DNA of 64,000 bases, from contig NC_135254.1 in NCBI RefSeq assembly GCF_964204865.1, positions 2,423,001-2,487,000 of the forward strand, in the 5' to 3' direction. The position numbers and the translations under genes are program-made. This DNA comes from Styela clava (Eukaryota > Chordata > Ascidiacea > Stolidobranchia > Styelidae). The first letter of the stretch is position 1; every line of letters starts with the position of its first letter. Below are positions 1-64,000 of this stretch, piece after piece. The notes under the pieces are model-generated. The model saw nothing but the letters and a program-made list of their open reading frames with translations. It searched no databases and was not told where the DNA came from.

Positions 1-101
1 ACGTGGAATACGATTCATTGCGTTCACTCTTTTATGTGATACATCGCGAGTTCTTTGCCATCCGATGGCAGAGTGAAGTTGAACAACTTTACAAAAAATA
101 G
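1..101 (+). CDS. Partial edge copy (3' end of exon 2)
   Basis: Only the last 33 codons and the TAG stop (99-101) of an upstream copy are in the window. The frame and residues match copy 1. It is followed by a type A 3' flank (102-472) with the 12-bp AT-rich insertion. Confidence 0.55.
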   Translation, partial: VEYDSLRSLFYVIHREFFAIRWQSEVEQLYKK

Positions 102-322
102 CAGGACCAGGGGGTGGAATATTAAACTATAAACAAAGAGCCGCAGCTACGATACGTACCTTAAACAGGGAATAATGATATTTCCGAATCTTGGCGCTCA
201 TTCTATTGCTCAATCAATGGCAACACAATCTGAATGTGAAACTGCAAACAAGGAATCAATCTAGAGACGGTTGGATAAAGGGCTAACTTGGATAATGGCA
301 AGGCATGTCATGGACTAATATC

Positions 323-340
323 AATAAATAAATTAATAAA
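323..340 (+). promoter_or_regulatory. Type A polyadenylation signal cluster
   Basis: AATAAA occurs three times (323, 327, 335) because of the 12-bp insertion that defines type A flanks. It lies about 220 bp after the stop of the edge copy and about 130 bp before the next TATA box. Inferred to end the transcript of the upstream copy. Confidence 0.5.
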
Positions 341-393
341 TGGATTGTAAGATTGGTCATGAGAAATTTAACACACCCAAACGAGGATCAATA

Positions 394-423
394 CGGCCAC
401 AACTAATGAAAGCAACGTGGCCG
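394..423. repeat. Upstream inverted repeat CGGCCAC-N16-GTGGCCG
   Basis: Perfect 7-bp arms at 394-400 and 417-423, 16 bp apart, centred about 65 bp upstream of the TATA box. It recurs in nearly every unit. Some copies carry one mismatch (GGCCAA near 17,705 and 20,980-class flanks; CGACCAC in the 739-bp units). It could be a protein-binding dyad or a weak terminator hairpin; nothing in the sequence decides between these. Confidence 0.45.
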
Positions 424-470
424 CTCATTGACTTAACTCGTAAGCCAACAAGATATTGGTAGTGAGCAAA

Positions 471-480
471 TATATAAAAG
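471..480 (+). promoter_or_regulatory. TATA box, with TSS predicted near 503
   Basis: TATATAAAAG is a near-consensus TATA box. Counting 30 bp from the T of TATAAAAG reaches A503 in CCACTAG, which fits the first five positions of the initiator consensus YYANWYY. TATA, start site and ATG keep the same spacing in every copy: TATAAAAG lies 166 bp before the intronic ATG. The base after the box varies (GGGATAG, GGCATAG, GGGGTAG) without changing the motif. Confidence 0.7.
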
Positions 481-526
481 GGATAGCGCGAACGCAGTCC
501 CCACTAGCAGAAATTACACGACCGAG

Positions 527-545
527 TTATCCACATTTGGGATAA
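527..545. repeat. 5' leader inverted repeat TTATCC-N7-GGATAA
   Basis: Perfect 6-bp arms with a 7-nt loop, 24-42 nt after the predicted start site. It could form a short leader hairpin. Present in essentially every unit. Confidence 0.4.
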
Positions 546-573
546 TCGCTAGGGTCAATTTAGTCTGGGTGCA

Positions 574-863
574 ATGACTAAACCTCGCCTAGGCAGAACC
601 GCCTTTGTGATCGCGGTTGACTGCCTCGTCAGGTAAGTATGATTTGTGACGATTGGTTACGCATCATGAATGAATGTTCTATGCTAAGTGTTGAGAAGAA
701 CTTCTCAACATTAAAAACGATATGTGCAAAAGTTGCAATTTTAATTGATTCGTCTGTGGGTAACGTGGAATACGATTCATTGCGTTCACTCTTTTATGTG
801 ATACATCGCGAGTTCTTTGCCATCCGATGGCAGAGTGAAGTTGAACAACTTTACAAAAAATAG
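574..863 (+). CDS. Copy 1 (reference): small two-exon gene, 77-aa product, function unknown
   Basis: Exon 1 codes from ATG 574 to 632, the intron is 633-688, and exon 2 runs 689-863 including the TAG stop. The upstream ORF reads MTKPRLGRTAF...VDCLV, and its only stop (TAA 634-636) is made by the donor GTAAGT itself. The first AG after the donor is at 687-688, and splicing there puts exon 2 exactly into the frame of the long downstream ORF (codon 20 becomes AGT, Ser). G at -3 suits initiation. Residues 9-19 are hydrophobic after K3, R5 and R8 but contain D16, so a signal peptide is unlikely. The C-terminal half is rich in aromatic and charged residues and ends LYKK. I recognise no domain. An alternative unspliced product is listed separately. 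A non-coding transcript is possible. Unit length to the next copy is 751 (type B flank). Confidence 0.55.
597..618. repeat. Exon 1 inverted repeat AACCGC-N10-GCGGTT
   Basis: Perfect 6-bp arms inside the exon 1 coding part, directly after the 8-bp palindrome GCCTAGGC (587-594). Copies with GCGGTG, GCGGTC or GCGGGA in place of GCGGTT weaken the right arm. Confidence 0.35.
633..688 (+). other. Putative 56-nt phase-2 intron
   Basis: The donor CAG|GTAAGT is full consensus, and the acceptor GCTAAG| is the first AG downstream, leaving 48 nt free of AG. The pyrimidine tract and branch point are weak, which is the main doubt. Length suits minimal insect introns. Across the array this interval carries changes that would break the unspliced ORF (TGG to TGA in six copies) and ATGAATG/ATGTATG variants, while exon joining stays in frame. 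Confidence 0.55.
639..863 (+). CDS. Alternative unspliced 74-codon ORF of copy 1
   Basis: If the intron is retained, an ATG beginning one base after GTAAGT opens 74 codons (MICDDW...LYKK) that share the last 57 residues with the spliced product. A lies at -3. Six copies have a stop at codon 6 of this frame, so it is not maintained across the array. AGG six bases before the ATG resembles a Shine-Dalgarno site, but the TATA, splice and AATAAA signals argue against a bacterial reading. Confidence 0.3.
   Translation: MICDDWLRIMNECSMLSVEKNFSTLKTICAKVAILIDSSVGNVEYDSLRSLFYVIHREFFAIRWQSEVEQLYKK
690..709. repeat. Perfect 20-nt palindrome at the start of exon 2
   Basis: GTTGAGAAG-AA-CTTCTCAAC has 9-bp perfect arms and begins at the second base of exon 2. 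Copies with K23N (AAG to AAT) carry one arm mismatch. Confidence 0.5.
736..747. repeat. Palindrome CAATT-TT-AATTG in exon 2
   Basis: Perfect 5-bp arms around TT. Unchanged in the copies inspected. Confidence 0.35.
818..832. repeat. Palindrome TGCCATC-C-GATGGCA in exon 2
   Basis: Perfect 7-bp arms around one C. The nonsense change R66* in two copies (CGA to TGA) alters only this central base, leaving both arms intact. Confidence 0.4.
838..851. repeat. Palindrome AAGTTG-AA-CAACTT at the end of exon 2
   Basis: Perfect 6-bp arms, just before the stop codon. The T27I copies have CAGCTT in the right arm, a single mismatch. Confidence 0.4.
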
Positions 864-1085
864 CAAGGACCAGGGGGTGGTATATTAAACTATAAACAAT
901 GAGCCGCAGCTACGATACGTACCTTAAACATGGAATAATGATATTTCCGAATCTTGGCGCTCATTCTATTGCTCAATCAATGGCAACACAATCTGAATGT
1001 GAAACTGCAAACAAGGAATCAATCTAGAGACGGTTGGATAAAGGGATAACTTGGATAATGGCAAGGCATGTCATGGACTAATATC

Positions 1086-1091
1086 AATAAA
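1086..1091 (+). promoter_or_regulatory. Type B polyadenylation signal of copy 1
   Basis: A single AATAAA, 223 bp after the stop codon, followed by GT-containing sequence (GGATTGTAAG). The mature transcript would be roughly 0.55 kb. Linked type B markers in this flank are GTGGTATATT, CAATGAGCC, AAACATGG, GGGATAAC and GAAAGATAAC. Type A has GTGGAATATT, CAAAGAGCC, AAACAGGG, GGGCTAAC and GAAATTTAAC. Confidence 0.5.
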
Positions 1092-1324
1092 TGGATTGTA
1101 AGATTGGTCATGAGAAAGATAACACACCCAAACGAGGATCAATACGGCCACAACTAATGAAAGCAACGTGGCCGCTCATTGACTTAACTCGTAAGCCAAC
1201 AAGATATTGGTAGTGAGCAAATATATAAAAGGGATAGCGCGAACGCAGTCCCCACTAGCAGAAATTACACGACCGAGTTATCCACATTTGGGATAATCGC
1301 TAGGGTCAATTTAGTCTGGGTGCA

Positions 1325-1614
1325 ATGACTAAACCTCGCCTAGGCAGAACCGCCTTTGTGATCGCGGGAGACTGCCTCGTCAGGTAAGTATGATTTGTGA
1401 CGATTGGTTACGCATCATGAATGAATGTTCTATGCTAAGTGTTGAGAAGAACTTCTCAACATTAAAAACGACATGTGCAAAAGTTGCAATTTTAATTGAT
1501 TCGTCTGTGGGTAACGTGGAATACGATTCATTGCGTTCACTCTTTTATGTGATACATCGCGAGTTCTTTGCCATCCGATGGCAGAGTGAAGTTGAACAAC
1601 TTTACAAAAAATAG
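1325..1614 (+). CDS. Copy 2
   Basis: V15G by a two-base change (GTT to GGA) and I31T. Unit 763, type A flank. Confidence 0.5.
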
Positions 1615-2087
1615 CAAGGACCAGGGGGTGGAATATTAAACTATAAACAAAGAGCCGCAGCTACGATACGTACCTTAAACAGGGAATAATGATATTTCCG
1701 AATCTTGGCGCTCATTCTATTGCTCAATCAATGGCAACACAATCTGAATGTGAAACTGCAAACAAGGAATCAATCTAGAGACGGTTGGATAAAGGGCTAA
1801 CTTGGATAATGGCAAGGCATGTCATGGACTAATATCAATAAATAAATTAATAAATGGATTGTAAGATTGGTCATGAGAAATTTAACACACCCAAACGAGG
1901 ATCAATACGGCCACAACTAATGAAAGCAACGTGGCCGCTCATTGACTTAACTCGTAAGCCAACAAGATATTGGTAGTGAGCAAATATATAAAAGGGATAG
2001 CGCGAACGCAGTCCCCACTAGCAGAAATTACACGACCGAGTTATCCACATTTGGGATAATCGCTAGGGTCAATTTAGTCTGGGTGCA

Positions 2088-2377
2088 ATGACTAAACCTC
2101 GTCTAGGCAGAACCGCCTTTGTGATCGCGGTTGACTGCCTCGTCAGGTAAGTATGATTTGTGACGATTGGTTACGCATCATGAATGAATGTTCTATGCTA
2201 AGTGTTGAGAAGAACTTCTCAACATTAAAAACGATATGTGCAAAAGTTGCAATTTTAATTGATTCGTCTGTGGGTAACGTGGAATACGATTCATTGCGTT
2301 CACTCTTTTATGTGATACATCGCGAGTTCTTTGCCATCCGATGGCAGAGTGAAGTTGAACAACTTTACAAAAAATAG
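2088..2377 (+). CDS. Copy 3, followed by a double 3' flank
   Basis: Silent CGC to CGT at R5, shared with copy 19. Unit is 1,082 because a second 3' flank follows. Confidence 0.5.
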
Positions 2378-2713
2378 CAAGGACCAGGGGGTGGAATATT
2401 AAACTATAAACAATGAGCCGCAGCTACGATACGTACCTTAAACAGGGAATAATGATATTTCCGAATCTTGGCGCTCATTCTATTGCTCAATCAATGGCAA
2501 CACAATCTGAATGTGAAACTGCAAACATGGAATCAATCTAGAGACGGTTGGATAAAGGGATAACTTGGATAATGGCAAGGCATGTCAGGGACTAATATCA
2601 ATAAATGGATTGTAAGATTGGTCATGAGAAAGATAACACACCCAAACGAGGATCAATACGGCCACAACTAATGAAAGCAACGTGGCCGCTCATTGACTTA
2701 ACTCGTAAGCCAA

Positions 2714-2730
2714 CAAGGGTGGGGGTATAT
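2714..2730 (+). repeat. Rearrangement junction in the first 1,082-bp unit
   Basis: The sequence jumps from GCCAACAAG, just upstream of a promoter, back to a point after the stop codon (GGTATATTAAAC). This adds 331 bp, skips one TATA box and coding region, and leaves copy 3 with two consecutive 3' flanks, each with AATAAA. The joint lies in a G-rich stretch. Confidence 0.85.
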
Positions 2731-3169
2731 TAAACTATAAACAATGAGCCGCAGCTACGATACGTACCTTAAACATGGAATAATGATATTTCCGAATCTT
2801 GGCGCTCATTCTATTGCTCAATCAATGGCAACACAATCTGAATGTGAAACTGCAAACAAGGAATCAATCTAGAGACGGTTGGATAAAGGGATAACTTGGA
2901 TAATGGCAAGGCATGTCATGGACTAATATCAATAAATGGATTGTAAGATTGGTCATGAGAAAGATAACACACCCAAACGAGGATCAATACGGCCACAACT
3001 AATGAAAGCAACGTGGCCGCTCATTGACTTAACTCGTAAGCCAACAAGATATTGGTAGTGAGCAAATATATAAAAGGGATAGCGCGAACGCAGTCCCCAC
3101 TAGCAGAAATTACACGACCGAGTTATCCACATTTGGGATAATCGCTAGGGTCAATTTAGTCTGGGTGCA

Positions 3170-3459
3170 ATGACTAAACCTCGCCTAGGCAGAACCGCCT
3201 TTGTGATCGCGGTTGACTGCCTCGTCAGGTAAGTATGATTTGTGACGATTGGTTACGCATCATGAATGAATGTTCTATGCTAAGTGTTGAGAAGAACTTC
3301 TCAATATTAAAAACGATATGTGCAAAAGTTGCAATTTTAATTGATTCGTCTGTGGGTAACGTGGAATACGATTCATTGCGTTCACTCTTTTATGTGATAC
3401 ATCGCGAGTTCTTTGCCATCCGATGGCAGAGTGAAGTTGAACAGCTTTACAAAAAATAG
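3170..3459 (+). CDS. Copy 4
   Basis: T27I with silent CAA to CAG near the C-terminus. First member of a recurring T27I then K23N pair. Unit 751; the flank has the private change GTAACATTGG. Confidence 0.5.
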
Positions 3460-3920
3460 CAAGGACCAGGGGGTGGTATATTAAACTATAAACAATGAGC
3501 CGCAGCTACGATACGTACCTTAAACATGGAATAATGATATTTCCGAATCTTGGCGCTCATTCTATTGCTCAATCAATGGCAACACAATCTGAATGTGAAA
3601 CTGCAAACAAGGAATCAATCTAGAGACGGTTGGATAAAGGGATAACTTGGATAATGGCAAGGCATGTCATGGACTAATATCAATAAATGGATTGTAACAT
3701 TGGTCATGAGAAAGATAACACACCCAAACGAGGATCAATACGGCCACAACTAATGAAAGCAACGTGGCCGCTCATTGACTCAACTCGTAAGCCAACAAGA
3801 TATTGGTAGTGAGCAAATATATAAAAGGCATAGCGCGAACGCAGTCCCCACTAGCAGAAATTACACGACCGAGTTATCCACATTTGGGATAATCGCTAGG
3901 GTCAATTTAGTCTGGGTGCA

Positions 3921-4210
3921 ATGACTAAACCTCGCCTAGGCAGAACCGCCTTTGTGATCGCGGTTGACTGCCTCGTCAGGTAAGTATGATTTGTGACGAT
4001 TGGTTACGCATCATGAATGAATGTTCTATGCTAAGTGTTGAGAATAACTTCTCAACATTAAAAACGATATGTGCAAAAGTTGCAATTTTAATTGATTCGT
4101 CTGTGGGTAACGTGGAATACGATTCATTGCGTTCACTCTTTTATGTGATACATCGCGAGTTCTTTGCCATCCGATGGCAGAGTGAAGTTGAACAACTTTA
4201 CAAAAAATAG
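3921..4210 (+). CDS. Copy 5
   Basis: K23N. Unit 762, type A, with private AATAAATC and AACCCGTAAG in the flank. Confidence 0.5.
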
Positions 4211-4682
4211 CAGGACCAGGGGGTGGAATATTAAACTATAAACAAAGAGCCGCAGTTACGATACGTACCTTAAACAGGGAATAATGATATTTCCGAATCT
4301 TGGCGCTCATTCTATTGCTCAATCAATGGCAACACAATCTGAATGTGAAACTGCAAACAAGGAATAAATCTAGAGACGGTTGGATAAAGGGCTAACTTGG
4401 ATAATGGCAAGGCATGTCATGGACTAATATCAATAAATAAATTAATAAATGGATTGTAAGATTGGTCATGAGAAATTTAACACACCCAAACGAGGATCAA
4501 TACGGCCACAACTAATGAAAGCAACGTGGCCGCTCATTGACTTAACCCGTAAGCCAACAGGATATTGGTAGTGAGCAAATATATAAAAGGGATAGCGCGA
4601 ACGCAGTCCCCACTAGCAGAAATTACACGACCGAGTTATCCACATTTGGGATAATCGGTAGGGTCAATTTAGTCTGGGTGCA

Positions 4683-5011
4683 ATGACTAAACCTCGCCTA
4701 GGCAGAACCGCCTTTGTGATCGCGGTTGACTGCCTCGTCAGGTAAGTATGATTTGTGACGATTGGTTACGCATCATGAATGAATGTTCTATGCTAAGTGT
4801 TGAGAAGAACTTCTCAACATTAAAAACGACATGTGCAAAAGTTGCAATTTTAATTGATTCGTCTGTGGGTAACGTGGAATACGATTCATTGCGTTCACTC
4901 TTTTATGTGATACATCGCGAGTTCTTTGCCATCCGATGGCAGAGTGAAGTTGAACAACTTTACAAAAAATACCAAGGACCAGGGGGTGGAATATTAAACT
5001 ATAAACAATGA
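4683..5011 (+). CDS. Copy 6, stop codon lost
   Basis: I31T. The TAG stop is TAC, so the frame runs 13 codons into the 3' flank (QGPGGG...) to a TGA at 5009-5011. Copy 28 is its duplicate. Unit 751. Confidence 0.5.
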
Positions 5012-5433
5012 GCCGCAGCTACGATAAGTACCTTAAACAGGGAATAATGATATTTCCGAATCTTGGCGCTCATTCTATTGCTCAATCAATGGCAACACAA
5101 TCTGAATGTGAAACTGCAAACAAGGAATCAATCTAGAGACGGTTGGATAAAGGGATAACTTGGATAATGGCAAGGCATGTCATGGACTAATATCAATAAA
5201 TGGATTGTAAGATTGGTCATGAGAAAGATAACACACCCAAACGAGGATCAATACGGCCACAACTAATGAAAGCAACGTGGCCGCTCATTGACTTAACTCG
5301 TAAGCCAACAAGATATTGGTAGTGAGCAAATATATAAAAGGGATAGCGCGAACGCAGTCCCCACTAGCAGAAATTACACGACCGAGTTATCCACATTTGG
5401 GATAATCGCTAGGGTCAATTTAGTCTGGGTGCA

Positions 5434-5723
5434 ATGACTAAACCTCGCCTAGGCAGAACCGCCTTTGTGAACGCGGTTGACTGCCTCGTCAGGTAAGTAT
5501 GATTTGTGACGATTGGTTACGCATCATGAATGAATGTTCTATGCTAAGTGTTGAGAAGAACTTCTCAACATTAAAAACGATATGTGCAAAAGTTGCAATT
5601 TTAATTGATTCGTCTGTGGGTAACGTGGAATACGATTCATTGCGTTCACTCTTTTATGTGATACATCGCGAGTTCTTTGCCATCCGATGGCAGAGTGAAG
5701 TTGAACAACTTTACAAAAAATAG
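5434..5723 (+). CDS. Copy 7
   Basis: I13N (ATC to AAC) in exon 1. Unit 751, type B with TCTTAGCGC in the flank. Confidence 0.5.
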
Positions 5724-6184
5724 CAAGGACCAGGGGGTGGTATATTAAACTATAAACAATGAGCCGCAGCTACGATACGTACCTTAAACATGGAATAATG
5801 ATATTTCCGAATCTTAGCGCTCATTCTATTGCTCAATCAATGGCAACACAATCTGAATGTGAAACTGCAAACAAGGAATCAATCTAGAGACGGTTGGATA
5901 AAGGGATAACTTGGATAATGGCAAGGCATGTCATGGACTAATATCAATAAATGGATTGTAAGATTGGTCATGAGAAAGATAACACACCCAAACGAGGATC
6001 AATACGGCCACAACTAATGAAAGCAACGTGGCCGCTCATTGACTCAACTCGTAAGCCAACAAGATATTGGTAGTGAGCAAATATATAAAAGGGATAGCGC
6101 GAACGCAGTCCCCACTAGCAGAAATTACACGACCGAGTTATCCACATTTGGGATAATCGCTAGGGTCAATTTAGTCTGGGTGCA

Positions 6185-6474
6185 ATGACTAAACCTCGCC
6201 TAGGCAGAACCGCCTTTGTGATCGCGGTGGACTGCCTCGTCAGGTAAGTATGATTTGTGACGATTGGTTACGCATCATGAATGAATGTTCTATGCTAAGT
6301 GTTGAGAAGAACTTCTCAACATTAAAAACGATATGTGCAAAAGTTGCAATTTTAATTGATTCGTCTGTGGGTAACGTGGAATACGATTCATTGCGTTCAC
6401 TCTTTTATGTGATACATCGCGAGTTCTTTGCCATCCGATGGCAGAGTGAAGTTGAACAACTTTACAAAAAATAG
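6185..6474 (+). CDS. Copy 8
   Basis: Only a silent V15 change (GTT to GTG). Unit 762, type A with GGGAGTAATG in the flank. Confidence 0.5.
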
Positions 6475-6946
6475 CAGGACCAGGGGGTGGAATATTAAAC
6501 TATAAACAAAGAGCCGCAGCTACGATACGTACCTTAAACAGGGAGTAATGATATTTCCGAATCTTGGCGCTCATTCTATTGCTCAATCAATGGCAACACA
6601 ATCTGAATGTGAAACTGCAAACAAGGAATCAATCTAGAGACGGTTGGATAAAGGGCTAACTTGGATAATGGCAAGGCATGTCATGGACTAATATCAATAA
6701 ATAAATTAATAAATGGATTGTAAGATTGGTCATGAGAAATTTAACACACCCAAACGAGGATCAATACGGCCACAACTAATGAAAGCAACGTGGCCGCTCA
6801 TTGACTTAACTCGTAAGCCAACAAGATATTGGTAGTGAGCAAATATATAAAAGGGGTAGCGCGAACGCAGTCCCCACTAACAGAAATTACACGACCGAGT
6901 TATCCACATTTGGGATAATCGCTAGGGTCAATTTAGTCTGGGTGCA

Positions 6947-7236
6947 ATGACTAAACCTCGCCTAGGCAGAACCGCCTTTGTGATCGCGGTTGACTGCCTC
7001 GTCAGGTAAGTATGATTTGTGACGATTGGTTACGCATCATGAATGAATGTTCTATGCTAAGTGTTGAGAAGAACTTCTCAACATTAAAAACGACATGTGC
7101 AAAAGTTGCAATTTTAATTGATTCGTCTGTGGGTAACGTGGAATACGATTCATTGCGTTCACTCTTTTATGTGATACATCGCGAGTTCTTTGCCATCCGA
7201 TGGCAGAGTGAAGTTGAACAACTTTACAAAAAATAG
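6947..7236 (+). CDS. Copy 9
   Basis: I31T. The promoter has AAAAGGGGTAGC after the TATA box, shared with copy 15. Unit 763. Confidence 0.5.
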
Positions 7237-7709
7237 CAAGGACCAGGGGGTGGAATATTAAACTATAAACAAAGAGCCGCAGCTACGATACGTACCTTAA
7301 ACAGGGAATAATGATATTTCCGAATCTTGGCGCTCATTCTATTGCTCAATCAATGGCAACACAATCTGAATGTGAAACTGCAAACAAGGAATCAATCTAG
7401 AGACGGTTGGATAAAGGGCTAACTTGGATAATGGCAAGGCATGTCATGGACTAATATCAATAAATAAATTAATAAATGGATTGTAAGATTGGTCATGAGA
7501 AATTTAACACACCCAAACGAGGATCAATACGGCCACAACTAATGAAAGCAACGTGGCCGCTCATTGACTTAACTCGTAAGCCAACAAGATATTGGTAGTG
7601 AGCAAATATATAAAAGGGATAGCGCGAACGCAGTCCCCACTAGCAGAAATTACACGACCGAGTTATCCACATTTGGGATAATCGCTAGGGTCAATTTAGT
7701 CTGGGTGCA

Positions 7710-7999
7710 ATGACTAAACCTCGCCTAGGCAGAACCGCCTTTGTGATCGCGGTTGACTGCCTCGTCAGGTAAGTATGATTTGTGACGATTGGTTACGCAT
7801 CATGAATGAATGTTCTATGCTAAGTGTTGAGAAGAACTTCTCAACATTAAAAACGATATGTGCAAAAGTTGCAATTTTAATTGATTCGTCTGTGGGTAAC
7901 GTGGAATACGATTCATTGCGTTCACTCTTTTATGTGATACATCGCGAGTTCTTTGCCATCCGATGGCAGAGTGAAGTTGAACAACTTTACAAAAAATAG
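7710..7999 (+). CDS. Copy 10
   Basis: Protein identical to copy 1. Unit 762, type A. Confidence 0.5.
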
Positions 8000-8471
8000 C
8001 AGGACCAGGGGGTGGAATATTAAACTATAAACAAAGAGCCGCAGCTACGATACGTACCTTAAACAGGGAATAATGATATTTCCGAATCTTGGCGCTCATT
8101 CTATTGCTCAATCAATGGCAACACAATCTGAATGTGAAACTGCAAACAAGGAATCAATCTAGAGACGGTTGGATAAAGGGCTAACTTGGATAATGGCAAG
8201 GCATGTCATGGACTAATATCAATAAATAAATTAATAAATGGATTGTAAGATTGGTCATGAGAAATTTAACACACCCAAACGAGGATCAATACGGCCACAA
8301 CTAATGAAAGCAACGTGGCCGCTCATTGACTTAACTCGTAAGCCAACAAGATATTGGTAGTGAGCAAATATATAAAAGGGATAGCGCGAACGCAGTCCCC
8401 ACTAGCAGAAATTACACGACCGAGTTATCCACATTTGGGATAATCGCTAGGGTCAATTTAGTCTGGGTGCA

Positions 8472-8761
8472 ATGACTAAACCTCGCCTAGGCAGAACCGC
8501 CTTTGTGAACGCGGTTGACTGCCTCGTCAGGTAAGTATGATTTGTGACGATTGGTTACGCATCATGAATGAATGTTCTATGCTAAGTGTTGAGAAGAACT
8601 TCTCAACATTAAAAACGATATGTGCAAAAGTTGCAATTTTAATTGATTCGTCTGTGGGTAACGTGGAATACGATTCATTGCGTTCACTCTTTTATGTGAT
8701 ACATCGCGAGTTCTTTGCCATCCGATGGCAGAGTGAAGTTGAACAACTTTACAAAAAATAG
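8472..8761 (+). CDS. Copy 11
   Basis: I13N. Unit 751 with the TCTTAGCGC flank shared with copies 7 and 13. Confidence 0.5.
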
Positions 8762-9222
8762 CAAGGACCAGGGGGTGGTATATTAAACTATAAACAATGA
8801 GCCGCAGCTACGATACGTACCTTAAACATGGAATAATGATATTTCCGAATCTTAGCGCTCATTCTATTGCTCAATCAATGGCAACACAATCTGAATGTGA
8901 AACTGCAAACAAGGAATCAATCTAGAGACGGTTGGATAAAGGGATAACTTGGATAATGGCAAGGCATGTCATGGACTAATATCAATAAATGGATTGTAAG
9001 ATTGGTCATGAGAAAGATAACACACCCAAACGAGGATCAATACGGCCACAACTAATGAAAGCAACGTGGCCGCTCATTGACTCAACTCGTAAGCCAACAA
9101 GATATTGGTAGTGAGCAAATATATAAAAGGGATAGCGCGAACGCAGTCCCCACTAGCAGAAATTACACGACCGAGTTATCCACATTTGGGATAATCGCTA
9201 GGGTCAATTTAGTCTGGGTGCA

Positions 9223-9512
9223 ATGACTAAACCTCGCCTAGGCAGAACCGCCTTTGTGATCGCGGTGGACTGCCTCGTCAGGTAAGTATGATTTGTGACG
9301 ATTGGTTACGCATCATGAATGAATGTTCTATGCTAAGTGTTGAGAAGAACTTCTCAACATTAAAAACGATATGTGCAAAAGTTGCAATTTTAATTGATTC
9401 GTCTGTGGGTAACGTGGAATACGATTCATTGCGTTCACTCTTTTATGTGATACATCGCGAGTTCTTTGCCATCCGATGGCAGAGTGAAGTTGAACAACTT
9501 TACAAAAAATAG
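9223..9512 (+). CDS. Copy 12
   Basis: Silent GTG at V15. Unit 750: the flank starts as type A (CAAAGAGCC, GGGAGTAATG) and switches to type B before GGGATAAC. Confidence 0.5.
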
Positions 9513-9972
9513 CAGGACCAGGGGGTGGAATATTAAACTATAAACAAAGAGCCGCAGCTACGATACGTACCTTAAACAGGGAGTAATGATATTTCCGAAT
9601 CTTGGCGCTCATTCTATTGCTCAATCAATGGCAACACAATCTGAATGTGAAACTGCAAACAAGGAATCAATCTAGAGACGGTTGGATAAAGGGATAACTT
9701 GGATAATGGCAAGGCATGTCATGGACTAATATCAATAAATGGATTGTAAGATTGGTCATGAGAAAGATAACACACCCAAACGAGGATCAATACGGCCACA
9801 ACTAATGAAAGCAACGTGGCCGCTCATTGACTTAACTCGTAAGCCAACAAGATATTGGTAGTGAGCAAATATATAAAAGGGATAGCGCGAACGCAGTCCC
9901 CACTAGCAGAAATTACACGACCGAGTTATCCACATTTGGGATAATCGCTAGGGTCAATTTAGTCTGGGTGCA

Positions 9973-10262
9973 ATGACTAAACCTCGCCTAGGCAGAACCG
10001 CCTTTGTGAACGCGGTTGACTGCCTCGTCAGGTAAGTATGATTTGTGACGATTGGTTACGCATCATGAATGAATGTTCTATGCTAAGTGTTGAGAAGAAC
10101 TTCTCAACATTAAAAACGATATGTGCAAAAGTTGCAATTTTAATTGATTCGTCTGTGGGTAACGTGGAATACGATTCATTGCGTTCACTCTTTTATGTGA
10201 TACATCGCGAGTTCTTTGCCATCCGATGGCAGAGTGAAGTTGAACAACTTTACAAAAAATAG
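9973..10262 (+). CDS. Copy 13
   Basis: I13N. Unit 751. Duplicate of copy 7. Confidence 0.5.
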
Positions 10263-10723
10263 CAAGGACCAGGGGGTGGTATATTAAACTATAAACAATG
10301 AGCCGCAGCTACGATACGTACCTTAAACATGGAATAATGATATTTCCGAATCTTAGCGCTCATTCTATTGCTCAATCAATGGCAACACAATCTGAATGTG
10401 AAACTGCAAACAAGGAATCAATCTAGAGACGGTTGGATAAAGGGATAACTTGGATAATGGCAAGGCATGTCATGGACTAATATCAATAAATGGATTGTAA
10501 GATTGGTCATGAGAAAGATAACACACCCAAACGAGGATCAATACGGCCACAACTAATGAAAGCAACGTGGCCGCTCATTGACTCAACTCGTAAGCCAACA
10601 AGATATTGGTAGTGAGCAAATATATAAAAGGGATAGCGCGAACGCAGTCCCCACTAGCAGAAATTACACGACCGAGTTATCCACATTTGGGATAATCGCT
10701 AGGGTCAATTTAGTCTGGGTGCA

Positions 10724-11013
10724 ATGACTAAACCTCGCCTAGGCAGAACCGCCTTTGTGATCGCGGTGGACTGCCTCGTCAGGTAAGTATGATTTGTGAC
10801 GATTGGTTACGCATCATGAATGAATGTTCTATGCTAAGTGTTGAGAAGAACTTCTCAACATTAAAAACGATATGTGCAAAAGTTGCAATTTTAATTGATT
10901 CGTCTGTGGGTAACGTGGAATACGATTCATTGCGTTCACTCTTTTATGTGATACATCGCGAGTTCTTTGCCATCCGATGGCAGAGTGAAGTTGAACAACT
11001 TTACAAAAAATAG
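10724..11013 (+). CDS. Copy 14
   Basis: Silent GTG at V15. Unit 762, GGGAGTAATG flank. Duplicate of copy 8. Confidence 0.5.
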
Positions 11014-11485
11014 CAGGACCAGGGGGTGGAATATTAAACTATAAACAAAGAGCCGCAGCTACGATACGTACCTTAAACAGGGAGTAATGATATTTCCGAA
11101 TCTTGGCGCTCATTCTATTGCTCAATCAATGGCAACACAATCTGAATGTGAAACTGCAAACAAGGAATCAATCTAGAGACGGTTGGATAAAGGGCTAACT
11201 TGGATAATGGCAAGGCATGTCATGGACTAATATCAATAAATAAATTAATAAATGGATTGTAAGATTGGTCATGAGAAATTTAACACACCCAAACGAGGAT
11301 CAATACGGCCACAACTAATGAAAGCAACGTGGCCGCTCATTGACTTAACTCGTAAGCCAACAAGATATTGGTAGTGAGCAAATATATAAAAGGGGTAGCG
11401 CGAACGCAGTCCCCACTAACAGAAATTACACGACCGAGTTATCCACATTTGGGATAATCGCTAGGGTCAATTTAGTCTGGGTGCA

Positions 11486-11775
11486 ATGACTAAACCTCGC
11501 CTAGGCAGAACCGCCTTTGTGATCGCGGTTGACTGCCTCGTCAGGTAAGTATGATTTGTGACGATTGGTTACGCATCATGAATGAATGTTCTATGCTAAG
11601 TGTTGAGAAGAACTTCTCAACATTAAAAACGACATGTGCAAAAGTTGCAATTTTAATTGATTCGTCTGTGGGTAACGTGGAATACGATTCATTGCGTTCA
11701 CTCTTTTATGTGATACATCGCGAGTTCTTTGCCATCCGATGGCAGAGTGAAGTTGAACAACTTTACAAAAAATAG
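11486..11775 (+). CDS. Copy 15
   Basis: I31T. Unit 763. Duplicate of copy 9, including CACTAACAG in the leader. Confidence 0.5.
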
Positions 11776-12248
11776 CAAGGACCAGGGGGTGGAATATTAA
11801 ACTATAAACAAAGAGCCGCAGCTACGATACGTACCTTAAACAGGGAATAATGATATTTCCGAATCTTGGCGCTCATTCTATTGCTCAATCAATGGCAACA
11901 CAATCTGAATGTGAAACTGCAAACAAGGAATCAATCTAGAGACGGTTGGATAAAGGGCTAACTTGGATAATGGCAAGGCATGTCATGGACTAATATCAAT
12001 AAATAAATTAATAAATGGATTGTAAGATTGGTCATGAGAAATTTAACACACCCAAACGAGGATCAATACGGCCACAACTAATGAAAGCAACGTGGCCGCT
12101 CATTGACTTAACTCGTAAGCCAACAAGATATTGGTAGTGAGCAAATATATAAAAGGGATAGCGCGAACGCAGTCCCCACTAGCAGAAATTACACGACCGA
12201 GTTATCCACATTTGGGATAATCGCTAGGGTCAATTTAGTCTGGGTGCA

Positions 12249-12538
12249 ATGACTAAACCTCGCCTAGGCAGAACCGCCTTTGTGATCGCGGTTGACTGCC
12301 TCGTCAGGTAAGTATGATTTGTGACGATTGGTTACGCATCATGAATGAATGTTCTATGCTAAGTGTTGAGAAGAACTTCTCAACATTAAAAACGATATGT
12401 GCAAAAGTTGCAATTTTAATTGATTCGTCTGTGGGTAACGTGGAATACGATTCATTGCGTTCACTCTTTTATGTGATACATCGCGAGTTCTTTGCCATCC
12501 GATGGCAGAGTGAAGTTGAACAACTTTACAAAAAATAG
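12249..12538 (+). CDS. Copy 16
   Basis: Protein identical to copy 1. Unit 762. Duplicate of copy 10. Confidence 0.5.
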
Positions 12539-13010
12539 CAGGACCAGGGGGTGGAATATTAAACTATAAACAAAGAGCCGCAGCTACGATACGTACCTTA
12601 AACAGGGAATAATGATATTTCCGAATCTTGGCGCTCATTCTATTGCTCAATCAATGGCAACACAATCTGAATGTGAAACTGCAAACAAGGAATCAATCTA
12701 GAGACGGTTGGATAAAGGGCTAACTTGGATAATGGCAAGGCATGTCATGGACTAATATCAATAAATAAATTAATAAATGGATTGTAAGATTGGTCATGAG
12801 AAATTTAACACACCCAAACGAGGATCAATACGGCCACAACTAATGAAAGCAACGTGGCCGCTCATTGACTTAACTCGTAAGCCAACAAGATATTGGTAGT
12901 GAGCAAATATATAAAAGGGATAGCGCGAACGCAGTCCCCACTAGCAGAAATTACACGACCGAGTTATCCACATTTGGGATAATCGCTAGGGTCAATTTAG
13001 TCTGGGTGCA

Positions 13011-13300
13011 ATGACTAAACCTCGCCTAGGCAGAACCGCCTTTGTGATCGCGGTTGACTGCCTCGTCAGGTAAGTATGATTTGTGACGATTGGTTACGCA
13101 TCATGAATGAATGTTCTATGCTAAGTGTTGAGAAGAACTTCTCAACATTAAAAACGATATGTGCAAAAGTTGCAATTTTAATTGATTCGTCTGTGGGTAA
13201 CGTGGAATACGATTCATTGCGTTCACTCTTTTATGTGATACATCGCGAGTTCTTTGCCATCCGATGGCAGAGTGAAGTTGAACAACTTTACAAAAAATAG
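13011..13300 (+). CDS. Copy 17
   Basis: Protein identical to copy 1, of which it is the 12,437-bp-distant duplicate. Unit 751. Confidence 0.5.
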
Positions 13301-13761
13301 CAAGGACCAGGGGGTGGTATATTAAACTATAAACAATGAGCCGCAGCTACGATACGTACCTTAAACATGGAATAATGATATTTCCGAATCTTGGCGCTCA
13401 TTCTATTGCTCAATCAATGGCAACACAATCTGAATGTGAAACTGCAAACAAGGAATCAATCTAGAGACGGTTGGATAAAGGGATAACTTGGATAATGGCA
13501 AGGCATGTCATGGACTAATATCAATAAATGGATTGTAAGATTGGTCATGAGAAAGATAACACACCCAAACGAGGATCAATACGGCCACAACTAATGAAAG
13601 CAACGTGGCCGCTCATTGACTTAACTCGTAAGCCAACAAGATATTGGTAGTGAGCAAATATATAAAAGGGATAGCGCGAACGCAGTCCCCACTAGCAGAA
13701 ATTACACGACCGAGTTATCCACATTTGGGATAATCGCTAGGGTCAATTTAGTCTGGGTGCA

Positions 13762-14051
13762 ATGACTAAACCTCGCCTAGGCAGAACCGCCTTTGTGATC
13801 GCGGTTGACTGCCTCGTCAGGTAAGTATGATTTGTGACGATTGGTTACGCATCATGAATGAATGTTCTATGCTAAGTGTTGAGAAGAACTTCTCAACATT
13901 AAAAACGACATGTGCAAAAGTTGCAATTTTAATTGATTCGTCTGTGGGTAACGTGGAATACGATTCATTGCGTTCACTCTTTTATGTGATACATCGCGAG
14001 TTCTTTGCCATCCGATGGCAGAGTGAAGTTGAACAACTTTACAAAAAATAG
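13762..14051 (+). CDS. Copy 18
   Basis: I31T; lacks the V15G of its duplicate, copy 2. Unit 763. Confidence 0.5.
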
Positions 14052-14524
14052 CAAGGACCAGGGGGTGGAATATTAAACTATAAACAAAGAGCCGCAGCTA
14101 CGATACGTACCTTAAACAGGGAATAATGATATTTCCGAATCTTGGCGCTCATTCTATTGCTCAATCAATGGCAACACAATCTGAATGTGAAACTGCAAAC
14201 AAGGAATCAATCTAGAGACGGTTGGATAAAGGGCTAACTTGGATAATGGCAAGGCATGTCATGGACTAATATCAATAAATAAATTAATAAATGGATTGTA
14301 AGATTGGTCATGAGAAATTTAACACACCCAAACGAGGATCAATACGGCCACAACTAATGAAAGCAACGTGGCCGCTCATTGACTTAACTCGTAAGCCAAC
14401 AAGATATTGGTAGTGAGCAAATATATAAAAGGGATAGCGCGAACGCAGTCCCCACTAGCAGAAATTACACGACCGAGTTATCCACATTTGGGATAATCGC
14501 TAGGGTCAATTTAGTCTGGGTGCA

Positions 14525-14814
14525 ATGACTAAACCTCGTCTAGGCAGAACCGCCTTTGTGATCGCGGTTGACTGCCTCGTCAGGTAAGTATGATTTGTGA
14601 CGATTGGTTACGCATCATGAATGAATGTTCTATGCTAAGTGTTGAGAAGAACTTCTCAACATTAAAAACGATATGTGCAAAAGTTGCAATTTTAATTGAT
14701 TCGTCTGTGGGTAACGTGGAATACGATTCATTGCGTTCACTCTTTTATGTGATACATCGCGAGTTCTTTGCCATCCGATGGCAGAGTGAAGTTGAACAAC
14801 TTTACAAAAAATAG
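14525..14814 (+). CDS. Copy 19, followed by a double 3' flank
   Basis: Silent CGT at R5, as in copy 3. Unit 1,082. Confidence 0.5.
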
Positions 14815-15150
14815 CAAGGACCAGGGGGTGGAATATTAAACTATAAACAATGAGCCGCAGCTACGATACGTACCTTAAACAGGGAATAATGATATTTCCG
14901 AATCTTGGCGCTCATTCTATTGCTCAATCAATGGCAACACAATCTGAATGTGAAACTGCAAACATGGAATCAATCTAGAGACGGTTGGATAAAGGGATAA
15001 CTTGGATAATGGCAAGGCATGTCATGGACTAATATCAATAAATGGATTGTAAGATTGGTCATGAGAAAGATAACACACCCAAACGAGGATCAATACGGCC
15101 ACAACTAATGAAAGCAACGTGGCCGCTCATTGACTTAACTCGTAAGCCAA

Positions 15151-15167
15151 CAAGGGTGGGGGTATAT
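15151..15167 (+). repeat. Rearrangement junction in the second 1,082-bp unit
   Basis: Same junction as at 2,714, base for base and exactly 12,437 bp away. One rearrangement was therefore later copied. Confidence 0.85.
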
Positions 15168-15606
15168 TAAACTATAAACAATGAGCCGCAGCTACGATAC
15201 GTACCTTAAACATGGAATAATGATATTTCCGAATCTTGGCGCTCATTCTATTGCTCAATCAATGGCAACACAATCTGAATGTGAAACTGCAAACAAGGAA
15301 TCAATCTAGAGACGGTTGGATAAAGGGATAACTTGGATAATGGCAAGGCATGTCATGGACTAATATCAATAAATGGATTGTAAGATTGGTCATGAGAAAG
15401 ATAACACACCCAAACGAGGATCAATACGGCCACAACTAATGAAAGCAACGTGGCCGCTCATTGACTTAACTCGTAAGCCAACAAGATATTGGTAGTGAGC
15501 AAATATATAAAAGGGATAGCGCGAACGCAGTCCCCACTAGCAGAAATTACACGACCGAGTTATCCACATTTGGGATAATCGCTAGGGTCAATTTAGTCTG
15601 GGTGCA

Positions 15607-15896
15607 ATGACTAAACCTCGCCTAGGCAAAACCGCCTTTGTGATCGCGGTTGACTGCCTCGTCAGGTAAGTATGATTTGTGACGATTGGTTACGCATCAT
15701 GAATGAATGTTCTATGCTAAGTGTTGAGAAGAACTTCTCAACATTAAAAACGATATGTGCAAAAGTTGCAATTTTAATTGATTCGTCTGTGGGTAACGTG
15801 GAATACGATTCATTGCGTTCACTCTTTTATGTGATACATCGCGAGTTCTTTGCCATCCGATGGCAGAGTGAAGTTGAACAACTTTACAAAAAATAG
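15607..15896 (+). CDS. Copy 20
   Basis: R8K (AGA to AAA) in exon 1. Unit 762. Confidence 0.5.
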
Positions 15897-16368
15897 CAGG
15901 ACCAGGGGGTGGAATATTAAACTATAAACAAAGAGCCGCAGCTACGATACGTACCTTAAACAGGGAATAATGATATTTCCGAATCTTGGCGCTCATTCTA
16001 TTGCTCAATCAATGGCAACACAATCTGAATGTGAAACTGCAAACAAGGAATCAATCTAGAGACGGTTGGATAAAGGGCTAACTTGGATAATGACAAGGCA
16101 TGTCATGGACTAATATCAATAAATAAATTAATAAATGGATTGTAAGATTGGTCATGAGAAATTTAACACACCCAAACGAGGATCAATACGGCCACAACTA
16201 ATGAAAGCAACGTGGCCGCTCATTGACTTAACTCGTAAGCCAACAAGATATTGGTAGTGAGCAAATATATAAAAGGGATAGCGCGAACGCAGTCCCCACT
16301 AGCAGAAATTACACGACCGAGTTATCCACATTTGGGATAATCGCTAGGGTAAATTTAGTCTGGGTGCA

Positions 16369-16658
16369 ATGACTAAACCTCGCCTGGGCAGAACCGCCTT
16401 TGTGATCGCGGTTGACTGCCTCGTCAGGTAAGTATGATTTGTGACGATTGGTTACGCATCATGAATGAATGTTCTATGCTAAGTGTTGAGAAGAACTTCT
16501 CAACATTAAAAACGACATGTGCAAAAGTTGCAATTTTAATTGATTCGTCTGTGGGTAACGTGGAATACGATTCATTGCGTTCACTCTTTTATGTGATACA
16601 TCGCGAGTTCTTTGCCATCCGATGGCAGAGTGAAGTTGAACAACTTTACAAAAAATAG
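16369..16658 (+). CDS. Copy 21
   Basis: I31T, with silent CTA to CTG at L6. Unit 751, hybrid flank with GATAAGTACC. Confidence 0.5.
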
Positions 16659-17119
16659 CAAGGACCAGGGGGTGGAATATTAAACTATAAACAATGAGCC
16701 GCAGCTACGATAAGTACCTTAAACAGGGAATAATGATATTTCCGAATCTTGGCGCTCATTCTATTGCTCAATCAATGGCAACACAATCTGAATGTGAAAC
16801 TGCAAACAAGGAATCAATCTAGAGACGGTTGGATAAAGGGATAACTTGGATAATGGCAAGGCATGTCATGGACTAATATCAATAAATGGATTGTAAGATT
16901 GGTCATGAGAAAGATAACACACCCAAACGAGGATCAATACGGCCACAACTAATGAAAGCAACGTGGCCGCTCATTGACTCAACTCGTAAGCCAACAAGAT
17001 ATTGGTAGTGAGCAAATATATAAAAGGGATAGCGCGAACGCAGTCCCCACTAGCAGAAATTACACGACCGAGTTATCCACATTTGGGATAATCGCTAGGG
17101 TCAATTTAGTCTGGGTGCA

Positions 17120-17409
17120 ATGACTAAACCTCGCCTAGGCAGAACCGCCTTTGTGATCGCGGTGGACTGCCTCGTCAGGTAAGTATGATTTGTGACGATT
17201 GATTACGCATCATGTATGAATGTTCTATGCTAAGTGTTGAGAAGAACTTCTCAACATTAAAAACGATATGTGCAAAAGTTGCAATTTTAATTGATTCGTC
17301 TGTGGGTAACGTACAATACGATTCATTGCGTTCACTCTTTTATGTGATACATCGCGAGTTCTTTGCCATCCGATGGCAGTGTGAAGTTGAACAACTTTAC
17401 AAAAAATAG
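17120..17409 (+). CDS. Copy 22, stop inside the intron
   Basis: TGA at 17,200-17,202 closes the unspliced ORF at codon 6, but the spliced frame is open. E47Q (adjacent GG to AC change) and S69C. Unit 763. Confidence 0.5.
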
Positions 17410-17882
17410 CAAGGACCAGGGGGTGGAATATTAAACTATAAACAAAGAGCCGCAGCTACGATACGTACCTTAAACAGGGAATAATGATATTTCCGAATCT
17501 TGGCGCTCATTCTATTGCTCAATCAATGGCAACACAATCTGAATGTGAAACTGCAAACAAGGAATCAATCTAGAGACGGTTGGATAAAGGGCTAACTTGG
17601 ATAATGGCAAGGCATGTCATGGACTAATATCAATAAATAAATTAATAAATGGATTGTAAGATTGGTCATGAGAAATTTAACACACCCAAACGAGGATCAA
17701 TACGGCCAAAACTAATGAAAGCAACGTGGCCGCTCGTTGACTTAACTCGTAAGCCAACAAGATATTGGTAGTGAGCAAATATATAAAAGGGATAGCGCGA
17801 ACGCAGTCCCCACTAGCAGAAACTACACGACCGAGTTATCCACATTTGGGATAATCGCTAGGGTCAATTTAGTCTGGGTGCA

Positions 17883-18172
17883 ATGACTAAACCTCGCCTA
17901 GGCAGAACCGCCTTTGAGATCGCGGTTGACTGCCTCGTCAGGTAAGTATGATTTGTGACGATTGGTTACGCATCATGAATGAATGTTCTATGCTAAGTGT
18001 TGAGAAGAACTTCTCAACATTAAAAACGACATGTGCAAAAGTTGCAATTTTAATTGATTCGTCTGTGGGTAACGTACAATACGATTCATTGCGTTCACTC
18101 TTTTATGTGATACATCGCGAGTTCTTTGCCATCCGATGGCAGAGTGAAGTTGAACAACTTTACAAAAAATAG
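17883..18172 (+). CDS. Copy 23
   Basis: V12E (GTG to GAG), I31T and E47Q. Unit 763. Confidence 0.5.
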
Positions 18173-18645
18173 CAAGGACCAGGGGGTGGAATATTAAACT
18201 ATAAACAAAGAGCCGCAGCTACGATACGTACCTTAAACAGGGAATAATGATATTTCCGAATCTTGGCGCTCATTCTATTGCTCAATCAATGGCAACACAA
18301 TCTGAATGTGAAACTGCAAACAAGGAATCAATCTAGAGACGGTTGGATAAAGGGCTAACTTTGATAATGGCAAGGCATGTCATGGACTAATATCAATAAA
18401 TAAATTAATAAATGGATTGTAAGATTGGTCATGAGAAATTTAACACACCCAAACGAGGATCAATACGGCCACAACTAATGAAAGCAACGTGGCCGCTCAT
18501 TGACTTAACTCGTAAGCCAACAAGATATTGGTAGTGAGCAAATATATAAAAGGGATAGCGCGAACGCAGTCCCCACTAGCAGAAATTACACGACCGAGTT
18601 ATCCACATTTGGGATAATCGCTAGGGTCAATTTAGTCTGGGTGCA

Positions 18646-18935
18646 ATGACTAAACCTCGCCTAGGCAGAACCGCCTTTGTGATCGCGGTTGACTGCCTCG
18701 TCAGGTAAGTATGATTTGTGACGATTGGTTACGCATCATGAATGAATGTTCTATGCTAAGTGTTGAGAAGAACTTCTCAACATTAAAAACGATATGTGCA
18801 AAAGTTGCAATTTTAATTGATTCGTCTGTGGGTAACGTGGAATACGATTCATTGCGTTCACTCTTTTATGTGATACATCGCGAGTTCTTTGCCATCCGAT
18901 GGCAGAGTGAAGTTGAACAACTTTACAAAAAATAG
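18646..18935 (+). CDS. Copy 24
   Basis: Protein identical to copy 1. Unit 751 with an A-to-B recombinant flank (GGGCTAAC followed by the short AATAAATGG form). Confidence 0.5.
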
Positions 18936-19396
18936 CAAGGACCAGGGGGTGGAATATTAAACTATAAACAAAGAGCCGCAGCTACGATACGTACCTTAAA
19001 CAGGGAATAATGATATTTCCGAATCTTGGCGCTCATTCTATTGCTCAATCAATGGCAACACAATCTGAATGTGAAACTGCAAACAAGGAATCAATCTAGA
19101 GACGGTTGGATAAAGGGCTAACTTGGATAATGGCAAGGCATGTCATGGACTAATATCAATAAATGGATTGTAAGATTGGTCATGAGAAAGATAACACACC
19201 CAAACGAGGATCAATACGGCCACAACTAATGAAAGCAACGTGGCCGCTCATTGACTCAACTCGTAAGCCAACAAGATATTGGTAGTGAGCAAATATATAA
19301 AAGGGATAGCGCGAACGCAGTCCCCACTAGCAGAAATTACACGACCGAGTTATCCACATTTGGGATAATCGCTAGGGTCAATTTAGTCTGGGTGCA

Positions 19397-19686
19397 ATGA
19401 CTAAACCTCGCCTAGGCAGAACCGCCTTTGTGATCGCGGTGGACTGCCTCGTCAGGTAAGTATGATTTGTGACGACTGATTACGCATCATGTATGAATGT
19501 TCTATGCTAAGTGTTGAGAAGAACTTCTCAACATTAAAAACGATATGTGCAAAAGTTGCAATTTTAATTGATTCGTCTGTGGGTAACGTACAATACGATT
19601 CATTGCGTTCACTCTTTTATGTGATACATCGCGAGTTCTTTGCCATCCGATGGCAGAGTGAAGTTGAACAACTTTACAAAAAATAG
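19397..19686 (+). CDS. Copy 25, stop inside the intron
   Basis: Intron reads GACGACTGATTACG: a TGA plus a further change. The spliced frame is open, with E47Q. Unit 763. Confidence 0.5.
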
Positions 19687-20159
19687 CAAGGACCAGGGGG
19701 TGGAATATTAAACTATAAACAAAGAGCCGCAGCTACGATACGTACCTTAAACAGGGAATAATGATATTTCCGAATCTTGGCGCTCATTCTATTGCTCAAT
19801 CAATGGCAACACAATCTGAATGTGAAACTGCAAACAAGGAATCAATCTAGAGACGGTTGGATAAAGGGCTAACTTGGATAATGGCAAGGCATGTCATGGA
19901 CTAATATCAATAAATAAATTAATAAATGGATTGTAAGATTGGTCATGAGAAATTTAACACACCCAAACGAGGATCAATACGGCCAAAACTAATGAAAGCA
20001 ACGTGGCCGCTCATTGACTTAACTCGTAAGCCAACAAGATATTGGTAGTGAGCAAATATATAAAAGGGATAGCGCGAACGCAGTCCCCACTAGCAGAAAC
20101 TACACGACCGAGTTATCCACATTTGGGATAATCGCTAGGGTCAATTTAGTCTGGGTGCA

Positions 20160-20449
20160 ATGACTAAACCTCGCCTAGGCAGAACCGCCTTTGTGATCGC
20201 GGTTGACTGCCTCGTCAGGTAAGTATGATTTGTGACGATTGGTTACGCATCATGAATGAATGTTCTATGCTAAGTGTTGAGAAGAACTTCTCAATATTAA
20301 AAACGATATGTGCAAAAGTTGCAATTTTAATTGATTCGTCTGTGGGTAACGTGGAATACGATTCATTGCGTTCACTCTTTTATGTGATACATCGCGAGTT
20401 CTTTGCCATCCGATGGCAGAGTGAAGTTGAACAGCTTTACAAAAAATAG
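20160..20449 (+). CDS. Copy 26
   Basis: T27I. Unit 751 with GTAACATTGG, as after copy 4. Confidence 0.5.
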
Positions 20450-20910
20450 CAAGGACCAGGGGGTGGTATATTAAACTATAAACAATGAGCCGCAGCTACG
20501 ATACGTACCTTAAACATGGAATAATGATATTTCCGAATCTTGGCGCTCATTCTATTGCTCAATCAATGGCAACACAATCTGAATGTGAAACTGCAAACAA
20601 GGAATCAATCTAGAGACGGTTGGATAAAGGGATAACTTGGATAATGGCAAGGCATGTCATGGACTAATATCAATAAATGGATTGTAACATTGGTCATGAG
20701 AAAGATAACACACCCAAACGAGGATCAATACGGCCACAACTAATGAAAGCAACGTGGCCGCTCATTGACTCAACTCGTAAGCCAACAAGATATTGGTAGT
20801 GAGCAAATATATAAAAGGCATAGCGCGAACGCAGTCCCCACTAGCAGAAATTACACGACCGAGTTATCCACATTTGGGATAATCGCTAGGGTCAATTTAG
20901 TCTGGGTGCA

Positions 20911-21200
20911 ATGACTAAACCTCGCCTAGGCAGAACCGCCTTTGTGATCGCGGTTGACTGCCTCGTCAGGTAAGTATGATTTGTGACGATTGGTTACGCA
21001 TCATGAATGAATGTTCTATGCTAAGTGTTGAGAATAACTTCTCAACATTAAAAACGATATGTGCAAAAGTTGCAATTTTAATTGATTCGTCTGTGGGTAA
21101 CGTGGAATACGATTCATTGCGTTCACTCTTTTATGTGATACATCGCGAGTTCTTTGCCATCCGATGGCAGAGTGAAGTTGAACAACTTTACAAAAAATAG
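20911..21200 (+). CDS. Copy 27
   Basis: K23N. Unit 762. Duplicate of copy 5. Confidence 0.5.
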
Positions 21201-21672
21201 CAGGACCAGGGGGTGGAATATTAAACTATAAACAAAGAGCCGCAGTTACGATACGTACCTTAAACAGGGAATAATGATATTTCCGAATCTTGGCGCTCAT
21301 TCTATTGCTCAATCAATGGCAACACAATCTGAATGTGAAACTGCAAACAAGGAATAAATCTAGAGACGGTTGGATAAAGGGCTAACTTGGATAATGGCAA
21401 GGCATGTCATGGACTAATATCAATAAATAAATTAATAAATGGATTGTAAGATTGGTCATGAGAAATTTAACACACCCAAACGAGGATCAATACGGCCACA
21501 ACTAATGAAAGCAACGTGGCCGCTCATTGACTTAACCCGTAAGCCAACAGGATATTGGTAGTGAGCAAATATATAAAAGGGATAGCGCGAACGCAGTCCC
21601 CACTAGCAGAAATTACACGACCGAGTTATCCACATTTGGGATAATCGGTAGGGTCAATTTAGTCTGGGTGCA

Positions 21673-22001
21673 ATGACTAAACCTCGCCTAGGCAGAACCG
21701 CCTTTGTGATCGCGGTTGACTGCCTCGTCAGGTAAGTATGATTTGTGACGATTGGTTACGCATCATGAATGAATGTTCTATGCTAAGTGTTGAGAAGAAC
21801 TTCTCAACATTAAAAACGACATGTGCAAAAGTTGCAATTTTAATTGATTCGTCTGTGGGTAACGTGGAATACGATTCATTGCGTTCACTCTTTTATGTGA
21901 TACATCGCGAGTTCTTTGCCATCCGATGGCAGAGTGAAGTTGAACAACTTTACAAAAAATACCAAGGACCAGGGGGTGGAATATTAAACTATAAACAATG
22001 A
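21673..22001 (+). CDS. Copy 28, stop codon lost
   Basis: I31T with TAG to TAC and the same 13-codon extension as copy 6. Unit 751. Confidence 0.5.
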
Positions 22002-22423
22002 GCCGCAGCTACGATAAGTACCTTAAACAGGGAATAATGATATTTCCGAATCTTGGCGCTCATTCTATTGCTCAATCAATGGCAACACAATCTGAATGTG
22101 AAACTGCAAACAAGGAATCAATCTAGAGACGGTTGGATAAAGGGATAACTTGGATAATGGCAAGGCATGTCATGGACTAATATCAATAAATGGATTGTAA
22201 GATTGGTCATGAGAAAGATAACACACCCAAACGAGGATCAATACGGCCACAACTAATGAAAGCAACGTGGCCGCTCATTGACTTAACTCGTAAGCCAACA
22301 AGATATTGGTAGTGAGCAAATATATAAAAGGGATAGCGCGAACGCAGTCCCCACTAGCAGAAATTACACGACCGAGTTATCCACATTTGGGATAATCGCT
22401 AGGGTCAATTTAGTCTGGGTGCA

Positions 22424-22713
22424 ATGACTATACCTCGCCTAGGCAGAACCGCCTTTGTGATCGCGGTTGACTGCTTCGTCAGGTAAGTATGATTTGTGAC
22501 GATTGGTTACGCATCATGTATGAATGTTCTATGCTAAGTGTTGAGAAGAACTTCTCAACATTAAAAACGATATGTGCAAAAGTTGCAATTTTAATTGATT
22601 CGTCTGTGGGTAACGTACAATACGATTCATTGCGTTCACTCTTTTATGTGATACATCGCGAGTTCTTTGCCATCCGATGGCAGAGTGAAGTTGAACAACT
22701 TTACAAAAAATAG
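22424..22713 (+). CDS. Copy 29
   Basis: K3I, L18F and E47Q. The intron has the ATGTATG variant without the TGA. Unit 762; a 1-bp deletion (TTAATCG) in the promoter-proximal flank. Confidence 0.5.
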
Positions 22714-23185
22714 CAAGGACCAGGGGGTGGAATATTAAACTATAAACAAAGAGCCGCAGCTACGATACGTACCTTAAACAGGGAATAATGATATTTCCGA
22801 ATCTTGGCGCTCATTCTATTGCTCAATCAATGGCAACACAATCTGAATGTGAAACTGCAAACAAGGAATCAATCTAGAGACGGTTGGATAAAGGGCTAAC
22901 TTGGATAATGGCAAGGCATGTCATGGACTAATATCAATAAATAAATTAATAAATGGATTGTAAGATTGGTCATGAGAAATTTAACACACCCAAACGAGGA
23001 TCAATACGGCCACAACTAATGAAAGCAACGTGGCCGCTCATTGACTTAATCGTAAGCCAACAAGATATTGGTAGTGAGCAAATATATAAAAGGGATAGCG
23101 CGAACGCAGTCCCCACTAGCAGAAATTACACGACCGAGTTATCCACATTTGGGATAATCGCTAGGGTAAATTTAGTCTGGGTGCA

Positions 23186-23475
23186 ATGACTAAACCTCGC
23201 CTGGGCAGAACCGCCTTTGTGATCGCGGTTGACTGCCTCGTCAGGTAAGTATGATTTGTGACGATTGGTTACGCATCATGAATGAATGTTCTATGCTAAG
23301 TGTTGAGAAGAACTTCTCAACATTAAAAACGACATGTGCAAAAGTTGCAATTTTAATTGATTCGTCTGTGGGTAACGTGGAATACGATTCATTGCGTTCA
23401 CTCTTTTATGTGATACATCGCGAGTTCTTTGCCATCCGATGGCAGAGTGAAGTTGAACAACTTTACAAAAAATAG
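23186..23475 (+). CDS. Copy 30
   Basis: I31T, silent CTG at L6. Unit 751. Confidence 0.5.
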
Positions 23476-23936
23476 CAAGGACCAGGGGGTGGAATATTAA
23501 ACTATAAACAATGAGCCGCAGCTACGATAAGTACCTTAAACAGGGAATAATGATATTTCCGAATCTTGGCGCTCATTCTATTGCTCAATCAATGGCAACA
23601 CAATCTGAATGTGAAACTGCAAACAAGGAATCAATCTAGAGACGGTTGGATAAAGGGATAACTTGGATAATGGCAAGGCATGTCATGGACTAATATCAAT
23701 AAATGGATTGTAAGATTGGTCATGAGAAAGATAACACACCCAAACGAGGATCAATACGGCCACAACTAATGAAAGCAACGTGGCCGCTCATTGACTCAAC
23801 TCGTAAGCCAACAAGATATTGGTAGTGAGCAAATATATAAAAGGGATAGCGCGAACGCAGTCCCCACTAGCAGAAATTACACGACCGAGTTATCCACATT
23901 TGGGATAATCGCTAGTGTCAATTTAGTCTGGGTGCA

Positions 23937-24226
23937 ATGACTAAACCTCGCCTAGGCAGAACCGCCTTTGTGATCGCGGTGGACTGCCTCGTCAGGTAAG
24001 TATGATTTGTGACGATTGATTACGCATCATGTATGAATGTTCTATGCTAAGTGTTGAGAAGAACTTCTCAACATTAAAAACGATATGTGCAAAAGTTGCA
24101 ATTTTAATTGATTCGTCTGTGGGTAACGTACAATACGATTCATTGCGTTCACTCTTTTATGTGATACATCGCGAGTTCTTTGCCATCCGATGGCAGAGTG
24201 AAGTTGAACAACTTTACAAAAAATAG
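23937..24226 (+). CDS. Copy 31, stop inside the intron
   Basis: Intronic TGA at 24,017-24,019; spliced frame open with E47Q. The leader has GCTAGTGTC, shared with copy 33. Unit 762. Confidence 0.5.
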
Positions 24227-24698
24227 CAAGGACCAGGGGGTGGAATATTAAACTATAAACAAAGAGCCGCAGCTACGATACGTACCTTAAACAGGGAATA
24301 ATGATATTTCCGAATCTTGGCGCTCATTCTATTGCTCAATCAATGGCAACACAATCTGAATGTGAAACTGCAAACAAGGAATCAATCTAGAGACGGTTGG
24401 ATAAAGGGCTAACTTGGATAATGGCAAGGCATGTCATGGACTAATATCAATAAATAAATTAATAAATGGATTGTAAGATTGGTCATGAGAAATTTAACAC
24501 ACCCAAACGAGGATCAATACGGCCACAACTAATGAAAGCAACGTGGCCGCTCATTGACTTAATCGTAAGCCAACAAGATATTGGTAGTGAGCAAATATAT
24601 AAAAGGGATAGCGCGAACGCAGTCCCCACTAGCAGAAATTACACGACCGAGTTATCCACATTTGGGATAATCGCTAGGGTAAATTTAGTCTGGGTGCA

Positions 24699-24988
24699 AT
24701 GACTAAACCTCGCCTGGGCAGAACCGCCTTTGTGATCGCGGTTGACTGCCTCGTCAGGTAAGTATGATTTGTGACGATTGGTTACGCATCATGAATGAAT
24801 GTTCTATGCTAAGTGTTGAGAAGAACTTCTCAACATTAAAAACGACATGTGCAAAAGTTGCAATTTTAATTGATTCGTCTGTGGGTAACGTGGAATACGA
24901 TTCATTGCGTTCACTCTTTTATGTGATACATCGCGAGTTCTTTGCCATCCGATGGCAGAGTGAAGTTGAACAACTTTACAAAAAATAG
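24699..24988 (+). CDS. Copy 32
   Basis: I31T, silent CTG at L6. Unit 751. Duplicate of copy 30. Confidence 0.5.
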
Positions 24989-25449
24989 CAAGGACCAGGG
25001 GGTGGAATATTAAACTATAAACAATGAGCCGCAGCTACGATAAGTACCTTAAACAGGGAATAATGATATTTCCGAATCTTGGCGCTCATTCTATTGCTCA
25101 ATCAATGGCAACACAATCTGAATGTGAAACTGCAAACAAGGAATCAATCTAGAGACGGTTGGATAAAGGGATAACTTGGATAATGGCAAGGCATGTCATG
25201 GACTAATATCAATAAATGGATTGTAAGATTGGTCATGAGAAAGATAACACACCCAAACGAGGATCAATACGGCCACAACTAATGAAAGCAACGTGGCCGC
25301 TCATTGACTCAACTCGTAAGCCAACAAGATATTGGTAGTGAGCAAATATATAAAAGGGATAGCGCGAACGCAGTCCCCACTAGCAGAAATTACACGACCG
25401 AGTTATCCACATTTGGGATAATCGCTAGTGTCAATTTAGTCTGGGTGCA

Positions 25450-25739
25450 ATGACTAAACCTCGCCTAGGCAGAACCGCCTTTGTGATCGCGGTGGACTGC
25501 CTCGTCAGGTAAGTATGATTTGTGACGATTGATTACGCATCATGTATGAATGTTCTATGCTAAGTGTTGAGAAGAACTTCTCAACATTAAAAACGATATG
25601 TGCAAAAGTTGCAATTTTAATTGATTCGTCTGTGGGTAACGTACAATACGATTCATTGCGTTCACTCTTTTATGTGATACATCGCGAGTTCTTTGCCATC
25701 CGATGGCAGAGTGAAGTTGAACAACTTTACAAAAAATAG
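25450..25739 (+). CDS. Copy 33, stop inside the intron
   Basis: Intronic TGA; E47Q. Unit 763; its flank has AATAAATCAATAAATGG, a variant of the 12-bp insertion. Confidence 0.5.
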
Positions 25740-26109
25740 CAAGGACCAGGGGGTGGAATATTAAACTATAAACAAAGAGCCGCAGCTACGATACGTACCT
25801 TAAACAGGGAATAATGATATTTCCGAATCTTGGCGCTCATTCTATTGCTCAATCAATGGCAACACAATCTGAATGTGAAACTTCAAACAAGGAATCAATC
25901 TAGAGACGGTTGGATAAAGGGCTAACTTGGATAATGGCAAGGCATGTCATGGACTAATATCAATAAATAAATCAATAAATGGATTGTAAGATTGGTCATG
26001 AGAAATTTAACACACCCAAACGAGGATCAATACGGCCAAAACTAATGAAAGCAACGTGGCCGCTCATTGACTTAACTCGTAAGCCAACAAGATATTGGTA
26101 GTGAGCAAA

Positions 26110-26119
26110 TATATGAAAG
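26110..26119 (+). promoter_or_regulatory. Variant TATA box of copy 34
   Basis: TATATGAAAG in place of TATATAAAAG. This is the only copy I saw with a change inside the TATA motif, and it may lower promoter strength. Confidence 0.6.
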
Positions 26120-26212
26120 GGATAGCGCGAACGCAGTCCCCACTAGCAGAAACTACACGACCGAGTTATCCACATTTGGGATAATCGCTAGGGTCAATTT
26201 AGTCTGGGTGCA

Positions 26213-26502
26213 ATGACTAAACCTCGCCTAGGCAGAACCGCCTTTGTGATCGCGGTTGACTGCCTCGTCAGGTAAGTATGATTTGTGACGATTGGTTACG
26301 CATCATGAATGAATGTTCTATGCTAAGTGTTGAGAAGAACTTCTCAACATTAAAAACGATATGTGCAAAAGTTGCAATTTTAATTGATTCGTCTGTGGGT
26401 AACGTGGAATACGATTCATTGCGTTCACTCTTTTATGTGATACATCGCGAGTTCTTTGCCATCCGATGGCAGAGTGAAGTTGAACAACTTTACAAAAAAT
26501 AG
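26213..26502 (+). CDS. Copy 34
   Basis: Protein identical to copy 1, behind a mutated TATA box. Unit 751. Confidence 0.5.
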
Positions 26503-26963
26503 CAAGGACCAGGGGGTGGTATATTAAACTATAAACAATGAGCCGCAGCTACGATACGTACCTTAAACATGGAATAATGATATTTCCGAATCTTGGCGCT
26601 CATTCTATTGCTCAATCAATGGCAACACAATCTGAATGTGAAACTGCAAACAAGGAATCAATCTAGAGACGGTTGGATAAAGGGATAACTTGGATAATGG
26701 CAAGGCATGTCATGGACTAATATCAATAAATGGATTGTAAGATTGGTCATGAGAAAGATAACACACCCAAACGAGGATCAATACGGCCACAACTAATGAA
26801 AGCAACGTGGCCGCTCATTGACTCAACTCGTAAGCCAACAAGATATTGGTAGTGAGCAAATATATAAAAGGGATAGCGCGAACGCAGTCCCCACTAGCAG
26901 AAATTACACGACCGAGTTATCCACATTTGGGATAATCGCTAGGGTCAATTTAGTCTGGGTGCA

Positions 26964-27253
26964 ATGACTAAACCTCGCCTAGGCAGAACCGCCTTTGTGA
27001 TCGCGGTGGACTGCCTCGTCAGGTAAGTATGATTTGTGACGATTGATTACGCATCATGTATGAATGTTCTATGCTAAGTGTTGAGAAGAACTTCTCAACA
27101 TTAAAAACGATATGTGCAAAAGTTGCAATTTTAATTGATTCGTCTGTGGGTAACGTACAATACGATTCATTGCGTTCACTCTTTTATGTGATACATCGCG
27201 AGTTCTTTGCCATCCGATGGCAGAGTGAAGTTGAACAACTTTACAAAAAATAG
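26964..27253 (+). CDS. Copy 35, stop inside the intron
   Basis: Intronic TGA; E47Q. Unit 763. Confidence 0.5.
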
Positions 27254-27726
27254 CAAGGACCAGGGGGTGGAATATTAAACTATAAACAAAGAGCCGCAGC
27301 TACGATACGTACCTTAAACAGGGAATAATGATATTTCCGAATCTTGGCGCTCATTCTATTGCTCAATCAATGGCAACACAATCTGAATGTGAAACTGCAA
27401 ACAAGGAATCAATCTAGAGACGGTTGGATAAAGGGCTAACTTGGATAATGGCAAGGCATGTCATGGACTAATATCAATAAATAAATTAATAAATGGATTG
27501 TAAGATTGGTCATGAGAAATTTAACACACCCAAACGAGGATCAATACGGCCAAAACTAATGAAAGCAACGTGGCCGCTCATTGACTTAACTCGTAAGCCA
27601 ACAAGATATTGGTAGTGAGCAAATATATAAAAGGGATAGCGCGAACGCAGTCCCCACTAGCAGAAACTACACGACCGAGTTATCCACATTTGGGATAATC
27701 GCTAGGGTCAATTTAGTCTGGGTGCA

Positions 27727-28016
27727 ATGACTAAACCTCGCCTAGGCAGAACCGCCTTTGTGATCGCGGTTGACTGCCTCGTCAGGTAAGTATGATTTGT
27801 GACGATTGGTTACGCATCATGAATGAATGTTCTATGCTAAGTGTTGAGAAGAACTTCTCAATATTAAAAACGATATGTGCAAAAGTTGCAATTTTAATTG
27901 ATTCGTCTGTGGGTAACGTGGAATACGATTCATTGCGTTCACTCTTTTATGTGATACATCGCGAGTTCTTTGCCATCCGATGGCAGAGTGAAGTTGAACA
28001 GCTTTACAAAAAATAG
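27727..28016 (+). CDS. Copy 36
   Basis: T27I. Unit 763 with a B-to-A recombinant flank (GGGATAAC followed by the long AT insertion). Confidence 0.5.
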
Positions 28017-28489
28017 CAAGGACCAGGGGGTGGTATATTAAACTATAAACAATGAGCCGCAGCTACGATACGTACCTTAAACATGGAATAATGATATTTC
28101 CGAATCTTGGCGCTCATTCTATTGCTCAATCAATGGCAACACAATCTGAATGTGAAACTGCAAACAAGGAATCAATCTAGAGACGGTTGGATAAAGGGAT
28201 AACTTGGATAATGGCAAGGCATGTCATGGACTAATATCAATAAATAAATTAATAAATGGATTGTAAGATTGGTCATGAGAAATTTAACACACCCAAACGA
28301 GGATCAATACGGCCAAAACTAATGAAAGCAACGTGGCCGCTCATTGACTTAACTCGTAAGCCAACAAGATATTGGTAGTGAGCAAATATATAAAAGGGAT
28401 AGCGCGAACGCAGTCCCCACTAGCAGAAACTACACGACCGAGTTATCCACATTTGGGATAATCGCTAGGGTCAATTTAGTCTGGGTGCA

Positions 28490-28779
28490 ATGACTAAACC
28501 TCGCCTAGGCAGAACCGCCTTTGTGATCGCGGTTGACTGCCTCGTCAGGTAAGTATGATTTGTGACGATTGGTTACGCATCATGAATGAATGTTCTATGC
28601 TAAGTGTTGAGAAGAACTTCTCAACATTAAAAACGATATGGTCAAAAGTTGCAATTTTAATTGATTCGTCTGTGGGTAACGTGGAATACGATTCATTGCG
28701 TTCACTCTTTTATGTGATACATCGCGAGTTCTTTGCCATCCGATGGCAGAGTGAAGTTGAACAACTTTACAAAAAATAG
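28490..28779 (+). CDS. Copy 37
   Basis: C32W and A33S from a TG to GT swap at 28,641-28,642, seen in no other copy. Unit 751. Confidence 0.5.
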
Positions 28780-29240
28780 CAAGGACCAGGGGGTGGTATA
28801 TTAAACTATAAACAATGAGCCGCAGCTACGATACGTACCTTAAACATGGAATAATGATATTTCCGAATCTTGGCGCTCATTCTATTGCTCAATCAATGGC
28901 AACACAATCTGAATGTGAAACTGCAAACAAGGAATCAATCTAGAGACGGTTGGATAAAGGGATAACTTGGATAATGGCAAGGCATGTCATGGACTAATAT
29001 CAATAAATGGATTGTAAGATTGGTCATGAGAAAGATAACACACCCAAACGAGGATCAATACGGCCACAACTAATGAAAGCAACGTGGCCGCTCATTGACT
29101 CAACTCGTAAGCCAACAAGATATTGGTAGTGAGCAAATATATAAAAGGGATAGCGCGAACGCAGTCCCCACTAGCAGAAATTACACGACCGAGTTATCCA
29201 CATTTGGGATAATCGCTAGGGTCAATTTAGTCTGGGTGCA

Positions 29241-29530
29241 ATGACTAAACCTCGCCTAGGCAGAACCGCCTTTGTGATCGCGGTGGACTGCCTCGTCAGG
29301 TAAGTATGATTTGTGACGATTGATTACGCATCATGTATGAATGTTCTATGCTAAGTGTTGAGAAGAACTTCTCAACATTAAAAACGATATGTGCAAAAGT
29401 TGCAATTTTAATTGATTCGTCTGTGGGTAACGTACAATACGATTCATTGCGTTCACTCTTTTATGTGATACATCGCGAGTTCTTTGCCATCCGATGGCAG
29501 AGTGAAGTTGAACAACTTTACAAAAAATAG
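29241..29530 (+). CDS. Copy 38, stop inside the intron
   Basis: Intronic TGA; E47Q. Unit 763. Confidence 0.5.
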
Positions 29531-30003
29531 CAAGGACCAGGGGGTGGAATATTAAACTATAAACAAAGAGCCGCAGCTACGATACGTACCTTAAACAGGG
29601 AATAATGATATTTCCGAATCTTGGCGCTCATTCTATTGCTCAATCAATGGCAACACAATCTGAATGTGAAACTGCAAACAAGGAATCAATCTAGAGACGG
29701 TTGGATAAAGGGCTAACTTGGATAATGGCAAGGCATGTCATGGACTAATATCAATAAATAAATTAATAAATGGATTGTAAGATTGGTCATGAGAAATTTA
29801 ACACACCCAAACGAGGATCAATACGGCCAAAACTAATGAAAGCAACGTGGCCGCTCATTGACTTAACTCGTAAGCCAACAAGATATTGGTAGTGAGCAAA
29901 TATATAAAAGGGATAGCGCGAACGCAGTCCCCACTAGCAGAAACTACACGACCGAGTTATCCACATTTGGGATAATCGCTAGGGTCAATTTAGTCTGGGT
30001 GCA

Positions 30004-30293
30004 ATGACTAAACCTCGCCTAGGCAGAACCGCCTTTGTGATCGCGGTTGACTGCCTCGTCAGGTAAGTATGATTTGTGACGATTGGTTACGCATCATGAA
30101 TGAATGTTCTATGCTAAGTGTTGAGAAGAACTTCTCAATATTAAAAACGATATGTGCAAAAGTTGCAATTTTAATTGATTCGTCTGTGGGTAACGTGGAA
30201 TACGATTCATTGCGTTCACTCTTTTATGTGATACATCGCGAGTTCTTTGCCATCCGATGGCAGAGTGAAGTTGAACAGCTTTACAAAAAATAG
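30004..30293 (+). CDS. Copy 39
   Basis: T27I. Unit 751. Confidence 0.5.
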
Positions 30294-30754
30294 CAAGGAC
30301 CAGGGGGTGGTATATTAAACTATAAACAATGAGCCGCAGCTACGATACGTACCTTAAACATGGAATAATGATATTTCCGAATCTTGGCGCTCATTCTATT
30401 GCTCAATCAATGGCAACACAATCTGAATGTGAAACTGCAAACAAGGAATCAATCTAGAGACGGTTGGATAAAGGGATAACTTGGATAATGGCAAGGCATG
30501 TCATGGACTAATATCAATAAATGGATTGTAAGATTGGTCATGAGAAAGATAACACACCCAAACGAGGATCAATACGGCCACAACTAATGAAAGCAACGTG
30601 GCCGCTCATTGACTCAACTCGTAAGCCAACAAGATATTGGTAGTGAGCAAATATATAAAAGGCATAGCGCAAACGCAGTCCCCACTAGCAGAAATTACAC
30701 GACCGAGTTATCCACATTTGGGATAATCGCTAGGGTCAATTTAGTCTGGGTGCA

Positions 30755-31044
30755 ATGACTAAACCTCGCCTAGGCAGAACCGCCTTTGTGATCGCGGTCG
30801 ACTGCCTCGTCAGGTAAGTATGATTTGTGACGATTGGTTACGCATCATGAATGAATGTTCTATGCTAAGTGTTGAGAATAACTTCTCAACATTAAAAACG
30901 ATATGTGCAAAAGTTGCAATTTTAATTGATTCGTCTGTGGGTAACGTGGAATACGATTCATTGCGTTCACTCTTTTATGTGATACATCGCGAGTTCTTTG
31001 CCATCCGATGGCAGAGTGAAGTTGAACAACTTTACAAAAAATAG
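30755..31044 (+). CDS. Copy 40
   Basis: K23N, silent GTC at V15. Flank has CTATGAACAAAG. Unit 762. Confidence 0.5.
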
Positions 31045-31516
31045 CAGGACCAGGGGGTGGAATATTAAACTATGAACAAAGAGCCGCAGTTACGATACGT
31101 ACCTTAAACAGGGAATAATGATATTTCCGAATCTTGGCGCTCATTCTATTGCTCAATCAATGGCAACACAATCTGAATGTGAAACTGCAAACAAGGAATA
31201 AATCTAGAGACGGTTGGATAAAGGGCTAACTTGGATAATGGCAAGGCATGTCATGGACTAATATCAATAAATAAATTAATAAATGGATTGTAAGATTGGT
31301 CATGAGAAATTTAACACACCCAAACGAGGATCAATACGGCCACAACTAATGAAAGCAACGTGGCCGCTCATTGACTTAACCCGTAAGCCAACAGGATATT
31401 GGTAGTGAGCAAATATATAAAAGGGATAGCGCGAACGCAGTCCCCACTAGCAGAAATTACACGACCGAGTTATCCACATTTGGGATAATCGCTAGGGTCA
31501 ATTTAGTCTGGGTGCA

Positions 31517-31806
31517 ATGACTAAACCTCGCCTAGGCAGAACCGCCTTTGTGATCGCGGTTGACTGCCTCGTCAGGTAAGTATGATTTGTGACGATTGGT
31601 TACGCATCATGAATGAATGTTCTATGCTAAGTGTTGAGAAGAACTTCTCAACATTAAAAACGACATGTGCAAAAGTTGCAATTTTAATTGATTCGTCTGT
31701 GGGTAACGTGGAATACGATTCATTGCGTTCACTCTTTTATGTGATACATCGCGAGTTCTTTGCCATCCGATGGCAGAGTGAAGTTGAACAACTTTACAAA
31801 AAATAG
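31517..31806 (+). CDS. Copy 41
   Basis: I31T with an intact TAG, unlike its relatives copies 6 and 28. Unit 751. Confidence 0.5.
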
Positions 31807-32267
31807 CAAGGACCAGGGGGTGGAATATTAAACTATAAACAATGAGCCGCAGCTACGATAAGTACCTTAAACAGGGAATAATGATATTTCCGAATCTTGG
31901 CGCTCATTCTATTGCTCAATCAATGGCAACACAATCTGAATGTGAAACTGCAAACAAGGAATCAATCTAGAGACGGTTGGATAAAGGGATAACTTGGATA
32001 ATGGCAAGGCATGTCATGGACTAATATCAATAAATGGATTGTAAGATTGGTCATGAGAAAGATAACACACCCAAACGAGGATCAATACGGCCACAACTAA
32101 TGAAAGCAACGTGGCCGCTCATTGACTTAACTCGTAAGCCAACAAGATATTGGTAGTGAGCAAATATATAAAAGGGATAGCGCGAACGCAGTCCCCACTA
32201 GCAGAAATTACACGACCGAGTTATCCACATTTGGGATAATCGCTAGGGTCAATTTAGTCTGGGTGCA

Positions 32268-32553
32268 ATGACTATACCTCGCCTAGGCAGAACCGCCTTT
32301 GTGATCGCGGTTGACTGCTTCGTCAGGTAAGTATGATTTGTGACGATTGGTTACGCATCATGTATGAATGTTCTATGCTAAGTGTTGAGAAGAACTTCTC
32401 AACATTAAAAACGATATGTGCAAAAGTTGCAATTTTAATTGATTCGTCTGTGGGTAACGTACAATACGATTCATTGCGTTCACTCTTGTGATACATCGCG
32501 AGTTCTTTGCCATCCGATGGCAGAGTGAAGTTGAACAACTTTACAAAAAATAG
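32268..32553 (+). pseudogene. Copy 42, 4-bp deletion and truncation
   Basis: K3I, L18F and E47Q as in copy 29, plus loss of four bases in CTCTTTTATGTG. The frame ends at TGA 32,489-32,491, removing about the last 23 residues. Copy 47 carries the same lesion. Unit 758. Confidence 0.6.
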
Positions 32554-33025
32554 CAAGGACCAGGGGGTGGAATATTAAACTATAAACAAAGAGCCGCAGC
32601 TACGATACGTACCTTAAACAGGGAATAATGATATTTCCGAATCTTGGCGCTCATTCTATTGCTCAATCAATGGCAACACAATCTGAATGTGAAACTGCAA
32701 ACAAGGAATCAATCTAGAGACGGTTGGATAAAGGGCTAACTTGGATAATGGCAAGGCATGTCATGGACTAATATCAATAAATAAATTAATAAATGGATTG
32801 TAAGATTGGTCATGAGAAATTTAACACACCCAAACGAGGATCAATACGGCCACAACTAATGAAAGCAACGTGGCCGCTCATTGACTTAATCGTAAGCCAA
32901 CAAGATATTGGTAGTGAGCAAATATATAAAAGGGATAGCGCGAACGCAGTCCCCACTAGCAGAAATTACACGACCGAGTTATCCACATTTGGGATAATCG
33001 CTAGGGTAAATTTAGTCTGGGTGCA

Positions 33026-33315
33026 ATGACTAAACCTCGCCTGGGCAGAACCGCCTTTGTGATCGCGGTTGACTGCCTCGTCAGGTAAGTATGATTTGTG
33101 ACGATTGGTTACGCATCATGAATGAATGTTCTATGCTAAGTGTTGAGAAGAACTTCTCAACATTAAAAACGACATGTGCAAAAGTTGCAATTTTAATTGA
33201 TTCGTCTGTGGGTAACGTGGAATACGATTCATTGCGTTCACTCTTTTATGTGATACATCGCGAGTTCTTTGCCATCCGATGGCAGAGTGAAGTTGAACAA
33301 CTTTACAAAAAATAG
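33026..33315 (+). CDS. Copy 43
   Basis: I31T, silent CTG at L6. Unit 763, B-to-A recombinant flank. Confidence 0.5.
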
Positions 33316-33788
33316 CAAGGACCAGGGGGTGGAATATTAAACTATAAACAATGAGCCGCAGCTACGATAAGTACCTTAAACAGGGAATAATGATATTTCC
33401 GAATCTTGGCGCTCATTCTATTGCTCAATCAATGGCAACACAATCTGAATGTGAAACTGCAAACAAGGAATCAATCTAGAGACGGTTGGATAAAGGGATA
33501 ACTTGGATAATGGCAAGGCATGTCATGGACTAATATCAATAAATAAATTAATAAATGGATTGTAAGATTGGTCATGAGAAATTTAACACACCCAAACGAG
33601 GATCAATACGGCCAAAACTAATGAAAGCAACGTGGCCGCTCATTGACTTAACTCGTAAGCCAACAAGATATTGGTAGTGAGCAAATATATAAAAGGGATA
33701 GCGCGAACGCAGTCCCCACTAGCAGAAACTACACGACCGAGTTATCCACATTTGGGATAATCGCTAGGGTCAATTTAGTCTGGGTGCA

Positions 33789-34078
33789 ATGACTAAACCT
33801 CGCCTAGGCAGAACCGCCTTTGTGATCGCGGTTGACTGCCTCGTCAGGTAAGTATGATTTGTGACGATTGGTTACGCATCATGAATGAATGTTCTATGCT
33901 AAGTGTTGAGAAGAACTTCTCAACATTAAAAACGATATGTGCAAAAGTTGCAATTTTAATTGATTCGTCTGTGGGTAACGTACAATACGATTCATTGCGT
34001 TCACTCTTTTATGTGATACATCGCGAGTTCTTTGCCATCCGATGGCAGAGTGAAGTTGAACAACTTTACAAAAAATAG
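33789..34078 (+). CDS. Copy 44
   Basis: E47Q with an intron free of the TGA. Flank has CAGCTACAATACG. Unit 763. Confidence 0.5.
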
Positions 34079-34551
34079 CAAGGACCAGGGGGTGGAATAT
34101 TAAACTATAAACAAAGAGCCGCAGCTACAATACGTACCTTAAACAGGGAATAATGATATTTCCGAATCTTGGCGCTCATTCTATTGCTCAATCAATGGCA
34201 ACACAATCTGAATGTGAAACTGCAAACAAGGAATCAATCTAGAGACGGTTGGATAAAGGGCTAACTTGGATAATGGCAAGGCATGTCATGGACTAATATC
34301 AATAAATAAATTAATAAATGGATTGTAAGATTGGTCATGAGAAATTTAACACACCCAAACGAGGATCAATACGGCCAAAACTAATGAAAGCAACGTGGCC
34401 GCTCATTGACTTAACTCGTAAGCCAACAAGATATTGGTAGTGAGCAAATATATAAAAGGGGTAGCGCGAACGCAGTCCCCACTAGCAGAAACTACACGAC
34501 CGAGTTATCCACATTTGGGATAATCGCTAGGGTCAATTTAGTCTGGGTGCA

Positions 34552-34841
34552 ATGACTAAACCTCGCCTAGGCAGAACCGCCTTTGTGATCGCGGTTGACT
34601 GCCTCGTCAGGTAAGTATGATTTGTGACGATTGGTTACGCATCATGAATGAATGTTCTATGCTAAGTGTTGAGAAGAACTTCTCAATATTAAAAACGATA
34701 TGTGCAAAAGTTGCAATTTTAATTGATTCGTCTGTGGGTAACGTGGAATACGATTCATTGCGTTCACTCTTTTATGTGATACATCGCGAGTTCTTTGCCA
34801 TCCGATGGCAGAGTGAAGTTGAACAGCTTTACAAAAAATAG
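34552..34841 (+). CDS. Copy 45
   Basis: T27I; AAAAGGGGTAGC after the TATA box. Unit 751 with CAATAAGGCCAC, which breaks the outer base of the upstream dyad. Confidence 0.5.
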
Positions 34842-35302
34842 CAAGGACCAGGGGGTGGTATATTAAACTATAAACAATGAGCCGCAGCTACGATACGTAC
34901 CTTAAACATGGAATAATGATATTTCCGAATCTTGGCGCTCATTCTATTGCTCAATCAATGGCAACACAATCTGAATGTGAAACTGCAAACAAGGAATCAA
35001 TCTAGAGACGGTTGGATAAAGGGATAACTTGGATAATGGCAAGGCATGTCATGGACTAATATCAATAAATGGATTGTAAGATTGGTCATGAGAAAGATAA
35101 CACACCCAAACGAGGATCAATAAGGCCACAACTAATGAAAGCAACGTGGCCGCTCATTGACTCAACTCGTAAGCCAACAAGATATTGGTAGTGAGCAAAT
35201 ATATAAAAGGCATAGCGCGAACGCAGTCCCCACTAGCAGAAATTACACGACCGAGTTATCCACATTTGGGATAATCGCTAGGGTCAATTTAGTCTGGGTG
35301 CA

Positions 35303-35592
35303 ATGACTAAACCTCGCCTAGGCAGAACCGCCTTTGTGATCGCGGTTGACTGCCTCGTCAGGTAAGTATGATTTGTGACGATTGGTTACGCATCATGAAT
35401 GAATGTTCTATGCTAAGTGTTGAGAATAACTTCTCAACATTAAAAACGATATGTGCAAAAGTTGCAATTTTAATTGATTCGTCTGTGGGTAACGTGGAAT
35501 ACGATTCATTGCGTTCACTCTTTTATGTGATACATCGCGAGTTCTTTGCCATCCGATGGCAGAGTGAAGTTGAACAACTTTACAAAAAATAG
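35303..35592 (+). CDS. Copy 46
   Basis: K23N. Unit 751. Confidence 0.5.
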
Positions 35593-36053
35593 CAAGGACC
35601 AGGGGGTGGAATATTAAACTATAAACAATGAGCCGCAGCTACGATAAGTACCTTAAACAGGGAATAATGATATTTCCGAATCTTGGCGCTCATTCTATTG
35701 CTCAATCAATGGCAACACAATCTGAATGTGAAACTGCAAACAAGGAATCAATCTAGAGACGGTTGGATAAAGGGATAACTTGGATAATGGCAAGGCATGT
35801 CATGGACTAATATCAATAAATGGATTGTAAGATTGGTCATGAGAAAGATAACACACCCAAACGAGGATCAATACGGCCACAACTAATGAAAGCAACGTGG
35901 CCGCTCATTGACTTAACTCGTAAGCCAACAAGATATTGGTAGTGAGCAAATATATAAAAGGGATAGCGCGAACGCAGTCCCCACTAGCAGAAATTACACG
36001 ACCGAGTTATCCACATTTGGGATAATCGCTAGGGTCAATTTAGTCTGGGTGCA

Positions 36054-36339
36054 ATGACTATACCTCGCCTAGGCAGAACCGCCTTTGTGATCGCGGTTGA
36101 CTGCTTCGTCAGGTAAGTATGATTTGTGACGATTGGTTACGCATCATGTATGAATGTTCTATGCTAAGTGTTGAGAAGAACTTCTCAACATTAAAAACGA
36201 TATGTGCAAAAGTTGCAATTTTAATTGATTCGTCTGTGGGTAACGTACAATACGATTCATTGCGTTCACTCTTGTGATACATCGCGAGTTCTTTGCCATC
36301 CGATGGCAGAGTGAAGTTGAACAACTTTACAAAAAATAG
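36054..36339 (+). pseudogene. Copy 47, 4-bp deletion and truncation
   Basis: Same changes as copy 42, exactly 3,786 bp further on; TGA at 36,275-36,277. Unit 758. Confidence 0.6.
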
Positions 36340-36811
36340 CAAGGACCAGGGGGTGGAATATTAAACTATAAACAAAGAGCCGCAGCTACGATACGTACCT
36401 TAAACAGGGAATAATGATATTTCCGAATCTTGGCGCTCATTCTATTGCTCAATCAATGGCAACACAATCTGAATGTGAAACTGCAAACAAGGAATCAATC
36501 TAGAGACGGTTGGATAAAGGGCTAACTTGGATAATGGCAAGGCATGTCATGGACTAATATCAATAAATAAATTAATAAATGGATTGTAAGATTGGTCATG
36601 AGAAATTTAACACACCCAAACGAGGATCAATACGGCCACAACTAATGAAAGCAACGTGGCCGCTCATTGACTTAATCGTAAGCCAACAAGATATTGGTAG
36701 TGAGCAAATATATAAAAGGGATAGCGCGAACGCAGTCCCCACTAGCAGAAATTACACGACCGAGTTATCCACATTTGGGATAATCGCTAGGGTAAATTTA
36801 GTCTGGGTGCA

Positions 36812-37101
36812 ATGACTAAACCTCGCCTGGGCAGAACCGCCTTTGTGATCGCGGTTGACTGCCTCGTCAGGTAAGTATGATTTGTGACGATTGGTTACGC
36901 ATCATGAATGAATGTTCTATGCTAAGTGTTGAGAAGAACTTCTCAACATTAAAAACGACATGTGCAAAAGTTGCAATTTTAATTGATTCGTCTGTGGGTA
37001 ACGTGGAATACGATTCATTGCGTTCACTCTTTTATGTGATACATCGCGAGTTCTTTGCCATCCGATGGCAGAGTGAAGTTGAACAACTTTACAAAAAATA
37101 G
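36812..37101 (+). CDS. Copy 48
   Basis: I31T. Unit 763, B-to-A recombinant flank. Duplicate of copy 43. Confidence 0.5.
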
Positions 37102-37574
37102 CAAGGACCAGGGGGTGGAATATTAAACTATAAACAATGAGCCGCAGCTACGATAAGTACCTTAAACAGGGAATAATGATATTTCCGAATCTTGGCGCTC
37201 ATTCTATTGCTCAATCAATGGCAACACAATCTGAATGTGAAACTGCAAACAAGGAATCAATCTAGAGACGGTTGGATAAAGGGATAACTTGGATAATGGC
37301 AAGGCATGTCATGGACTAATATCAATAAATAAATTAATAAATGGATTGTAAGATTGGTCATGAGAAATTTAACACACCCAAACGAGGATCAATACGGCCA
37401 AAACTAATGAAAGCAACGTGGCCGCTCATTGACTTAACTCGTAAGCCAACAAGATATTGGTAGTGAGCAAATATATAAAAGGGATAGCGCGAACGCAGTC
37501 CCCACTAGCAGAAACTACACGACCGAGTTATCCACATTTGGGATAATCGCTAGGGTCAATTTAGTCTGGGTGCA

Positions 37575-37864
37575 ATGACTAAACCTCGCCTAGGCAGAAC
37601 CGCCTTTGTGATCGCGGTTGACTGCCTCGTCAGGTAAGTATGATTTGTGACGATTGGTTACGCATCATGAATGAATGTTCTATGCTAAGTGTTGAGAAGA
37701 ACTTCTCAACATTAAAAACGATATGTGCAAAAGTTGCAATTTTAATTGATTCGTCTGTGGGTAACGTACAATACGATTCATTGCGTTCACTCTTTTATGT
37801 GATACATCGCGAGTTCTTTGCCATCCGATGGCAGAGTGAAGTTGAACAACTTTACAAAAAATAG
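37575..37864 (+). CDS. Copy 49
   Basis: E47Q. Unit 763 with CAGCTACAATACG. Duplicate of copy 44. Confidence 0.5.
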
Positions 37865-38337
37865 CAAGGACCAGGGGGTGGAATATTAAACTATAAACAA
37901 AGAGCCGCAGCTACAATACGTACCTTAAACAGGGAATAATGATATTTCCGAATCTTGGCGCTCATTCTATTGCTCAATCAATGGCAACACAATCTGAATG
38001 TGAAACTGCAAACAAGGAATCAATCTAGAGACGGTTGGATAAAGGGCTAACTTGGATAATGGCAAGGCATGTCATGGACTAATATCAATAAATAAATTAA
38101 TAAATGGATTGTAAGATTGGTCATGAGAAATTTAACACACCCAAACGAGGATCAATACGGCCAAAACTAATGAAAGCAACGTGGCCGCTCATTGACTTAA
38201 CTCGTAAGCCAACAAGATATTGGTAGTGAGCAAATATATAAAAGGGATAGCGCGAACGCAGTCCCCACTAGCAGAAACTACACGACCGAGTTATCCACAT
38301 TTGGGATAATCGCTAGGGTCAATTTAGTCTGGGTGCA

Positions 38338-38627
38338 ATGACTAAACCTCGCCTAGGCAGAACCGCCTTTGTGATCGCGGTTGACTGCCTCGTCAGGTAA
38401 GTATGATTTGTGACGATTGGTTACGCATCATGAATGAATGTTCTATGCTAAGTGTTGAGAAGAACTTCTCAATATTAAAAACGATATGTGCAAAAGTTGC
38501 AATTTTAATTGATTCGTCTGTGGGTAACGTGGAATACGATTCATTGCGTTCACTCTTTTATGTGATACATCGCGAGTTCTTTGCCATCCGATGGCAGAGT
38601 GAAGTTGAACAGCTTTACAAAAAATAG
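38338..38627 (+). CDS. Copy 50
   Basis: T27I. Unit 751 with CAATAAGGCCAC. Duplicate of copy 45 apart from GGGATAGC after the TATA box. Confidence 0.5.
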
Positions 38628-39088
38628 CAAGGACCAGGGGGTGGTATATTAAACTATAAACAATGAGCCGCAGCTACGATACGTACCTTAAACATGGAAT
38701 AATGATATTTCCGAATCTTGGCGCTCATTCTATTGCTCAATCAATGGCAACACAATCTGAATGTGAAACTGCAAACAAGGAATCAATCTAGAGACGGTTG
38801 GATAAAGGGATAACTTGGATAATGGCAAGGCATGTCATGGACTAATATCAATAAATGGATTGTAAGATTGGTCATGAGAAAGATAACACACCCAAACGAG
38901 GATCAATAAGGCCACAACTAATGAAAGCAACGTGGCCGCTCATTGACTCAACTCGTAAGCCAACAAGATATTGGTAGTGAGCAAATATATAAAAGGCATA
39001 GCGCGAACGCAGTCCCCACTAGCAGAAATTACACGACCGAGTTATCCACATTTGGGATAATCGCTAGGGTCAATTTAGTCTGGGTGCA

Positions 39089-39378
39089 ATGACTAAACCT
39101 CGCCTAGGCAGAACCGCCTTTGTGATCGCGGTTGACTGCCTCGTCAGGTAAGTATGATTTGTGACGATTGGTTACGCATCATGAATGAATGTTCTATGCT
39201 AAGTGTTGAGAATAACTTCTCAACATTAAAAACGATATGTGCAAAAGTTGCAATTTTAATTGATTCGTCTGTGGGTAACGTGGAATACGATTCATTGCGT
39301 TCACTCTTTTATGTGATACATCGCGAGTTCTTTGCCATCCGATGGCAGAGTGAAGTTGAACAACTTTACAAAAAATAG
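39089..39378 (+). CDS. Copy 51
   Basis: K23N. Unit 763, B-to-A recombinant flank. Confidence 0.5.
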
Positions 39379-39851
39379 CAAGGACCAGGGGGTGGAATAT
39401 TAAACTATAAACAATGAGCCGCAGCTACGATAAGTACCTTAAACAGGGAATAATGATATTTCCGAATCTTGGCGCTCATTCTATTGCTCAATCAATGGCA
39501 ACACAATCTGAATGTGAAACTGCAAACAAGGAATCAATCTAGAGACGGTTGGATAAAGGGATAACTTGGATAATGGCAAGGCATGTCATGGACTAATATC
39601 AATAAATAAATTAATAAATGGATTGTAAGATTGGTCATGAGAAATTTAACACACCCAAACGAGGATCAATACGGCCAAAACTAATGAAAGCAACGTGGCC
39701 GCTCATTGACTTAACTCGTAAGCCAACAAGATATTGGTAGTGAGCAAATATATAAAAGGGATAGCGCGAACGCAGTCCCCACTAGCAGAAACTACACGAC
39801 CGAGTTATCCACATTTGGGATAATCGCTAGGGTCAATTTAGTCTGGGTGCA

Positions 39852-40141
39852 ATGACTAAACCTCGCCTAGGCAGAACCGCCTTTGTGATCGCGGTTGACT
39901 GCCTCGTCAGGTAAGTATGATTTGTGACGATTGGTTACGCATCATGAATGAATGTTCTATGCTAAGTGTTGAGAAGAACTTCTCAACATTAAAAACGATA
40001 TGTGCAAAAGTTGCAATTTTAATTGATTCGTCTGTGGGTAACGTACAATACGATTCATTGCGTTCACTCTTTTATGTGATACATCGCGAGTTCTTTGCCA
40101 TCCGATGGCAGAGTGAAGTTGAACAACTTTACAAAAAATAG
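39852..40141 (+). CDS. Copy 52
   Basis: E47Q. Unit 763. Confidence 0.5.
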
Positions 40142-40614
40142 CAAGGACCAGGGGGTGGAATATTAAACTATAAACAAAGAGCCGCAGCTACGATACGTAC
40201 CTTAAACAGGGAATAATGATATTTCCGAATCTTGGCGCTCATTCTATTGCTCAATCAATGGCAACACAATCTGAATGTGAAACTGCAAACAAGGAATCAA
40301 TCTAGAGACGGTTGGATAAAGGGCTAACTTGGATAATGGCAAGGCATGTCATGGACTAATATCAATAAATAAATTAATAAATGGATTGTAAGATTGGTCA
40401 TGAGAAATTTAACACACCCAAACGAGGATCAATACGGCCAAAACTAATGAAAGCAACGTGGCCGCTCATTGACTTAACTCGTAAGCCAACAAGATATTGG
40501 TAGTGAGCAAATATATAAAAGGGATAGCGCGAACGCAGTCCCCACTAGCAGAAACTACACGACCGAGTTATCCACATTTGGGATAATCGCTAGGGTCAAT
40601 TTAGTCTGGGTGCA

Positions 40615-40904
40615 ATGACTAAACCTCGCCTAGGCAGAACCGCCTTTGTGATCGCGGTTGACTGCCTCGTCAGGTAAGTATGATTTGTGACGATTGGTTA
40701 CGCATCATGAATGAATGTTCTATGCTAAGTGTTGAGAAGAACTTCTCAATATTAAAAACGATATGTGCAAAAGTTGCAATTTTAATTGATTCGTCTGTGG
40801 GTAACGTGGAATACGATTCATTGCGTTCACTCTTTTATGTGATACATCGCGAGTTCTTTGCCATCCGATGGCAGAGTGAAGTTGAACAGCTTTACAAAAA
40901 ATAG
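40615..40904 (+). CDS. Copy 53
   Basis: T27I. Unit 751. Confidence 0.5.
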
Positions 40905-41365
40905 CAAGGACCAGGGGGTGGTATATTAAACTATAAACAATGAGCCGCAGCTACGATACGTACCTTAAACATGGAATAATGATATTTCCGAATCTTGGCG
41001 CTCATTCTATTGCTCAATCAATGGCAACACAATCTGAATGTGAAACTGCAAACAAGGAATCAATCTAGAGACGGTTGGATAAAGGGATAACTTGGATAAT
41101 GGCAAGGCATGTCATGGACTAATATCAATAAATGGATTGTAAGATTGGTCATGAGAAAGATAACACACCCAAACGAGGATCAATACGGCCACAACTAATG
41201 AAAGCAACGTGGCCGCTCATTGACTCAACTCGTAAGCCAACAAGATATTGGTAGTGAGCAAATATATAAAAGGCATGGCGCGAACGCAGTCCCCACTAGC
41301 AGAAATTACACGACCGAGTTATCCACATTTGGGATAATCGCTAGGGTCAATTTAGTCTGGGTGCA

Positions 41366-41655
41366 ATGACTAAACCTCGCCTAGGCAGAACCGCCTTTGT
41401 GATCGCGGTTGACTGCCTCGTCAGGTAAGTATGATTTGTGACGATTGGTTACGCATCATGAATGAATGTTCTATGCTAAGTGTTGAGAATAACTTCTCAA
41501 CATTAAAAACGATATGTGCAAAAGTTGCAATTTTAATTGATTCGTCTGTGGGTAACGTGGAATACGATTCATTGCGTTCACTCTTTTATGTGATACATCG
41601 CGAGTTCTTTGCCATCTGATGGCAGAGTGAAGTTGAACAACTTTACAAAAAATAG
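41366..41655 (+). pseudogene. Copy 54, premature stop R66*
   Basis: K23N and CGA to TGA at 41,617-41,619, removing the last 12 residues. Promoter has AAAAGGCATGGC. Unit 762. Copy 62 is its duplicate. Confidence 0.6.
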
Positions 41656-42127
41656 CAGGACCAGGGGGTGGAATATTAAACTATGAACAAAGAGCCGCAG
41701 TTACGATACGTACCTTAAACAGGGAATAATGATATTTCCGAATCTTGGCGCTCATTCTATTGCTCAATCAATGGCAACACAATCTGAATGTGAAACTGCA
41801 AACAAGGAATAAATCTAGAGACGGTTGGATAAAGGGCTAACTTGGATAATGGCAAGGCATGTCATGGACTAATATCAATAAATAAATTAATAAATGGATT
41901 GTAAGATTGGTCATGAGAAATTTAACACACCCAAACGAGGATCAATACGGCCACAACTAATGAAAGCAACGTGGCCGCTCATTGACTTAACCCGTAAGCC
42001 AACAGGATATTGGTAGTGAGCAAATATATAAAAGGGATAGCGCGAACGCAGTCCCCACTAGCAGAAATTACACGACCGAGTTATCCACATTTGGGATAAT
42101 CGCTAGGGTCAATTTAGTCTGGGTGCA

Positions 42128-42417
42128 ATGACTAAACCTCGCCTAGGCAGAACCGCCTTTGTGATCGCGGTTGACTGCCTCGTCAGGTAAGTATGATTTG
42201 TGACGATTGGTTACGCATCATGAATGAATGTTCTATGCTAAGTGTTGAGAAGAACTTCTCAACATTAAAAACGACATGTGCAAAAGTTGCAATTTTAATT
42301 GATTCGTCTGTGGGTAACGTGGAATACGATTCATTGCGTTCACTCTTTTATGTGATACATCGCGAGTTCTTTGCCATCCGATGGCAGAGTGAAGTTGAAC
42401 AACTTTACAAAAAATAG
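42128..42417 (+). CDS. Copy 55
   Basis: I31T. Unit 751. Confidence 0.5.
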
Positions 42418-42878
42418 CAAGGACCAGGGGGTGGAATATTAAACTATAAACAATGAGCCGCAGCTACGATAAGTACCTTAAACAGGGAATAATGATATTT
42501 CCGAATCTTGGCGCTCATTCTATTGCTCAATCAATGGCAACACAATCTGAATGTGAAACTGCAAACAAGGAATCAATCTAGAGACGGTTGGATAAAGGGA
42601 TAACTTGGATAATGGCAAGGCATGTCATGGACTAATATCAATAAATGGATTGTAAGATTGGTCATGAGAAAGATAACACACCCAAACGAGGATCAATACG
42701 GCCACAACTAATGAAAGCAACGTGGCCGCTCATTGACTTAACTCGTAAGCCAACAAGATATTGGTAGTGAGCAAATATATAAAAGGGATAGCGCGAACGC
42801 AGTCCCCACTAGCAGAAATTACACGACCGAGTTATCCACATTTGGGATAATTGCTAGGGTCAATTTAGTCTGGGTGCA

Positions 42879-43168
42879 ATGACTAAACCTCGCCTAGGCA
42901 GAACCGCCTTTGTGATCGCGGTTGACTGCCTCGTCAGGTAAGTATGATTTGTGACGATTGGTTACGCATCATGAATGAATGTTCTATGCTAAGTGTTGAG
43001 AAGAACTTCTCAACATTAAAAACGATATGTGCAAAAGTTGCAATTTTAATTGATTCGTCTGTGGGTAACGTGGAATACGATTCATTGCGTTCACTCTTTT
43101 ATGTGATACATCGCGAGTTCTTTGCCATCCGATGGCAGAGTGAAGTTGAACAACTTTACAAAAAATAG
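42879..43168 (+). CDS. Copy 56
   Basis: Protein identical to copy 1; leader has GATAATTGC. Unit 751 with CGTCCAC in the upstream dyad. Confidence 0.5.
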
Positions 43169-43629
43169 CAAGGACCAGGGGGTGGTATATTAATCTATAA
43201 ACAATGAGCCGCAGCTACGATACGTACCTTAAACATGGAATAATGATATTTCCGAATCTTGGCGCTCATTCTATTGCTCAATCAATGGCAACACAATCTG
43301 AATGTGAAACTGCAAACAAGGAATCAATCTAGAGACGGTTGGATAAAGGGATAACTTGGATAATGGCAAGGCATGTCATGGACTAATATCAATAAATGGA
43401 TTGTAAGATTGGTCATGAGAAAGATAACACACCCAAACGAGGATCAATACGTCCACAACTAATGAAAGCAACGTGGCCGCTCATTGACTCAACTCGTAAG
43501 CCAACAAGATATTGGTAGTGAGCAAATATATAAAAGGGATAGCGCGAACGCAGTCCCCACTAGCAGAAATTACACGACCGAGTTATCCACATTTGGGATA
43601 ATCGCTAGGGTCAATTTAGTCTGGGTGCA

Positions 43630-43919
43630 ATGACTAAACCTCGCCTGGGCAGAACCGCCTTTGTGATCGCGGTTGACTGCCTCGTCAGGTAAGTATGATT
43701 TGTGACGATTGGTTACGCATCATGAATGAATGTTCTATGCTAAGTGTTGAGAATAACTTCTCAACATTAAAAACGACATGTGCAAAAGTTGCAATTTTAA
43801 TTGATTCGTCTGTGGGTAACGTGGAATACGATTCATTGCGTTCACTCTTTTATGTGATACATCGCGAGTTCTTTGCCATCCGATGGCAGAGTGAAGTTGA
43901 ACAACTTTACAAAAAATAG
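43630..43919 (+). CDS. Copy 57
   Basis: K23N and I31T together, a combination seen only here and in copy 67. Unit 750, A-to-B recombinant flank. Confidence 0.5.
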
Positions 43920-44379
43920 CAGGACCAGGGGGTGGAATATTAAACTATAAACAAAGAGCCGCAGTTACGATACGTACCTTAAACAGGGAATAATGATATT
44001 TCCGAATCTTGGCGCTCATTCTATTGCTCAATCAATGGCAACACAATCTGAATGTGAAACTGCAAACAAGGAATAAATCTAGAGACGGTTGGATAAAGGG
44101 CTAACTTGGATAATGGCAAGGCATGTCATGGACTAATATCAATAAATGGATTGTAAGATTGGTCATGAGAAAGATAACACACCCAAACGAGGATCAATAC
44201 GGCCACAACTAATGAAAGCAACGTGGCCGCTCATTGACTTAACTCGTAAGCCAACAAGATATTGGTAGTGAGCAAATATATAAAAGGGATAGCGCGAACG
44301 CAGTCCCCACTAGCAGAAATTACACGACCGAGTTATCCACATTTGGGATAATCGCTAGGGTCAATTTAGTCTGGGTGCA

Positions 44380-44669
44380 ATGACTAAACCTCGCCTAGGC
44401 AGAACCGCCTTTGTGATCGCGGTTGACTGCCTCGTCAGGTAAGTATGATTTGTGACGATTGGTTACACATCATGAATGAATGTTCTATGCTAAGTGTTGA
44501 GAAGAACTTCTCAACATTAAAAACGATATGTGCAAAAGTTGCAATTTTAATTGATTCGTCTGTGGGTAACGTGGAATACGATTCATTGCGTTCACTCTTT
44601 TATGTGATACATCGCGAGTTCTTTGCCATCCGATGGCAGAGTGAAGTTGAACAACTTTACAAAAAATAG
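44380..44669 (+). CDS. Copy 58
   Basis: One intron change (TTACACATC). Unit 739: the next promoter has the 25-bp upstream deletion. Confidence 0.5.
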
Positions 44670-45000
44670 CAGAACCAGGGGGTGGAATATTAAACTATAA
44701 ACAAAGAGCCGCAGCTACGATACGTACCTTAAACAGGGAATAATGATATTTCCGAATCTTGGCGCTCATTCTATTGCTCAATCAATGGCAACACAATCTG
44801 AATGTGAAACTGCAAACAAGGAATCAATCTAGAGACGGTTGGATAAAGGGCTAACTTGGATAATGGCAAGGCATGTCATGGACTAATATCAATAAATAAA
44901 TTATTAAATGGATTGTAAGATTGGTCATGAGAAATTTAACACACCCAAACGAGGATCAATACGACCACAACTAATGAAAGCAACGTGGCCGCTCATTGAC

Positions 45001-45012
45001 TTAACGCTGAGC
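45001..45012 (+). promoter_or_regulatory. 25-bp promoter-upstream deletion (first of five)
   Basis: Between TTAAC and TGAGC, 25 bp beginning TCGTAAGCC are replaced by GC. The gap ends about 10 bp before the TATA box at 45,016. The same joint recurs at about 52,549, 57,065, 59,317 and 62,320, giving 739-bp units. The TATA box and leader are unchanged. Confidence 0.8.
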
Positions 45013-45118
45013 AAATATATAAAAGGGATAGCGCGAACGCAGTCCCCACTAGCAGAAATTACACGACCGAGTTATCCACATTTGGGATAATCGCTAGGGT
45101 CAATTTAGTCTGGGTGCA

Positions 45119-45408
45119 ATGACTAAACCTCGCCTAGGCAGAACCGCCTTTGTGATCGCGGTTGACTGCCTCGTCAGGTAAGTATGATTTGTGACGATTG
45201 GTTACGCATCATGAATGAATGTTCTATGCTAAGTGTTGAGAATAACTTCTCAACATTAAAAACGATATGTGCAAAAGTTGCAATTTTAATTGATTCGTCT
45301 GTGGGTAACGTGGAATACGATTCATTGCGTTCACTCTTTTATGTGATACATCGCGAGTTCTTTGCCATCCGATGGCAGAGTGAAGTTGAACAACTTTACA
45401 AAAAATAG
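45119..45408 (+). CDS. Copy 59
   Basis: K23N, behind the deleted promoter form. Unit 763. Confidence 0.5.
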
Positions 45409-45881
45409 CAAGGACCAGGGGGTGGAATATTAAACTATAAACAATGAGCCGCAGCTACGATAAGTACCTTAAACAGGGAATAATGATATTTCCGAATCTT
45501 GGCGCTCATTCTATTGCTCAATCAATGGCAACACAATCTGAATGTGAAACTGCAAACAAGGAATCAATCTAGAGACGGTTGGATAAAGGGATAACTTGGA
45601 TAATGGCAAGGCATGTCATGGACTAATATCAATAAATAAATTAATAAATGGATTGTAAGATTGGTCATGAGAAATTTAACACACCCAAACGAGGATCAAT
45701 ACGGCCAAAACTAATGAAAGCAACGTGGCCGCTCATTGACTTAACTCGTAAGCCAACAAGATATTGGTAGTGAGCAAATATATAAAAGGGATAGCGCGAA
45801 CGCAGTCCCCACTAGCAGAAACTACACGACCGAGTTATCCACATTTGGGATAATCGCTAGGGTCAATTTAGTCTGGGTGCA

Positions 45882-46171
45882 ATGACTAAACCTCGCCTAG
45901 GCAGAACCGCCTTTGTGATCGCGGTTGACTGCCTCGTCAGGTAAGTATGATTTGTGACGATTGGTTACGCATCATGAATGAATGTTCTATGCTAAGTGTT
46001 GAGAAGAACTTCTCAACATTAAAAACGATATGTGCAAAAGTTGCAATTTTAATTGATTCGTCTGTGGGTAACGTACAATACGATTCATTGCGTTCACTCT
46101 TTTATGTGATACATCGCGAGTTCTTTGCCATCCGATGGCAGAGTGAAGTTGAACAACTTTACAAAAAATAG
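45882..46171 (+). CDS. Copy 60
   Basis: E47Q. Unit 763. Duplicate of copy 52. Confidence 0.5.
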
Positions 46172-46644
46172 CAAGGACCAGGGGGTGGAATATTAAACTA
46201 TAAACAAAGAGCCGCAGCTACGATACGTACCTTAAACAGGGAATAATGATATTTCCGAATCTTGGCGCTCATTCTATTGCTCAATCAATGGCAACACAAT
46301 CTGAATGTGAAACTGCAAACAAGGAATCAATCTAGAGACGGTTGGATAAAGGGCTAACTTGGATAATGGCAAGGCATGTCATGGACTAATATCAATAAAT
46401 AAATTAATAAATGGATTGTAAGATTGGTCATGAGAAATTTAACACACCCAAACGAGGATCAATACGGCCAAAACTAATGAAAGCAACGTGGCCGCTCATT
46501 GACTTAACTCGTAAGCCAACAAGATATTGGTAGTGAGCAAATATATAAAAGGGATAGCGCGAACGCAGTCCCCACTAGCAGAAACTACACGACCGAGTTA
46601 TCCACATTTGGGATAATCGCTAGGGTCAATTTAGTCTGGGTGCA

Positions 46645-46934
46645 ATGACTAAACCTCGCCTAGGCAGAACCGCCTTTGTGATCGCGGTTGACTGCCTCGT
46701 CAGGTAAGTATGATTTGTGACGATTGGTTACGCATCATGAATGAATGTTCTATGCTAAGTGTTGAGAAGAACTTCTCAATATTAAAAACGATATGTGCAA
46801 AAGTTGCAATTTTAATTGATTCGTCTGTGGGTAACGTGGAATACGATTCATTGCGTTCACTCTTTTATGTGATACATCGCGAGTTCTTTGCCATCCGATG
46901 GCAGAGTGAAGTTGAACAGCTTTACAAAAAATAG
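46645..46934 (+). CDS. Copy 61
   Basis: T27I. Unit 751. Duplicate of copy 53. Confidence 0.5.
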
Positions 46935-47395
46935 CAAGGACCAGGGGGTGGTATATTAAACTATAAACAATGAGCCGCAGCTACGATACGTACCTTAAAC
47001 ATGGAATAATGATATTTCCGAATCTTGGCGCTCATTCTATTGCTCAATCAATGGCAACACAATCTGAATGTGAAACTGCAAACAAGGAATCAATCTAGAG
47101 ACGGTTGGATAAAGGGATAACTTGGATAATGGCAAGGCATGTCATGGACTAATATCAATAAATGGATTGTAAGATTGGTCATGAGAAAGATAACACACCC
47201 AAACGAGGATCAATACGGCCACAACTAATGAAAGCAACGTGGCCGCTCATTGACTCAACTCGTAAGCCAACAAGATATTGGTAGTGAGCAAATATATAAA
47301 AAGCATGGCGCGAACGCAGTCCCCACTAGCAGAAATTACACGACCGAGTTATCCACATTTGGGATAATCGCTAGGGTCAATTTAGTCTGGGTGCA

Positions 47396-47685
47396 ATGAC
47401 TAAACCTCGCCTAGGCAGAACCGCCTTTGTGATCGCGGTTGACTGCCTCGTCAGGTAAGTATGATTTGTGACGATTGGTTACGCATCATGAATGAATGTT
47501 CTATGCTAAGTGTTGAGAATAACTTCTCAACATTAAAAACGATATGTGCAAAAGTTGCAATTTTAATTGATTCGTCTGTGGGTAACGTGGAATACGATTC
47601 ATTGCGTTCACTCTTTTATGTGATACATCGCGAGTTCTTTGCCATCTGATGGCAGAGTGAAGTTGAACAACTTTACAAAAAATAG
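47396..47685 (+). pseudogene. Copy 62, premature stop R66*
   Basis: K23N with TGA at 47,647-47,649. Promoter has AAAAAGCATGGC, one change from copy 54. Unit 762. Confidence 0.6.
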
Positions 47686-48157
47686 CAGGACCAGGGGGTG
47701 GAATATTAAACTATGAACAAAGAGCCGCAGTTACGATACGTACCTTAAACAGGGAATAATGATATTTCCGAATCTTGGCGCTCATTCTATTGCTCAATCA
47801 ATGGCAACACAATCTGAATGTGAAACTGCAAACAAGGAATAAATCTAGAGACGGTTGGATAAAGGGCTAACTTGGATAATGGCAAGGCATGTCATGGACT
47901 AATATCAATAAATAAATTAATAAATGGATTGTAAGATTGGTCATGAGAAATTTAACACACCCAAACGAGGATCAATACGGCCACAACTAATGAAAGCAAT
48001 GTGGCCGCTCATTGACTTAACCCGTAAGCCAACAGGATATTGGTAGTGAGCAAATATATAAAAGGGATAGCGCGAACGCAGTCCCCACTAGCAGAAATTA
48101 CACGACCGAGTTATCCACATTTGGGATAATCGCTAGGGTCAATTTAGTCTGGGTGCA

Positions 48158-48447
48158 ATGACTAAACCTCGCCTAGGCAGAACCGCCTTTGTGATCGCGG
48201 TTGACTGCCTCGTCAGGTAAGTATGATTTGTGACGATTGGTTACGCATCATGAATGAATGTTCTATGCTAAGTGTTGAGAAGAACTTCTCAACATTAAAA
48301 ACGACATGTGCAAAAGTTGCAATTTTAATTGATTCGTCTGTGGGTAACGTGGAATACGATTCATTGCGTTCACTCTTTTATGTGATACATCGCGAGTTCT
48401 TTGCCATCCGATGGCAGAGTGAAGTTGAACAACTTTACAAAAAATAG
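48158..48447 (+). CDS. Copy 63
   Basis: I31T. Unit 751. Upstream dyad has AATGTGGCCG. Confidence 0.5.
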
Positions 48448-48908
48448 CAAGGACCAGGGGGTGGAATATTAAACTATAAACAATGAGCCGCAGCTACGAT
48501 AAGTACCTTAAACAGGGAATAATGATATTTCCGAATCTTGGCGCTCATTCTATTGCTCAATCAATGGCAACACAATCTGAATGTGAAACTGCAAACAAGG
48601 AATCAATCTAGAGACGGTTGGATAAAGGGATAACTTGGATAATGGCAAGGCATGTCATGGACTAATATCAATAAATGGATTGTAAGATTGGTCATGAGAA
48701 AGATAACACACCCAAACGAGGATCAATACGGCCACAACTAATGAAAGCAACGTGGCCGCTCATTGACTTAACTCGTAAGCCAACAAGATATTGGTAGTGA
48801 GCAAATATATAAAAGGGATAGCGCGAACGCAGTCCCCACTAGCAGAAATTACACGACCGAGTTATCCACATTTGGGATAATCGCTAGGGTCAATTTAGTC
48901 TGGGTGCA

Positions 48909-49198
48909 ATGACTATACCTCGCCTAGGCAGAACCGCCTTTGTGATCGCGGTTGACTGCTTCGTCAGGTAAGTATGATTTGTGACGATTGGTTACGCATC
49001 ATGTATGAATGTTCTATGCTAAGTGTTGAGAAGAACTTCTCAACATTAAAAACGATATGTGCAAAAGTTGCAATTTTAATTGATTCGTCTGTGGGTAACG
49101 TACAATACGATTCATTGCGTTCACTCTTTTATGTGATACATCGCGAGTTCTTTGCCATCCGATGGCAGAGTGAAGTTGAACAACTTTACAAAAAATAG
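48909..49198 (+). CDS. Copy 64
   Basis: K3I, L18F, E47Q and ATGTATG in the intron, as copy 29. First half of the inserted dimer. Unit 762. Confidence 0.5.
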
Positions 49199-49670
49199 CA
49201 AGGACCAGGGGGTGGAATATTAAACTATAAACAAAGAGCCGCAGCTACGATACGTACCTTAAACAGGGAATAATGATATTTCCGAATCTTGGCGCTCATT
49301 CTATTGCTCAATCAATGGCAACACAATCTGAATGTGAAACTGCAAACAAGGAATCAATCTAGAGACGGTTGGATAAAGGGCTAACTTGGATAATGGCAAG
49401 GCATGTCATGGACTAATATCAATAAATAAATTAATAAATGGATTGTAAGATTGGTCATGAGAAATTTAACACACCCAAACGAGGATCAATACGGCCACAA
49501 CTAATGAAAGCAACGTGGCCGCTCATTGACTTAATCGTAAGCCAACAAGATATTGGTAGTGAGCAAATATATAAAAGGGATAGCGCGAACGCAGTCCCCA
49601 CTAGCAGAAATTACACGACCGAGTTATCCACATTTGGGATAATCGCTAGGGTAAATTTAGTCTGGGTGCA

Positions 49671-49960
49671 ATGACTAAACCTCGCCTGGGCAGAACCGCC
49701 TTTGTGATCGCGGTTGACTGCCTCGTCAGGTAAGTATGATTTGTGACGATTGGTTACGCATCATGAATGAATGTTCTATGCTAAGTGTTGAGAAGAACTT
49801 CTCAACATTAAAAACGACATGTGCAAAAGTTGCAATTTTAATTGATTCGTCTGTGGGTAACGTGGAATACGATTCATTGCGTTCACTCTTTTATGTGATA
49901 CATCGCGAGTTCTTTGCCATCCGATGGCAGAGTGAAGTTGAACAACTTTACAAAAAATAG
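49671..49960 (+). CDS. Copy 65
   Basis: I31T, silent CTG at L6, as copy 30. Unit 751. Confidence 0.5.
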
Positions 49961-50421
49961 CAAGGACCAGGGGGTGGAATATTAAACTATAAACAATGAG
50001 CCGCAGCTACGATAAGTACCTTAAACAGGGAATAATGATATTTCCGAATCTTGGCGCTCATTCTATTGCTCAATCAATGGCAACACAATCTGAATGTGAA
50101 ACTGCAAACAAGGAATCAATCTAGAGACGGTTGGATAAAGGGATAACTTGGATAATGGCAAGGCATGTCATGGACTAATATCAATAAATGGATTGTAAGA
50201 TTGGTCATGAGAAAGATAACACACCCAAACGAGGATCAATACGGCCACAACTAATGAAAGCAACGTGGCCGCTCATTGACTTAACTCGTAAGCCAACAAG
50301 ATATTGGTAGTGAGCAAATATATAAAAGGGATAGCGCGAACGCAGTCCCCACTAGCAGAAATTACACGACCGAGTTATCCACATTTGGGATAATTGCTAG
50401 GGTCAATTTAGTCTGGGTGCA

Positions 50422-50711
50422 ATGACTAAACCTCGCCTAGGCAGAACCGCCTTTGTGATCGCGGTTGACTGCCTCGTCAGGTAAGTATGATTTGTGACGA
50501 TTGGTTACGCATCATGAATGAATGTTCTATGCTAAGTGTTGAGAAGAACTTCTCAACATTAAAAACGATATGTGCAAAAGTTGCAATTTTAATTGATTCG
50601 TCTGTGGGTAACGTGGAATACGATTCATTGCGTTCACTCTTTTATGTGATACATCGCGAGTTCTTTGCCATCCGATGGCAGAGTGAAGTTGAACAACTTT
50701 ACAAAAAATAG
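50422..50711 (+). CDS. Copy 66
   Basis: Protein identical to copy 1; leader GATAATTGC as copy 56. Unit 751 with CGTCCAC. Confidence 0.5.
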
Positions 50712-51172
50712 CAAGGACCAGGGGGTGGTATATTAAACTATAAACAATGAGCCGCAGCTACGATACGTACCTTAAACATGGAATAATGATATTTCCGAAT
50801 CTTGGCGCTCATTCTATTGCTCAATCAATGGCAACACAATCTGAATGTGAAACTGCAAACAAGGAATCAATCTAGAGACGGTTGGATAAAGGGATAACTT
50901 GGATAATGGCAAGGCATGTCATGGACTAATATCAATAAATGTATTGTAAGATTGGTCATGAGAAAGATAACACACCCAAACGAGGATCAATACGTCCACA
51001 ACTAATGAAAGCAACGTGGCCGCTCATTGACTCAACTCGTAAGCCAACAAGATATTGGTAGTGAGCAAATATATAAAAGGGATAGCGCGAACGCAGTCCC
51101 CACTAGCAGAAATTACACGACCGAGTTATCCACATTTGGGATAATCGCTAGGGTCAATTTAGTCTGGGTGCA

Positions 51173-51462
51173 ATGACTAAACCTCGCCTGGGCAGAACCG
51201 CCTTTGTGATCGCGGTTGACTGCCTCGTCAGGTAAGTATGATTTGTGACGATTGGTTACGCATCATGAATGAATGTTCTATGCTAAGTGTTGAGAATAAC
51301 TTCTCAACATTAAAAACGACATGTGCAAAAGTTGCAATTTTAATTGATTCGTCTGTGGGTAACGTGGAATACGATTCATTGCGTTCACTCTTTTATGTGA
51401 TACATCGCGAGTTCTTTGCCATCCGATGGCAGAGTGAAGTTGAACAACTTTACAAAAAATAG
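51173..51462 (+). CDS. Copy 67
   Basis: K23N and I31T, as copy 57. Unit 750. Confidence 0.5.
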
Positions 51463-51922
51463 CAGGACCAGGGGGTGGAATATTAAACTATAAACAAAGA
51501 GCCGCAGTTACGATACGTACCTTAAACAGGGAATAATGATATTTCCGAATCTTGGCGCTCATTCTATTGCTCAATCAATGGCAACACAATCTGAATGTGA
51601 AACTGCAAACAAGGAATAAATCTAGAGACGGTTGGATAAAGGGCTAACTTGGATAATGGCAAGGCATGTCATGGACTAATATCAATAAATGGATTGTAAG
51701 ATTGGTCATGAGAAAGATAACACACCCAAACGAGGATCAATACGGCCACAACTAATGAAAGCAACGTGGCCGCTCATTGACTTAACTCGTAAGCCAACAA
51801 GATATTGGTAGTGAGCAAATATATAAAAGGGATAGCGCGAACGCAGTCCCCACTAGCAGAAATTACACGACCGAGTTATCCACATTTGGGATAATCGCTA
51901 GGGTCAATTTAGTCTGGGTGCA

Positions 51923-52212
51923 ATGACTAAACCTCGCCTAGGCAGAACCGCCTTTGTGATCGCGGTTGACTGCCTCGTCAGGTAAGTATGATTTGTGACG
52001 ATTGGTTACGCATCATGAATGAATGTTCTATGCTAAGTGTTGAGAAGAACTTCTCAACATTAAAAACGATATGTGCAAAAGTTGCAATTTTAATTGATTC
52101 GTCTGTGGGTAACGTGGAATACGATTCATTGCGTTCACTCTTTTATGTGATACATCGCGAGTTCTTTGCCATCCGATGGCAGAGTGAAGTTGAACAACTT
52201 TACAAAAAATAG
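51923..52212 (+). CDS. Copy 68
   Basis: Protein identical to copy 1. Unit 739. Confidence 0.5.
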
Positions 52213-52661
52213 CAGAACCAGGGGGTGGAATATTAAACTATAAACAAAGAGCCGCAGCTACGATACGTACCTTAAACAGGGAATAATGATATTTCCGAAT
52301 CTTGGCGCTCATTCTATTGCTCAATCAATGGCAACACAATCTGAATGTGAAACTGCAAACAAGGAATCAATCTAGAGACGGTTGGATAAAGGGCTAACTT
52401 GGATAATGGCAAGGCATGTCATGGACTAATATCAATAAATAAATTATTAAATGGATTGTAAGATTGGTCATGAGAAATTTAACACACCCAAACGAGGATC
52501 AATACGACCACAACTAATGAAAGCAACGTGGCCGCTCATTGACTTAACGCTGAGCAAATATATAAAAGGGATAGCGCGAACGCAGTCCCCACTAGCAGAA
52601 ATTACACGACCGAGTTATCCACATTTGGGATAATCGCTAGGGTCAATTTAGTCTGGGTGCA

Positions 52662-52990
52662 ATGACTAAACCTCGCCTAGGCAGAACCGCCTTTGTGATC
52701 GCGGTTGACTGCCTCGTCAGGTAAGTATGATTTGTGACGATTGGTTACGCATCATGAATGAATGTTCTATGCTAAGTGTTGAGAAGAACTTCTCAACATT
52801 AAAAACGATATGTGCAAAAGTTGCAATTTTAATTGATTCGTCTGTGGGTAACGTGGAATACGATTCATTGCGTTCACTCTTTTATGTGATACATCGCGAG
52901 TTCTTTGCCATCCGATGGCAGAGTGAAGTTGAACAACTTTACAAAAAAAAGCAAGGACCAGGGGGTGGTATATTAAACTATAAACAATGA
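52662..52990 (+). CDS. Copy 69, stop codon lost
   Basis: TAG is AAG in a run of A, adding 13 codons. This is a different stop change from copies 6 and 28, but it reads into the same tail. Unit 751. Confidence 0.5.
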
Positions 52991-53412
52991 GCCGCAGCTA
53001 CGATACGTACCTTAAACATGGAATAATGATATTTCCGAATCTTGGCGCTCATTCTATTGCTCAATCAATGGCAACACAATCTGAATGTGAAACTGCAAAC
53101 AAGGAATCAATCTAGAGACGGTTGGATAAGGGGATAACTTGGATAATGGCAAGGCATGTCATGGACTAATATTAATAAATGGATTGTAAGATTGGTCATG
53201 AGAAAGATAACACACCCAAACGAGGATCAATACGGCCACAACTAATGAAAGCAACGTGGCCGCTCATTGACTTAACTCGTAAGCCAACAAGATATTGGTA
53301 GTGAGCAAATATATAAAAGGGATAGCGCGAACGCAGTCCCCACTAGCAGAAATTACACGACCGAGTTATCCACATTTGGGATAATCGCTAGGGTCAATTT
53401 AGTCTGGGTGCA

Positions 53413-53702
53413 ATGACTAAACCTCGCCTAGGCAGAACCGCCTTTGTGATCGCGGTTGACTGCCTCGTCAGGTAAGTATGATTTGTGACGATTGGTTACG
53501 CATCATGAATGAATGTTCTATGCTAAGTGTTGAGAAGAACTTCTCAACATTAAAAACGATATGTGCAAAAGTTGCAATTTTAATTGATTCGTCTGTGGGT
53601 AACGTGGAATACGATTCATTGCGTTCACTCTTTTATGTGATACATCGCGAGTTCTTTGCCATCCGATGGCAGAGTGAAGTTGAACAACTTTACAAAAAAT
53701 AG
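53413..53702 (+). CDS. Copy 70
   Basis: Protein identical to copy 1. Unit 762; flank has GGAATAATAAAC and GTAGGGAGC, shared with copy 83. Confidence 0.5.
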
Positions 53703-54174
53703 CAGGACCAGGGGGTGGAATAATAAACTATAAACAAAGAGCCGCAGCTACGATACGTACCTTAAACAGGGAATAATGATATTTCCGAATCTTGGCGCTC
53801 ATTCTATTGCTCAATCAATGGCAACACAATCTGAATGTGAAACTGCAAACAAGGAATCAATCTAGAGACGGTTGGATAAAGGGCTAACTTGGATAATGGC
53901 AAGGCATGTCATGGACTAATATCAATAAATAAATTAATAAATAGATTGTAAGATTGGTCATGAGAAATTTAACACACCCAAACGAGGATCAATACGGCCA
54001 CAACTAATGAAAGCAACGTGGCCGCTCATTGACTTAACCCGTAAGCCAACAGGATATTGGTAGGGAGCAAATATATAAAAGGGATAGCGCGAACGCAGTC
54101 CCCACTAGCAGAAATTACACGACCGAGTTATCCACATTTGGGATAATCGCTAGGGTCAATTTAGTCTGGGTGCA

Positions 54175-54464
54175 ATGACTAAACCTCGCCTAGGCAGAAC
54201 CGCCTTTGTGATCGCGGTTGACTGCCTCGTCAGGTAAGTATGATTTGTGACGATTGGTTACGCATCATGAATGAATGTTCTATGCTAAGTGTTGAGAAGA
54301 ACTTCTCAACATTAAAAACGATATGTGCAAAAGTTGCAATTTTAATTGATTCGTCTGTGGGTAACGTGGAATACGATTCATTGCGTTCACTCTTTTATGT
54401 GATACATCGCGAGTTCTTTGCCATCCGATGGCAGAGTGAAGTTGAACAACTTTACAAAAAATAG
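54175..54464 (+). CDS. Copy 71
   Basis: Protein identical to copy 1. Unit 751. Confidence 0.5.
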
Positions 54465-54925
54465 CAAGGACCAGGGGGTGGAATATTAAACTATAAACAA
54501 TGAGCCGCAGCTACGATACGTACCTTAAACATGGAATAATGATATTTCCGAATCTTGGCGCTCATTCTATTGCTCAATCAATGGCAACACAATCTGAATG
54601 TGAAACTGCAAACAAGGAATCAATCTAGAGACGGTTGGATAAAGGGATAACTTGGATAATGGCAAGGCATGTCATGGACTAATATCAATAAATGGATTGT
54701 AAGATTGGTCATGAGAAAGATAACACACCCAAACGAGGATCAATACGGCCACAACTAATGAAAGCAACGTGGCCGCTCATTGACTTAACTCGTAAGCCAA
54801 CAAGATATTGGTAGTGAGCAAATATATAAAAGGGATAGCGCGAACGCAGTCCCCACTAGCAGAAATTACACGACCGAGTTATCCACATTTGGGATAATCG
54901 CTAGGGTCAATTTAGTCTGGGTGCA

Positions 54926-55215
54926 ATGACTAAACCTCGCCTAGGCAGAACCGCCTTTGTGCTCGCGGTTGACTGCCTCGTCAGGTAAGTATGATTTGTG
55001 ACGATTGGTTACGCATCATGAATGAATGTTCTATGCTAAGTGTTGAGAAGAACTTCTCAACATTAAAAACGATATGTGCAAAAGTTGCAATTTTAATTGA
55101 TTCGTCTGTGGGTAACGTGGAATACGATTCATTGCGTTCACTCTTTTATGTGATACATCGCGAGTTCTTTGCCATCCGATGGCAGAGTGAAGTTGAACAA
55201 CTTTACAAAAAATAG
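54926..55215 (+). CDS. Copy 72
   Basis: I13L (ATC to CTC). Unit 762; flank has GAGTCGCAG and AATAGATTG. Confidence 0.5.
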
Positions 55216-55687
55216 CAGGACCAGGGGGTGGAATATTAAACTATAAACAAAGAGTCGCAGCTACGATACGTACCTTAAACAGGGAATAATGATATTTCCG
55301 AATCTTGGCGCTCATTCTATTGCTCAATCAATGGCAACACAATCTGAATGTGAAACTGCAAACAAGGAATCAATCTAGAGACGGTTGGATAAAGGGCTAA
55401 CTTGGATAATGGCAAGGCATGTCATGGACTAATATCAATAAATAAATTAATAAATAGATTGTAAGATTGGTCATGAGAAATTTAACACACCCAAACGAGG
55501 ATCAATACGGCCACAACTAATGAAAGCAACGTGGCCGCTCATTGACTTAACCCGTAAGCTAACAGGATATTGGTAGTGAGCAAATATATAAAAGGGATAG
55601 CGCGAACGCAGTCCCCACTAGCAGAAATTACACGACCGAGTTATCCACATTTGGGATAATCGCTAGGGTCAATTTAGTCTGGGTGCA

Positions 55688-55977
55688 ATGACTAAACCTC
55701 GCCTAGGCAGAACCGCCTTTGTGAACGCGGTTGACTGCCTCGTCAGGTAAGTATGATTTGTGACGATTGGTTACGCATCATGAATGAATGTTCTATGCTA
55801 AGTGTTGAGAAGAACTTCTCAACATTAAAAACGATATGTGCAAAAGTTGCAATTTTAATTGATTCGTCTGTGGGTAACGTGGAATACGATTCATTGCGTT
55901 CACTCTTTTATGTGATACATCGCGAGTTCTTTGCCATCCGATGGCAGAGTGAAGTTGAACAACTTTACAAAAAATAG
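55688..55977 (+). CDS. Copy 73
   Basis: I13N. Unit 751, A-to-B recombinant flank. Confidence 0.5.
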
Positions 55978-56438
55978 CAAGGACCAGGGGGTGGAATATT
56001 AAACTATAAACAAAGAGCCGCAGTTACGATACGTACCTTAAACAGGGAATAATGATATTTCCGAATCTTGGCGCTCATTCTATTGCTCAATCAATGGCAA
56101 CACAATCTGAATGTGAAACTGCAAACAAGGAATAAATCTAGAGACGGTTGGATAAAGGGCTAACTTGGATAATGGCAAGGCATGTCATGGACTAATATCA
56201 ATAAATGGATTGTAAGATTGGTCATGAGAAAGATAACACACCCAAACGAGGATCAATACGGCCACAACTAATGAAAGCAACGTGGCCGCTCATTGACTTA
56301 ACTCGTAAGCCAACAAGATATTGGTAGTGAGCAAATATATAAAAGGGATAGCGCGAACGCAGTCCCCACTAGCAGAAATTACACGACCGAGTTATCCACA
56401 TTTGGGATAATCGCTAGGGTCAATTTAGTCTGGGTGCA

Positions 56439-56728
56439 ATGACTAAACCTCGCCTAGGCAGAACCGCCTTTGTGATCGCGGTTGACTGCCTCGTCAGGTA
56501 AGTATGATTTGTGACGATTGGTTACGCATCATGAATGAATGTTCTATGCTAAGTGTTGAGAAGAACTTCTCAACATTAAAAACGATATGTGCAAAAGTTG
56601 CAATTTTAATTGATTCGTCTGTGGGTAACGTGGAATACGATTCATTGCGTTCACTCTTTTATGTGATACATCGCGAGTTCTTTGCCATCCGATGGCAGAG
56701 TGAAGTTGAACAACTTTACAAAAAATAG
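56439..56728 (+). CDS. Copy 74
   Basis: Protein identical to copy 1. Unit 739. Confidence 0.5.
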
Positions 56729-57177
56729 CAGAACCAGGGGGTGGAATATTAAACTATAAACAAAGAGCCGCAGCTACGATACGTACCTTAAACAGGGAAT
56801 AATGATATTTCCGAATCTTGGCGCTCATTCTATTGCTCAATCAATGGCAACACAATCTGAATGTGAAACTGCAAACAAGGAATCAATCTAGAGACGGTTG
56901 GATAAAGGGCTAACTTGGATAATGGCAAGGCATGTCATGGACTAATATCAATAAATAAATTATTAAATGGATTGTAAGATTGGTCATGAGAAATTTAACA
57001 CACCCAAACGAGGATCAATACGACCACAACTAATGAAAGCAACGTGGCCGCTCATTGACTTAACGCTGAGCAAATATATAAAAGGGATAGCGCGAACGCA
57101 GTCCCCACTAGCAGAAATTACACGACCGAGTTATCCACATTTGGGATAATCGCTAGGGTCAATTTAGTCTGGGTGCA

Positions 57178-57467
57178 ATGACTAAACCTCGCCTAGGCAG
57201 AACCGCCTTTGTGATCGCGGTTGACTGCCTCGTCAGGTAAGTATGATTTGTGACGATTGGTTACGCATCATGAATGAATGTTCTATGCTAAGTGTTGAGA
57301 AGAACTTCTCAACATTAAAAACGATATGTGCAAAAGTTGCAATTTTAATTGATTCGTCTGTGGGTAACGTGGAATACGATTCATTGCGTTCACTCTTTTA
57401 TGTGATACATCGCGAGTTCTTTGCCATCCGATGGCAGAGTGAAGTTGAACAACTTTACAAAAAATAG
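57178..57467 (+). CDS. Copy 75
   Basis: Protein identical to copy 1. Unit 762 with GAGTCGCAG, as copy 72. Confidence 0.5.
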
Positions 57468-57939
57468 CAGGACCAGGGGGTGGAATATTAAACTATAAAC
57501 AAAGAGTCGCAGCTACGATACGTACCTTAAACAGGGAATAATGATATTTCCGAATCTTGGCGCTCATTCTATTGCTCAATCAATGGCAACACAATCTGAA
57601 TGTGAAACTGCAAACAAGGAATCAATCTAGAGACGGTTGGATAAAGGGCTAACTTGGATAATGGCAAGGCATGTCATGGACTAATATCAATAAATAAATT
57701 AATAAATAGATTGTAAGATTGGTCATGAGAAATTTAACACACCCAAACGAGGATCAATACGGCCACAACTAATGAAAGCAACGTGGCCGCTCATTGACTT
57801 AACCCGTAAGCTAACAGGATATTGGTAGTGAGCAAATATATAAAAGGGATAGCGCGAACGCAGTCCCCACTAGCAGAAATTACACGACCGAGTTATCCAC
57901 ATTTGGGATAATCGCTAGGGTCAATTTAGTCTGGGTGCA

Positions 57940-58229
57940 ATGACTAAACCTCGCCTAGGCAGAACCGCCTTTGTGAACGCGGTTGACTGCCTCGTCAGGT
58001 AAGTATGATTTGTGACGATTGGTTACGCATCATGAATGAATGTTCTATGCTAAGTGTTGAGAAGAACTTCTCAACATTAAAAACGATATGTGCAAAAGTT
58101 GCAATTTTAATTGATTCGTCTGTGGGTAACGTGGAATACGATTCATTGCGTTCACTCTTTTATGTGATACATCGCGAGTTCTTTGCCATCCGATGGCAGA
58201 GTGAAGTTGAACAACTTTACAAAAAATAG
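57940..58229 (+). CDS. Copy 76
   Basis: I13N. Unit 751. Duplicate of copy 73. Confidence 0.5.
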
Positions 58230-58690
58230 CAAGGACCAGGGGGTGGAATATTAAACTATAAACAAAGAGCCGCAGTTACGATACGTACCTTAAACAGGGA
58301 ATAATGATATTTCCGAATCTTGGCGCTCATTCTATTGCTCAATCAATGGCAACACAATCTGAATGTGAAACTGCAAACAAGGAATAAATCTAGAGACGGT
58401 TGGATAAAGGGCTAACTTGGATAATGGCAAGGCATGTCATGGACTAATATCAATAAATGGATTGTAAGATTGGTCATGAGAAAGATAACACACCCAAACG
58501 AGGATCAATACGGCCACAACTAATGAAAGCAACGTGGCCGCTCATTGACTTAACTCGTAAGCCAACAAGATATTGGTAGTGAGCAAATATATAAAAGGGA
58601 TAGCGCGAACGCAGTCCCCACTAGCAGAAATTACACGACCGAGTTATCCACATTTGGGATAATCGCTAGGGTCAATTTAGTCTGGGTGCA

Positions 58691-58980
58691 ATGACTAAAC
58701 CTCGCCTAGGCAGAACCGCCTTTGTGATCGCGGTTGACTGCCTCGTCAGGTAAGTATGATTTGTGACGATTGGTTACGCATCATGAATGAATGTTCTATG
58801 CTAAGTGTTGAGAAGAACTTCTCAACATTAAAAACGATATGTGCAAAAGTTGCAATTTTAATTGATTCGTCTGTGGGTAACGTGGAATACGATTCATTGC
58901 GTTCACTCTTTTATGTGATACATCGCGAGTTCTTTGCCATCCGATGGCAGAGTGAAGTTGAACAACTTTACAAAAAATAG
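58691..58980 (+). CDS. Copy 77
   Basis: Protein identical to copy 1. Unit 739. Duplicate of copy 74. Confidence 0.5.
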
Positions 58981-59429
58981 CAGAACCAGGGGGTGGAATA
59001 TTAAACTATAAACAAAGAGCCGCAGCTACGATACGTACCTTAAACAGGGAATAATGATATTTCCGAATCTTGGCGCTCATTCTATTGCTCAATCAATGGC
59101 AACACAATCTGAATGTGAAACTGCAAACAAGGAATCAATCTAGAGACGGTTGGATAAAGGGCTAACTTGGATAATGGCAAGGCATGTCATGGACTAATAT
59201 CAATAAATAAATTATTAAATGGATTGTAAGATTGGTCATGAGAAATTTAACACACCCAAACGAGGATCAATACGACCACAACTAATGAAAGCAACGTGGC
59301 CGCTCATTGACTTAACGCTGAGCAAATATATAAAAGGGATAGCGCGAACGCAGTCCCCACTAGCAGAAATTACACGACCGAGTTATCCACATTTGGGATA
59401 ATCGCTAGGGTCAATTTAGTCTGGGTGCA

Positions 59430-59758
59430 ATGACTAAACCTCGCCTAGGCAGAACCGCCTTTGTGATCGCGGTTGACTGCCTCGTCAGGTAAGTATGATT
59501 TGTGACGATTGGTTACGCATCATGAATGAATGTTCTATGCTAAGTGTTGAGAAGAACTTCTCAACATTAAAAACGATATGTGCAAAAGTTGCAATTTTAA
59601 TTGATTCGTCTGTGGGTAACGTGGAATACGATTCATTGCGTTCACTCTTTTATGTGATACATCGCGAGTTCTTTGCCATCCGATGGCAGAGTGAAGTTGA
59701 ACAACTTTACAAAAAAAAGCAAGGACCAGGGGGTGGTATATTAAACTATAAACAATGA
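59430..59758 (+). CDS. Copy 78, stop codon lost
   Basis: TAG to AAG, as copy 69. Unit 751; short AATAAATGG but type A GAAATTTAAC, a second kind of hybrid flank. Confidence 0.5.
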
Positions 59759-60180
59759 GCCGCAGCTACGATACGTACCTTAAACATGGAATAATGATAT
59801 TTCCGAATCTTGGCGCTCATTCTATTGCTCAATCAATGGCAACACAATCTGAATGTGAAACTGCAAACAAGGAATCAATCTAGAGACGGTTGGATAAGGG
59901 GATAACTTGGATAATGGCAAGGCATGTCATGGACTAATATCAATAAATGGATTGTAAGATTGGTCATGAGAAATTTAACACACCCAAACGAGGATCAATA
60001 CGGCCACAACTAATGAAAGCAACGTGGCCGCTCATTGACTTAACTCGTAAGCCAACAAGATATTGGTAGTGAGCAAATATATAAAAGGGATAGCGCGAAC
60101 GCAGTCCCCACTAGCAGAAATTACACGACCGAGTTATCCACATTTGGGATAATCGCTAGGGTCAATTTAGTCTGGGTGCA

Positions 60181-60470
60181 ATGACTAAGCCTCGCCTAGG
60201 CAGAACCGCCATTGTGATCGCGGTTGACTGCCTCGTCAGGTAAGTATGATTTGTGACGATTGGTTACGCATCATGAATGAATGTTCTATGCTAAGTGTTG
60301 AGAAGAACTTCTCAACATTAAAAACGATATGTGCAAAAGTTGCAATTTTAATTGATTCGTCTGTGGGTAACGTGGAATACGATTCATTGCGTTCACTCTT
60401 TTATGTGATACATCGCGAGTTCTTTGCCATCCGATGGCAGAGTGAAGTTGAACAACTTTACAAAAAATAG
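60181..60470 (+). CDS. Copy 79
   Basis: F11I (TTT to ATT), silent AAG at K3. Unit 762. Confidence 0.5.
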
Positions 60471-60942
60471 CAGGACCAGGGGGTGGAATATTAAACTATA
60501 AACAAAGAGTCGCAGCTACGATACGTACCTTAAACAGGGAATAATGATATTTCCGAATCTTGGCGCTCATTCTATTGCTCAATCAATGGCAACACAATCT
60601 GAATGTGAAACTGCAAACAAGGAATCAATCTAGAGACGGTTGGATAAAGGGCTAACTTGGATAATGGCAAGGCATGTCATGGACTAATATCAATAAATAA
60701 ATTAATAAATAGATTGTAAGATTGGTCATGAGAAATTTAACACACCCAAACGAGGATCAATACGGCCACAACTAATGAAAGCAACGTGGCCGCTCATTGA
60801 CTTAACCCGTAAGCCAACAGGATATTGGTAGTGAGCAAATATATAAAAGGGATAGCGCGAACGCAGTCCCCACTAGCAGAAATTACACGACCGAGTTATC
60901 CACATTTGGGATAATCGCTAGGGTCAATTTAGTCTGGGTGCA

Positions 60943-61232
60943 ATGACTAAACCTCGCCTAGGCAGAACCGCCTTTGTGAACGCGGTTGACTGCCTCGTCA
61001 GGTAAGTATGATTTGTGACGATTGGTTACGCATCATGAATGAATGTTCTATGCTAAGTGTTGAGAAGAACTTCTCAACATTAAAAACGATATGTGCAAAA
61101 GTTGCAATTTTAATTGATTCGTCTGTGGGTAACGTGGAATACGATTCATTGCGTTCACTCTTTTATGTGATACATCGCGAGTTCTTTGCCATCCGATGGC
61201 AGAGTGAAGTTGAACAACTTTACAAAAAATAG
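60943..61232 (+). CDS. Copy 80
   Basis: I13N. Unit 751. Duplicate of copies 73 and 76. Confidence 0.5.
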
Positions 61233-61693
61233 CAAGGACCAGGGGGTGGAATATTAAACTATAAACAAAGAGCCGCAGTTACGATACGTACCTTAAACAG
61301 GGAATAATGATATTTCCGAATCTTGGCGCTCATTCTATTGCTCAATCAATGGCAACACAATCTGAATGTGAAACTGCAAACAAGGAATAAATCTAGAGAC
61401 GGTTGGATAAAGGGCTAACTTGGATAATGGCAAGGCATGTCATGGACTAATATCAATAAATGGATTGTAAGATTGGTCATGAGAAAGATAACACACCCAA
61501 ACGAGGATCAATACGGCCACAACTAATGAAAGCAACGTGGCCGCTCATTGACTTAACTCGTAAGCCAACAAGATATTGGTAGTGAGCAAATATATAAAAG
61601 GGATAGCGCGAACGCAGTCCCCACTAGCAGAAATTACACGACCGAGTTATCCACATTTGGGATAATCGCTAGGGTCAATTTAGTCTGGGTGCA

Positions 61694-61983
61694 ATGACTA
61701 AACCTCGCCTAGGCAGAACCGCCTTTGTGATCGCGGTTGACTGCCTCGTCAGGTAAGTATGATTTGTGACGATTGGTTACGCATCATGAATGAATGTTCT
61801 ATGCTAAGTGTTGAGAAGAACTTCTCAACATTAAAAACGATATGTGCAAAAGTTGCAATTTTAATTGATTCGTCTGTGGGTAACGTGGAATACGATTCAT
61901 TGCGTTCACTCTTTTATGTGATACATCGCGAGTTCTTTGCCATCCGATGGCAGAGTGAAGTTGAACAACTTTACAAAAAATAG
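61694..61983 (+). CDS. Copy 81
   Basis: Protein identical to copy 1. Unit 739. Confidence 0.5.
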
Positions 61984-62432
61984 CAGAACCAGGGGGTGGA
62001 ATATTAAACTATAAACAAAGAGCCGCAGCTACGATACGTACCTTAAACAGGGAATAATGATATTTCCGAATCTTGGCGCTCATTCTATTGCTCAATCAAT
62101 GGCAACACAATCTGAATGTGAAACTGCAAACAAGGAATCAATCTAGAGACGGTTGGATAAAGGGCTAACTTGGATAATGGCAAGGCATGTCATGGACTAA
62201 TATCAATAAATAAATTATTAAATGGATTGTAAGATTGGTCATGAGAAATTTAACACACCCAAACGAGGATCAATACGACCACAACTAATGAAAGCAACGT
62301 GGCCGCTCATTGACTTAACGCTGAGCAAATATATAAAAGGGATAGCGCGAACGCAGTCCCCACTAGCAGAAATTACACGACCGAGTTATCCACATTTGGG
62401 ATAATCGCTAGGGTCAATTTAGTCTGGGTGCA

Positions 62433-62761
62433 ATGACTAAACCTCGCCTAGGCAGAACCGCCTTTGTGATCGCGGTTGACTGCCTCGTCAGGTAAGTATG
62501 ATTTGTGACGATTGGTTACGCATCATGAATGAATGTTCTATGCTAAGTGTTGAGAAGAACTTCTCAACATTAAAAACGATATGTGCAAAAGTTGCAATTT
62601 TAATTGATTCGTCTGTGGGTAACGTGGAATACGATTCATTGCGTTCACTCTTTTATGTGATACATCGCGAGTTCTTTGCCATCCGATGGCAGAGTGAAGT
62701 TGAACAACTTTACAAAAAAAAGCAAGGACCAGGGGGTGGTATATTAAACTATAAACAATGA
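62433..62761 (+). CDS. Copy 82, stop codon lost
   Basis: TAG to AAG, as copies 69 and 78. Unit 751. Confidence 0.5.
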
Positions 62762-63183
62762 GCCGCAGCTACGATACGTACCTTAAACATGGAATAATGA
62801 TATTTCCGAATCTTGGCGCTCATTCTATTGCTCAATCAATGGCAACACAATCTGAATGTGAAACTGCAAACAAGGAATCAATCTAGAGACGGTTGGATAA
62901 GGGGATAACTTGGATAATGGCAAGGCATGTCATGGACTAATATCAATAAATGGATTGTAAGATTGGTCATGAGAAAGATAACACACCCAAACGAGGATCA
63001 ATACGGCCACAACTAATGAAAGCAACGTGGCCGCTCATTGACTTAACTCGTAAGCCAACAAGATATTGGTAGTGAGCAAATATATAAAAGGGATAGCGCG
63101 AACGCAGTCCCCACTAGCAGAAATTACACGACCGAGTTATCCACATTTGGGATAATCGCTAGGGTCAATTTAGTCTGGGTGCA

Positions 63184-63473
63184 ATGACTAAGCCTCGCCT
63201 AGGCAGAACCGCCATTGTGATCGCGGTTGACTGCCTCGTCAGGTAAGTATGATTTGTGACGATTGGTTACGCATCATGAATGAATGTTCTATGCTAAGTG
63301 TTGAGAAGAACTTCTCAACATTAAAAACGATATGTGCAAAAGTTGCAATTTTAATTGATTCGTCTGTGGGTAACGTGGAATACGATTCATTGCGTTCACT
63401 CTTTTATGTGATACATCGCGAGTTCTTTGCCATCCGATGGCAGAGTGAAGTTGAACAACTTTACAAAAAATAG
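63184..63473 (+). CDS. Copy 83
   Basis: F11I, as copy 79. The type A flank has the private changes of copy 70. Unit 762 to the next, cut-off copy. Confidence 0.5.
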
Positions 63474-63945
63474 CAGGACCAGGGGGTGGAATAATAAACT
63501 ATAAACAAAGAGCCGCAGCTACGATACGTACCTTAAACAGGGAATAATGATATTTCCGAATCTTGGCGCTCATTCTATTGCTCAATCAATGGCAACACAA
63601 TCTGAATGTGAAACTGCAAACAAGGAATCAATCTAGAGACGGTTGGATAAAGGGCTAACTTGGATAATGGCAAGGCATGTCATGGACTAATATCAATAAA
63701 TAAATTAATAAATAGATTGTAAGATTGGTCATGAGAAATTTAACACACCCAAACGAGGATCAATACGGCCACAACTAATGAAAGCAACGTGGCCGCTCAT
63801 TGACTTAACCCGTAAGCCAACAGGATATTGGTAGGGAGCAAATATATAAAAGGGATAGCGCGAACGCAGTCCCCACTAGCAGAAATTACACGACCGAGTT
63901 ATCCACATTTGGGATAATCGCTAGGGTCAATTTAGTCTGGGTGCA

Positions 63946-64000
63946 ATGACTAAACCTCGCCTAGGCAGAACCGCCTTTGTGATCGCGGTTGACTGCCTCG
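63946..64000 (+). CDS. Partial edge copy (exon 1 only)
   Basis: TATA box at 63,843-63,852, ATG at 63,946 and the first 18 codons. The donor would fall four bases past the window edge. Confidence 0.5.
   Translation, partial: MTKPRLGRTAFVIAVDCL

Follow-up and report, generated by a model that had tools for sequence, protein, structure and literature searches.

What does a unit of about 0.75 kb encode when it is repeated without interruption over 64 kb? A first-pass annotation of the window, by which we mean the whole 64-kb stretch of DNA that was analyzed (positions 1 to 64000), had read each unit as a small plus-strand gene of unknown function with a TATA box, an initiator, a splice donor and an AATAAA signal. 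The analysis described here leads to a different answer. With a probability of about 0.88, the window is the interior of a tandem array of U1 snRNA genes that supplies U1, and these genes lie on the opposite strand from the one that had been annotated.

Organization of the array

The window is filled end to end by a head-to-tail tandem array, and both ends of the array lie beyond it. The DNA is eukaryotic and probably comes from an animal. Copies were counted by anchoring on exact occurrences of CAGGTAAGTAT, which is how the U1 5' end reads on the plus strand. This gave 83 exactly anchored copies, plus one copy truncated by the window end. Nucleotide 1 of U1 in the 83 whole copies falls at window positions 640, 1391, 2154, 3236 and onward to 62499 and 63250. 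The 82 intervals between the anchors measure 751 bp (34 intervals), 763 bp (19), 762 bp (17), 739 bp (5), 750 bp (3), 758 bp (2) and 1082 bp (2). The span of 739–763 bp covers 80 of the 82 and bears out the earlier description of a ~0.75-kb tandem repeat across 64 kb. All genes have the same orientation (minus strand) and are separated by similar spacers throughout the 82 intervals, which is the arrangement of a tandem U1 snDNA array.

The U1 gene takes up 163 nt of each unit, and the spacer is ~576–600 bp long in nearly all of them. A 12-bp spacer segment is missing in 37 of 82 units, and its absence accounts for most of the difference between the 751- and 763-bp lengths. Distinct sequences number 58 among the 82 complete units. 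Pairwise differences between units average 1.3% and reach a maximum of 2.8% (gaps left out). With 84 U1 matches and this low mean difference, the proposal that more than 80 near-identical copies had been amplified together holds. Feature coordinates are collected in Table 1.

Table 1. Features of the window, with positions counted from its first nucleotide
Feature	Position	Strand	Remarks
Tandem U1 snRNA gene array	1..64000	-	84 Rfam U1 matches, all minus
First-unit U1 snRNA gene, commonest sequence	478..640	-	RF00003, 143.9 bits, model 1-166 of 166
Last U1 copy, 5' end lost at window end	63850..64000	-	RF00003, 118.2 bits, model 13-166
U1 5' end AUACUUACCUG, complementary to 5' splice sites	630..640	-	Reverse complement is the 'splice donor' of the first-pass annotation
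'ORF' of the first-pass annotation, 20 codons plus stop	574..636	+	Antisense U1; no Pfam match
'TATA box' of the first-pass annotation, TATATAAAAG	471..480	+	Same offset in 81/83 units
TTTT run at U1 3' end	476-479	-	Minus-strand reading of TATATAAAAG
Perfect inverted repeat, 10-nt arms, 2 apart	689..710	-	-49 to -70 before U1
331-bp spacer duplication, first 1082-bp unit	2396..3048	.	U1 starts 2154 and 3236
331-bp spacer duplication, second 1082-bp unit	14833..15485	.	U1 starts 14591 and 15673

Identification of the repeated gene as U1

Rfam covariance models were used to identify the RNA encoded by the units. The U1 spliceosomal RNA (RF00003) was matched in 84 of 84 units, once per unit and always on the minus strand. 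The 84 matches score 118.2–143.9 bits against a gathering score of 69.5. Each of the 83 whole copies has an E-value of 4e-33 or lower, and the truncated copy has one of 3.4e-29. The whole copies span the model end to end, and Rfam detects no whole U1 copy in the 64-kb window beyond the 83 anchored ones. The single compact gene that had been proposed for each unit is therefore present, with one U1 match in every unit, but its function is not unknown because Rfam names U1 in all 84. No RNA family other than U1 reaches its Rfam gathering score anywhere in the window. When positions 1–1600 were searched at E up to 5, the sole extra match was DGCR5 (E = 1.7), which was taken as chance, and ARAGORN found no tRNA. 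Most simply, the array would be a source of U1.

Structure and motifs of the U1 copies

The commonest U1 sequence is shared by 22 of the 83 whole copies, all identical to the first-unit gene. This sequence forms 43 of the 45 scored Rfam base pairs, and one further pair is gapped. Both sides have changed relative to the Rfam consensus in 19 of the 43 formed pairs, which indicates that the stems were kept through compensating change. Such changes are what one would expect to see in a U1 under selection. The commonest copy also folds better than 199 of 200 shuffled sequences (z = −2.46).

All 83 whole copies have an exact U1 5' end, AUACUUACCUG, but the count was itself anchored on this sequence. 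Loop II keeps its motif AUUGCACC unaltered in the 83 whole copies, and the loop I motif GAUCACAAAG is found in 73 of them, with loop I reading AAAG where the Rfam consensus has GAAG. Judged on sequence, loops I and II both carry their candidate protein-binding motifs, as a member of the U1 family would. A 16-letter stretch of loop I, GCGATCACAAAGGCGG, occurs in 73 of the 83 copies. The same stretch begins an RT-qPCR primer for C. elegans H27M09.6, which the text of that report suggests is one of the C. elegans U1 genes (PMC12636506). The shared stretch does not establish a nematode origin for the window.

The Sm-site motif is AAUUUCUG in 69 of the 83 copies and departs from the Rfam consensus AAUUUgUG. 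Like the loop I difference, this departure weighs against reading the array as a supply of U1. The change A127G within the motif (AGUUUCUG-type) is carried by 14 of the 83. The A127G copies have their minus-strand U1 starts at 20226, 26279, 27793, 28556, 30070, 33855, 37641, 38404, 39918, 40681, 45948 and 46711; those starting at 17949 and 34618 combine A127G with a second change.

Origin of the plus-strand landmarks

Antisense U1 accounts for the plus-strand landmarks. What the first-pass annotation took for a spliced, polyadenylated plus-strand gene is a unit holding a minus-strand structured non-coding RNA. The motifs that it listed do occur on the plus strand at fixed spacing, but they were not borne out as the parts of a gene. 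The units are copies of one another, so the fixed spacing is one observation inherited ~84 times and not a set of independent ones. The consensus splice donor CAGGTAAGTAT turns out to be the U1 5' end AUACUUACCUG in reverse complement and is found as such in 83 units. The 20-codon ORF is antisense U1 and ends at the TAA within GTAAG; the ATG frame recurs with its first 11 letters exact in 77 of 83 units. The initiator placed near 503 falls inside U1. The supposed TATA box, whose offset is the same in 81 of 83 units, overlaps and then follows the U1 3' end. AATAAA is found at its main offset in 73 of 83 units; it belongs to the spacer and lies near or partly in the 12-bp variable segment. It precedes the TATA motif by 136 bp.

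Protein genes in the unit were also considered. Six short frames were compared with Pfam, namely the 20-codon frame plus five taken from the 14 of at least 30 residues that were listed for positions 1–1600; with an E-value limit of 1, none of the six had a match. Protein genes were rejected on the basis of these frames, none of which corresponds to a recognizable protein. The longest of the 14 listed frames is a 74-codon plus-strand frame upstream of U1 (639–863 and again 1390–1614); it has no Pfam match and is probably due to chance.

U1 RNA is not polyadenylated, and its cap is of the trimethylguanosine type. Poly(A) RNA-seq or 3'-end data tied to AATAAA could therefore miss active genes of this kind.

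Variation within the array

Purifying selection within the array would leave U1 with a smaller share of variable sites than the spacer has, and this was not found among the units of the window. Because the units are related by duplication, the p-values that compare U1 with the spacer are rough: the gene varies at 23 of its 163 sites and the spacer at 58 of 600, which makes U1 if anything the more variable of the two (Fisher p = 0.11), and the minor-variant counts show no significant difference (Mann-Whitney p = 0.31). Diversity is 0.0118 in U1 and 0.0142 in the spacer. Common variants (those in at least 14 copies) make up 1 of the 23 variable sites in U1 versus 13 of the 58 in the spacer (p = 0.06); counting one site of doubtful alignment low makes the spacer figure 12 of 58 (p = 0.10). 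The scarcity of common variants in U1 hints weakly that variants in the gene fail to spread. A single altered copy among more than 80 should cost little, so weak constraint per copy would be expected.

Of the 83 copies, 51 are altered in loop I, in the Sm motif or at a scored base pair. The remaining 32 have no such change; 22 of these are identical to the commonest U1 and 10 differ from it only outside loop I, the Sm motif and the scored pairs. U1 is no less variable than the spacer, yet the commonest copy is a well-formed U1.

Alternative readings of the array

The main rival reading holds that the array is a U1-derived satellite whose copies are mostly non-functional passengers, with the working U1 genes located elsewhere in the genome. 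In its favor, the gene is no less variable than its spacer within the array, 51 of the 83 copies are altered in one or more of three key parts (loop I, the Sm motif and the scored pairs), and 14 carry A127G in the Sm motif. Against it, one well-formed U1 sequence recurs unchanged in 22 of the 83 copies, and in 10 more the differences leave the key parts untouched; compensating pair changes are kept in the consensus, and none of the 83 whole copies has an altered 5' end or loop II motif. The rarity of common variants in U1 (1/23) relative to the spacer (13/58) argues in the same direction, as a hint only. We consider the satellite reading unlikely. The array might instead be a reservoir of U1 isoforms, in which linked loop I and Sm-motif variants, such as the Sm-motif change of 14 copies, would be expressed and yield U1 particles that bind proteins differently, or would form a pool from which gene conversion could replace the working sequence. 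This is a speculative proposal to which we give a low probability.

The first-pass model, a small plus-strand gene of unknown function with a TATA promoter, splicing and polyadenylation, draws on the motifs found on that strand at fixed spacing, but repetition alone gives fixed spacing. The donor, the initiator and the frame all fall within antisense U1, and the frame has only 20 codons and is without a Pfam match. The model is extremely improbable. A tandem array that supplies U1 remains the preferred reading.

Relation to known U1 repeats

Tandem or clustered U1 genes are already known, and this array is another instance. It consists of a known RNA gene in tandem and is essentially ordinary. 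ClatSat13-761 of the tapeworm Caryophyllaeus laticeps was first described as a putative satellite and then recognized as a U1 snDNA repeat (PMC12274263). It is, like the array described here, tandem and U1-bearing, with a unit of nearly equal length (761 bp by its name). The two repeats were compared by primers: the two published ClatSat13-761 primers have no match in the window, where the best sites have 8 and 7 mismatches of 20. Xenopus assemblies contain U1 clusters of ~11–35 copies per chromosome (PMC10361878). These clusters resemble the present array in grouping many U1 genes on one chromosome, whereas here 84 copies occur in 64 kb and continue past the window. The histone repeat of Hydractinia has a 5,998-bp unit with histone, U1, U2, 5S and tRNA genes (PMC5011920). 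U1 is amplified within a tandem repeat there as it is here; the Hydractinia unit holds histone, 5S, U2 and tRNA genes besides, whereas U1 is the only family at the Rfam gathering score in this window. In Echinococcus multilocularis the U1 genes are used as a microsatellite marker (PMC5527041, PMC12714974), and the Echinococcus U1-locus primers have no match in the window. An exact U1 loop II pattern had no hit in a set of viral contigs (viral_contigs), nor did a degenerate U1 5'-end pattern in a set of genome contigs (genome_contigs); the two sets consist of viruses and prokaryotes, where hits were hardly likely. Positions 1–1600 matched none of the plasmids searched.

A supposed new gene family is in this case a known gene read on the wrong strand. 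The result suggests a general check for genome scans, namely that a consensus splice donor occupying one fixed place in each repeat may in fact be a U1 gene seen from the complementary strand. A fully assembled array of this kind could also help in studying altered copies beside intact ones in a multicopy RNA gene.

Proposed function and maintenance of the array

Established knowledge of U1 suggests how the array would work. Each minus-strand U1 gene would have its own upstream snRNA promoter and be transcribed individually, with RNA polymerase II as the probable enzyme, and the RNA would be trimmed at its 3' end. It would then join U1-70K, U1-A, U1-C and the Sm proteins and pair with splice donors through its 5' end. 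The array would in this way provide U1 in quantity. Unequal crossing-over and gene conversion would keep the copies alike, and unequal exchange would also make the array grow.

The array was compared with itself at shifts of 1–59 units. Self-similarity is closest at a shift of 16 units, where 2.05% of alignment columns differ, versus 2.70% at the next-best shift (gaps counted in both). The 16-unit similarity and the direct 331-bp duplications in the spacers of the two 1082-bp units are signs of segmental duplication within the array.

Flanking elements

The TTTT run at the U1 3' end would also allow a polymerase III stop, which is the less likely alternative. On the 5' side, the PSE lies near −49 to −70 in other animals. 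The perfect inverted repeat upstream of U1 occupies this interval and is a candidate, and only a candidate, for a PSE-like promoter element. The repeat varies at −58 in 10 of 82 units and at −69 in 8 of 82.
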